NCBI GenBank assembly: GCA_903813345.2
Contig: CAIIXF020000011.1
Location: forward strand, 36,428,166-36,492,165
Direction of reading: 5' to 3'
Source of the DNA: Owenia fusiformis
Taxonomy: Eukaryota > Annelida > Polychaeta > Sabellida > Oweniidae
Length of the DNA stretch: 64,000 nt
Position numbers and translations under genes: made by a program. The stretch's first letter is position 1; the number at the start of each line of letters is the position of its first letter. Positions 1-64,000 of the stretch are shown piece after piece. A model generated the notes under the pieces. The model worked only from the letters and a program-made list of their open reading frames with translations. It was not told the origin of the DNA and searched no databases.

Positions 1-574
1 CTCACTTCGAGAGCCATGTTAGATTTTGTAACTTATGGCTCTCCAACGGAGAAATGGACAGCTGAATAATAGTGACCCTTGAAACACGAATTAGTTGATC
101 CACGGCTTACTTTTGTTCTCTAACTATGTCCATGGGCTTTCAACTAGAGCTTGTAATAACATGAGACCTTCATAATGAGCAATGACATGCTTCCCTTTTA
201 TGGGGGGGGGTGTATAGAGATATTGTATATCGTATAAGAGGCTGAAAATTTATTGTATATTGTATAAGAGGGGGCAAAATTTATCGTATATGGTATAAGA
301 GGTGTAAAAAATATGGTATATGGTATTTTAGAAAATATGGTATATGGTATCTAGAATTAAAGAAGGCTAATTATGAAGAAAAAGTTCCCCCATTGTGCCA
401 ACTCTCTTACTGTAACCGTGTTGGAAAAACATGGAAAAGTAGTCTCTATAATTGTTTTCAAATTCCAGGTCAATCGATACTGTTAGTTTAGAGAAAAGCC
501 CTCTCAAACTAAGAGTTTTGTGCCCTCTTCATTCAAATTTTCACAGGAGGTGTTAAATACAGTCTCAAATAAGA

Positions 575-873
575 ATCACGCCTGGTGATCAGAAGAAATG
601 AACGGAGGGGGGAGTAGATCTAGCTGATTTTCGGTAATGGCATTTGCACGTTGGCGACGCTGCGCCTTTTTTAATAGACCTTTTATCTTAGAACTCCATC
701 AGTTCAAAAAAAATCCAAGAAGACCGAACATATTTCCCTGTGCACTGCACCTATTCATGTAGCCATTCAATTGTAAACTTTTGCTTTAAAAAATAAATCT
801 TCAACATTTGTTGAATTTACCGAAAATCAGCTACTCCCCCCTTCGTTCATTTCATCAGATCACCGGGCGTGAG
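575..873. mobile_element. MITE nested in the 2.6-kb element
   Basis: Imperfect inverted arms of about 60 bp: 575-636 (tcacgcctggtgatcag ... gattttcggta) and 817-873 (accgaaaatcag ... gatcaccgggcgtga). About 300 bp long, no coding capacity. Confidence 0.65.
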
Positions 874-1070
874 ACTGCCAAATGTCATTGACCATCTTAA
901 CTTTGATGAAAAATATGGTCACTATGGCTACTCGTGTTTCGGGGTATGTGGGATAAATCATGAAAATATTTGAGTATAAAGTGTTCATACAGCGCATGTT
1001 TTAATACAAGCATCACAATGCTAATATAGCATAATATAGCAAAAGGTGTTTATTTGGTCTTCAAACCGTC

Positions 1071-1697
1071 ATGTGTTGGATTTCGGCTATTTATTGGGGA
1101 TTTGAACAGGTGCATATGTTAGGCCAATGCATTAACTCCAGATCAAGCACTCATAGAAGTAATAAAATAATTTGAACTTTGAGACAGGGAAGGTTTTTCT
1201 GAAATGTTGTCCTTATTTTCAGCCCTTTCCACATATGTTTTTTCAATGTTTGATGCACCAATATGTTGCACTTTGAGACACAGTTAACCTCTAAAATATG
1301 ATTTATTTGGGATAAAGTGGAAAACAGTACATGTATTTCCCATGTTATTTTCCCATTGGGAAAACTCATGTGATCCATTGTTTTCAGCTTAATTTTGGTC
1401 ATCCAAAATTGATATCTTTAAAACCCCTGCATGAATCATATTTCATTTAAAGATCTTAACCGTGTCTCAAAACGCAACAGAGTGATCGATGCAACAAACA
1501 TTGAAAAACAGGTGTGGAAAGGGCTGGAAATCAGGACAACATTACAGAAAAACATGTTGATGGGGTGTTTGCACCTTCCCTGTCTTAAAGTCCAAATTAT
1601 TTTATAATCTCTATGACTGCTTGTCCTGGAGTTAATGCATTGGCCTAACATATGCACCTGTTCAAATCCTCAGAAAATAGCCAAAATCCAATATATG
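1071..1697. repeat. ~620-bp imperfect palindrome inside the 2.6-kb element
   Basis: The left half (ggatttcggctat ... aggtgcatatgttaggccaa ... cagccctttccacat) is the inverse of the right half (tgtggaaagggctg ... ttggcctaacatatgcacct ... atagccaaaatcc). Symmetry runs almost to a centre near 1385. Probably a foldback-type or MITE insertion. Short open frames on its minus strand are mirror shadows of the palindrome. Confidence 0.65.
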
Positions 1698-3739
1698 ACT
1701 GAAATCTGTTGCGATACCGTCCGTGGTCCTTTAAAAGAAAGTTATTTCTAGTTACATAGAGTAGTTTCCATTCTCATCAATACATCTTTGCCTTGAAATC
1801 ATTTGTGAAACATGTGGTTTGACCTTCATGGAAATTTGCTTAATTTTGACACACCTTTGTTTAACTTATACTGTCTTTGAGGCTGCCTTATCTGAAACCC
1901 CGAAGTGTCTCATGTTTCAAATGTTTAAACAATCAAGTCTCATCTTGCCTTTATTTCAAACTCTAGTTTCCAGACTCGAGTCCAATCAAAAATGAATTAT
2001 CTACATGGAAGTTTGTGAAGTCCTTTATTTCTGAAACTGTTTTAAATACTTAATATTTTCCAGGTAACTGCTTTACAAAATTATTGTGCATTGTGAATCT
2101 TCATTATCTATCTGATAAATATTTTCCTCAGCAAACTTTATTTTCATAGAACACATGATGAATCTTTTATTCAACATTCTCAATTTTGCATCAATTATGT
2201 TTCAAGAATTTTCCCTGGCTCACTATGAAGGACATTTAAATAAGTCATGGGAAAGTAGGTCATAAGAAAGAGGAGCACTGGGTTCCACCCATTCTAATGA
2301 TGCAGGTTTTGTGCTAATTTTGAATATCTTTATGGTAGTTTTACAGGTAATGGGCTAATGGCTTTAGCAAATTGCAGCAATGTCATGGTTAGTTTTTTTG
2401 GTCAAAGTAGGTTGCTAAATCACTAAAGAGAAGTCATGAATCTTATATCATAAATGTGTTTTAAATCAACTTGTTTACCTGAAAATAAAATGTGGTCACA
2501 GCTTTTCTGATGCTGATGTACCCGAATGGTGTCTAATTCATAATGAAATAAATGAAATCATTGTGGTATGTATGTGGAGTCTAGTTGCCTTATAATAATA
2601 CATTTACTTTAGTACATGAATTCTCTCCTAATATAATATTATTTCCTTATAAATATCCAAACTTTAATCAAAAGCAATTTCAAAATTATCGTATATTGTA
2701 TTTCACCTAAAATATTGTATATGGTATAAGAGCTGTGAAAAATATTGTATATGGTGAAAAAATATTGTATATGGTATAAGAGAGCTGAAAAATATTGTAT
2801 ATGCATTTCCAAGACCCTCTATACACCCCCCCCTTTTATGGCAATATTTCAAAAAGTATTAGATAAATGTATATGTTTTAGTATTATTTTGAATAAAAAT
2901 CAATTTTTTAATATGATTTAAGCATAAAATATATTCAATATCATATAAAAGTAAACAAAAGAGACCAATAAGAATAAGAGTTATCAAGATGTTCTCTTGA
3001 GTATTGCATTGTGGGTAATTATTCAAGAACACATTCCAATAAAAACATAATTTGTGGGAGAATGTTCACTTTCTGTATTGTCATAATTATGATGAATTCC
3101 AATTTTTATTAAATTATCAAGATGTATGGAGAAGATCATGTTTTTATTTTTGAGTTATTTCTTTTAATCATCAATAAAAAGTACAAAATAAGATTTTCTT
3201 GGAATGTGTACATTCTCCAATTTTGAAAACCCATGGCAATGTTTATGTATGAAATATGGGAAGTTGCCTACCCTTCTAGTTGAAAGCCCATGCTATGTCA
3301 TACATCATTATCATCCTTCCATGCAAGTATTGGAGCACTAAAGTACTTCCTTTTCGATCAAGACTTGTAATTGTTTGTCGAGTGAATGTTTTTTCTGCCA
3401 AATTCCAATATGGCGTTTTCTGCTCTGACATTATCGTAAATCTCCGGAGGTTGTGCGAACCTAACTCATGCTCAAAATTCATTTCGTTCGTTGCGTATCT
3501 CGCTCCTAGCAAACCGCCATATTGGAAATGGGTAGAAAAAACACTCACTTGATGAACAATTTACAAGTCTTGATCGTAAAATTAAGTATTTCAGCGCTCC
3601 AATACTTGCACGGATTGATGATACTGATGTAAGACATAGTTAGAGACCAAAAGTAAGCTGCGGATCTCATTATTCATGTTTTAAAGGTCACTATTATTCA
3701 GCTGTCCAAGTGGGCCGTGGGAAAGCTATTATATCAAAA

Positions 3740-5999
3740 TCCACATAGCTTTCGCAGGAAGTAAATTTTGATCAGTTTTGATACTCAACTTTTTGGCAAT
3801 TAAAAGTCCCTGCCTGCATTTAGTAGTTATATATTGTGCTGTGCATGCTCTTTCCACAAGAATTTTGTTTTGTGAAGTTCAATCAATTAAAAATATTTAT
3901 TTGACTATTGGAATGCGTGCGGATGTGAAACTAATGTATATTTCTACTTTGGTTCAGCCTTCTTAGTAGTTTGAAACAACAACTTTTCGATTTAGCGCCA
4001 GAATTACTTGACACACGGTACTCAAAACTGCCAAGGTCAGGTGACTTCAAAAAGTGTGCAAAAATAACAACATTTCAGAGGTTTACAGTCTTATCTTAAT
4101 AAAGCGTGTTGTTTCTGAATATATCACAAGCTTTATAGTCAAAATAACAAAAGGGATGTTATTTGTGCCAAATACAAGATAAAAAGAGATTCTAAAATTG
4201 GTTTTAGTACAACTTAAAACATTTTCACCCATTTTTGCAATTTGAATCCATAATAACTTCACCAATTGTAACATATCATGAATCTTTTGGGAGACTGGAT
4301 TTGATTGAGATTATAAGGAATAGATTGGTAGGTCAATTGTACATGTTGCTTGTAACTTTGTCACCCCTATAGATCTGATTCTGCCTTTAAACATGAAATA
4401 CTTTATCATATTGCTTAGATAAAAACTTTTAAAACCTACATCACAGTTTTTGCTTCAAACAGCTTAAGTGTATATTCACCCCTATATTTTGTCACTGTAC
4501 GTTGTCAATGGTTAGGCGTGAATACAAGAAAAGATATTTCACTTTTTGTGATTTTATAACATGGGGTCTATTCAGTGTTCCACAATAAGTTACTTTGACT
4601 TTCTGGGTTTGAGTTATTTGTTTTCTTAATTTGAACTTAGGTATAAGACATGTTGCAGATTATCATTTGGCACAAAGTTAGACAATGTAGCATGGCTCTT
4701 AGAAATGCTCTTGGTTTGGAATTTGATTTTTAAATAAAGCCGTAATTCATGCATTTAGACCATCGCTTTTGTAACATTGATGTAAGTTGTCAAAGTAACA
4801 TACATGTAACAAAAGCGAGGGGCTAAATATATGAATTGCAAAAATTATAATCTGCAATTATACTTATAAGTAGGTTTAAATCGAGAAAACATAAAACTCG
4901 TAGGAAGTTCATCCATTTTGTTACACTGTCGTTTCGTCAAAGTAACTAGTAGTGGAACTCGGATTGGGAATCAATCTGAAAATTTTCAAAGTTGATAAAT
5001 ATTTTTAAAACCATTTTTCTAGATGTTCTTTCAGACTTTTACATGTAGATTTCAAATATGACATCACATTGACTGAATTTTGAATATTTAATGATGTAAA
5101 TCAAGATTATTTCTACTCGCATCTAGTCTTTTAAAGCCGGTGCCAAATTAACTCAATCTACAGTAATACTCTCTCCAAAGCAACAGCATATTCATTCAAT
5201 ATTGGTGATCAAGATAACCTATCAAGACAAATTATGTTTTCCTTTTGAAAGTTGAAAGGTTTCGGTGTGATTTTATACAAAATGGGAAACATCAGCTACC
5301 TCTAAACAAAGGATGCATCTGAAAAGTGACGATACCTCCACCGCTTGTTTAGAAGTAGCACATATAAGATTAATGTTTTCAATTTTTAAAAAATGTACAC
5401 AGAAAGTTAATGTCTTTCAAAATGCAAAAATGATGTATAGCGATTGGGCCTGTCGATCACCAATACTGAATTAAGGCTGTAAACTGTGTAATAAAGCAGC
5501 AATTTCAAATTCTTTGCTATGGAGCAAGGATGAATGCTTAGTTCATCATTAAGGAATGAAGAATACAATGATAGACAAAATTTCCCTTTTATTAGGTATC
5601 CTCTACAAAAGGATGACTACCGTATAACTGAGTACCCAACATGCCTTAGTTTATGAAATATCACAAATTCAAATTCAAAAATGACTGTTAATATCCGCAC
5701 CTTGCGCACGCCGCACATGATATCCACACCACTTGTTTTCGTATATAGCACAGTCTGTATAGGGTGTGCAACAAGTGATCAGATGACAACATTCAATGTC
5801 ATGTCCAGGATACAGAAGAATTTATTTATTATTTTTAGATTTACATTTAGTATACCAAAATCATAAACATACATTTCAGATTTTTTGGTATTATATGAAG
5901 TCTCCCAGCTTCTGGCCATAAATCCTTCCAACAATCTTCTGGCACGTTCATGATATACATTTAAAAAAATGATTTGATTGGATCATAACTGAAGTAAAG
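3740..5999. other. upstream region of SHPRH, no gene seen
   Basis: AT-rich. Only short open frames. It contains one copy of a ~190-bp dispersed repeat (4205-4400), and a weak inverted repeat at 5175-5215 / 5450-5480 around 'caatattggtgatc'. No convincing TATA box or 5' UTR exon could be assigned. Confidence 0.4.
4205..4400. repeat. dispersed ~190-bp repeat, copy 1
   Basis: Shares long runs with 8125-8305, such as 'tgaatcttttgggaga', 'aatagattggtaggt' and 'tgtacatgttgcttgtaa', in the same order and orientation. Confidence 0.7.
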
Positions 6000-6738
6000 A
6001 TGCCACGCAAACGTAAAACAGTTCCTAAAAAGATTGATGATGAAAAGCGACAAAAGCTGACATGGAATATGTCTGATGTGCCAACAGCATCAAAAGAAAG
6101 TTTAATTAATGATGTGTGTAGCACTTCAACTGCGGCTGTCACATGTAAACCTTCTTCATCAATAGCAAATGCAGAACCTCATACTGAACAGACAACTCCA
6201 AATAGAACTATTTATCACCAACTCAATATAGAGAAAGAGTTGTGCAGTTTTGGTATTGGAATTACACATAGTGGAAGTATAATAAAAAAAGACTTTCCAT
6301 ATTGTAAACTAGGGGAGATCCTCGCTGGTTTACCTGATTTGGAAGATGAAACAAAACTTGAGATTGATACATTATTTTCTACTTCTGATGCCACTACACT
6401 CTTTGTTAGTCAAGTCCCTGGTTGCCATCTGCTAGTGTTTGAAAGTAAACTTAGTGCACCAGTGAAAAGCAGACCCAAAGATGTCAAACTTGCTGTGTCA
6501 AATTATTTCAAAGTAGAATGCAGCCTACCATTCAGCTGTTTTGAAGCACTGAGATGTTCCAGTTGGTTTCTCATCCAGTTCCGATATGTTAACACTGTGA
6601 CAAAGCAATTAGAGCTGGATGTGTACCTAACAAAACAGGCCATCTGCAGACTGCATTATCCGTGTGAATTCCTCCGGCTGAAGAAAACATTCCAAGCTCT
6701 GAAGGTCCTCATCGACTTTTACTACGGTGTTACATCTA
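6000..6738 (+). CDS. SHPRH: SHPRH coding exon 1 (N-terminus)
   Basis: Encodes residues 1-246 plus one base. The ATG at 6000 is chosen because an in-frame TGA lies at 5970-5972 and the first residues (basic stretch, then [12 protein letters not shown]) match the SHPRH amino terminus. The middle is Ser/Thr-rich and poorly conserved. The end ([18 protein letters not shown]) aligns loosely with the vertebrate N-terminal domain. The donor is GTATGT at 6739, phase 1, and the open frame runs only to a stop at 6761. A donor at 6726 is possible but does not fit the next exon's phase. No promoter could be identified upstream, and 5' UTR exons are unknown. Confidence 0.9.
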
Positions 6739-9700
6739 GTATGTATGAATCATGCAAATGACCAGGCCCATAGCCAGCTTTTGCCAGGGGGGGGGGGGGG
6801 TTAAAAAATTCCAAGGGGGGTTCAGATTTGACAATTTGGGCCCAAAATCACATTGTGAAAATTGCATGATTTTGAAAAAAATTTGGCTACGGGCCTGATG
6901 ATTATGTATTTTAATAATTTATGGCATAACAAGACTCCTGAGCAGAAGTACAATGTAGTTTTAAATTTGAAAATATGACAAGACACCTATCTCTAGTCTC
7001 TACTCATTGCTATATATATACATCCTATAGCTCTTATGTCAGTGATACAATATGGTTGTTTGTATCTAGAATGTCAATGCCATTTGTCCATCCTGTTTGA
7101 GAGAAAAACTAACTGCTGTATAAATCTTGGTGAATATTTCTGATTAATATTATATACAAGTGATACAGGTAAACCCAACTTGCCATCTATACTACTCGTT
7201 AGAATGATATTGATATGTACATTTATCTTTTAACACAAAAAGGTCCTGATTATAAAGTGAGAAGGGACAATGCAGAAGAAGACATGGAAGAAAAGGAGGC
7301 CATCACTGATGTACTGGGTGCTGTAAAAAACCTACATTCTTCAGAATATGGCTCAAACTGTTCTTCATTCGTTCAACATGAGGCTTTAAAGCCCATGTTA
7401 AGAGCCTACCAGCAAGATGCCGTGTGCTGGATGATCCAAAGGGAAAAATTGCAAGAAAAAGTAAAGGAAGGTAAACGTCAGAAACTTACTTAAAGAATCA
7501 GTGTTAATATTAGTAGTGAGATAAATACGCACCAACTTGAAAATTGAAAAATCAAAGGATGCTACAGTCGTGAGGTACTTTAATTGAATTTTGAATTATC
7601 ATTTAATATTATATAATATATCTTTCCTTTATGGCAGGTTTAACCTTCTGATAGTTCCAATTACCATAGTGAAAATTTATTTGTAATTTTTTTGTCTTAA
7701 CCAGGGTTAAGTGCAAATGTTGCCAATATAATATGTTATAGAATTTCATTCTGTGCATTCTAGATGATTTACACATACTATTCGAGGAACTGAAAATGTG
7801 CAATGGAGAGCTACTCTACTACAATAAGTATCTTGGAATGTGAGTACAGAGTACTGAGATAACCCCTATCAGCTGTCTGGATCTAGCAGAATAAATGGAG
7901 ATGAATAAGACAAGATTAAAAGAGAGAATCAGATATAGCCAGCAGGCAAACAAAAAATTGTCTCAATTTTAGAATATTTCTGGCTCATGTCATTCCTTGT
8001 CATGTCTATTTTCTAAAAATCCCCAAAGTACACAGTTTGTTTCAAGAAAAGTAAAGATTTTTTACAATAATGTATTATTTTTCTATCAGAATGGTTACCA
8101 TTCTTATTATTTGGGAGAATTTAAATATTTTTCACTCAATTTTACACTTTGAATCTATAATAACTTCATCAATTTACAACATATTGTGAATCTTTTGGGA
8201 GATATTGTATTTGAGATTTTAAGTAATAGATTGGTAGGTTATTTGTACATGTTGCTTGTAATTTTGTCACTCCTATAGATCTGATTTTGCCTTTAAACAA
8301 GATCCATTTAAATTCTTGTGAGAGAATAAGAACTTTTTTTGTTGAATCTTACATGTCTTACATGATGCCATTTTGTTCCAAATAGGTCCGAATAGCTATT
8401 TTATTTCATTCTCAAGAATTGGCAGAAAAGAACAAAACACAAGTAGACTAAAGAACAAAAATTGTTTATTATAAACAATTATATAAAATCTATATAAATA
8501 ATTTAAAGTGTTGTCAATTGGTGACCATTGCATAAAGGATGTGTTTTTTTACAGAATGTTTCAATACTGTAAAACGGGTATTGTTAGCGAGGGGTAATTG
8601 TTAGCGATCGCTATTGTTTCGCTAAAAATTAAATTCGTTAAAATAAACCAGGGTTAAAATAAACCGGGCGCTAAAATTTGCAAATTCCCCGGAAACTACA
8701 TGAATACTAGTATTTAAAATTAATCTGATTAGTTAGATGAGATTACAGTACATGTACTTTGGACCAATACCATGTGCGTTAGAAGTCTTACATTTTGATA
8801 ATTCCTCTGTCATGTCCGTTATTCATTCTTCTGCCATAAATGATAAAATTTCTAATGCATTTCGCTAATTTGATTTTTTACAGTAAATGGTTTAAGGGAA
8901 AAACAATGATGAATTTAGTTCACCATATCGCTACCAATCCTCACTTGAATCTTGCAATATCATTCAACGATCTTCCTATGTCACCACCACAATTGTTGAC
9001 AAACTTTTGTGGCACTGGTTGTTTGGTGGTTGGTATTTGGCATTTATTGTCTGTAACAAATGGCATGTACATGTAGTAACATTTTGCATGTTAATGCCTT
9101 GTTAAATGAGCTACAGTGGTTGGAAGAAATTTTGAAAGAACAGATTCACTTAGACTAACAGGAAGAAAAATGACAAGTAAATTAAAATGTATTTTATTTG
9201 ACAGACTTGTTGAAGAAAAACCTTTGGCAACAGTGTCTCCACCTGGTGGAATTCTAGCAGATGAAATGGGGCTTGGTAAAACTGTTGAGGTGTTGGCAGT
9301 TATTTTGCTTCACCCTCGCAGTGACTTAGTGACGCTGCAACCTCTCATTGAACAAAGACTCGTCTATAAGGTACGTCTATAAGGTACGTCTATAAGGGGG
9401 CGCTTATTACAGAGAATACGGTAAGTGGAATTATCTGAGGGAGAAATAGCATTTTGAGAAGCTTTCAGTTAAAACCATTGATACTATTGTGACACAATAT
9501 GCTAGACCTATCCATTTTAACAGCTTAATTTTATTTGAACCAAGATTTGACTTTTAAACTGACCACATGTATCAGATCGAAAAATATTGGTTTGTCTATC
9601 AAGTATAGTTATAATTCATCAATTAGCTTTTGTTTTGAGATTAATATTATTGATAATCATGAAGCACAATCTGTTAAATCAGGTTTGCTTTGTGATTCTT

Positions 9701-12700
9701 GACATGTCTGTTTCTTGACTTAGTTTTTCATATATCTGTGCTGGCAATGGCTTGACTAAATAGTGTTTCATATATCTGTACTGTCAGAGTCTTGACTTAA
9801 TAGTGTTTCATATATATGTACTGTCAGAGGCTTGGCTTAATAGTGTTTCATATATCTGTACTGTCAGAGGCTTGACTTAATAGTGTTTCATATATCTGTA
9901 GTACTGTCAGAGGCTTGACTTAATAGTGTTTCATATATCTGTACTGTTAGGGGCTTGACTTAATAGTGTTTCATATATCTGTAGTACTGTCAGAGGCTTG
10001 ACTTAATAGTGTTTCATATATCTGTATTGTCAGAGGCTCGACCTAATAGTGTTTCATGTATCTGTACTGTCAGAGGCTTGACTTAATAGTGTTTCATATA
10101 TCTGTACTGTCAGAGGCTTGACTTAATAGTGTTTCATATATCTGTACTGTCAGAGGCTTGACTTAATAGTGTTTCATATATCTGTACTGTCAGAGTCTTG
10201 ACTTAATAGTGTTTCATATATCTGTACTGTTAGAGGCTTGACTTAATAGTGTTTCATATATCTGTACTGTCAGAGGCTTGACTTTATAGTGTTTCATATA
10301 GCTGTACTGTCAGAGGCTTGACTTTATAGTGTTTCATATATCTTTTTTGTCAGAGGCTTGACCTAATAGTGTTTCATGTATCTGTACTGTCAGAGGCTTG
10401 ACTTAATAGTGTTTCATATATCTGTACTGTTAGAGGCTTGACTTAATAGTGTTTCATGTATCTGTAGTACTGTCAGAGGCTTGACTTAATAGCGTTTCAT
10501 ATATCTGTATTGTCAGAGGCTCGACCTAATAGTGTTTCATATATCTGTACTGTCAGTGGTTTGACTTAATAGTGTTTCATATATCTGTACTGTCAGAGGC
10601 TTGACTTAATAGTGTTTCATATATCTGTACTGTCAGAGGCTTGACTTAATAGTGTTTCATATATCTGTACTGTCAGAGTCTTGACTTAATAGTGTTTCAT
10701 ATATCTGTACTGTTAGAGGCTTGACTTAATAGTGTTTCATATATCTGTACTGTCAGATGCTTGACTTAATAGTGTTTCATATATCTGTACTGTCAGAGGC
10801 TTGACTTAAAAGTGTTTCATATATCATTAGCGCTGTTAGAGGCTTGACTTCATAGTGTTTCATATATCTGTACTGTCAGAGGCTCGACCTAAAAGTGTTT
10901 CATATATCTGTATTGTCAGAGGCTTGACCTAATAGTGTTGCATGTATCTGTACTGTCAGAGGCTTGACTTAATTGGAATGTACATTGTCCTCCAGTACAC
11001 ACACCTCCCAAGGTCATATTTTGCATTTTTATTCACAGTTATAATATTTGTATTGTTAAAGTAATTTTTGGGTTGGATAATTTGTATTGGTATTTTCTGT
11101 ATTGTCAGAGGCTTGACCTAATAGTGTTTCATGTATCTGTACTGTAAGAGGCTTGACTTAATTGGAATATACATTGTCCTCCATTACACACACCTCCCAA
11201 GGTCATATTTTGCATTTTTATTCACAGTTATAATATTTGTATTGTTAAAGTAATTTTGGGGTTGGATAATTTGTATTGGTATTTTCTGTATTGTCAGAGG
11301 CTTGACCTAATAGTGTTTCATGTATCTGTACTGTCAGCGGCTTGACTTAATTGGAATATACATTGTCCTCCAGTACACACACCTCCCAAGGTCATATTTT
11401 GCATTTTTATTCACAGTTATAATATTTGTATTGTTCAAAAAGCTTGTTCTCATATGTGCACATATATCAATTCTTCCAAAATTGTACTTCACTGATTCAA
11501 AAAATAGATTTTCATTATATTCATTAGCTTTCTCTGCTTGCTTATTGTTAGACTTTGGGACCCCTGCTTGGTGTGCCGAAGGGGTTGTTTCTGTAATATC
11601 AAAAATAACTATCTCTAGTTTATTGGCATACATCACTAGCCAGTTGTCAAATCTTTGTGCTCCTATTACAAACTTCGGTATGGTTGACCAGGGAAAGCTA
11701 GATTTGCTTGTGATGAAGTAATCAAGGCCCCATAAACGGGTTGGTTTTGTTCCATTGATGATTTGTAAAATTTCTCGATCGTCCCCTTGTTGAAGTTCTC
11801 TAACAAATATTTGTGATTCATTATAGAATTCAATCTCACGTCTTAGTCCTAAAATAATGTATTCAGGTATTGTGTGCTTTTTAACATAAGTTGAAATAGC
11901 TTTAAAACTCCCTGTAAGGTTGTTCCAAGGGTACAATATGTCACCATTGGTGTACATGTATAATTCACTGTCGAAAGAAGACATTACATAGAGAAACATG
12001 TCCTTTAAGAAAGGTCTGCCAAGGTGGAAACTCTTATCTGGTAAAATGACAATATTCCATTGTTTCATGTCATCTCTGGTATATCCACATATTCTAGTTG
12101 TTTTGTTCAACTGGATTTTCTGGTCTGGTTTATCAAGAAAGATGACAAGATTGACATCTTCTGCAGGAAAATTCATGTAGTTGCACATTGTGTTATTCTG
12201 TAGTGTATATCTGTTGGGCTCTGATAATGAAAATGTTGTAAATATTGTCAAATACTTCTGTGCCTGTTTCGTCACTGATATTTGTACATTTTCGTGTTCT
12301 AACATTTCATACTGACTAAGTATTTGCATGGAGAAAACAACCATTGTCCCAAAAATCAGCACTCCGACTCCTATCAATTTTTTCAGCACCCTAGATTTTA
12401 GTATCAAAATTAAAAGAGAAGCTTTCTTACTGAATGAATCCATCCTAAATGCACTGTATTTTGTTATATTGTTTTATGTCGTGTCCTTTCATTTATGCCA
12501 TGTTTTTTAGTGATGCATTGTGATAAATGTCATTGTCAACTTTACTGTTGCCATGGTTACTTTGATTGATGATTTACAATGTTAACACACATTTTTTATT
12601 TTGTGTCAAGATAATTAGTTTACAGTAAAACCTGTCACCTCTTTGTTTTCAGGACAGGCCAAAGAGAAAGAAGAAAAAGAAGTCATTGAAAGCAGCCATT

Positions 12701-15700
12701 AACAACAGCAATGGCAAAAATGACATTGGTGATAGAGACACCAAAACAAAAGAGACAATTAATGATGTTTCTGACATACATGAAGATATCAGTATAAAAA
12801 CAGGATTGAACATTGTTGCTGACAATATCACAGATGCTAAAAACAGCATAAATAATGTCAATGATGTGCAGACAACACCCAGTCAGTTTAATAAACAGGG
12901 ACAACCTGTAGCTAGAACAAGCCAAGAGAGTACAAACATATGGATTGAACATGATAGCGCAAGGACAATGAATACAGACCTATTTGCAGAAAATCATTGT
13001 GATCAACTGAACAATGGTGTGAAACATGATACTATGTCATCTCAGGATAAAATAAATAACAGCTGTGATAAGATGTGTGTCATAGAAAGTGCAATACTTA
13101 AATCAAAAGAGGAACTCCAACTGCCAGAGCTACAAGATCACCAATATGTTTCCCCTTGTTCTGAACATGAAAAAAACATCCATGACAATATAGACAGTGA
13201 TAGCCGAAAAACAGAACGAAACATTAATGGTGACATCATCAAAACAGATGACATCACAAACTATGACATCAACAAAACTGTAATTCCAGTCATTCAAAAT
13301 GCTTCCAACGCGCCAAAGAAACATGGCTCTCCTATACACGGCCAGGCTTCTGTTGTGGGAAATATCAATAATGCTTATACCTCTCAGGAAGAAAAAACTG
13401 GAGTAATAAATATTCCAGACCTCCAAGACAATATGAATTCCACTTGTCAGTTAGAAATCGCCAATGTTGAAAATGATGTAAAAACTCCAAAATACAATGG
13501 TAATTTGGCAAGAGAAAATAGAGATAAGGAGACCAACACAAAATCAAATGAAACAATTGCAGACAATACAGAAGAAGTCAGCACAGAGCAACAACCTTAT
13601 TCTGATAAGGGAGACAAACAGGGGAAGGTTTCAATGAAACAACTTAAAAAGAATGCTGGGTCATGGAAAGAAGTTGTTGATGAAACTACAAGATTTGAGT
13701 GCATTTGTGGTAGGTACAGTTAAAGTATGGTGCATTTGTGATAGGTACAGTTAAAGTATAGAGCATTTGTGGTAGGTACAGTTAATGTATAGTGTATTTG
13801 TGGTAGGTACAGTTAATGTATAGTGCATTTGTGGTAGGTACAGATAAAGAATAGTGCATTTGTGGTAGGTACAGTTAAAGTATGGTGCATTTGTGGTAGG
13901 TACAGATAAAGTATTCTGCATTTGTGGTAGGTACAGTTAAAGAATTCTGCATTTGTGGTAGGTACAGTTAAAGTATGGTGCATTTGTGGTAGGTACAGTT
14001 AAAGTATGGTGCATTTGTAGTAGGTACAGTTAAAGTATGGTGCATTTGTAGTAGGTTCAGTTAAAGTAGAGTGCATTTGTGGTAGGTACAGTTAAAGTAT
14101 TGTGCATTTGTGGTAGGTACAGTTAAAGTATAGAGCATTTGTGGTAGGTCCAGATAAAGTATTGTGCATTTGTGGTAGGTACAGTTAAAGTAGAGTGCAT
14201 TTGTGGTAGGTACAGTTAAAGAATTCTGCATTTGTGGTAGGTACAGTTAAAGTATGGTGCATTTGTGGTAGGTACAGTTAAAGTATGGTGCATTTGTAGT
14301 AGGTACAGTTAAAGTAGAGTGCATTTGTGGTAGGTACAGTTAAAGAATTCTGCATTTGTGGTAGGTACAGTTAAAGTATGGTGCATTTGTGGTAGGTACA
14401 GTTAAAGTATGGTGCATTTGTAGTAGGTACAGTTAAAGTATGGTGCATTTGTAGTAGGTTCAGTTAAAGTAGAGTGCATTTGTGGTAGGTACAGTTAAAG
14501 AATTCTGCATTTGTGGTAGGTACAGTTAAAGTATGGTGCATTTGTGGTAGGTACAGTTAAAGTATGGTGCATTTGTAGTAGGTACAGTTAAAGTATGGTG
14601 CATTTGTAGTAGGTTCAGTTAAAGTAGAGTGCATTTGTGGTAGGTACAGTTAAAGAATTCTGCATTTGTGGTAGGTACAGTTAAAGTATGGTGCATTTGT
14701 GGTAGGTACAGTTAAAGTATGGTGCATTTGTAGTAGGTACAGTTAAAGTATGGTGCATTTGTAGTAGGTTCAGTTAAAGTAGAGTGCATTTGTGGTAGGT
14801 ACAGTTAAAGTATTGTGCATTTGTGGTAGGTCCAGTTAAAGTATAATGCATTTGTGGTAGGTACAGTTAAAGTATAGAGCATTTGTGGTAGGTACAGTAA
14901 AAGTATTGTGCATTTGTGGTAGGTACAGTTAAAGTATGGTGCATTTGTGGTAGGTACAGTTATAGGATAGAGCATTTGTGGAAGGTACAGTTAATGTATA
15001 GTGCATTTGTGTTAGGTACAGTTAAAGTAGAGTGCATTTGTGGTAGATACAGTAAAGGGATAGTGCATTTGTGGTAGGTACAGTTAAGGAATAGTGTATT
15101 TGTGGTAGGTACAGTTAAAGGATAGTGCATGTGAGTAGGTACAGTTAAAGTATAGTGCATTTGTGGTAAGTACAGTTAAAGGATAGTGCATTTGTAGGTA
15201 CAGTTAAAGTATAGTGCATTTGTGGTAGGAACACTTATAGGATAGTGCATTTGTGGTAGGTACAATTAAAGTATAATGCATGTGTGGAAGGTACAGTTAA
15301 AGTATAGTGCATTTGTGGTAGGTGCAGTTAAAGGATAGTGCATTTGTGGTAGGTACAGTTAAGTATAATGCATTTGTGGTAGGTACACTTAAAGTATAGT
15401 GCATTTGTGGTAGGTACAGATAAAGAATAGTGCATTTGAGAAGGTACAGTTTAAGTATAGTGCATTTTTAGGAGGTTCAGTTAAAGTATAGTGCATTTGT
15501 GGTATGTACTCAATATGGTGTTTACAATAATACTATACCTCCTCAATGTGGTTTTTACAATAATACTATTCCTCCTCAATGTGGTGTTTACAATAATACT
15601 ATACCTCCTCAATGTGGTGTTTACAATAATACTATTCCTCCTCAATGTGGTGTTTACAATAATACTATACCTCCTCAATGTGGTGTTTACAATAATACTA

Positions 15701-18700
15701 TACCTCCTCAATGTGGTGTTTACAATAATACTATTCCTCCTCAATGTGGTGTTTACAATAATACTATACCTCCTCAATGTGGTGTTTACAATAATACTAT
15801 ACCTCCTCATGATCAAATATAAGTGCTGGGGAATTGTCTGACGCTGTAGTAAAGAATAATTGAATTTTATATAATTTTAGGTGTGCAGGGAGAAGGGAAA
15901 GATGAGACACTTAGAGTTCAATGTGTTGAATGTGGCCTATGGCAACACCCAGAGTGCCTGAACTATGACCTCAAAGACCCACTTAGACAGCCATATAAAT
16001 GTCCTCATTGTCATATTTTTGCTGTAAGTACAATATGTCGAATGTGGCATGTGGTAACACCCAGAGTGACTGAACTATGACCTAAAAGACCCACCAAGAC
16101 AGCCATATAAATAAAAAGTACTGACATGATTAAGGCTCCTCTTTTGTGACTGGCCAGTTAGTGCTAGGTGTCTGTAACAAATAGTTCCTCTTGAATAAAT
16201 CTATCTACTTTCTATATTCCTAAAAGACAGTATACTTGGTTTCATGGAATTCATATAAAATAGTTATCTTATTACATAATATTACTTAGAAGATAATTCA
16301 TAATAAACGCCAGGATTGACCCAGTATTTGCTATACAGCAAACCTTTAGAATGGTTACCTAACTGATAACTCAGGCCATCAACAGGGTTTTCACTGAAAG
16401 GTTATTTAATGAATTATTTCAACACGTTTCATGGCTTAACATGACATTATGTGGTCAATATATTTCAGCTCCCAATGTCATCAAAAGCTACTCTGATCAT
16501 ATCTCCTAGCAGTATTTGCCACCAATGGGTAGAAGAGATTCTTAAACATGTGAAACAGCAGGGTATTAAAGTACATGTAAGTACAACTCTTATATGGTAC
16601 AGGAGATTCCTCAACATGTGAAACAGCAGGGTATTAAAGTACATGTAAGTACAACTCTTATATGGTACAGGAGATTCTTCAATATGTGAAACAGCAGGGT
16701 ATTAAAGTACATGTAAGTACAACTCTTATATAGTACAGGAGATTCTTCAACATGTGAAACAGCAGGGTATTAAAGTACATGTAAGTACAACTCTTATATG
16801 GTACAGGAGATTCTTCAACATATGAAACAGCAGGGTATTAAAGTACATGTAAGTACAACTCTTATATGGTACAGGAGATTCTTCAACATGTGAAACAGCA
16901 GGGTATTAAAGTACAACTCTTATATGGTACAGGAGATTCTTCAACATGTGAACCAGCAGGGTATTAAAGTACAAGTAAGTACAACTTTTATATGGTAGAG
17001 GAGATTCTTCATCATGTGAAACAACAGGGTATTAAAGTACATGTAAGTTCAACTCTTATATGGTACAGGAGATTCCTGAACATGTGAAACAGCAGGGTAT
17101 TAAAGTACATGTAAGTACAACTCTTATATGGTACAGGAGATTCTTCAACATGTGAAACAGCAGGGTATTAAAGTACATGTATGTTCAACCCTATATGGTA
17201 CAGGAGATTCTTCAACATGTGAAACACCAGGGTATTAAAGTACATGTAAGTTCAACTCTTATATGGTACAGGAGATTCTTCAATATGTGAAACAGCAGGG
17301 TATTAAAGTACATGTAAGTACAACTCTTATATAGTATAGGAGATTCTTCAACATGTGAAACAGCAGGGTATTAAAGTACATGTAAGTACATCTCTTATAT
17401 GGTACAGGAGATTCTTCAATATGTGAAACAGCAGGGTATTAAAGTACATGTAAGTACAACTCTTATATAGTACAGGAGATTCTTCAACATGTGAAACAGC
17501 AGGGTATTAAAGTACATGTAAGTTCAACTCTTATATGGTACAGGAGATTCCTCAACATGTGAAACAGCAGGGTATTAAAGTACATGTAAGTACATCTCTT
17601 ATATGGTACAGGAGATTCTTCAACATGTGAAACAGCAGGGTATTAAAGTACATGTAAATTCAACTTTTCTATGTAGAAACAGCAGTGTATCAAAGTTCAT
17701 GTAAGTACAACTCTTATATGCAGTGTTCAGCATTATATCTTAAAGCTTAATCTTTTAATGAGTTCGAATTCATAAAAACATTAAAATATGAATATTTTAT
17801 TTAGTCTATCCTCTATTTGAGTATGTTACTAAATTACACTTTCTGCCTACATTTTAGCTGACATCGTTATGCTTTTATTATGTCCCCATCACATAGTGTG
17901 GGGCCATATTGTCGGCCTAGGCGCGTCCGTCCGTCTGTCCGTCCGTCTGTACGTCCGTCCGTCCGTCTGTCCGTCCGTACGTCCGGGAGTTTTCTCCAAA
18001 ACCGCTACAGATATCACCTTCAAATTTTCAGGGATAACTTATGAGTGCATAGAGATGTGGATGAAAAAAAAATTAACTCGAAACCTACTTCCTGTCGGCC
18101 ATTTTGAAGTCAAATGCTAAAATCCTTGTCTGCAAACTTTAAGAAAAACGGCTTCACAGTTGCTTTTAAAACTTTAATATCTTGTTCAGCTCACTTCATT
18201 CTAGATCTGATTAGGTTTTGAACCTGTTAGCTCAGTCATGGCAGCCATTTTGAATGTCTGAAGAAAAGTTAGCGCGCGATAATACTTTGTATCATATTGA
18301 ATGGTGTTTTTGAGTTTTCATACTTTAACTATTTAGTAGCTTTATAAATAATTTCAGATGTACTTTCTAGTAAAAGCCTATGTTATTGTTAACAGTAGTT
18401 ATATGTGATAATTTTGTAAAAGGAAATCAGCAAAAACTCATAATCACTTTTTTATTGTCGGCCATTTTGGATTTTTCCGTCCTAAAATCTTGTCTGTGAA
18501 GTCTTGTCTGCGCGTTTTCAGATGAACCGTTTTTTAGATCAATTTTAATTTTTCAGGGATGACTCTTACTATAACAATCTAGATCTGATTAGTTTTTTGG
18601 CATTCTGGATAAATGCCAAGGCAGCCATTTTGGATTTTCCGTCCTAAAATCTTGTCTGTAAAGTCTTGTCTACACGTTTTCAGATGAACCGTTTTTTAGA

Positions 18701-21700
18701 TCAATTTTAATTTTTCAGGGGTGATTCTTAGTATGAAAATCTAGAACTGATTAGTTTTTTGGCATTCTGGGTAAATGTCAAGGCAGCCATTTTGGATTTT
18801 CCGTCCTAAAATCTTGTCTGTAAATTCTTGTCTACGCATTTCCAGGTGAACCATTCTGTAGATCAATTTCAAATTTTCAGGGATGATTCTTAGTATGAAA
18901 ATCTAGATCTGATTAGTTTTTTGGCAGTATGGATAAATGTAAAGGCAGCCATTTTGGATTTTCCGTCTTAAAATCTAGCCTGTAAAGTCTTGTCTACGCA
19001 TTTTAAGGTGAACGGTTTGGTAGATCAATTTCAAATTTTCAGGGATGATTCTTAGTATGAAAATCTACATTTTTTTTTGGCATTCTGCGTTAATGTCAAG
19101 GCAGCAATTTTGGATCTTCTGTCCTAAAATCTTGTTTGTCTTGTCTATGCGTTTTCAGGTGAACCGTTTGGAAGATCAATTTCATATTTTCAGGGATGAA
19201 TTTTAGTATGAAAATTTACAAACTGACTAGTTTTTTGACATTTTGGGTAAATGTCAAGGGAGCCATTTTGGATTTTCCATCCTAAAATCTTGTCTGTAAA
19301 GTCTTGTTTACATGTTTTCTGGTTATAATAACTGTGTGACGGATCAATTTCAAATTTTCATGGCATTCTGGGTAAATTTTAAGGTGGCCATTTTGGATTT
19401 TCCATCCTCAAATTAAGTCTTGTCTACTCATTTTCAGGATAACCATTAGACGGGATCACCCATTGGTGGGGACATTTTGTACACATTTGTGTTCTTGTTA
19501 ACATCAGAGTTTGTGTAGTAGTTAGAGAGTATTGCATTATATATGTGGTAATATGTATATGTATATATGTATATGTGGGGTGTGTGACAAGTTGAAGGGC
19601 CAAGGATAACAGAACTGTCAAAGGTCATCACTTAGTGATAAGTCTATATGTCAGAATGAAAGGTTATTAGGTTAAACACATCAACTTTTTCAATTGACAA
19701 ATACACCTACAGTAAATTTACATTGCCAGAAGGCAGTTTCCTCTTGCTCAACTTATTTGACATAAGTACTCTTTAAAAGTGTTTTAAATGAACACATTAA
19801 TTTTAGAATAAGTTCAGTACTTTTATTTGTAGCTTGTGGCTTGTAACTCCGGGTAAACTTCAAGAAGATATATAAATACATGAAAATAAATGTAAATGAA
19901 CCGATTTAAAAAGTGGCAATTTTTGGCTCTCCCTCTACATGTAACATATTCTGACTCCCTTATAAACCAAATGACTCATTTACCAATCTCAGACCATTTT
20001 GATTGAATATGATATCTTTTGACTGAAATCTCATTGGTCATTTTTATCGCACCCTAAGGTGCTATATTGTAATCAGTTTGCCGGGCGGTTGGGCGGGCGG
20101 TTGGGTGGGCGTTCGGGCCTCCCGAATAATCTTGTCTACAGGTTTGCAGCCAAACCATTTGAGGGATTCATTTGAAATTCTCAGGGATGTTTCTACCTAT
20201 GAAATTTTAGAACTGATTAGTTTTTCGGCATTCTGGGTAAATGTTAAGGTGGCCATTTTGGATTTTCCGTCCTAAAATCTTGTCTGTCAAGGCTTGTCTA
20301 CAGGTTTCCAGCCAAACCGTTTGAGGGATTCATTTGAAATTCTCAGGGTATTTCTACCTATGAAAGTTTAGAACTGATTAGTTTTTCGGCATTCTGGGTA
20401 AATGTTAAGGTGGCCATTTTGGATTTTCCGTCCTAAAATCTTGTCTGTCAAGGCTTGTCTATAGGTTTCCAGCCAAACCGTTTGAGGGATTCATTTGAAA
20501 TTCTCAGGGATGTTTCTACCTATGAAAGTTTAGAACTGATTAGTTTTTCGGCATTCTGGGTAAATGTTAAGACGGCCATTTTGGATTTTCCGTCCTGAAA
20601 TCGTGTCTGTGAAGGCTTGTTTTTAAAAAATAAAAAAGAATTTCCCATTGAGAACAATGTTAAATTAAAAAAAAATTTTTAGAAATAACTAAACGGTCAA
20701 TATTTCCAATATTCACATTTTTTGTAATACATCAGTATATCTTTTAGCAGGATTCAGGAAAATCTGAAATGTAGAAAAAAAGCTGATACACTGTGAAGTT
20801 ATACCTTAAAACGTGTCTCTTGAGGGTTGTTTACAGGTTTCATGGATTCATCCTAAAATTTTAGAGATGTTTCTATGGAAAGTTTAGAACTGATTAGTTT
20901 TTAGGCAGTCTGGGTAAATGTTAAGGTGGCCATTTTGAATTTTCCATCCCGTAAAGTGTATTCTGTTCAAGGGTGCGATTCTGTTCACCCTGTGGCTTAT
21001 TTTAATTTCTTGTGATATTGATTCTTGGATATCAAGACCATTTTGATTGAATATGATATCTCTTGACTGAAATCTCATTGGTCATTTTTTTTAATTTCTT
21101 GTGATATTGATTCTTGGATATCAAGATTTTTTATAATCTCACATTTTTTAATTCAGATAAGAAAACAATTTAGTTACATTGTACATCATATTCAAAAATG
21201 ATGAGAAATTAAGCTGCAAAATTAAGATGCTAGGTCAATCTAGGTAAATGCACCACCAACATGATGATATGATGTTAATCATGTATCTTGTAACCAATTC
21301 TTACACGCTTGTAGATTTACAATGGAGTAAAAACAAAGTATATCCAGCCTTGGACGCTGGCCAATCAGGACATAGTGGTGTGTACCTATGAGACACTGAG
21401 GACTGAGCTGAACTATGTTGATCTTCCCCACAGTAATTCTGAGAGTGGCCGTAGACTGAGGAATCCCAAACGTTTCATGGCTATACCAAGTCCCATAATT
21501 GCTGTTGAATGGTGGAGAGTAAGTCATGCTTATTTATTGTATTTCTCAATAGTGGAGTCAGATAAGTGTTCAATTGCACATGCTATATATATAGCATCAT
21601 TTTTTGACATAAGTATTATTAATACATATATTTTTGATATCTAACGAAGTGGTGTTGAAAAGTGGCCCCATTTGATTATAACAGGCCTTGAAAATTTTGG

Positions 21701-24700
21701 ACATTTACATTGAGCCCCATGTTAATTTATCAATCTTCAAAAGATCCCCTGCAGTACAGTTTTAGAGTAATAAAGCCCATATTCCCAGGATGTTACAGTA
21801 GCATGATTATATTCAAAATAAGAAGGGTTAAATTTTTTCTTTTACCTAGTTCCAAAGATATTTGAGTTTGAATTTTGGAAATTCCCCATTGGCTGCCATT
21901 ATAAATGGCTATCAATATGGCTTTACTTAAGTGTCCTTTTCTCAAAAATTCTATGGTGAAATTTTCTAATATTGCAGATTTCTATAGTTAATACATTGAT
22001 TTTAAAGAAATCAAACAGGTACATTTCTGAAAGTTTCTTGTTTTTTATATATTTAGCTGTTAAAAACTATAAAAACCTATATTGAGCCCCATGTTAATTT
22101 ACCAATCTTCAAAAGACCTCATACAGGACAGTTTTAGAGTAATTATGCCAATTCTCCTATTACGTTACAATAACATGATTATCTTCAAAATAAGAAAGGT
22201 TAATTTTTTTCTTTTACCTAGTTCCAAAGATATTTGCGTTTGAATTTTGAAAATTCTCCATTGGCTGCCATTATAAACGGCTATCAATATGGCTTTACTA
22301 AATTGTCCTTTTCTCAAAAAGTCCACGGTGAAATTTTCTAATATTGCAGATTCGTATAGATAATATATTGATTTTAAAAAAATCAAACAGGTACATTTCT
22401 GAAAATTTCTTATTTTTGATATATTTAGCCGTTAAAAACTATAAAAACCTATATTGAGCCCCATGATAATTTATCAAACTTCAAAAGGCCCCTTGCAGAA
22501 CAGTTCAAAAGTGATAAGGGCCATACTCCTAGGATATAACAATAACACTATTATTTTCAAAATAAGAAGGGATGACTTCTCTTTACCTAGTTCCAAAGAT
22601 ATTTGCTTTTGAATTTTCGAAATTCCCCATTGGCTGCCATTATAAACCGCTATCAATTAATAGCTTTACTAAAGTGTCTATTTCTCGAAAAAAGTCCACT
22701 ATGGAATTTTCTAGTATCGTATATTTCTATAGTAGAGTTAATATATATATATATATATTGATTTAAAAAAATCAAACGGGCACATTTCTGATAAATTCTT
22801 ATTTTTAATATATTCAGCTGTTAAAAACTCCCCCTGTAGAGCAGTTCAAAAGTGATGGAGCCATATTCCAAGGATGTTGCAATAACATGACTTTATCCAA
22901 AACAAGAAGGGATAAAGTTTTTCTTTTACTTAGTTCCAAAGATATTGGCGTTGAAATATTGGAAATCCCCATTGGGTGCCATTATAAACTGCTATCATTA
23001 TGGCTTTACTGAAGTCTCCTTTTCGCAAAACGTCCACTGTGGAATTTTTAATATTGTACATTTCTATAGTTAATATATTAATTTTAAAAAAATCAAACAG
23101 GCACATTTCTGAAAAATTCTTATTTTAAATATATCTAGCCATTAAAAACTATAAAAAACATATTGGGCCCCATGTTAGATTATCAATCTTCAAAAGACCC
23201 CCTACAGAGCAGTTCAAAAGCGATGAAGCCCTTATACCTAGGATGTTACAATAACACGATTATTTTCAAAATATGAAGGATTAAATTTTTTCTTTGACCT
23301 ATTTCCAAAGATATTGACGTTTGCATTTTGGAAAAAACCCATTAGCTGGCATTATAAACGGTATCAATTTGGCTTAAGTAAAGCGTCTTTTCTCAAAAAG
23401 TCCACTATGGAATTTTCTAATATTGTACATTTCTATTGATTTTTTTTAAAAAGCAGGCAGATTTCTGAATTGTTTTACTTTTATTTATATAATTAGCCGT
23501 TATTAACTATAAAACATATATTATGCGCCATGTTAAATCAATCTTTAACTTAATGACTAAATATTTTAAAAATAAGAAATTTTCAGAAAAGTAGCTGTTT
23601 GATTTTAAAAAAAAGTATATTAACTATAGATATCTACAATATTAGAAAATTCCATAGTGGATTATTTGAGAAGACACTCTATTATAGTAAAACCATATTG
23701 ATAGTGGTTTATAATGGCAACCAATAGGGATTTTCAAAAATTCAATCGCAAATATCTTTGAAACTAGAGTCCATTTCACTGTTTAATTTTGTCAGTAAAA
23801 GCTAAAAAATAAGAAATCAAAATATCATTTTACAATAATATAAGGAAAAATGTATTCCTATTGTATATGAATGACATGTGTATATCTTGGATTGCTTCTA
23901 GTTTGGCTCATAAAGTGTGTGGCCTCTTATATTTGGATGCTTCTCTGCCATGTTATTTTCAATAAGATTAACATGGCCGGAATTCTTCAAATTACAAGAG
24001 GGCTCAGGCTTATTGCACAAAAAACTAAAAAATCTGAAATATACAAATGTCATTCATGTACATTATGAATATACTTTTCCATATATTATTGAACAATGGT
24101 CTCCCAATTTCTTATTTTTGGGGTTCTACTGACGCAATAAAACAGTGAAATGGACTCTAGGTAAAAGAAAAAATTTAGCCCTTCCTATTTTGAAGATAAT
24201 CATGTTATTGTAACATAGTAGGAGATTGGGCATTATTAGTCTAAAACTGTTCTGCACAGGGTCTTTGAAAGATTGATAAATTAACATGGGCATCAATATA
24301 GGTTCTTTATAGTTTTAACGGCTAATTATATAAAAATAAAAATAAATTAGAAATGTACCTGTTTGATTTTTATTAAATCAATACATTAACTATAGAAATC
24401 CACAATATTAGAAAATTCCACCGTGGACTTTTTGAGAATAGGACACTTTAGTAAGGCTATATTGATAGCCTTTTATAATGGCAGCCAATGGGGAATTTCC
24501 AAAATTCAAATGCAAATATCTTTGGAACTAGGTAAAAGAAAAGAATTCGCCCTTCTTATTTTGAAGATAATCATGTTATTGTAACATAGTAGGAGAATGG
24601 GCATTATTAGTCAAAAACTGTTCTGCACAGGGTCTTTGAAAGATTGATAAATTAACATGGGGCTCAATACAGGTCTTTTATAGTTTTTAACGGCTAAATA

Positions 24701-27700
24701 TATCAAAAATAAGAAATTTTCAGAAATGTACCTGTTTGATTTTTTTAAAATCAATATATTAACTATAGGAATCTGTAACATTAGAATATTTCACCGTGGA
24801 ATTTTTGAGAAAAGGACACTTTAGTAAAGCCATATTGATAGCCATTTATAATGGCAGCCAATGGGGAATTTCTAAAACTCAAACGCAAATATCTTTGGAA
24901 CTAGGTAAAAGAAAAAATTTAACCCTTCTTATTTTGAAGATAATCATGTTATTGTAACACCCTGGGAATATGGGCTTTATTACTCTAAAACTGTACTGCA
25001 GGGGATCTTTTGAAGATTGATAAATTAACATGGGGCTCAATGTAAATGCCGAAAATTTTCAAGGCCTGTTATTATCGAATGGGGCCACTTTTCAACACCA
25101 CTTCGTTAGATATCAAAAATATATGTAGTAGTGATTCTTATGTCAAGAAATAGTGCTATATATATAGCATGTGCAATTCAAGGGTTTTATTGCATTAATT
25201 GACTCCACTACAAATGTTTCATGGCTATACCCAGTCCCATGATTGCTGTAGAATGGTGGAAGGTGAGTTATGGTTATTTATTGTATTTTTCAAATGTTTC
25301 ATGACTATACCCAGTCCCATAATTGCTGTGGAATGGTGGAGAGTGAGTTATGCATTTTCATTGTAGTTCTCAAATGTTTCATGGCTATACCCAGTCCCAT
25401 AATTGCTGTGGAATGGTGGAAAGTGAGTCATGCTTTTTCATTGTATTTCTCAAATGTTTCATGGCTATACCCAGTCCCATGATTGCTGCTGAATGGTGGA
25501 GAGTAAGTCATGCTTATTTATTGTATTTCTCAAATGTTTCATGACTATACTGAGTCCCATAATTGCTGTGGAATGGTGGAAAGTGAGTCATGCTTATTTA
25601 TTGTATTTCTCAAATGTTTCATGGCTATACCAAGTCCCATAATTGCTGTGGAATGGTGGAAAGTGAGTTATGCTTATTTATTGTATTTCTCAAATGTTTC
25701 ATGGCTATACCAAGTCCCATAATTGCTGTGGAATGGTGGAGAGTGAGTCATGCTTTTTCATTGTATTTCTCAAATGTTTCATGGCTATACCAAGTCCCAT
25801 AATTGCTGTGGAATGGTGGAGAGTGAGTCATGCTTTTTCATTGTATTTTTCAAATGTTTCATGGCTATACCAAGTCCCATAATTGCTGTGGAATGGTGGA
25901 GAGTGAGTTATGCATTTTCATTGTATTTCTCAAATGTTTCATGGCTATACCCAGTCCCATAATTGCTGTGGAATGGTGGAGAGTGAGTCATGCTTATTTA
26001 TTGTATTTCTCAAATGTTTCATGGCTATACCCACTTCCATAATTGCTGTGGAATTGTGGAAAGTGAGTCATGCTTTTTCATTGTATTTCTCAAATGTTTC
26101 ATGGCTATACCCAGTCCCATAATTGCTGTGGAATGGTGGAAAGTGAGTAATACATTTTCATTGTATTTCTCAAATGTTTCATGACTATACCCAGTCCCAT
26201 AATTGCTGTGGAATGGTGGAGAGTAAGTCATGCTTATTTATTGTATTTCTCAAATGTTTCATGGCTATACCAAGTCCCATAATTGCTGTGGAATGGTGGA
26301 GAGTAAGTTATGCTTATTTATTGTATTTCTCAAATGTTTCATGGCTATACCCAGTCCCATAATTGCTGTGGAATGGTGGAGAGTGAGTCATGCTTATTTA
26401 TTGTATTTCTCAAATGTTTCATGGCTATACCCAGTCCCATAATTGCTGTGGAATGGTGGAAAGTGAGTTATACATTTTCATTGTATTTCTCAAATGTTTC
26501 ATGACTATACCGAGTCCCATAATTGCTGTGGAATGGTGGAAAGTGAGTCATGCTTTTTCATTGTATTTCTCAAATGTTTCATGGCTATACCCAGTCCCAT
26601 AATTGCTGTGGAATGGTGGAAAGTGAGTTATGCTTATTTATTGTATTTCTTAAATGTTTCATGGCTATGCCAAGTCCCATAATCGCTGTGGAATGGTGGA
26701 GAGTGAGTCATGCTTATTTATTGTATTTCTTAAATGTTTCATGGCTATGCCAAGTCCCATAATTGCTGTGGAATGGTGGAAAGTGAGTCATGCTTATTTA
26801 TTGTATTTCTCAAATGTTTCATGACTATACCCACTCCCATAATTGCTGTGGAATGGTGGAAAGTGAGTCATGCTTATTTATTGTATTTCTTAAATGTTTC
26901 ATGGCTATGCCAAGTCCCATAATTGCTGTGGAATGGTGGAAAGTGAGTCATGCTTATTTATTGTATTTCTCAAATGTTTCATGACTATACCCAGTCCCAT
27001 GATTGCTGTGGAATGGTGGAAAGTGAGTTATGCTTATTTATTGTATTTCTCAAATGTTTCATGACTATACCCAGTCCCATAATTGCTGTGGAATGGTGGA
27101 GAGTGAGTCATGCTTATTTATTGTATTTCTCAAATGTTTCATGACTATACCCAGTCCCATAATTGCTGTGGAATGGTGGAGAGTGAGTCATGCTTATTTA
27201 TTGTATTTCTCAAATGTTTCATGGCTATACCCAGTCCCATGATTGCTGTGGAATGGTGGAGAGTAAGTCATGCTTATTTATTGTATTTCTCAAATGTTTC
27301 ATGACTTTACCCAGTCCCATGATTGCTGTGGAATGGTGGGAAGTGAGTCATGCATTTTCATTGTATTTCTCAAATGTTTCATGGCTATACCAAGTCCCAT
27401 AATTGCTGTAGAATGGTGGAGAGTAAGTCATGCTTATTTATTGTATTTCTCAAATGTTTCATGGCTATACCAAGTCCCATAATTGCTGTGGAATGGTGGA
27501 AAGTGAGTCATGCTTATTTATTGTATTTCTTAAATGTTTCATGGCTATGCCAAGTCCCATAATTGCTGTGGAATGGTGGAAAGTGAGTCATGCTTATTTA
27601 TTGTATTTCTCAAATGTTTCATGACTATGCCAAGTCCCATAATTGCTGTGGAATGGTGGAAAGTGAGTCATGCTTATTTATTGTATTTCTCAAATGTTTC

Positions 27701-30700
27701 ATGACTATACCCACTCCCATGATTGCTGTGGAATGGTGGAGAGTAAGTCATGCTTATTTATTGTATTTCTCAAATGTTTCATGACTATACCGAGTCCCAT
27801 AATTGCTGTGGAATGGTGGAGAGTGAGTTATGCTTATTTATTGTATTTCTTAAATGTTTCATGGCTATGCCAAGTCCCATAATTGCTGTGGAATGGTGGA
27901 GAGTGAGTCATGCTTATTTATTGTATTTCTTAAATGTTTCATGGCTATGCCAAGTCCCATAATTGCTGTGGAATGGTGGAAAGTGAGTCATGCTTATTTA
28001 TTGTATTTCTCAAATGTTTCATGACTATACCCACTCCCATAATTGCTGTGGAATGGTGGAAAGTGAGTCATGCTTATTTATTGTATTTCTTAAATGTTTC
28101 ATGGCTATGCCAAGTCCCAATATTGCTGTGGAATGGTGGAAAGTGAGTCATGCTTATTTATTGTATTTCTCAAATGTTTCATGACTATACCCAGTCCCAT
28201 GATTGCTGTGGAATGGTGGAAAGTGAGTTATGCTTATTTATTGTATTTCTCAAATGTTTCATGACTATACCCAGTCCCATAATTGCTGTGGAATGGTGGA
28301 GAGTGAGTCATGCTTATTTATTGTATTTCTCAAATGTTTCATGACTATACCCAGTCCCATAATTGCTGTGGAATGGTGGAGAGTGAGTCATGCTTATTTA
28401 TTGTATTTCTCAAATGTTTCATGACTATACCCAGTCCCATAATTGCTGTGGAATGGTGGAGAGTGAGTCATGCTTATTTATTGTATTTCTCAAATGTTTC
28501 ATGACTTTACCCAGTCCCATGATTGCTGTGGAATGGTGGAAAGTGAGTCATGCTTTTTCATTGTATTTCTCAAATGTTTCATGGCTATACCCAGTCCCAT
28601 ATTTGCTGTGGAATGGTGGAGAGTGAGTCATGCTTATTTATTGTATTTCTCAAATGTTTCATGACTTTACCCAGTCCCATGATTGCTGTGGAATGGTGGG
28701 AAGTGAGTCATGCATTTTCATTGTATTTCTCAAATGTTTCATGGCTATACCCAGTCCCATAATTGCTGTGGAATGGTGGAAAGTGAGTCATGCTTATTTA
28801 TTGTATTTCTCAAATGTTTCATGACTATACCCAGTCCCATGATTGCTGTGGAATGGTGGAAAGTGAGTTATGCTTATTTATTGTATTTCTCAAATGTTTC
28901 ATGGCTATACCCAGTCCCATAATTGCTGTGGAATGGTGGAGAGTGAGTCATGCTTATTTATTGTATTTCTCAAATGTTTCATGACTATACCCAGTCCCAT
29001 AATTGCTGTGGAATGGTGGAGAGTGAGTCATGCTTATTTATTGTATTTCTCAAATGTTTCATGACTTTACCCAGTCCCATGATTGCTGTGGAATGGTGGA
29101 AAGTGAGTCATGCCCTTCATTGTATTTCTCAAATGTTTCATGGCTATACCCAGTCCCATAATTGCTGTGGAATGGTGGAGAGTGAGTCATGCTTATTTAT
29201 TGTATTTCTCAAATGTTTCATGACTTTACCCAGTCCCATGATTGCTGTGGAATGGTGGAAAGTGAGTCATGCATTTTCATTGTATTTCTCAAATGTTTCA
29301 TGGCTATACCCAGTCCCATAATTGCTGTGGAATGGTGGAAAGTGAGTCATGCTTATTTATTGTATTTCTCAAATGTTTCCTGACTATACCCAGTCCCATG
29401 ATTGCTGTGGAATTGTGGAAAGTGAGTTATGCTTATATATTGTATTTCTCAAATGTTTCATGGCTATACCAAGTCCCATAATTGCTGTGGAATGGTGGAG
29501 AGTAAGTTATGCTTATTTATTGTATTTCTCAAATGTTTCATGGCTATACCCAGTCCCATAATTGCTGTGGAATGGTGGAGAGTAAGTCATGCTTATTTAT
29601 TGTATTTCTCAAATGTTTCATGACTATACCCAGTCCCATGATTGCTGTGGAATGGTGGAGAGTAAGTCATGCTTATTTATTGTATTTCTCAAATGTTTCA
29701 TGACTATACCGAGTCCCATAATTGCTGTGGAATGGTGGAAAGTGAGTCATGCTTTTTCATTGTATTTCTCAAATGTTTCATGGCTATACCCAGTCCCATG
29801 ATTGCTGTGGAATGGTGGAGAGTAAGTCATGCTTATTTATTGTATTTCTCAAATGTTTCATGACTATACCGAGTCCCATAATTGCTGTGGAATGGTGGAA
29901 AGTGAGTCATGCTTTTTCATTGTATTTTTCAAATGTGTCATGGCTATACCCAGTCCCATAATTGCTGTGGAATGGTGGAAAGTGAGTCATGCTTTTTCAT
30001 TGTATTTCTAAAATGTTTCATGACTATACCCAGTCCCATGATTGCTGTGGAATGGTGGAGAGTGAGTCATGCTTATTTATTGTATTTCTCAAATGTTTCA
30101 TGACTATACCCAGTCCTATGATTGCTGTGGAATGGTGGAAAGTGAGTCATGCTTATTTATTTATTGTATTTCTCAAATGCTTCATGGATAAACCCAGTCC
30201 CATAATTGCTGTGGAATGGTGGAGAGTGAGTCATGCTTATTTATTGTATTTCTCAAATGTTTCATGGCTATACCAAGTCCCATATTTGCTGTGGAATGGT
30301 GGAAAGTGAGTCATGCTTATTTATTTATTGTATTTTTCAAATGTTTCATGGCTATACCCAGTCCCATAATTGCTGTGGAATGGTGGAAAGTGAGTCATGC
30401 TTTTTCATTGTATTTCTCAAATGTTTCATGGCTATACCCAGTCCCATAATTGCTGTGGAATGGTGGAGAGTAAGTTATGCTTATTTATTGTATTTCTCAA
30501 ATGTTTCATGGCTATACCCAGTCCCATGATTGGTGTAGAATTGTGGAGAGTGAGTTATGCTTATTTATTGTATTTCTCAAATGTTTCATGGCTATACCCA
30601 GTCCCATAATTGCTGTGGAATGGTGGAGAGTGAGTCATGCTTATTTATTGTATTTCTCAAATGTTTCATGGCTATACCCAGTCCCATATTTGCTGTGGAA

Positions 30701-33700
30701 TGGTGGAGAGTGAGTTATGCTTATTTATTGTATTTCTCAAATGTTTCATGGCTATACCAAGTCCCATAATTGCTGTGGAATGGTGGAGAGTGAGTCATGC
30801 TTATTTATTGTATTTCTCAAATGTTTCATGGCTATACCAAGTCCCATAATTGCTGTGGAATGGTGGAGAGTGAGTTATGCATTTTCATTGTATTTCTCAA
30901 ATGTTTCATGGCTATACCCAGTCCCATAATTGCTGTGGAATGGTGGAGAGTGAGTTATGCATTTTCATTGTATTTCTCAAATGTTTCATGGCTATACCCA
31001 GTCCCATATTTGCTGTGGAATGGTGGAGAGTGAGTTATGCTTATTTATTGTATTTCTCAAATGTTTCATGGCTATACCAAGTCCCATAATTGCTGTGGAA
31101 TGGTGGAGAGTCTTGCCTTCTCATTTTATTTCTCATGATGGGAACTTTTGTCCTTAATTTGTCATTTCACATTAACTCATTTCTCTTCTATTCCATTTTA
31201 GCACTCAACTAATTCAATATTCTTGAGGCCTATTATGTTTTTTCCTCTGAAGAAATTACAGTTAATTTATATTGCTTCAATTAAGTTTTAAAGCTTTTTT
31301 TGCACTTTATTGAAGTAAATATTTTTGATGTCCTTAATTTTAATCCAAACGAGTTATCCACCAATCATTGATTTATTTTCAAATCTTAAGCTTTTTTCTT
31401 TTAAATGTTCATCATTATCATTTATAATTCTTGATTTACAATCCTCTCAATAAGTTTGAAGTTTTCTATGGATGGCTTGTCAACACCTGTCAATATCTGA
31501 ATCTTAATTTTTGTTATTGATACCAATCCTTCAGAATTTATGACAAACATTGCCAGGCTTTGAAAACTCATCCAAAAGGCAACTTCTGGTTGCTAAGCTT
31601 ATGGAGGGAACTGTACATCAGTATATCTTCCAGGTCTGCCTTGATGAAGCTCAGATGGTTGAGTGTGTGAGTACAAAGGCAGCAGAGATGGTTCTGAGAC
31701 TGAGAACTGTCAATAGATGGTGTGTTACTGGAACTCCCATACAAAAGGGAATTAAAGGCAAGTGCTTAGTTAAAAGGATGGGAGAGGGATGAAGTTGGAA
31801 GGATGATATTGGTTGGGTTGAGAAAAATGCTAGCATTTTAATCCCACTGAATGAAGTTTGAGGGGGATATAGGAAAGCTGTCAGTCTGTCCATCCATTCG
31901 TCTGTCTGTCCATCCGTCCATAAGTACATTTAACATTTAAGCTCAACTATAATATAGTGTAATATCATAACACTCGTTCAAAATAAACTTTATAAATATA
32001 AATATATAAATGGCTTATAAATATCAAAATGGCACCAACTCAAATTCCAGTCAACGGATTTGGTTCACATTTTATATGATGATGCCTAGGGACAAAATAG
32101 ATTTGTTAAAGATGGCGGCTGAATTTTAAAAAAAAACCTAGTCTTTGATAACTCAAAAAGCAGTGAACGGATATGGTTCAAATTTTATATGCTGATGTCT
32201 AAGGACAAAGGAGCTTCGCTGAGATTTTCAAAATGGATGCAAAATTTCAATGGTGGCCATTTTTAGTAAAAGACGTAATCTTTGATAACTCAAATACCAG
32301 TGAACAGATTTGATTCAAATTTTGTATGATGATGCCTAGGGACAAAGTAGATTTGTTCAAGAAAGAATTTTCAAGGTGGCGGATGAATTTCAAAATGGCT
32401 GCCATTTTTCATAAAAAACGTAGTCTTTGATAACTCAAATACCAGTGATCGGATTGTATCAAATTGTATATGATGATGCCTAGAGACACAGTTCCTCTGT
32501 TTGACAAAGAATTTTCAAGATGGCAGCTGAATATTAAAATGGCCACCATTTTTCGGAAAAATGTAATCTTTGATAACTCAAATAGCAGTGAACAGATTTG
32601 GTTCAAATTGTATATGCTGATGCCTAGGTAGACAGTTGCTCTGTTTGAGAAAGATTTTCAAAATGGCAGCTTAATTTCAAAATGGCTGTCATTTTTCGTA
32701 AAAAAAGGAATGTGATCTTTGATGCTTCAAGAAAATATATAGCAACAGCAAATGCTAATTGATGGATATGGTTTACATTTTATATGTTGATGCCTTGTGA
32801 CAAACGAGCTTTGCTCAAGAAGGAATTTTCAAAATAGCCACTAATAATCAAAATTTGTTTTGTTTGGTGGGATTTGCTACTCTTTTGAGTTGCTGATTTT
32901 CTAGTTGTGTTAATTTTATTGAGTTGAATTTACTTTATTTTAGATCTCTATGGTTTGTTTGTGTTCCTTGGAAGGGATCCCTATTGGGTGGAGCACTGGT
33001 GGAACACTATTTTGTATCAGCCTTATTGTCATGGGAATAGAGACCCCTTGCACACAGAAGTAGCACGAGTTATGTGGAGAACTGCCAAGGCTGATGTTAT
33101 TGATCAGGTATTATTGTTTTATGGTTGTTTTGATTTCTCAATGTTGCCATTTAGACTAACAAGAGAAAATCCCATACTCGCATGTTCTTTCCTGCTACTG
33201 ACAGGAGCTGAGTGAACAAAGATGAGAAAGTCCAGTGACTGACATTTCCAACACACTTAATATCAAATTGAAAAAGCCCATTCTGATACTCATAGCATCT
33301 TTCTGTTTCACCTGAAATCTCAGGGCTTAGAAGATTTGAGATGATTGTTTATCATGATTGAAGAAGCCTGTCATTTGTTAACTGTTTCATTCTAGGTCAT
33401 CTATCTAAATGTTGCCCTTTGCTTTATTCTTCATAGATCAACATTCCAGACCAACGGGAGGAAATCCATTGGCTGACATTTTCTCCTGTTGAGGAGCACT
33501 TTTACAGGCGTCAGTTCCGTCAGTGTGTGCGTGAGGCAATGCAGAGACTGTGTAGGTGGACAGACTCAAAGGTGAAACTTAGCAGCCTTGACAGATACAC
33601 CATGCATCAGGTTGGTTCATTATGATCCATGCTTTAAGTATCATTATAGCAAGACTTGTAATTGTCCATATTGAATATACTGGAGCAACATGCAACCTGC

Positions 33701-36700
33701 CTGATTAAGTAGTCAGTGCTGCCATCCCCAGGCAGTCAGGGGGAGTTTATACCTATAAATAATATAGCTTTGGTTTTTATGTTTCAGCTTTTGTTACCCC
33801 TTGTAAAGCTACGTCAGGCATGCTGCTATCCCTAGGCAGTCAGGGGGAGTTTCTACCTATAAATAATATAGCTTTGGTTTTTATGTTTCAGCTTTTGTTA
33901 CCCCTTGTAAAGCTGCACCAGGCATGCCGCCATCCCCAGGCAGTCAGGGGGAGTTTCTACCTATAAATAATATAGCTTTGGTTTTTATGTTTCAGCTTTT
34001 GTTACCCCTTGTAAAGCTACGTCAGGCATGCTGCTATCCCTAGGCAGTCAGGGGGAGTTTCTACCTATAAATAATATAGCTTTGGTTTTTATGTTTCAGC
34101 TTTTGTTACCCCTTGTAAAGCTGCACCAGGCATGCCGCCATCCCCAGGCAGTCAGGGGGAGTTTCTACCTATAAATAATATAGCTTTGGTTTTTATGTTT
34201 CAGCTTTTGTTACCCCTTGTAAAGCTGCACCAGGCATGCCGCCATCCCCAGGCAGTCAGGGGGAGTTTCTACCTATAAATAATATAGCTTTGGTTTTTAT
34301 GTTTCAGCTTTTGTTACCCCTTGTAAAGCTGCACCAAACTTTGCCGCCATCCCCAAGCGGTCAGGGGGAGTTTCTACTTATAAATGATATAGCTTTGGTT
34401 TTTATGTTTCAGCTTTTGTTACCCCTTGTAAAGCTGCGTCAGGCATGCCGCCATCCCCAGGCAGTCAGGGGGAGTTTCTACCTATAAATAATATAGCTTT
34501 GGTTTTTATGTTTCAGCTTTTGTTACCCCTTGTAAAGCTACGTCAGGCATGCTGCTAACCCTAGGCAGTCAGGGGGAGTTTCTACCTATAAATAATATAG
34601 CTTTGGTTTTTATGTTTCAGCTTTTGTTACCCCTTGTAAAGCTGCACCAGGCATGCCGCCATCCCCAGGCAGTCAGGGGGAGTTTCTACCTATAAATAAT
34701 ATAGCTTTGGTTTTTATGTTTCAGCTTTTGTTACCCCTTGTAAAGCTGCACCAGGCATGCCGCCATCCCCAGGCAGTCAGGGGGAGTTTCTACCTATAAA
34801 TAATATAGCTTTGGTTTTTATGTTTCAGCTTTTGTTACCCCTTGTAAAGCTGCACCAAACTTTGCCGCCATCCCCAAGCGGTCAGGGGGAGTTTCTACTT
34901 ATAAATGATATAGCTTTGGTTTTTATGTTTCAGCTTTTGTTACCCCTTGTAAAGCTGCGTCAGGCATGTTGCCATCCTCAGGCAGTCAGGGGAGAGTTCC
35001 TACCTATTCATAAAAGCATGATGACAATGGAAGAACTGTTAAAGCAGCTTACTAAGAAAACGAAGACTGAATGCGAGGAGGCACATAGACAGATTGTAGC
35101 TGCTCATAATGGCCTAGCTGCACTCTATATTGCAAAGCAACAGGTTGGTTTAATGGAAGCATATACAGTATTTGGCATCTGGACAGATTGTAGATGCCCA
35201 TAATGACCTTGTAAAGCAACAGGTCAGTTAAATGACATGCTTGTAGCCAGACAGTTGAGGCATGGGAGGCAAGGGCAGAAAAACAGAAAATATAAGAGCA
35301 GGCATTTTTTCAGATCAGTAGAAAATGTGAAAATTATTAACATTATTGTTATGTTGTTCAAATATAACAATTAATATGAAATGAATTGGTTTTATGCCTG
35401 CTTTATGGGTGTAAGTCATTTCTTCAAAAGTAACCATACATCTGTGGTATGATTAGATGTAAACAAACTTTGGTTTCCAGAAAGTAGAATGTAGGTCAAT
35501 GCACTGCACATGTGCAGAAATCACTTTTCGATTACATTTCTTACAAGCTAGAAGGTCAGTGTACAATCAAATTGAATCCTGTAAGTATTTGCCCACTAAT
35601 CCTGCCCCCAAAAACACCCATGAATTATCCCCCAAGGTGAGATCAAGAAAAAATAAATTTAAATGTCTGGGCCCGGATAGCCAGCTTCTACCAAAATGGG
35701 GAGTAACTTGTTTTACTTCCATGGGGATCAGATCCGACAATTTCAGCCCAAAATCACTTGAAAAGTGAACATCTAATGCCCAGCCTGTCTGTTGTAGTAT
35801 GAAGATGCAGTCGAAGAGTACAGGGAAGTACTGCGCTCAGTCGAAGAACATAAGGACCAATTAAGAACTGATGAGCTCCAACAGCTACATGCAATGTACA
35901 ACCTCAATGAGGTTCTGGCACTCAAGCCTTCTGGGATTGCACCTACTTTGAGGGATGATCAGTTAGTGACACAGGTATGTGTAAACTAACAACAGGATCA
36001 CAAATAAAATCTTTTCATCAAACGAAGTTTTGAATATAAAACCTTTTAGCTTAAATTTTATTTCAAATAGCACCTGATTCCCATAGATAAGTCACATTTA
36101 CGAAAGTCTTGGTCTACTACAGAAGCTTTCTAATGCCATTGACACATATTGTTCTTTCGGAATTGTGGACTATTTTTAGGAATGAATGAGAATCATATCC
36201 AGAATGTATGAATCACATATAATTGTGTTTTATTCAGTGTGAAGAGATCAAGAGGAAATACCTGAAGAAGGCAGAAGCACTGGTCACCCAGGCTCAGGAA
36301 CATCTAATACCGGCCCAGGAGAACATTAGGGAGCTTAGCTACGAGGTAACATACATTAGAAAATACAATTCAATCTAGTCTACTATGTAGCGATATTGAT
36401 ATGAGAGCTGATTATTTTAACATGTGCACTAAAATCTGTATATTATCCGGACACTTGTTTAACCTGAACACCTCTCAATGTGAACACTTTTCTTAGTTTC
36501 AATTTTGTCCATCTCCCATTGCTTTTGACACACATATTACCGAACCTTGATAAGTAAACTGCTGATTTGAACACTTTTGACTCCTGATGTTTGGCAAGTC
36601 CCATTGGTGTTCAGATTAGACAGGTTTATCAGTTATGTTATTTAGATTCCTAACACATCATAACAGTCAATATGGTACAACGAAAATGGGACTTCTGCGC

Positions 36701-39700
36701 ATGTTAAAATTTTTCGTCAAAACTCAACTTTTGTTCAAGTTGATACGATTGTCTTTCGAACTAGAGACTTACCTCATCCGAAAGATCATAAAAGACTTTA
36801 TCTATACTGAAAATCTTAGATCCCAGCATAGTAGAATACGCCGTCAGTCCGTATTTGATTTTTTGAAGTGAGTTTCGTAGATCGTCAGATTTCTCCGACT
36901 GATATCGGGTTATCTCAAATTGGTTCGTTTATAAATACGAATTTCTTTACCCTTGTAAGGCGCATGCGCAAAATTGATTTATAAACGTTATTGGTTGATG
37001 GTTTTTCTCCTGAGCATGCGTGAAGGCTGAGCAAGCGTGTATACGTGAATGACAAGCTGTTTTGAGTAGATCAGGTGCCTGTTTTAGACACAACATTAAT
37101 TTAGCTTGACATTGATGTGCACATTGGCACTTTTTAGCATGTTAATACAAGTTTTTACACTCTTAGCAGGAGACGGGTTTTCGAAAAATCTGTTATCTGA
37201 TTCACTCAATTATTGTAAGGATATGTATTTCTGCTGACATTTTAACACCACATCACATAGAATAACGATTCAGAATGATAATAAAACACAAAACAACTAC
37301 TAAATTCCACTTGTTATTTCACAGGAGTTAAAAATGCACACTGCCTAGATTCTTTGTAAGGGTTGTCAGACATCCGATTGGCCGCCATATTTGAAATGAA
37401 AATATCACTAAATAGAGCTTTGCGCATGTCGTAACATATCGACTGATAAGCAAACTCCTAAAATGCTATGCTTTGCAACAATTAAAAAGCATAGCTGTAA
37501 TTTTCGTTCTTAATAAAATATTTTCACTATCTTTAGGCTAGGTCATAAAATACTTATGTCACTTCATTGAAATCCAAGCTATTTACAATATTGATGTCGC
37601 TTCATTGAAATCCAAGCTATTTACAATACTGATCTAACTTCATTGAAATCCAAGCTATTTACAATACTGATGTCACTTCATTGAAATCCAAGCTTTACTA
37701 ATGTCACTTCATTGAAATTCAAGCTATTTACAATACTGATGTCACTTCATTGAAATCCAAGTTATTTACAATACTGATGTCACTTCATTGAAATCCAAGC
37801 TATTTGCAATACCGATGTCACTTCATTGAAATCCAAGCTATTTACAATACTGATGTCACTTCATTGAAATCCAAGCTATTAACAATACTGATGTCACTTC
37901 ATTGAAATCCAAACTTTTTACAATACTGATGTCACTTCATTGAAATCCAAGCTATTTACAATACTGATGTCACTTCATTGAAATCCAAGCTATTTACAAT
38001 ACTGATGTCACTTCATTGAAATCCAAGCTATTTACAATACTGATGTCACTTCATTGAAATCCAAGCTATTTACAATACTGATGTCACTTCATTAAAATCC
38101 AAGCTATTTACAATACTGATGTTACTTCATTGAAATCCAAGCTATTTACAATACTGATGTCACTTCATTGAAATCCAAGCTATTTACATTTTCAGTTTGC
38201 TGAAGGGAGAAATTGGTGGATTGCTGTCCTAGATTGGTCAGCATCTCATTATTTTGATGACAGTCTCCTCCTGAAGGTGCGGGAAGATCTCCAGAGTAAT
38301 AAAAGCCCAGTCATCAATAGTATTATACACAGGTGTGTGCATCTCAAACGTTAGCGTAGTTATCACCCTATATGTCAAAGTTACCCTTTATGTCAACGTT
38401 ACCCTATATGTCAAAGTTACCCTATATGTCAAAGTAACCCTATATGTCAAAGTTACCCTATATGTCAAAGTAACCCTATATGTCAAAGTTACCCTACATG
38501 TCAAAGTTACCCTATATGTCAAAGTTACCCTACATGTCAAAGTTACCCTAGATGTCAAAGTTACCCTATATGTTAAAGTAACCCTATATGTCAAAGTTAC
38601 CCTATATGTCAAAGTTACCCTATATGTTAAAGTAACCCTCTATGTCAACGTTACCCTATATGTCAAAGATACCCTACATGTCAAAGTTATCCTATATGTC
38701 AAAGTAACCCTATATGTCAAAGTTACCCTACATGTCAAAGTTAACCTACATGTCAAAGTTAACCTACATGTCAAAGTTACCCTCTATGTCAACGTTACCC
38801 TATATGTCAAAGTTACCCTATAAATCAAAGTTACCCTATATGTCAAAGTTACCCTATATGTCAAAGTTACCCTATATGTCAAAGTAACCCTATATGTCAA
38901 AGTTACCCTATATGTCAAAGTTACCCTACATGTCAAAGTTACCCTACATGTGAAAGTAACCCTACATGTGAAAGTAACCCTACATGTCAAAGTTACCCTA
39001 CATGTCAAAGTTACCCTCTATGTCAAAGTTACCCTACATGTCAAAGTTACCCTCCTTGTCAAAGTTACCCTATATGTCAAAGTTACCCTACATGTCAAAG
39101 GTACCCTATATGTCAAAGTTACCCTACATGTCAAAGGTACCCTATATGTCAAAGTTACCCTATATGTCAAAGTTACCCTATATGTCAAAGTTACCCTACA
39201 TGTCAAAGTAACCCTATATGTCAAAGTTACCCTATATGTCAAAGTTACCCTATATGTCAAAGTAACCCTATATGTCAAAGTTACCCTATATGTCAAAGTT
39301 ACCCTACATGTCAAAGTTACCCTACATGTGAAAGTAACCCTACATGTGAAAGTAACCCTATATGTCAAAGTAACCCTATATGTCAAAGTTACGCTATATG
39401 TCAAAGTTACCCTATATGTCAAAGTTACCCTACATGTCAAAGCTACCCTACATGTCAAAGTTACCCTATATGTCAAAGTTGCCCTATATGTCAAAGTCAC
39501 CATAAATGTCAAAGTTACGCTATATGTCAAAGTTACCTTATTTGTCAAAGTTACCCCAAAGTGAAATGAAATGGCATAATATGTTATATGTCAGGTTTTT
39601 GTTGAAGGCCAATATAGGCTTAAAGTTCTTTTTTATTACAACCTTTATTGTGATTGGTATGCCAAGTGGGTGTTATATTGTGATTGGTATGCCAGGTGGG

Positions 39701-42700
39701 TGCTATATTGAGATTGGTATGCCAGATGGGTGCTATATTGTGATTGGTATGCCAGGTATTATATTGTGATTGTTATGCCAGGTGGGTGCTATATTGTGAT
39801 TGGTATGCCAGGTGGGTGCTATATTGTGATTGGTATGCCAGGTTGGTGCTATATTGTGATTGGTATGCCAGGTGGGTGCTATATTGTGATTGGTATGCCA
39901 GGTGGGTGCTATATTGTGATTGGTATGCTAGGTGGGTGCTGTATTATGATTGGAATGCCAGGTGGGTGCTGTATTGTGATTGGTATGCCTGGTGGGTGCT
40001 ATATTGTGATTGGTATGCCACATGGGTGCTATATTGTGATTGGTATGCCACGTGTGTGCTGTATTGTGATTGGAATGCCAGGTGGGTGCTATATTGTGAT
40101 TGGTATGCCAAGTGGTTGTTATATTGTGATTGGTATGCCACTTGGATGCTATATTGTGATTTGTATGCTAGGTTGGTGCTATATTGTGATTGGCATGTCA
40201 TCTGGGTGCTGTATTGTGATTGGTATGCCAGGTGGATGCTATATTGTGATTTCTATGCCAGGTGGGTGCTATATTGTGATTGGTATGCCAAGTGGGTGCT
40301 ATATTGTTATTGGTATGCCAGGTGGTTGCTATATTGTGATTTGTATGCCAGGTGGGTGGTATATTGTGATTGGTATGCCAAGTGGGTGCTATATTGTGAT
40401 TGGTATGCCAGGTGGTTGCTATATTGTGATTTGTTTGCCAGGTGGGTGCTATATTGTGATTGGTATGCCAGGTGCTATATTGTGATTTGTATGCCAAGTG
40501 GGTGCTATATTGTGATTTGAATGCCAAGTGGGTGCTATAATGTGATTGGTATGCCAGGTGGGTGGTATAATGAGATTGGTATGCCTGGTGGGTGCTATAT
40601 TGTGATTGGTATGCCAGGTGGTTGCTATATTGTGATTTGTTTGCCAGGTGGGTGCTATATTGTGATTGGTATGCCAGGTGCTATATTGTGATTTGTATGC
40701 CAAGTGGGTGCTATATTGTGATTTGAATGCCATGTGGGTGCTATAATGTGATTGGTATGCCAGGTGGGTGCTATATTGTGATTGGTATGCCAGGCGGGTG
40801 CTATATTGTGATCGGTATGCCAGGTGGGTGCTATATTGTGATTGGTATGTCAGGTTGGTGATATATTGTGATTGGTATGCCAGGTGGGTGCTATATTGTG
40901 ATTGGTATGCCAAATGGGTACTATATTGAGATTGGTATGCCAGATGGGTGCTATATTGTGATTAGTATGCCAGGTGGGTGCTATATTGTGATTTTTATGC
41001 CAGGTGGGTGCTATATTGTGATTGGTTTGCCAGGTTGGTGCTATATTGTGATTGGTATGCTAGTTAAGTGCTATAATATGATTGGTATGCCAGGTGGGTG
41101 CTATATTGTGATTGGTATACCAGGTGGGAGCTATATTGTGATTTGTATGCCAGGTGGGTGCTATATTGTGATTGGTTTGCCAGGTGGGTGCTATATTGTG
41201 ATTGGTATGCCAGGTTGGTGATATATTGTGATTGGTTTGCCAGGTGGGTGCTATATTGTGATTGGTATGCCAGGTGGGTGCTATATTGTGATTGGTATGC
41301 CAGGTGGGTGCTATATTGTGATTGGTATGCCAGATGGGTGCTATATTGTGATTGGTATGCCAGGTGGTTGCTATATTGTGATTTGTTTGCCAGGTGGGTG
41401 CTATATTGTGATTGGTATGCCAGGTGGGTGCTATATTGTGATTGGTATGCCAGGTGGGTGCTATATTGTGATTGGTATGCTAGGTAAGTGGCTAGCGCTC
41501 GTAATCAGTTGTTGGAATGTGTTTCTCAACTGATTTCAAATGTGTCTTTGTCATGGAAATCTTGGACTGATCGTTTTTTGGGCGAGCCTGGTAAAATTGA
41601 GGTCTATGGAATGTATAGTAACAAATATCTAGAGGAGATATATTGAATGCATCAAATAGATAGGGCACATTGAACCCATAAATGGTTTAAATTTATTTAT
41701 TGCGCCTATAGAAAGACAAGAGATGCCCACATGATAGAATAAATTAAATGGCCTTGTACATGTACATGCAATAAATCTAAGTAAACAGCACATATTTCAT
41801 GATATTGTTAAGTTCAGTCAATCTTTTCTTGAAATGATTGAATTATTCTTTAATAGGTTCCGTAATGTGAAAGGTCTACAACTTGTAGTGCATACTAAAC
41901 TTGAAGAGCTCCAAACATCACATGACCAGTTAGTTAGTGCACTGAAAAAACTATCTGCAAAACCCAGCCCTGGTATTGTTAACACAACAGTGGAGTGCTG
42001 TCTTAGACCTGTTACAGGGGAAGCAAGTAAAACGTAAGTTGATGGCACATACAATACATGTGAACATTTAAAAAGTAGCATTAAGGAAACAATCAGGAGA
42101 GTCATACATTACTGAATTTTGTTTTTAGACGGTACCTAACTTATACTTCACATTTTAGAAAGCCCACTATAGCTTATGAGGTTTTGTATGTAAGTGAAGT
42201 GTAAGTAAGTAAATTCTTGTTCCAAAATTGTTGCAAAATACGAATTTAGAACAAAATGAATATTTTGATGTCTCAGACTTTATATTTCAAATTAAATGAA
42301 CTTCATTTTCCAATTAAATGAACATGGAAATAGAAAGACATTGTCATGCCAATAGGTGACTACCAGATTTATTGTTCATCTAATTGACCATTAGTTTCAT
42401 CATCATCTGCCATTGGACATTTGCCATCACACACAACTGCAGAATGGTCAGAAATGCTGATGAGCGTACAGCATTTATGTATTCCTTTGTGCATCTCTTC
42501 CAACTGATCACATGGTTTGTTGTCCTTGCGACAGAAGATAGTGACATCTATAGTGCCAATACTAGTAACACAAGACAAAATCGTATGGAATAACTTCGGA
42601 TAAGCTAGTTATTAAGCTTGTTATTATGGTCTTACTAGTGGTTATTATTGAGTAATGGTACAGGTATTCGATATGGTATTGCAGCTTACACTTAAGTAAT

Positions 42701-45700
42701 GGTACACGTATCCTTGGATTTTAGGCCCGAATACCGAGGTTTATTTTTTTAATTATCGTGTATTATTATTTTGTGTTGATATTAGTTAACCATCTAACTA
42801 TTGGCATGATATGATAACCTTGTTATATTAATATAGCGCATAGGCGTAGCCAGGGGGATGCGATGGGTGCGATCGCACCCCCCCCCCCCCCCTCCATAAC
42901 CAATGAAAATAGAACCATTAGATAGAAGAAAAAAGTCTTAAAATGCTTTTTATTTGAAGCTTCTAGCTCGATTTTGAACGAAGTTGCACCAATTTTTGTA
43001 AAATTCAAAACAAATCTTCAAAAACATTTTTTATGCCACGATCGCACCAAGCCCCCCCCCCCCTCCCCCCGACTGAAAGCTGGCTACGCCACTGTAACGT
43101 GTAATCAATACCCTACATTTTCTATGTTCAATTTGTATACTAAAAACTGTTATTAATCCACAAATTTAGATGACGACAAGATAAAAATTCGAATCAAGAA
43201 TGAAAAGGTGTCTAAGTATATAAATCTTAAGGGTAATGCATATTTGAATTAAACAGAGGCGGGTTAATTTATATTGTGCTATGAATTACGCTTTTATTCA
43301 AAATTGCAGCTAAGATGCCTGTTTTATGAAAAATATCACGGAAGATGTATTCTAGATATCAGTAGTATTCTCAGAAATTTATTATCCGAAACGGATAACA
43401 TCTAGCCACTCAGACAAACAATCGCAGACATAGGCTAAGCTTGTTTATTTACCAGTTAGATTTGTTGACTTACCGATCCGTATTTCAATCTCCGGGATGA
43501 CGTTCTTTTCACTTTGTATTTGCGTGCAGTGTAATATAAGTTGATACTTTTGTTCAAAAATGTACTTTTAATGGCTATTTTATGCCTTTTATTTTCAAAT
43601 TATGTTTTGTTTTGATGTCAGTGTGAAAAGTCAAGAAACGTCAACCCCGACTTTTAATTAAAAAATGTTGGTTAATCACTTATGGCAAATCACAAGGTTG
43701 ATGATGTCAACGGACCATGATCGTGGAAGGCTATCAATATCAGGTGTATATCGCATAGAAAAAAAATATAGCTAATTTTTCGCACTGATATGATGATGAC
43801 TATTGGGTGTACATACTCGTTCTGTCATGTTACTTACATTTCATTTGCAAGTTGTCCACATATTAATCCGGCGTTTTGTTTAATCAAATTTCCCGCCCCT
43901 TGAGGTTTCCGACCAATGCATCAGTTAATATTTTCAGAATACAAATTTTCCATTTTCATTTCTCTGATAGATAAAGTCTCATTTTGAATCTGTTCGTGTA
44001 TTAAAGAGTATGCTTTTATAATGCCGTGGTCACATTTGCTCAGATTTTCAGCACCGGCGCCCGGCCGATGAGTATTTTGTTCAAAATTGTATTCAATTCT
44101 GAACAAAATACTCAATCGGCCGGGCGCCGTAATGAAAATCGGAGCAAATGTTACCAAGTCATAACTGATGAAAAATCAAATGAGAACATGAACATGGATA
44201 ATAGGGGCACTATCACGCTGCGTGCAGAGTCTAATTATAAACTACGAGAAGACGAAACTCTCATTTAAGAAGTGAAGTTGAACAAATGCAAAGGGTAGGG
44301 TACTATAGAAGGGGATCATATAAAAGCACGATCTATTTCACAACGCCTTTAACTTTTGTTCTTCAACTGTTGCCCTTTGTGCATTTCAAAAATAAAATAT
44401 CTCAATCTGATTTGTTCCACCTTTCTTTTCGCTCAGTTCTGCAATATTATGTCCGTATGTTGTTTAGGATTATGTCATTTGCGAAATAGCTGTAAGACAT
44501 TATGAGAATGAATATGGGAGTTTCCACGATAATGTTGTTCACATAATTTTATACACATACCTGCATAACAATCGGAGACAGAAGTCTTAATATTGTCCAA
44601 TAAAAAAATAAGAATCTAACATTTAATGATAACAAAAGGATTAATTGCTTAGTTCTCTTTGTTTTAGTCTTTGTTTTCTTAAATGCGGAAGTGTACCAAC
44701 ATAACCTAGATTACATAAGAGATCATCTAACAGTCTAAAATTGCTTTTAATTGCAAGTTAATGCATTCCGACCAAAATTTGTATACCTGTAATTTGGGGG
44801 GGGCGATGTTACATCACATAACTACAACGTTCATATAGAAATATACAATAAGCATGTCCGTATAAAAGCTAAAATTATAAAAACTCATTTCAAAGTCATT
44901 CTGTTTATGGGAGCGTCAAGTTATGAAAAGCAATGCTAAACACTCAAACAAATCGACTTGATTACCTTTGAAAACTTCTTGAGAGGAAATGGACAAATGT
45001 ATTTTTCTAACTCATTAGAACGTCTGTCTGATTGAAATTCTATTTTTTAAATACAAACATAAATGATTTAATCTTGGTCAGAAGTCTGAACATTGTCCAA
45101 CAAAATAATAAGAATCTAACATTTAATGATTACAAAAGGATTGATTACTATATAGTCTTTGTCTTAGTCTCTGTTTTTCTAACGGCGGAAGTGTACCAAC
45201 ATCACCTTGATTACAGAAGAGATCATCTAACAGTCTAAAATTGCTTTTAATTCCCGGGTTTTAATCCGGGGTTTTAATTACATTTTATGTATAGACTTTT
45301 TTGCCTCTATTCTCATTTTTAAACCTGTTTCTGTTTGCTTATTTAACAATTGTGATAAATTATTCAGTTAGTGTCGAAATCAAAACAATTTTCTACATTA
45401 TAGTCCCCTCCTCTTGCACTGACTAAATATTAAAATAAGCCAGTCTGATTGCGAATTTACAAATCCTGTAAAAGTAGCTTCAAACCGCCTTTTAATCAGA
45501 GAAAACAATAAGTTAATTCATCTGATTGCGAAAATACGAATCAATCTGATTATCTGATCTCCATGCTATTTGATTCGTGCATTATCTACAAGTCAGTCGG
45601 GCAAGGGTGAAATTATTTCATTTGAAAACAGAAATAAATATCAGAACCCCTCTAGCATAACTATTCGGAAGAAATTCATACAAAAAATAAGGTACACAAC

Positions 45701-48700
45701 TGATGAAGGGTCCCACACAATGCACACACCCCTCTCCTCCTCCTCCGTGTTGGCCCACACACGACCATATTTGACAATTTTTCTAAAAGCGTTTTCCCCG
45801 GGAATATCGTGTAGCGGTTGCCAGAAGTCGCACAGCTTGGGAGTCAGGGTATCCTGATCCATGCCTCAACGCCTGGCGGGTCTGATATTTAGAGGGGGCG
45901 CAAGAATTATTAGGGGACGGGGTAAATGTGAAAGTTGCCAAAATATCCATAGGCGTAGCCAGGAGGGGGGGGGGGTGCGATGGGTGCGATAACAATAGGC
46001 TTTATATATGCTTTAATGTTTTATTTATCATGATGCTTCTATGTAGCCTATTAATTACAGTTCTTTTTGCAATATAAAACTGGTATGTTTATGCAAATTC
46101 CGATTGGACTAGTATAAAGGGATATTGTTTCATTATGTGGACTTGAGAAAGTCCGACATACTCATTGCTTTCAACCCAAAACTTAAAATAGGAAGTTATC
46201 AAGATCCCAAGAACACGATCGCTACTTAAACAATACGTTTGTAGAATCCCGGCGATCGAAATGCAATCAAACTTTCGCAATCAGGTGCCTAATTAGTCTT
46301 TTGATCTCTAAAGTTTTACGACTGAACGTTTCAATGAACTCGTGAGAAGCAAACGCAATCATCAGATAAACATTTTTCTAGTAAATCTAAAATAGAGTAA
46401 AACCCAGGGAAAAAGATCGCGTGTTCATAGAAATTAGGCATATTTCAATTTTGAAATAACAAAAGTCAGTCTCGGAAGAATTTTCCAAGCATTCCCTGCT
46501 TCGATGCGTTTTTATTGCAAGGGCCGTTTAGCGCCGATATGAATTCATTATAGGGCATTAGGGTTGTGCTTTATTTGTTTTATTTATATAAATGTTATAA
46601 AATGTGTACGACACTTTAATGAATTATTTTTAGGGTTACAATGCATATTTGACTTTTCCCTCTAAACGTTTAAATTCATCTTTATACTTTTCTTAGTTTG
46701 CTTCATAAAATTAACATTGGATCCTAGACAGTTATCAAATTCTCAGACATTTGATTAATATAGATATTTGTACTTCCTTTGACCAGTGGTGCTGGTGTGA
46801 CTGAGATTCGAATCTAATCTGTTTCATTTTTATGTAAATTGAGAGGAATAAAGTTTTATTTTAAGCGTTTTAACAAACTTAACGTTTGGCGTGCAGCTCA
46901 ACTTAATACACAATCAAAGGACAGAATACAGAAATAAGAACATGCCTTTTATTTGTTATTCAAGCTTGTGGAAGGATAAAGACAAAGGGGTGGCGGCTAT
47001 CGTGATGAGGCCATCTTATTTCTAGGAATTATTTCTGCCTCTCATTGCTTAAACCGGCTTCGTTAAACAGTGCCAAAATATATAAGTCGGAGCCAAAAAC
47101 AAGACTATTTTTATATTTAAATCCCCTCACCTTGTCAATGTCTATGCCTGCATCTGGTTTTCCCACATTTGGGAGGGAGCCAATATACACATAGATTACT
47201 TACTGGCCATGGACAGGGGGGGGGGGCACAGAAACGAACATTCTGGGGTCATAAGGGATACTTGGGGAAGGGGGAGGGGTGGTGGTGAATAGTGAAGTCC
47301 GGGAGTGAAGTTAAGGGGTACTGAAATCTTTCTTTTGATATTTAGTGCTTGAATGGAGACTTGTTTCCACCTCCCGCATTCTAGTAGAATTTAAATATTT
47401 GATCCAAAGGAGTTATTTTAAATCAAACTTGCATTCCGATTAATTAACACTCCAATGATTGTACCGCTTCACTATTGTCTAAGATAATTATAATGAATTC
47501 ACGGGACACTATAGTCTTCCTTTTAAACTTTAGTGGTTGGATGGAGACTTGTTTCCCCACCCCGTACACAAGTAAATTTGTAAATTTTAAATATTTGATT
47601 TAGGAAGGTATTTGCAATCAAACTCTGATGATGCAAGACTAGTCAGCCAAGACTAAATAAAATTATGAACTTATTATCATTTAGACTATTGAGTTCATTA
47701 AATTATGATTCCATAAATATCATATTTAATCCTGTCAACACAATAATGGTATTAATTGGCATGATATGTAGTCAGAGACGGTTTAAAAAGTTGTTTAGAT
47801 TAATGATAGTATTAGGAAAAATCCTAACTCAAAGTTTTTGTTCTTTCGCAATCCAGAGCAAACCACTCGCCGGGCAAGCATTCTTTAAAAACGTGAAGTT
47901 TTCACCATGTTGAGCAGTTTTGAAAATTGTCCAATTTGAACCATCGCCTTGTATATTTCTGTAACTGCCCCCCCCCCTTGACACTCGAGTGTAAGAATCC
48001 TTTCCACACTGTCAATGGTTTTACAAAATAGTTCATGTCAGGAAGGGGGAGGGGTGAGTGTGGAGAACAATCACTGACTGCGATTTGTATGATTGAACAT
48101 TATACACTTATCATTAATTCGTAAAGAATAGTTTTAAAATAAACAGCTTGTTTTATGTTATGATTGGAGTGATCATGGACCTATATCCTCGCATAGACAG
48201 AAGAATGACACTGGTTTTGAAATATCTTAATTATCCCATTGAATGAATGAATGAAGCCATCCGTCCCTCTGTCCATTCTTAACTCATACTTGTGGACTGA
48301 TTTGATTTAAAGGAGAAGTCTCGATGTAGGACGTGTACACACTAATGAGAACGAATTTTACTCATTTCTATTTAGGATTCGTTCATATACGAGGGGGGAT
48401 TCATAAGTAGTGGGACTTTTCTGAGGCAGCAAGTCCCTGTGTACATATCTCAACCAAATTTGGCACATGAACGGACTAGGATATAAGGCATTGTTTGGTG
48501 AAATTTCAATTTAATTCATTTTGTTCCCTAGCAACAATGGTTGCTATGGTAACCAATAGTAGGGGTTAACGGAGCAGTTAAAAAATGAAGGGCTTGATCA
48601 ACATAAATATGCTCATAAAATCTCAAAATGACAGTTATTTTCAAATATTTGGTTTCATATTGTCTCAAGCCTTGTAGTCATGACAACTGTAACATATATT

Positions 48701-51700
48701 ACATTATCACGCTATTGTGATGTCACACAATGCAGTGACACCAGGACACTGCCATTTTCAGCCCTTCTTGGATGGAGCAAAATTTGATCAAAATAGCAAT
48801 GAAAAAGCAAGAATCACGTATAAACATCCGTGCTGTGATTAAATTTAATGCTTTGAAGAAGTTTTCAGTATTAGAGAACTAAAGAGGTTTGTTGGAAGTC
48901 TATGGGAAAGAAGAAGTAAAAAAATCTACAGTATATAGGTGGTATTCTGTACATGTATTCTGAATATGCTGTGAGAGCCGAGATGTCCAATCTTGGAAAA
49001 TATGATTTTGAGGGTGCATACCTAGAATGGTTGAGGAGATGCCAAAAATGCATTGATTGTCATGGCGAATACTTTGAGAAAGAGTGAGATTGCACCAGAA
49101 GGATAAGGAATCAAAAGTCTTGCACAAAATTGATTTGCTCCACAAAAGGACTCCCTAGAAGTCATGGATTAGATTATGTCCTGAATATCAGTTGAGACTT
49201 GTATAATTAACTTGCAATTAGTGACAAACAATGTGCTCCGTGGACCCTGTTGTGACGTCATGATTGGAACTCTCACTTTACCGAAGTTGGGTGTAACTTT
49301 TTGAAATTTTCACACAATAATTATCACATGTTTGTGATTATGTGTCCCAAGTTTGAATAAAATCTGGTTGATATAAGTGAAATTATAGCATTTGTCCCAC
49401 TACTTATGAATCCCCCCTCGTACTAGAGGGGCTTTAGAGCATTTACAAACGCACGAAATGTATTGTTTTAAGGCAACTTTTATGACATATAATGTATTTA
49501 AAGCTGATTAATTTTAGATTATATTCGGTTCAATTTTACAAATAATGAATAGTATTACAGTATATCGAAAAATATACAATAATTTACATTAACTTGCGCA
49601 GACTGCAAACAATGTACATGGTTGGCGCGTTCTTGATAATAAGAATTAAAGGTTGAACTTAAAAATCAAACATTTTCTTTTTTAAACATAATAAATCTTT
49701 AAATCAAGAAAATAAAAATAAGATTGATGATTGAACTTTTCATAGTCAACTGCGACTGTGTCGACGCATGTTTATTTACTTAGCTAATTAGATATGTAAA
49801 ATTGTTAATGGCCGCAACGGATAATACGTAAGCTGCTGTTCGGATAAGACATTTCTATATGATTAATAACAAATCCCGGACAGAATGTTATTCAACAGTA
49901 CTTGATCTTATCAGTTATTATTCAATTTGGATAATAAATCTATTATCTCGTCGTATTGATGTTTATTATATAGTGTTTCTCGTTGTGTAAGATGTGCTGG
50001 TTGCGTACATTTAGGCTTTGCCTCCAAATATGGATCCATTGTTTGGCAGCTATCATAACATCCTAAAAAGGTCAATTTGGTGAAATCAAATATCAGGTTG
50101 CTTCTCATATTGATACATTACATACAAGACACTCCTTAAATATAATATTACCACCAGCCCTAAAACTATCTTGTTGATGCATGTAAGAATGTGTCTCATC
50201 TTGTTTTAATGTACCTACCAACTCCAACAATGGCATTATCATTATTTAACTGTGCAAAACAGCATGTATGAATGTGTCTCATCTTGTTTTAATGTACCTA
50301 CCAACTCCAACAATGATATTATCATTATTCAACTGTGCAAAACAGCATGTATGAATGTGTCTCATCTTGTTTTAATGTACCTACCAACTCAAACAATGAC
50401 ATTATCATTATTCAACTGTGCAAAACAGCATGTAAGAATGTGTCTCATCTTGTTTTAATGTACCTACCAACTCCAACAATGGCATTATCATTATTTAACT
50501 GTGCAAAACAGCATGTATGAATGTGTCTCATCTTGTTTTAATGTACCTACCAACTCCAACAATGGCATTATCATTATTTAACTGTGCAAAACAGCATGTA
50601 TGAATGTGTCTCATCTTGTTTTAATGTACCTACCAACTCCAACAATGATATTATCATTATTCAACTGTGCAAAACAGCATGTATGAATGTGTCTCATCTT
50701 GTTTTAATGTACCTACCAACTCAAACAATGACATTATCATTATTCAACTGTGCAAAACAGCATGTAAGAATGTGTCTCATCTTGTTTTAATGTACCTACC
50801 AACTCAAACAATGACATTATCATTATTCAACTGTGCAAAACAGCATGTATGAATGTGTCTTATCTTGATTTAATGTACTTACCAACTCCAACAATGGCAT
50901 TATCATTATTCAACTGTGCAAAACAGCATGTGTGAATGTGTCTCATCTTGTTTTAATGTACCTACCAACTCAAACAATGACATTATCATTATTCAACTGT
51001 GCAAAACAGCATGTAAGAATGTGTCTCATCTTGTTTTAATGTACCTACCAACTCCAACAATGACATTATCATTATTCAACTTTGCAAAACAGCATGTATG
51101 AATGTGTCTCATCTTGTTTTAATGCACCTACCAACTCCAACAATGACATTATCATTATTCAACTTTGCAAAACAGCATGTATGAATGTGTCTCATCTTGT
51201 TTTAATGCACCTACCAACTCCAACAATGACATTATCATTATTCAACTGTGCAAAACAGCATGTAAGAATGTGTCTCATCTTGTTTTAATGTACCTACCAA
51301 CTCAAACAATGACATTATCATTATTCAACTGTGCAAAACAGCATGTATGAATGTGTCTTATCTTGATTTAATGTACTTACCAACTCCAACAATGGCATTA
51401 TCATTATTCAACTGTGCAAAACAGCATGTGTGAATGTGTCTCATCTTGTTTTAATGTACCTACCAACTCAAACAATGACATTATCATTATTCAACTGTGC
51501 AAAACAGCATGTAAGAATGTGTCTCATCTTGTTTTAATGTACCTACCAACTCCAACAATGACATTATCATTATTCAACTTTGCAAAACAGCATGTATGAA
51601 TGTGTCTCATCTTGTTTTAATGCACCTACCAACTCCAACAATGACATTATCATTATTCAACTTTGCAAAACAGCATGTATGAATGTGTCTCATCTTGTTT

Positions 51701-54700
51701 TAATGCACCTACCAACTCCAACAATGACATTATCATTATTCAACTTTGCAAAACAGCATGTAAGAATGTGTCTCATCTTGTTTTAATGTACCTACCAACT
51801 CCAACAATGACATTATCATTATTCAACTTTGCAAAACAGCATGTATGAATGTGTCTCATCTTGTTTTAATGTACCTACCAACTCCAACAATGACATTATC
51901 ATTATTCAACTTTGCAAAACAGCATGTATGAATGTGTCTCATCTTGTTTTAATGCACCTACCAACTCCAACAATGACATTATCATTATTCAACTTTGCAA
52001 AACAGCATGTATGAATGTGTCTCATCTTGTTTTAATGCACCTACCAACTCCAACAATGACATTATCATTATTCAACTTTGCAAAACAGCATGTATGAATG
52101 TGTCTCATCTTGTTTTAATGTACCTACTAACTCCAACAATGGCATTATCATTATTCAACTGTGCAAAACAGCATGCATGAATGTGTCTCATCTTGTTTTA
52201 ATGTACCTACCAACTCCAACAATGACATTATCATTATTCAACTTTGCAAAACAGCATGTATGAATGTGTCTCATCTTGTTTTAATGCACCTACCAACTCC
52301 AACAATGACATTATCATTATTCAACTTTGCAAAACAGCATGTATGAATGTGTCTCATCTTGTTTTAATGCACCTACCAACTCCAACAATGGCATTATCAT
52401 TATTTAACTGTGCAAAACAGCATGTATGAATGTGTCTCATCTTGTTTTAATGTACCTACCAACTCCAACAATGGCATTATCATTATTTAACTGTGCAAAA
52501 CAGCATGTATGAATGTGTCTCATCTTGTTTTAATGTACCTACCAACTCCAACAATGACATTATCATTATTCAACTTTGCAAAACAGCATGTATGAATGTG
52601 TCTCATCTTGTTTTAATGCACCTACCAACTCCAACAATGACATTATCATTATTCAACTTTGCAAAACAGCATGTATGAATGTGTCTCATCTTGTTTTAAT
52701 GCACCTACCAACTCCAACAATGGCATTATCATTATTTAACTGTGCAAAACAGCATGTATGAATGTGTCTCATCTTGTTTTAATGTACCTACCAACTCCAA
52801 CAATGGCATTATCATTATTCAACTGTGCAAAACAGCATGTATGAATGTGTCTTATCTTGTTTTAATGTACCTACCAACTCCAACAATGACATTATCATTA
52901 TTCAACTGTGCAAAACAGCATGTATGAATGTGTCTCATCTTGTTTTAATGTACCTACCAACTCCAACAATGGCATTATCATTATTTAACTGTGCAAAACA
53001 GCATGTATGAATGTGTCTCATCTTGTTTTAATGTACCTACCAACTCCAACAATGACATTATCATTATTCAACTGTGCAAAACAGCATGTATGAATGTGTC
53101 TTATCTTGTTTTAATGTACCTACCAACTCCAACAATGACATTATCATTATTCAACTGTGCAAAACAGCATGTATGAATGTGTCTTATCTTGTTTTAATGT
53201 ACCTACCAACTCCAACAATGGCATTATCATTATTTAACTGTGCAAAACAGCATGTATGAATGTGTCTTATCTTGTTTTAATGTACCTACCAACTCCAACA
53301 ATGGCATTATCATTATTTAACTGTGCAAAACAGCATGTATGAATGTGTCATATCTTGTTTTAATGTACCTACCAACTCCAACAATGACATTATCATTATT
53401 CAACTGTGCAAAACAGCATGTATGAATGTGTCTTATCTTGTTTTAATGTACCTACCAACTCCAACAATGGCATTATCATTATTTAACTGTGCAAAACAGC
53501 ATGTATGAATGTGTCTCATCTTGTTTTAATGTACCTACCAACTCCAACAATGACATTATCATTATTCAACTGTGCAAAACAGCATGTATGAATGTGTCTT
53601 ATCTTGTTTTAATGTACCTACCAACTCCAACAATGGCATTATCATTATTCAACTGTGCAAAACAGCATGTATGAATGTGTCTCATCTTGTTTTAATGTAC
53701 CTACCAACTCAAACAATGGCATTATCATTATTCAACTGTGCAAAACAGCATGTATGAATGTGTCTTATCTTGTTTTAATGTACCTACTAACTTCAACAAT
53801 GACATTATCATTATTCAACTGTGCAAAACAGCATGTATGAATGTGTCTTATCTTGTTTTAATGTACCTACCAACTCCAACAATGGCATTATCATTATTCA
53901 ACTGTGCAAAACAGCATGTATGAATGTGTCTCATCTTGTTTTAATGTACCTTCCAACTTCAACAATGACATTATCATTATTCAACTGTGCAAAACAGCAT
54001 GTATGAATGTGTCTCATCTTGTTTTAATGTACCTACCAACTCCAACAATGACATTATCATTATTCTACTGTGCAAAACAGCATGTATGAATGTGTCTCAT
54101 CTTGTTTTAATGTACCTACCAACTCCAACAATGGCATTATCATTATTCTACTGTGCAAAACAGCATGTATGAATGTGTCTCATCTTGTTTTAATGTACCT
54201 ACCAACTCCAACAATGGCATTATCATTATTCAACTGTGCAAAACAGCATGTATGAATGTGTCTCATCTTGTTTTAATGTACCTACCAACTCCAACAATGA
54301 TATTATCATTATTCAACTGTGCAAAACAGCATGTATGAATGTGTCTCATCTTGTTTTAATGTACCTTCCAACTTCAACAATGACATTATCATTATTCAAC
54401 TGTGCAAAACAGCATGTATGAATGTGTCTCATCTTGTTTTAATGTACCTACCAACTCCAACAATGATATTATCATTATTCAACTGTGCAAAACAGCATGT
54501 ATGAATGTGTCTTATCTTGTTTTAATGTGCCTACCAACTCCAACAATGGCATTATCATTATTCAACTGTGCAAAACAGCATGTATGAATGTGTCTCATCT
54601 TGTTTTAATGTACCTTCCAACTTCAACAATGACATTATCATTATTCAACTGTGCAAAACAGCATGTATGAATGTGTCTCATCTTGTTTTAATGTACCTAC

Positions 54701-57700
54701 CAACTCCAACAATGATATTATCATTATTCAGCATGTAAGAATGTGTCATATCTTGTTTTAATGTACCTACCAACTCCAACAATGATATTATCATTATTCA
54801 ACTTTGCAAAACAGCATGTATGAATGTGTCTCATCTTATTTTAATGTACCTACCAACTCCAACAATGACATTATCATTATTCAGCATGTATGAATGTGTC
54901 TCATCTTGTTTTAATGTACCTACCAACTCCAACAATGACATTATCATTATTCAACTGTGCAAAACAGCATGTATGAATGTGTCTCATCTTGTTTTAATGT
55001 ACCTACCAACTCCAACAATGATATTATCATTATTCAACTTTGCAAAACAGCATGTATGAATGTGCCTTCCAACTCCAACAATGACATTATCATTATTCAA
55101 CTGTGCAAAACAGCATGTATGAATGTGTCTTATCTTGATTTAATGTACTTACCAACTCCAACAATGGCATTATCATTATTCAACTGTGCAAAACAGCATG
55201 TGTGAATGTGTCTCATCTTGTTTTAATGTACCTACCAACTCAAACAATGACATTATCATTATTCAACTGTGCAAAACAGCATGTATGAATGTGTCTCATC
55301 TTGTTTTAATGTACCTACCAACTCCAACAATGACATTATCATTATTCAACTGTGCAAAACATCTTGTATGAATGTGTCTCATCTTGTTTTAATGTACCTT
55401 CCAACTCCAACAATGACATTATCATTATTCAACTGTGCAAAACAGCATGTATGAATGTGTCTTATCTTGTTTTAATGTACTTACCAACTCCAACAATGGC
55501 ATTATCATTATTCAACTGTGCAAAACAGCATGTATGAATGTGTCTCATCTTGTTTTAATGTACCTACCAACTCAAACAATGACATTATCATTATTCAACT
55601 GTGCAAAACAGCATGTATGAATGTGTCTTATCTTGTTTTAATGTACCTACCAACTCCAACAATGGCATTATCATTATTCAACTGTGCAAAACAGCATGTA
55701 TGAATGTGTCTTATCTTGTTTTAATGTACCTACCAACTCCAACAATGGCATTATCATTATTCAACTGTGCAAAACAGCATGTACGGATGTGTCTCATCTT
55801 GTTTTAATGTACCTACCAACTCCAACAATGGCATTATCATTATTCAACTGTGCAAAACAGCATGTATGGATGTGTCTCATCTTGTTTTAATGTACCTACC
55901 AACTCCAACAATGGCATTATCATTATTCAACTGTGCAAAACAGCATGCATGAATGTGTCTCATCTTGTTTTAATGTACCTACCAACTCCAACAATGGCAT
56001 TATCATTATTCAACTGTGCAAAACAGCATGTATGAATGTGTCTTATCTTGTTTTAATGTACCTACCAACTCAAACAATGACATTATCATTATTCAACTGT
56101 GCAAAACAGCATGTATGAATGTGTCTTATCTTGTTTTAATGTACCTACCAACTCCAACAATGGCATTATCATTATTCAACTGTGCAAAACAGCATGTATG
56201 GATGTGTCTCATCTTGTTTTAATGTACCTACCAACTCCAACAATGGCATTATCATTATTCAACTGTGCAAAACAGCATGCATGAATGTGTCTCATCTTGT
56301 TTTAATGTACCTACCAACTCCAACAATGGCATTATCATTATTCAACTGTGCAAAACAGCATGTATGAATGTGTCTTATCTTGTTTTAATGTACCTACCAA
56401 CTCCAACAATGACATTATCATTATTCAACTGTGCAAAACAACATGTATGAATGTGTCTCATCTTGTTTTAATGTACCTACCAACTCCAACAATGACATTA
56501 TCATTATTCAACTGTGCAAAACAGCATGTATGAATGTGTCTTATCTTGTTTTAATGTACCTACCAACTCCAACAATGGCATTATCATTATTCAACTGTGC
56601 AAAACAGCATGTATGAATGTGTCTCATCTTGTTTTAATGTACCTACCAACTCCAACAATGACATTATCATTATTCAACTGTGCAAAACAGCATGTATGAA
56701 TGTGTCTCATCTTGTTTTAATGTACCTACCAACTCCAACAATGACATTATCATTATTCAACTGTGCAAAACAGTATGTATGAATGTGTCTCATCTTGTTT
56801 TAATGTACCTACCAACTCCAACAATGGCATTATCATTATTCAACTGTGCAAAACAGCATGTATGAATGTGTCTCATCTTGTTTTAATGTACCTACCAACT
56901 CCAACAATGGCATTATCATTATTCAACTGTGCAAAACAGCATGCATGAATGTGTCTCATCTTGTTTTAATGTACCTACCAACTCCAACAATGACATTATC
57001 ATTATTTAACTGTGCAAAACAGCATGTATGAATGTGTCTCATCTTGTTTTAATGTACCTACCAACTCCAACAATGACATTATCATTATTCAACTGTGCAA
57101 AACAGCATGTATGAATGTGTCTCATCTTGTTTTAATGTACCTACCAACTCCAACAATGACATTATCATTATTCAACTGTGCAAAACAGCATGTATGAATG
57201 TGTCTCATCTTTTTTTAATGTACCTACCAACTCCAACAATGGCATTATCATTATTCAACTGTGCAAAACAGCATGTATGAATGTGTCTCATATCTTGTTT
57301 TAATGTACCTACCAACTCCAACAATGACATTATCATTATTCATCTGTGCAAAACAGCATGTGTGAATGTGTCTCATCTTATTTTAATGCACCTACCAACT
57401 CCAACAATGATATTACCATTATTCATCTGTGCAAAACAGCATGTATGAATGTGTCTCATCTTGTTTTAGCAAAACAGCATGTATGAATGTGTCTCATCTT
57501 GTTTTAATGTACCTACCAACTCCAACAATGACATTATCATTATTTAACTGTGCAAAACAGCATGTATGAATGTGTCTCATCTTGTTTTAATGTACCTACC
57601 AACTCCAACAATGACATTATCATTATTCAACTGTGCAAAACAGCATGTATGAATGTGTCTCATCTTGTTTTAATGTACCTACCAACTCCAACAATGACAT

Positions 57701-60700
57701 TATCATTATTCATCTGTGCAAAACAGCATGTATGAATGTGTCTCATCTTGTTTTAGCAAAACAGCATGTATGAATGTGTCTCATCTTGTTTTAATGTACC
57801 TACCAACTCCAACAATGACATTATCATTATTCAACTGTGCAAAACAGCATGTATGAATGTGTCTCATCTTGTTTTAATTGTACCTACCAACTCCAACAAT
57901 GACATTATCATTATTCAACTGTGCAAAACAGCATGTATGAATGTGTCTCATCTTGTTTTAATGTACCTACCAACTCCAACAATGACATTATCATTATTCA
58001 ACTGTGCAAAACAGCATGTATGAATGTGTCTCATCTTGTTTTAATGTACCTACCAACTCCAACAATGGCATTATCATTATTCAACTGTGCAAAACAGCAT
58101 GTATGAATGTGTCTCATCTTGTTTTAATGTACCTACCAACTCCAACAATGGCATTATCATTATTCTACTGTGCAAAACAGCATGCATGAATGTGTCTCAT
58201 CTTGTTTTAATGTACCTACCAACTCCAACAATGACATTATCATTATTTAACTGTGCAAAATAGCATGTATGAATGTGTCTCATCTTGTTTTAATGTACCT
58301 ACCAACTCCAACAATGACATTATCATTATTCAACTGTGCAAAACAGCATGTATGAATGTGTCTCATCTTGTTTTAATGTACCTTCCAACTCCAACAATGA
58401 CATTATCATTATTCAACTGTGCAAAACAGCATGTATGAATGTGTCTCATCTTGTTTTAATGTACCTACCAACTCCAACAATGGCATTATCATTATTCAAC
58501 TGTGCAAAACAGCATGTATGAATGTGTCTCATCTTGTTTTAATGTACCTACCAACTCCAACAATGGCATTATCATTATTCAACTGTGCAAAACAGCATGT
58601 ATGAATGTGTCTCATCTTGTTTTAATGTACCTACCAACTCCAACAATGGCATTATCATTATTCTACTGTGCAAAACAGCATGCATGAATGTGTCTCATCT
58701 TGTTTTAATGTACCTACCAACTCCAACAATGACATTATCATTATTTAACTGTGCAAAACAGCATGTATGAATGTGTCTCATCTTGTTTTAATGTACCTAC
58801 CAACTCCAACAATGACATTATCATTATTCAACTGTGCAGAACAGCATGTATGAATGTGTCTCATCTTGTTTTAATGTACCTTCCAACTCCAACAATGACA
58901 TTATCATTATTCAACTGTGCAAAACAGCATGTATGAATGTGTCTCATCTTGTTTTAATGTACCTACCAACTCCAACAATGACATTATTATTATTCAACGC
59001 TTCAAAACAGCATGCATGAATGTGTCTCATCTTGTTTTAATGTACCTACCAACTCCAACAATGACATTATCATTATTCAACTGTGCAAAACAGCATGTAT
59101 GAATGTGTCTCATCTTGTTTTAGCAAAACAGCATGTATGAATGTGTCTCATCTTGTTTTAATGTACCTACCAACTCCAACAATGACATTATCATTATTCA
59201 ACTGTGCAAAACAGCATGTATGAATGTGTCTCATCTTGTTTTAATGTACCTACCAACTCCAACAATGACATTATCATTATTCAGCTGTGCAAAACAGCAT
59301 GTATGAATGTGTCTCATCTTGTTGATCTTCTTGTCTGTTGCCTTATCAAACGTCCTTGTGACATTAACATCAAGTCTACATGTCCCATCATCATTTGGAC
59401 CATGTGCCCCAGAGCAATACTTGTAAGCGCATAGAAACCTGTTGAATTGATTTATACCAGTCGAGTTCAATGACAATGATTTCCTCATCAAAAATAATCC
59501 TAGAATTAATATGGGATATGTATGTTTCATTTTGCGTGTTTTGATTCACGTAGAGCTGAATATTCTTTTGTAGATGTGATAGAGAACTTTATGTTTTTAT
59601 TATCAGATATCCATATATAAAATGACACTTGTTGATTATTATACTGTAATAGCAAATTGCTTTGTTGAATCAGGCACTTGTAGATCATGGATATGCATAA
59701 ATGAGTTGCTGGCATAATAAATAATAGTTATGTTGTTATCTTTTAAATTAGTGTTATGTTTTTTTGAAGAGCCAAGACAATGATCTATTCCATTTTGTTA
59801 TCTTGTGCATATGTCTTAGATTATAAATTAAATATACAGTACTTTGACAATTGATATTTAAAATATTCTTTAACAAATCAACAAAAAATATCACTTTTTT
59901 TAAAACTCACATTATTTTATTTATATCCTAGCCTTATACAGTGGCAAAGCGTGGTTATTTCATGAGTGTATGCCACAAGTGAGCGAAGTTTTGTAAGGAG
60001 TTTTGGGGGTTCTTCCCCCCAAAAATTTGAAAATGAGATTGCATTAACGGGGGCATTTTAGAATATAAAATCCATCTTTATATGGCTAAGAAAATGTAAA
60101 TTATTGGCCATTTTTATACATTTTTAAAGTGTGTGGCAATTCAATTTTAAAAATCACATTTTCTCTAAATTTTGAGAGTACGCCATGAGGTTTTTGTGTA
60201 TATGAGGCACCGTCATTGTTATAAGAATTATTCGTAATTTTTGTTAGATATGAATACAAATTGTATATAAGCATATGATAACGATGTGTTTCAGTTGATT
60301 CATGGTATTTATTGTTGTATTGCACTATTGAATCAGCAGAAGGAAGAATAATTTAATTGTCAGCTTCTGTACTATGATGTTATCGCCGTGGTATTATCAT
60401 GGTATCAGGGTTTTAATAGCTCAACCAATTATAGATAATAATTAAATGTGATAAAACAGACTTGCTACCTATTGTATAGGCCTACCATAAACTAGCTGAT
60501 ATGCTGTTAATATAAAATTGGTACTTTGTTAACCTGTTTTAATTTTACATTATTTCAATGATGGGGCTAAATATAGTATAGAAAGGAGGTCTTAGATTTA
60601 TTTTATAATAGGATCCCGAGGATTTCACTCCAATGTATCTCTTAATACAAATGTGCCGCACCAAAGATTCCCTTTTGAGCACTTTTCCATGTCAATTTCC

Positions 60701-63700
60701 TCTCAAGTTTGAAGGTTTCCATGTTTGATTCCTCTTAGACTCATAACGGTCTGAATTTTATTCCTATCAACTCATAGATATATCCATGTCAACTTCATCT
60801 TGAGTTTGTTGGGACTTTTCGAAATAGACTAAAATATCCACCTTTTTTGTGATCTGTCCAAGGTTTCAGAAACCAATTTATAACATTTTTTAGAAACACT
60901 AAATTTTGACTTAAAAAGCGGGTAAAGGTATTTTCTTCGACAATTTTCCATATTTTTCCTTCCAGATTGGCCAGATCCCATGGTTTCTTCCCAAAGCCAA
61001 AATTGGCTGTGCTGCACATACTAACCTCAAGGAAACAGAATGTATAATCAAAAAAAACTCTCAACATTTGTTGATCAAAATGAATTTAACCTGAATTGTG
61101 AAACTTCTTCATAGGATGGTATTGTAATTCCAGGAGATCCATTCCACCAGGCTAAAGAAAAGGTCCCCATCTCTGCCTCATAAGTTTTTTAATATTGTCC
61201 AGTACATAATTAGAGACACTCCTGGACAATAAGGATGAGCTGGGCATGGGCTTGCTTCCTGGCATATTGTATGGCATTAATTTGAAGTGACTGGCAAATG
61301 ATGGCTTTATGTATTTGTAGATGCCCTTTCTGCAAGTTGGATGAGATGTTTAACAGATATGAGGCCCACCTCTTCTCATTTGTGGATCAACCGTATGTAA
61401 CATTCACTATGTACAATAAAACATTTAATTAAATTTATAAACGTTTATCTTAATTCTTTGATTGGCGGTTTGTGGAATTATGGATCAAACATTAAATGGT
61501 ATTAATCTATATCAACTATGTCAATCCTTGAAGTAAAATATCCAAAATGCTTAATACAAACACTTATATATGTGACATGTTTTACTGTAGAGTTATACAA
61601 GGGGAAGACCATGGTACAACCAGTAGGAGAGGAACATGGGCAGACAGTGAAGTGGAGAGGGTGCTCAAGTCTATACTGGCCTATTACAAATATTAAAGTA
61701 TGTGTATGTGTTTTACTGTAGAGTTATACAAGGGGAAGACCATGGTACAACCAGCAGGAGAGGAACATGGGCAGACAGTGAAGTGGAGAGGGTGCTCAAG
61801 TCTATACTGGCCTATTACAAACTCATGCAGAAGAAGCATCAACTTATAGAATCTGGAAACCTTCACATTAAGATATTTGAGAGCCTCAAGAAAGAATTTA
61901 GGGTATTCCCTTCATGTTTTAATGATCATATTTCTAAAATATATGTATATTTAAATATGTGGACCTGCTATAATGATCTCTTTTAGTTTGTGCTGAAGTT
62001 GTTTCACTATAATAACATTTGACATGCAAATACCATGAAATTGATCAGTTTATCGGTTTCATAAGTTTTAGTAGAATCTAAAACAAAAAAGAAAACTGAT
62101 CTTGGGTGCACTGCAGTTATTTGGAATGCTGTGTTCTGGTTGGCTAGAATTGGACACAGCTTACCTGGCCATGTATGAATGTATAATTAAACATAAAAGC
62201 TGCCATGAATCTCACTTAGAAGTACATCTTCATTTTATCTATACTTGAATTCTGAAGCTATTTTTATCTATTTTGGATTGATTAATTTATATATCAAAAA
62301 AATATTGTCATTGTCTTAAAGAAACTGCATGTCTATTGTTTATGGTATCATCTTATAAACATTATCTTGTATTTTCCTTCAGCATTTACGTGCTGTCTGG
62401 ATGGTGTTACGAGAACAAGTGGCAGCCATTGATGAGCTCTCCATGGCAACCACTAGATTGAGGCTCCGACTTCCAGATGAGCCAGTGCCTGATCCACCAC
62501 AGCCTAATATCATAGAACCTGCAGAGGTAGTTCTCAAAATTCATAGAACCCTGTGACATAAGTATCCACTTTAAGAGAATTCAAGGACTCAAAATCATAG
62601 AACTCTATGACATTTTAAGAGAACCCTGTGAGATTAGTACCTTTTATAAAACATGACATTAGTATCCATTTTAGAGAGAACCTTGTGAGGTTAGTATTCA
62701 AAGTCATAGAACCATGTAAAATTAGTATTCAATGTCATAGAGGTTAGAACCCAAATCCTTGAAACTTTTGACAGACCTACCAACCTTTAATGAGATTTTT
62801 AAAAATTGCACTACTTTTACTGGAGATTTTTCAAAAAAACAAGAGTTTTTTAAAAATGTGGTAGTTTTTGCGGAGAATGTCCATGTGCAGTATGGCAAGT
62901 GATTTTAGACAGTCATATCTTTCACCATGAGTAGTAAATTATGAATAGGGATCCCATGTCAACAATTTTCTCAAAATGATGAACCTATTTGCTCAAAAGA
63001 GGATTTCCTCTTTCTGATTTTTATTGCATGAAAAGATTATTCAAAAAGGTGTCTAAAACTTCTTCAAAATTAGAATGGTATTGAAAGTCTATTTTTGAAG
63101 ATAGCAATTTTCGATGACCAAAATTATGCTGAAAGCAATGGATAGCACGAGCTTTCCCTATGGGAAAATAACATGGGATATGTGGTTTTTTACTTTAACA
63201 CATTTTAATACCAATTCGCTTTTCAGAAGTTGTTAATATAGTGTAGAAGAAACTTTTGATATGGTTAAATTGAGAAAAACAAGTTCCTCTTTTTAGAAAA
63301 TAAACCTAACATTTTATAAAAAGTGCCAAGGTGGGGTCCTGAACCATAATTTTTCAGAGAGTTGGATTGGTATTTTATCATCATAGGGACTTTACTTGAA
63401 AGAAAACATATTGTTTTAATAAAAACCACTGTATTTATGGCCAGATTTATACATTTTCCTAGTGCGAAATTGATGGTAAAAGAAGTTGTACTCAGATAAT
63501 ATCAAAGTCTTGTTAGATTCCTTTATATAAAATATTGTAGATTTCATGAAAAATATAGATTTCAGCAAAAATATGGATTTTACAAAAAAAATTAAGGAAG
63601 ATTTTGGTAGAAATATGTTACGAGAGTTAACGGGAGATGAAAATGGTGCGAGAGTTTTTTTTTAAAATTTTTTTACAGAGAAGCAAAAATTTTATGGAAG

Positions 63701-64000
63701 ATTCCTGTAAAAAACGGGAGGTTGACAGGTCTGTTTGACGTTTCTTTGTGTTTTGGGAGGGGGGCACTTCGTAAAACATTTATAACTATTCATTCATTTA
63801 TAAATCCCTTATGTATAAAGTTTGTCTACTTTGTCATCATTTGTCATGCAAAGGTGCAAAGAATTCTAGAATTGATTTACTTCTGTAAATCTGAAAACAT
63901 CTTTTTTACAGTTTGAACAAACCAAATTGAAGCAAGTTTCTGATAAGATTGTTGGCAAGAATGAATTGCGGAAAAGTTTAAGTCACTTGCTCTATTTGCA
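6000..64000 (+). CDS. SHPRH: SHPRH, SNF2-type ATPase / E3 ubiquitin ligase, exons 1-20 (3' end beyond window)
   Basis: Spliced gene; coding exons are 6000-6738, 7243-7470, 7764-7839, 9205-9370, 12653-13709, 15881-16023, 16469-16576, 21315-21518, 31634-31757, 32944-33107, 33437-33610, 34934-35143, 35798-35974, 36238-36345, 38196-38332, 41857-42033, 61321-61392, 61722-61902, 62383-62526 and 63912-64000+. Every junction is phase-consistent. In vertebrates and yeast (Rad5-like) the family acts in nuclear DNA-damage tolerance and polyubiquitinates PCNA. Seen here: Walker [10 protein letters not shown] near residue 373, PHD finger around 750-802, DEAQ Walker B near 911, TGTP motif III near 939, [12 protein letters not shown] near 1070, and a CPFC motif near 1332. 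The SNF2 N-lobe is split by the PHD-bearing insert, which is diagnostic of SHPRH. RING and helicase C lobe are not in the window. The 58-kb span is inflated by tandem arrays in introns. Identification rests on remembered family similarity, not a search. Confidence 0.93.
6763..6898. mobile_element. 136-bp MITE at the start of SHPRH intron 1
   Basis: Termini caggcccatagccagc and ggctacgggcctg are imperfect inverted repeats, with a poly-G tract inside. It starts only ~25 bp after the exon 1 donor. A related fragment lies at about 35669-35770. Confidence 0.55.
7243..7470 (+). CDS. SHPRH: SHPRH coding exon 2
   Basis: Phase 1 to phase 1. It starts after the acceptor ...acaaaaag and is acidic (EEDMEEKEA), then carries the start of the SNF2 domain ([16 protein letters not shown], the Q-motif-like segment). 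The donor GTAAAC at 7471 is preferred over GTAAAG at 7461 because only the former joins exon 3 in frame. Confidence 0.88.
7764..7839 (+). CDS. SHPRH: SHPRH coding exon 3 (short)
   Basis: A 76-bp exon encoding [25 protein letters not shown]. This matches the vertebrate stretch between the SNF2 start and Walker A (LH-LW-E...LYYN-Y-G). Acceptor ...gcattctag, donor GTGAGT at 7840. Phases 1 and 2 join both neighbours exactly. It is too short to stand out as an open frame. Confidence 0.88.
7840..9204. other. SHPRH intron 3
   Basis: No exon seen. It contains the 8125-8305 repeat and, at about 8570-8700, a stretch rich in 'gttagcg' and 'aaaataaacc' motifs that looks like an interspersed repeat fragment. 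An open frame at 8840-9076 has no family resemblance. Confidence 0.4.
8125..8305. repeat. dispersed ~190-bp repeat, copy 2 (SHPRH intron 3)
   Basis: Direct, diverged copy of 4205-4400. No coding potential. Confidence 0.7.
9205..9370 (+). CDS. SHPRH: SHPRH coding exon 4 (Walker A)
   Basis: Contains [20 protein letters not shown], the ATP-binding Walker A (motif I) of the SNF2 N-lobe; the catalytic Lys is about residue 373. Acceptor ...ttgacag. The donor is AAG|GTACGT at 9371. The 13-bp boundary GTCTATAAGGTAC is tandemly repeated, so a second identical donor lies at 9384; using it would put an in-frame TAA (9380-9382) into the mRNA. Confidence 0.92.
9720..10970. repeat. 40-bp minisatellite, about 30 copies
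   Basis: Unit 'cttgacttaatagtgtttca' + 'tatatctgtactgtcagagg', with small variants (extra 'gta', c/t changes). The same unit also recurs between 11100 and 11350. The stop codon of the antisense gene (11334-11336) is in a unit variant (gtcagcgg). Confidence 0.95.
10973..11440. repeat. 189-bp tandem repeat of the antisense gene's 3' end, 2 extra copies
   Basis: 'ttggaatatacattgtcctc' followed by 'tcatattttgcatttttatt' starts at 10973, 11162 and 11351. The third is the real 3' end of the antisense 369-codon gene. The first two carry the same last ~28 codons as detached fragments. Each is followed by one 40-bp minisatellite unit. Confidence 0.85.
11334..12443 (-). CDS. type II membrane protein, glycosyltransferase-like, nested antisense in SHPRH intron 4
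   Basis: An intronless 369-codon frame. Residues about 19-41 are a hydrophobic signal anchor after a short basic N-terminus, so the rest is probably lumenal (Golgi or ER). It has several N-glycosylation sequons (NNT, NKT, NLT, NES, NGT). Segments [34 protein letters not shown] and [19 protein letters not shown] with [15 protein letters not shown] resemble a widespread nucleotide-sugar transferase-like family (NSDI, LGRR, DYF...IPPF-IGR--WDNWL, AIHQ). Donor and acceptor sugars are unknown. The last residues and the stop lie inside the flanking minisatellite, so the true C-terminus may differ or an extra 3' exon may exist. It could be an active gene or a recent retrocopy; the intact frame favours function. 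Confidence 0.75.
   Translation of the reverse strand: MDSFSKKASLLILILKSRVLKKLIGVGVLIFGTMVVFSMQILSQYEMLEHENVQISVTKQAQKYLTIFTTFSLSEPNRYTLQNNTMCNYMNFPAEDVNLVIFLDKPDQKIQLNKTTRICGYTRDDMKQWNIVILPDKSFHLGRPFLKDMFLYVMSSFDSELYMYTNGDILYPWNNLTGSFKAISTYVKKHTIPEYIILGLRREIEFYNESQIFVRELQQGDDREILQIINGTKPTRLWGLDYFITSKSSFPWSTIPKFVIGAQRFDNWLVMYANKLEIVIFDITETTPSAHQAGVPKSNNKQAEKANEYNENLFFESVKYNFGRIDICAHMRTSFLNNTNIITVNKNAKYDLGRCVYWRTMYIPIKSSR
12653..13709 (+). CDS. SHPRH: SHPRH coding exon 5 (long low-complexity insert, start of PHD)
   Basis: A 1,057-bp exon, phase 0 to phase 1, acceptor ...ctttgttttcag. It begins with a very basic run ([13 protein letters not shown]) that could be a nuclear localisation signal. 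About 300 Asn/Asp/Thr/Ile-rich residues with no recognised fold follow. It ends in FECICG, the first Cys pair of the PHD finger. In vertebrate SHPRH this interval contains the H15 linker-histone fold, which I cannot see here. The donor G|GTAGGT at 13710 is the first unit of the 31-bp array that follows. Confidence 0.88.
13700..15500. repeat. 31-bp array seeded on the exon 5 donor, about 58 copies
   Basis: Unit 'tgcatttgtggtaggtacag' + 'ttaaagtatgg'. The first copy is the end of exon 5 (GAGTGCATTTGTG) plus its donor GTAGGT. Most copies keep GTAGGT. A 5-unit higher-order pattern (agagtg / attctg / atggtg variants) repeats between about 14200 and 14800. Confidence 0.95.
15508..15812. repeat. 33-bp array, about 9 copies
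   Basis: Unit 'caatgtggtgtttacaataa' + 'tactatacctcct'. The period is divisible by 3, so it stays open in several frames on both strands (e.g. [11 protein letters not shown]). It is intronic and directly follows the 31-bp array. Confidence 0.95.
15881..16023 (+). CDS. SHPRH: SHPRH coding exon 6 (PHD finger)
   Basis: Encodes [20 protein letters not shown]...YKCPHC, the central and last zinc ligands (C-x2-C, H-x2-C, C-x2-C) of a PHD finger; the first pair is in exon 5. PHD fingers of this class typically read histone H3 tails. Acceptor ...ataattttag, donor GTAAGT at 16024. Most of the exon is duplicated just downstream, without a function I can see. Confidence 0.93.
16031..16111. pseudogene. 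SHPRH: partial duplicate of SHPRH exon 6
   Basis: Seven bases after the exon 6 donor GTAAGT, 81 bp repeat exon 6 positions 15919-15999 (offset 112 bp): 'gaatgtggcatgtggtaaca', 'agacagccatataaata'. It lacks its own acceptor and has diverged at several bases. Confidence 0.9.
16469..16576 (+). CDS. SHPRH: SHPRH coding exon 7 (SNF2 motif Ia)
   Basis: 36 codons, phase 0 on both sides: [20 protein letters not shown]... and so on to [18 protein letters not shown] is motif Ia of the SNF2 N-lobe and is very close to vertebrate SHPRH. Acceptor ...atatttcag, donor GTAAGT at 16577. The last 45 bp and the donor are the template of the following 68-bp array. Confidence 0.94.
16533..17710. repeat. 68-bp array seeded on the exon 7 donor, about 17 copies
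   Basis: Unit 'aggagattcttcaacatgtg' + 'aaacagcagggtattaaagt' + 'acatgtaagtacaactctta' + 'tatggtac'. The first 45 bp are the end of exon 7 ([15 protein letters not shown]) and the rest its donor and early intron. Most copies keep CATGTAAGT. Confidence 0.95.
17865..19440. repeat. dispersed repeat with gtccgtcc-rich head and ~175-bp tandem body
   Basis: Head 'cccatcacatagtgtggggc' then tccgtccgtctgtccg tracts (17920-17990). Then 6-7 diverged units carrying 'gcagccattttggattttcc', 'cctaaaatcttgtctgtaaa' and 'tttcagggatgattcttagt'. This is a common type of mollusc interspersed repeat. The head gives spurious SVRPSV-type peptides. Confidence 0.8.
20040..20965. repeat. second copy of the ~175-bp-unit dispersed repeat
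   Basis: Head 'gcaccctaaggtgctatatt' with GGGCGG-rich tract (20085-20115). Then three ~173-bp units ('ggtggccattttggattttc', 'ttgtctgtcaaggcttgtct') and a fragment at 20860-20965. Between the two copies (19440-20040) there is a TATATG microsatellite (19550-19575) and nothing else recognised. Confidence 0.8.
20966..21314. repeat. short direct repeat before exon 8
   Basis: 'ttaatttcttgtgatattga' + 'ttcttggatatcaaga' occurs at about 21000 and 21090. 'accattttgattgaatatga' recurs at 19995 and 21037. No gene. Confidence 0.6.
21315..21518 (+). CDS. SHPRH: SHPRH coding exon 8
   Basis: 68 codons, phase 0 on both sides. They contain [19 protein letters not shown] (motif Ib region) and the family-specific [17 protein letters not shown] followed by [14 protein letters not shown]. 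Acceptor ...cacgcttgtag, donor GTAAGT at 21519. The last ~45 bp plus donor recur about 74 times from 25211 as an 80-bp array. Confidence 0.94.
21550..25210. mobile_element. 3.66-kb long-inverted-repeat transposon in intron 8
   Basis: Termini TAGTGGAGTCA ... TGACTCCACTA are flanked by the 3-bp direct repeat CAA (21547-21549 and 25211-25213). Near-complete inverted arms: 'gcacatgctatatatatagc' near the left end, its inverse near the right end, then 'taacgaagtggtgttgaaaa' (21644) against its inverse at 25090. Each arm is built from ~350-bp repeated modules with 'tacctagttccaaagatatt'. No transposase. It splits the first 80-bp unit after exon 8. Confidence 0.8.
25211..31112. repeat. 80-bp array seeded on the exon 8 donor, about 74 copies
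   Basis: Unit 'caaatgtttcatggctatac' + 'ccagtcccataattgctgtg' + 'gaatggtggagagtgagtca' + 'tgcttatttattgtatttct'. It carries exon 8's last codons ([16 protein letters not shown]) and a consensus donor GTGAGT or GTAAGT in nearly every copy. Rare length variants occur (about 29114, 30155, 30320). The last unit ends at a degraded donor (gagtcttgcc). The many short open frames here are repeat artefacts. Confidence 0.97.
31113..31633. other. end of SHPRH intron 8
   Basis: Unique AT-rich sequence with a pyrimidine-rich approach to the exon 9 acceptor (31632-31633). No other feature seen. Confidence 0.5.
31634..31757 (+). CDS. SHPRH: SHPRH coding exon 9 (DEAQ and TGTP)
   Basis: Encodes [10 protein letters not shown] (Walker B, motif II; DEAQ rather than DEAH, as in SHPRH) and [12 protein letters not shown] (motif III). 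Acceptor ...tatcttccag. It ends in phase 1 at AAAG, followed by GCAAGT rather than a GT donor. The joined codon with exon 10 gives Asp (GIK-D-LYGL), as in the family. Confidence 0.94.
31758..31763 (+). promoter_or_regulatory. GC-type 5' splice site of SHPRH intron 9
   Basis: AAAG|GCAAGT. GC donors need a strong flanking match to U1 snRNA, and this one has it (AG|GCAAGT). No GT donor nearby restores the GIK-D-LYGL junction. Confidence 0.8.
31855..32860. repeat. dispersed repeat, ~125-bp tandem body (SHPRH intron 9)
   Basis: Head with 'gtctgtccatccattcgtct'. Then about seven diverged units with 'tttgataactcaaataccag', 'gatgatgcctagggacaaa' and 'aaaatggctgccattttt'. Architecture resembles the repeats at 17865 and 20040 but the units differ. 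Confidence 0.75.
32944..33107 (+). CDS. SHPRH: SHPRH coding exon 10
   Basis: Encodes [19 protein letters not shown]...QPYC and ...[12 protein letters not shown], matching the end of the SNF2 N-lobe (vertebrate LFGLVVFLG...HWW, LWRSAKKDVIDQ). Acceptor ...tttattttag, donor GTATTA at 33108, phase 0 exit. Confidence 0.93.
33437..33610 (+). CDS. SHPRH: SHPRH coding exon 11
   Basis: 58 codons, phase 0: [20 protein letters not shown], then HFYRRQ and ending [11 protein letters not shown]. Matches the family segment IPPQTEEIHWL-FSPVE-HFY. Acceptor ...cttcatag, donor GTTGGT at 33611. Confidence 0.93.
33690..34933. repeat. 104-bp array seeded on the exon 12 acceptor, about 12 copies
   Basis: Unit 'gctttggtttttatgtttca' + 'gcttttgttaccccttgtaa' + 'agctgcaccaggcatgccgc' + 'catccccaggcagtcagggg' + 'gagtttctacctataaataa' + 'tata'. 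Each copy has a full polypyrimidine tract, AG and the first ~70 bp of exon 12. A variant 'ccaaactttgccgccatccc' occurs at 34334 and 34854, about five units apart, indicating a secondary 5-unit duplication. Confidence 0.96.
34934..35143 (+). CDS. SHPRH: SHPRH coding exon 12
   Basis: 70 codons, phase 0. They include [36 protein letters not shown] and [18 protein letters not shown], all strongly SHPRH-like. The acceptor (tatgtttcag, AG at 34932-34933) is the last of about 12 copies in a 104-bp array. Only this copy keeps [11 protein letters not shown] in frame and continues into the exon. Donor GTTGGT at 35144. Confidence 0.94.
35181..35233. pseudogene. SHPRH: truncated duplicate of the exon 12 3' end
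   Basis: 'gacagattgtagatgcccat' + 'aatgacctt' then 'gtaaagcaacaggtcagtta' repeats exon 12's end (35088-35155) about 90 bp downstream, with an internal deletion of about 16 bp. Its donor is degraded to GTCAGT. Confidence 0.75.
35234..35797. other. SHPRH intron 12 remainder
   Basis: No gene. At about 35669-35770 there is a fragment related to the MITE at 6763 ('gggcccggatagccagcttc', 'aatttcagcccaaaatcact'). Confidence 0.45.
35798..35974 (+). CDS. SHPRH: SHPRH coding exon 13
   Basis: 59 codons, phase 0: [20 protein letters not shown]... to [19 protein letters not shown]-like helical segment conserved in SHPRH (LYREVLRSSEEHK, GIPPTLRD). Acceptor ...tctgttgtag, donor GTATGT at 35975. Confidence 0.93.
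36238..36345 (+). CDS. SHPRH: SHPRH coding exon 14
   Basis: 36 codons, phase 0: [20 protein letters not shown] and so on to IRELSYE. Charged, probably coiled-coil, at the equivalent helical position in the family. Acceptor ...ttattcag, donor GTAACA at 36346. Confidence 0.9.
36346..37552. other. SHPRH intron 14, left part
   Basis: Unique sequence with an open frame at 36635-36871 that resembles no family I know. No splice-bounded exon with homology found. Confidence 0.4.
37553..38187. repeat. 38-bp array ending at the exon 15 acceptor, about 17 copies
   Basis: Unit 'cacttcattgaaatccaagc' + 'tatttacaatactgatgt'. The last unit runs into 'tatttacattttcag', so the acceptor's polypyrimidine region arises from a modified unit. 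Confidence 0.95.
38196..38332 (+). CDS. SHPRH: SHPRH coding exon 15
   Basis: Enters in phase 0 and leaves in phase 2: [20 protein letters not shown]...VREDLQSNK...INSIIH. Matches the family WW--VI--A segment. Acceptor ...tacattttcag ends a 38-bp array; the donor GTGTGT at 38333 is followed within about 40 bp by an 18-bp array. Confidence 0.9.
38365..39557. repeat. 18-bp array starting just after the exon 15 donor, about 66 copies
   Basis: Unit 'accctatatgtcaaagtt', with variants (catgtc, aagtaa). Starts about 35 bp after the donor at 38333. The period is a multiple of 3 and stop-free, so frames over 150 codons are open on both strands (VTLYVK / YRVTLT). These are not genes. Confidence 0.96.
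39650..41490. repeat. 30-bp array, about 61 copies (SHPRH intron 15)
   Basis: Unit 'tatgccaggtgggtgctata' + 'ttgtgattgg'. Open in several frames for more than 250 codons ([20 protein letters not shown]) only because 30 is divisible by 3. Contains a secondary duplication (about 40420-40560 against 40610-40750). Confidence 0.96.
41857..42033 (+). CDS. SHPRH: SHPRH coding exon 16
   Basis: The joined first codon gives Arg, then [18 protein letters not shown]...[14 protein letters not shown]. Matches the vertebrate KFRDCRGLQFLLT-QMEEL...LRPAR segment. Acceptor ...tctttaatag, donor GTAAGT at 42034, phase 2. Confidence 0.92.
42369..42561 (-). CDS. possible antisense terminal exon, Cys-rich
   Basis: After an acceptor-like tract (gattttgtcttgtgttactag) the minus strand reads [20 protein letters not shown], then [20 protein letters not shown] and ends [14 protein letters not shown] with TAA. 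The composition looks like a real secreted or acidic C-terminus. It needs a phase-2 upstream exon, so it does not fit exon A at 59254. No partner exon found; could be chance. Confidence 0.25.
42838..43094. mobile_element. ~257-bp MITE with GCGTAGCCA termini
   Basis: Terminal inverted repeats taggcgtagccag ... ctggctacgcca, with internal inverted tracts gcgatcgcacccccc ... gatcgcaccaagcccccc. A partial relative is at 45951-46000 (ccataggcgtagccagg). Confidence 0.7.
44029..44154. repeat. long imperfect hairpin
   Basis: Arms 'cggcgcccggccgatgagta' + 'ttttgttc' and 'gaacaaaatactcaatcggc' + 'cgggcgccg' pair almost perfectly around a ~15-bp loop near 44092. Outer arms 'acatttgctc' and 'gagcaaatgt' also pair. 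It opens mirrored frames on both strands. Confidence 0.8.
44590..45245. repeat. direct duplication of a ~170-bp block
   Basis: 44585-44755 and 45075-45245 share 'aataagaatctaacatttaa', 'gcggaagtgtaccaacat' and 'agagatcatctaacagtcta' + 'aaattgcttttaatt' in order. One frame in both copies ends HLTV-stop, so a decayed coding block cannot be excluded. Confidence 0.75.
47330..47640. repeat. diverged direct repeat of ~95 bp
   Basis: 'ggatggagacttgtttcccc' type sequence followed by 'tttaaatatttgat' and 'aatcaaact' occurs at about 47335-47430 and 47520-47620. Confidence 0.6.
48390..49420. mobile_element. degenerate mariner/Tc1-type element
   Basis: Inverted termini CGAGGGGGGATTCATAAGTA ... TACTTATGAATCCCCCCTCG flanked by TA on both sides. 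Inside, out-of-frame fragments such as [15 protein letters not shown] and [17 protein letters not shown] look like the helix-turn-helix N-terminus of mariner transposases. The catalytic region is missing and the rest is interrupted by stops. Confidence 0.75.
49911..50062 (-). CDS. exon B (terminal) of the antisense Cys-containing protein gene
   Basis: The acceptor (acctttttag) lies just upstream. The frame [20 protein letters not shown]...[10 protein letters not shown]...[11 protein letters not shown] has balanced composition and a stop at 49913-49911. Exon A phase 1 plus the two leading bases make GGA (Gly). Confidence 0.55.
49911..59530 (-). CDS. two-exon small Cys-containing secreted/membrane protein, antisense in SHPRH intron 16
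   Basis: Exon A is 59530 to 59254 and exon B is 50062 to 49911 (stop TGA). Spliced length is 429 bp, 142 residues. Residues 1-22 form a signal peptide or anchor ([13 protein letters not shown]). Exon A has LCAYKYC and HTCC motifs and ends ...DNVIVGV. The exon A donor is GTTG|GTAGGT (phase 1). The exon B acceptor is acctttttag, and the join gives Gly, then [13 protein letters not shown] and so on to LLSKLNNN. The phase match and the two ends sitting exactly at the edges of the 9.2-kb 83-bp array support the model. I do not recognise the family. The exon A 3' end (from about 59322) is the template for the array. Confidence 0.55.
50176..59322. repeat. 83-bp satellite array, about 110 copies, seeded on the antisense exon A donor
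   Basis: Unit on + 'catgtatgaatgtgtctcat' + 'cttgttttaatgtacctacc' + 'aactccaacaatggcattat' + 'cattattcaactgtgcaaaa' + 'cag'. Read on the minus strand it holds the end of exon A ([17 protein letters not shown]) followed by the donor GTAGGT, in essentially every copy. Variants (g/a in 'tggc/tgac', 'gtgc/ttgc') form blocks, showing repeated segmental amplification. Truncated units at about 54730, 54885, 55060, 57470, 57755 and 59120. Short open frames here are artefacts. Confidence 0.97.
59254..59530 (-). CDS. exon A of the antisense Cys-containing protein gene
   Basis: The ATG at 59528-59530 is followed by a hydrophobic leader, then a Cys- and Asn-containing region ([19 protein letters not shown]). 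The last ~68 bp coincide with the first unit of the 83-bp array. The donor-like GTAGGT lies at 59253-59248. Confidence 0.55.
59531..61320. other. SHPRH intron 16, right part
   Basis: AT-rich. A fragment at about 59940-60030 ('cagtggcaaagcgtgg', then ggggttcttcccccc) resembles a MITE end. A minus-strand frame at 61067-60795 has no recognised family. On the minus strand the region immediately beyond 59530 would be the promoter of the antisense gene; no clear motif seen. Confidence 0.4.
61321..61392 (+). CDS. SHPRH: SHPRH coding exon 17 (CxxC zinc knuckle)
   Basis: A 72-bp exon after a 19-kb intron: [24 protein letters not shown]. Matches the vertebrate CVFCKADELFTEYESKLFS. Acceptor ...tgtatttgtag, donor GTATGT at 61393. 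Phases 2 and 2 fit both neighbours. Confidence 0.9.
61591..61697 (+). pseudogene. SHPRH: upstream tandem copy of the SHPRH exon 18 5' part
   Basis: Acceptor (gttttactgtag) plus the first ~95 bp of exon 18, almost identical to 61722 onward (one 'agt/agc' difference seen), offset 131 bp. It reads [20 protein letters not shown]...AYYKY then TAA. There is no exon end or donor, so inclusion would truncate the protein. Confidence 0.9.
61722..61902 (+). CDS. SHPRH: SHPRH coding exon 18
   Basis: [20 protein letters not shown], then [13 protein letters not shown]...FESLKKEFR. Matches the family TTTRGLWA-SE-ER--KAIL segment. The first part is duplicated 131 bp upstream (from 61591) with its own acceptor. 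That copy reads to YYKY then a stop, and has no intact donor, so the second copy is taken as the exon. Acceptor ...gttttactgtag, donor GTATTC at 61903. Confidence 0.9.
62383..62526 (+). CDS. SHPRH: SHPRH coding exon 19
   Basis: 48 codons, phase 0: [39 protein letters not shown], ending NIIEPAE. Nearly collinear with the vertebrate VSAVDELAMATERLRVRDPREP-PNPP--HIIEP. Acceptor ...ttttccttcag, donor GTAGTT at 62527. Confidence 0.94.
62500..62760. repeat. degenerate repeats of the exon 19 3' end
   Basis: 'atcatagaacctg' from the last codons of exon 19 (NIIEPAE) recurs as 'ttcatagaaccctg' (62540), 'atcatagaactcta' (62594), 'gtcatagaaccatg' (62703) and 'gtcatagaggttag' (62735), several followed by 'attagta' or 'ataagta'. 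Old and diverged. Confidence 0.6.
62770..63735. mobile_element. ~970-bp element with short inverted termini (SHPRH intron 19)
   Basis: The left end gacagacctaccaacct is inverted at the right end as aggttgacaggtctgtt. Inside only AT-rich sequence, no transposase. Exact ends and target duplication not resolved. Confidence 0.5.
63912..64000 (+). CDS. SHPRH: SHPRH coding exon 20 (cut by window edge)
   Basis: [20 protein letters not shown] then KSLSHLLYL, running to the last base. Matches the segment just before the RING finger. Acceptor ...ttttttacag. The RING and helicase C lobe should follow outside the window. Confidence 0.9.

Follow-up and report, generated by a model that had tools for sequence, protein, structure and literature searches.

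Minisatellites that extend across an exon–intron boundary, termed mirages, have been described in amphioxus in Adh3, the globin genes BflGb6 and BflGb9, troponin C and PGBD5, where splicing is reported to be regular despite the repeats (PMC3087553, PMC3902484), and they have been suggested to be possibly general in cephalochordates (PMC3087553). Their tandem units of 10 to 160 bp include a donor or acceptor boundary and retain the decoy AG or GT in many copies (PMC3087553, PMC3902484). In humans, minisatellite-type repeats are also reported at exon–intron boundaries, in genes that lie within segmental duplications; variable internal tandem repeats are described there together with 27 intron modifications, and the units average 30 bp and four copies, differ between paralogs, and can yield new introns or alternative splicing (PMC2812944). 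In potato, a tandem duplication across an intron–exon boundary is reported to have made a new intron (PMC4974935). Among annelids, earthworm metallothionein genes contain large intronic minisatellite arrays, and exon 4 duplications that are missing from their transcripts (PMC12783039); the available text of that source does not describe the arrays as spanning splice sites, and an intron minisatellite from abalone is likewise not described as boundary-located in what is available of its source. We recognised no report of annelid exon-boundary minisatellites in a literature search of limited depth. The accessible text of the Owenia genome paper (PMC9977687) is silent on such arrays, and its main text contains no word that starts with "satellite".

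Here, we report arrays in the annelid Owenia fusiformis that match the known mirages in structure and are unusually many and long. As in amphioxus, the tandem unit includes the exon–intron boundary, either donor or acceptor, and decoy AG and GT dinucleotides are kept in many copies. Unlike in amphioxus, the host is an annelid and the repeats affect 9/38 junctions of a single gene, SHPRH, together with its antisense neighbor; copy number exceeds 100 in one array, compared with the 6 and 3 units reported for two amphioxus BflGb6 haplotypes. Mirages as a kind are also characterised by length differences among haplotypes and by instability in somatic tissue; the Owenia window represents a single assembled haplotype. 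In contrast to the human case, the annotated Owenia protein shows no effect of the copies, and unlike the new intron of potato, the Owenia copies remain inside existing introns. We rejected intron gain by tandem duplication as a description of this locus, since residues 1–1,492 of annotated SHPRH contain nothing derived from the copies.

Junction-spanning arrays in SHPRH and an antisense gene

The window, a stretch of 64,000 nucleotides (64 kb) of O. fusiformis DNA, carries SHPRH on its forward strand, where we placed a 20-exon model from open frames and splice signals (Table 1). The joined product is stop-free over 1,492 residues and identical, letter for letter, to residues 1–1,492 of P0121, an O. 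fusiformis protein annotated as E3 ubiquitin-protein ligase SHPRH; the exon numbering of the original prediction is that of this model. Pfam analysis of 1,355 residues of the product places SNF2-related and SHPRH helical domains 1 and 2 above the cut-off, with a PHD finger falling slightly short (22.6 bits, where 24 are required). Intron 9 starts (31758) with GC rather than GT (AAAG/GCAAGT), and this join matches the annotated protein. A second gene lies antisense within SHPRH intron 16, and the join of its exons A and B is found in annotated protein P0240. A third segment of P0240, after exon B, maps to the minus strand near 42.4–42.6 kb, and inspection by eye finds no clear GT–AG junction for the join of exon B to this segment (42369-49990, minus strand). 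The published Owenia annotation is described as combining RNA-seq, ab initio and protein hints (PMC9977687).

Table 1. Genes, junction arrays and other features of the window
Feature	Position	Strand	Unit, copies or remarks
SHPRH gene	6000..64000	+	exons 1-20; gene runs on beyond the window
SHPRH exons 1-5	6000-6738, 7243-7470, 7764-7839, 9205-9370, 12653-13709	+	
SHPRH exons 6-10	15881-16023, 16469-16576, 21315-21518, 31634-31757, 32944-33107	+	
SHPRH exons 11-15	33437-33610, 34934-35143, 35798-35974, 36238-36345, 38196-38332	+	
SHPRH exons 16-20	41857-42033, 61321-61392, 61722-61902, 62383-62526, 63912-64000+	+	
Exon 4 donor array	9361..9397	+	13 bp x 2.8
189-bp array	10907-11435		overlaps end of 379-aa minus-strand open frame
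Single open frame, 379 aa	11334-12473	-	3' end inside 189-bp tandem array
Exon 5 donor array	13698..15509	+	31 bp x 58
Exon 6 decayed duplication, two copies	15911..16112 (ends approximate)	+	shift 112 bp; most of exon plus donor
Exon 7 donor array	16528..17720	+	68 bp x 17
Exon 8 donor array	21473..31120	+	80 bp x 74; unit 1 in exon 8, others 25211-31111
Palindromic insertion, 3,661 bp	21550..25210	no strand	ends TAGTGGAGTC...GACTCCACTA; borders by eye
Exon 12 acceptor array	33717..35007	+	104 bp x 12.4; annotated copy is the last
Exon 12 donor, two copies, the second decayed	35088..35220 (ends approximate)	+	shift 94 bp
Antisense exon A donor array	50179..59323	-	83-bp unit; 107 scored copies, counting the genic one
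Antisense exon A	59254..59530	-	start codon at 59530; part of annotated P0240
Exon 18 acceptor, 2 copies	61578..61821	+	shift 131 bp; annotated copy is the second
Exon 19 donor, degenerate repeats	62510..62741	+	first unit 31 bp

Copies of an exon edge with the adjoining intron and its splice site are present at 9/38 SHPRH junctions, namely the donors of exons 4, 5, 6, 7, 8, 12, and 19 and the acceptors of exons 12 and 18, and at a tenth junction, the donor of antisense exon A. Copy numbers range from 2 to over 100 when the antisense array is included. We scanned all 38 SHPRH junctions by BLAST of 120-nt windows against the 64-kb window, and arrays were also detected with TRF and by a shifted self-comparison read by eye. 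BLAST returned spanning copies for the donors of exons 5 (55 copies), 7 (17), and 8 (74), for the acceptors of exons 12 (11) and 18 (1), and weakly for the donor of exon 19 (1, E = 1e-4). At the donors of exons 6 and 12 its matches were exclusively non-spanning (2 and 1, respectively), and the self-comparison revealed decayed duplications there; the exon 4 donor gave no BLAST match and was detected by TRF and self-comparison. The exon 6, 12, and 19 donors form a decayed group of three among the nine, with weaker matches. The remaining 29/38 SHPRH junctions have no spanning copy within the window. These include both junctions of exon 15, yet array matches adjoin them: arrays of 38 bp (37549-38188) and 18 bp (38365-39556) lie 7.5 and 32.5 nt off the exon ends.

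Most of what the original prediction said about the arrays holds. TRF recovers the claimed unit lengths and roughly the claimed copy numbers at the expected places, all nine SHPRH exon-edge duplications are present by TRF, BLAST, or self-comparison, stages from 2 to over 100 copies coexist, and the antisense exon A donor bears its 83-bp array in an annotated gene. An array was also expected at the 3′ end of another antisense gene. The 189-bp array does overlap the end of the 379-aa open frame, but this frame is only a putative gene, without a Pfam family match above the cut-off. Of the 58,001-bp gene region, 19,623 bp fall within the TRF intervals of seven of the junction arrays, and 29,108 bp within arrays that score at least 400. 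Two further stretches (17860-20650 and 31860-32860) hold arrays of 144–162-bp units and CGTC/GTCC-rich sequence, which appear to be derived from transposable elements.

The exon 8 array is split by a large palindromic insertion with inverted ends, CAA on both sides, and internal repeats of 372 and 373 bp in opposite arms. The insertion separates unit 1 of the array from unit 2 and would therefore be later than the array's beginning.

The arrays do not represent the spread of one satellite. Their units come from different exons, which supports the predicted recurrence of one process in independent junction arrays. The further claim that the units are unrelated in sequence is borne out by most of the 21 pairwise comparisons of seven units; four pairs outscore nearly all of 200 shuffles, on stretches of 17–37 columns only. 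One of these four reflects a motif common to two donors: the donor regions of SHPRH exon 5 (13697-13727) and antisense exon A (59254, minus strand) both carry TGGTAGGTACA(G)TTAAA.

Origin of the arrays and their placement relative to junctions

The arrays are probably mirages in the amphioxus sense, that is, junction-spanning tandem duplications of 13–131 bp that were grown or homogenized by slippage or unequal exchange. The seed would be a small duplication across an exon–intron junction, possibly formed at short direct repeats. The clearest such case is exon 18, where two copies are nearly identical over ~112 nt at a shift of 131 and where, by eye, the exon breakpoint and the intron side have TACAAAC in common. 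Subsequent slippage or unequal exchange could expand and homogenize the copies, and tens to a hundred copies would be ordinary minisatellite behavior. A duplication of this kind would survive because the original exon-proximal site stays intact and is still selected by exon definition, so that the extra copies become neutral intron. Speaking for this account are the exon A–exon B join of P0240, the agreement of the spliced model with P0121 over 1,492 residues, the retention of the splice core at mid-range conservation in the scored copies, the peptide of the genic exon 12 copy (both below), the TACAAAC repeat at exon 18 and the amphioxus precedent; against it, some placement tests exceed what random seeding predicts, and the breakpoints are skewed. 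The original prediction that copies are tolerated because splicing can ignore them is consistent with both annotated proteins. Such tolerance is apparently not universal, since human boundary repeats are reported to alter splicing (PMC2812944).

Although the mirage account would work without any hot spot, an alternative is that splice junctions are true hot spots of tandem duplication, through transcription- or splicing-linked breaks, R-loops, or the composition step at exon edges. We compared array placement with random expectation after reducing every array to a single unit and distributing these units at random over the collapsed gene. Three arrays were left out (one within exon 5, two upstream of the gene), the antisense array was kept as non-spanning, and the exon 8 array was counted as spanning despite the 3.66-kb insertion that separates it from exon 8. 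On this array-wise count, 6/26 arrays span a SHPRH junction versus 2.1–2.3 expected (P = 0.012–0.018), an approximately 2.6-fold excess. The excess is 5/25 without the exon 8 array (P = 0.039) and 5/16 versus 2.0–2.1 expected among arrays with a score of at least 400 (P = 0.03–0.04). Two post hoc subsets give stronger values, 5/11 versus 0.8–0.9 without the long element-like arrays of 144–373 bp (P = 0.0006–0.0008) and 6/20 versus 0.89 for units of at most 131 bp with the antisense array left out (P = 0.00009).

Position-wise comparisons depend on which repeats and controls are considered. In those by repeat period, exon 8 was added by hand since the insertion displaces its neighboring copy. 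For periods of at most 150 bp, 5/38 junctions have a repeat versus 196/5,877 intronic positions (P = 0.009), but for all repeats with periods of at most 400 bp there is no excess (6/38 versus 824/5,877; P = 0.45) unless controls are drawn outside element-like stretches (6/38 versus 225/4,701; P = 0.009). The corresponding values without exon 8 are P = 0.038 (4/38), 0.63, and 0.035. Extending the count to copies as far as 12 kb away leaves no excess (6/38 versus 248/1,500; P = 0.62), with 98/1,221 for controls outside element-like stretches (P = 0.086).

Breakpoints show a pattern of their own. Across the ten junctions, with lengths read by eye, the exon part of the unit averages 53.8 nt and the intron part 20.9 nt (P = 0.006 Wilcoxon test, post hoc), a skew that may partly be a detection effect because an exon part shorter than ~10 bases goes unrecognized. 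By the same by-eye lengths, the intron-side breakpoint lies at most ~38 nt from the junction in 10/10 cases.

The placement counts are compatible with a modest enrichment of short-period arrays at the junctions of SHPRH. They yield no general rule, since this gene was selected because it shows the pattern and neighboring control positions are not mutually independent. The hot spot claim of the original prediction thus draws weak support from the array-wise excess but none from the comparison at periods up to 400 bp, and its description of the arrays as systematically seeded on boundaries is not established by one locus picked for its pattern. Weighing the array-wise and short-period excesses and the clustered intron-side breakpoints against this selection, the vanishing of the excess in the broader counts, its weakening without the hand-added exon 8, and the 29/38 junctions that have no spanning copy, we consider a true hot spot rather unlikely. 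Slightly more doubtful still is the broader proposal that junctions are recurrent hot spots of short duplication in distant animals (annelid, cephalochordate, perhaps primates), with an intron breakpoint at most ~40 nt from the splice site and a mutational process tied to transcription or splicing.

Splice sites within the copies and their use

Nearly all scored copies retain the core of a splice site, with GT or AG kept in 253/266 copies over the five arrays scored. Counting the genic copy, GT is kept in 52/57 copies at exon 5, 16/17 at exon 7, and 100/107 at antisense exon A, and AG in 12/12 copies at the exon 12 acceptor; in the exon 8 array, GT is kept in all 73/73 scored copies, which all lie outside exon 8. 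Retention of this kind, in genes of both strands, might suggest that the arrays are functional, for example if many U1-binding donor copies protected a long pre-mRNA or tuned splicing. However, in none of the five arrays do splice-site columns rank with the best-conserved windows of the unit: the splice site is more conserved than a fraction of 0.65, 0.25, 0.12, 0.67, and 0.59 of contiguous windows for exons 5, 7, 8, antisense A, and the exon 12 acceptor, respectively. Compared with the rest of the unit, splice-site columns are better conserved in three arrays (0.957 versus 0.912, 0.984 versus 0.977, and 1.000 versus 0.916) and worse in two (0.941 versus 0.952 and 0.925 versus 0.955). Because these columns are mid-range and differ in both directions, we find no consistent sign of selection either keeping or removing decoys, and weak selection is still allowed. 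Acceptors are duplicated as well as donors, and units vary between arrays, which further argues against function and makes it, in our view, very improbable.

Annotated proteins P0121 and P0240 use the exon-proximal copy, which is the first at donors and the last at acceptors, and this choice corresponds to the shortest exon. Within one pre-mRNA, three arrays present 139 intact decoy donors (145 scored), exon 12 contributes 11 decoy acceptors and exon 18 one (12 in all), and the annotated protein uses the authentic sites only. RQACCHPQ, the peptide encoded by the genic copy at exon 12, occurs in 175 of the 238 best-listed SHPRH homologues, many of them partial; the version encoded by the array consensus, HQACRHPQ, is found in 0/238 of the same, often partial, sequences.

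We considered a reading-frame rule, which is rejected, and a stop rule. Consensus unit lengths or shifts of 13, 31, 112, 68, 80, 104, 94, 131, 31, and 83 include none divisible by three (P = 0.017), which had suggested a nonsense-decay filter. In the actual sequence, the nearest decoy is in frame at 1/10 junctions, the exon 12 acceptor, where it lies 105 nt off and is reached without a stop, which led us to reject the filter. In 9/10 cases, read-through of the real DNA runs into an in-frame stop ahead of the next copy, the same exon 12 decoy being the exception; at exon 8 the stop comes 123 nt out, within the insertion. Modelled copies contain an in-frame stop in 8/10 cases (chance 0.026 for all ten), with those of exons 18 and 19 only approximating a copied intron whose real DNA contains stops. 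We conclude nothing from the stops.

Assembly artefact is the least probable explanation, little more than a nominal concern: tandem arrays are generally prone to misassembly, but copies in the long arrays differ from each other (89–96% matches in TRF), and the published Owenia assembly, which we infer to be the source of the window, is reported to rest on 170 Gb of PacBio reads with an N50 of 25.75–30.75 kb, longer than the 9-kb array, together with optical maps and Hi-C (PMC9977687), and this long-read basis argues against an artefact.

That mirages occur in an annelid, so densely and in so many copies, suggests that the process is a broader one. Splice-site choice can be studied here as a natural experiment, and the locus offers a test both of exon edges as mutation hot spots and of intron growth.
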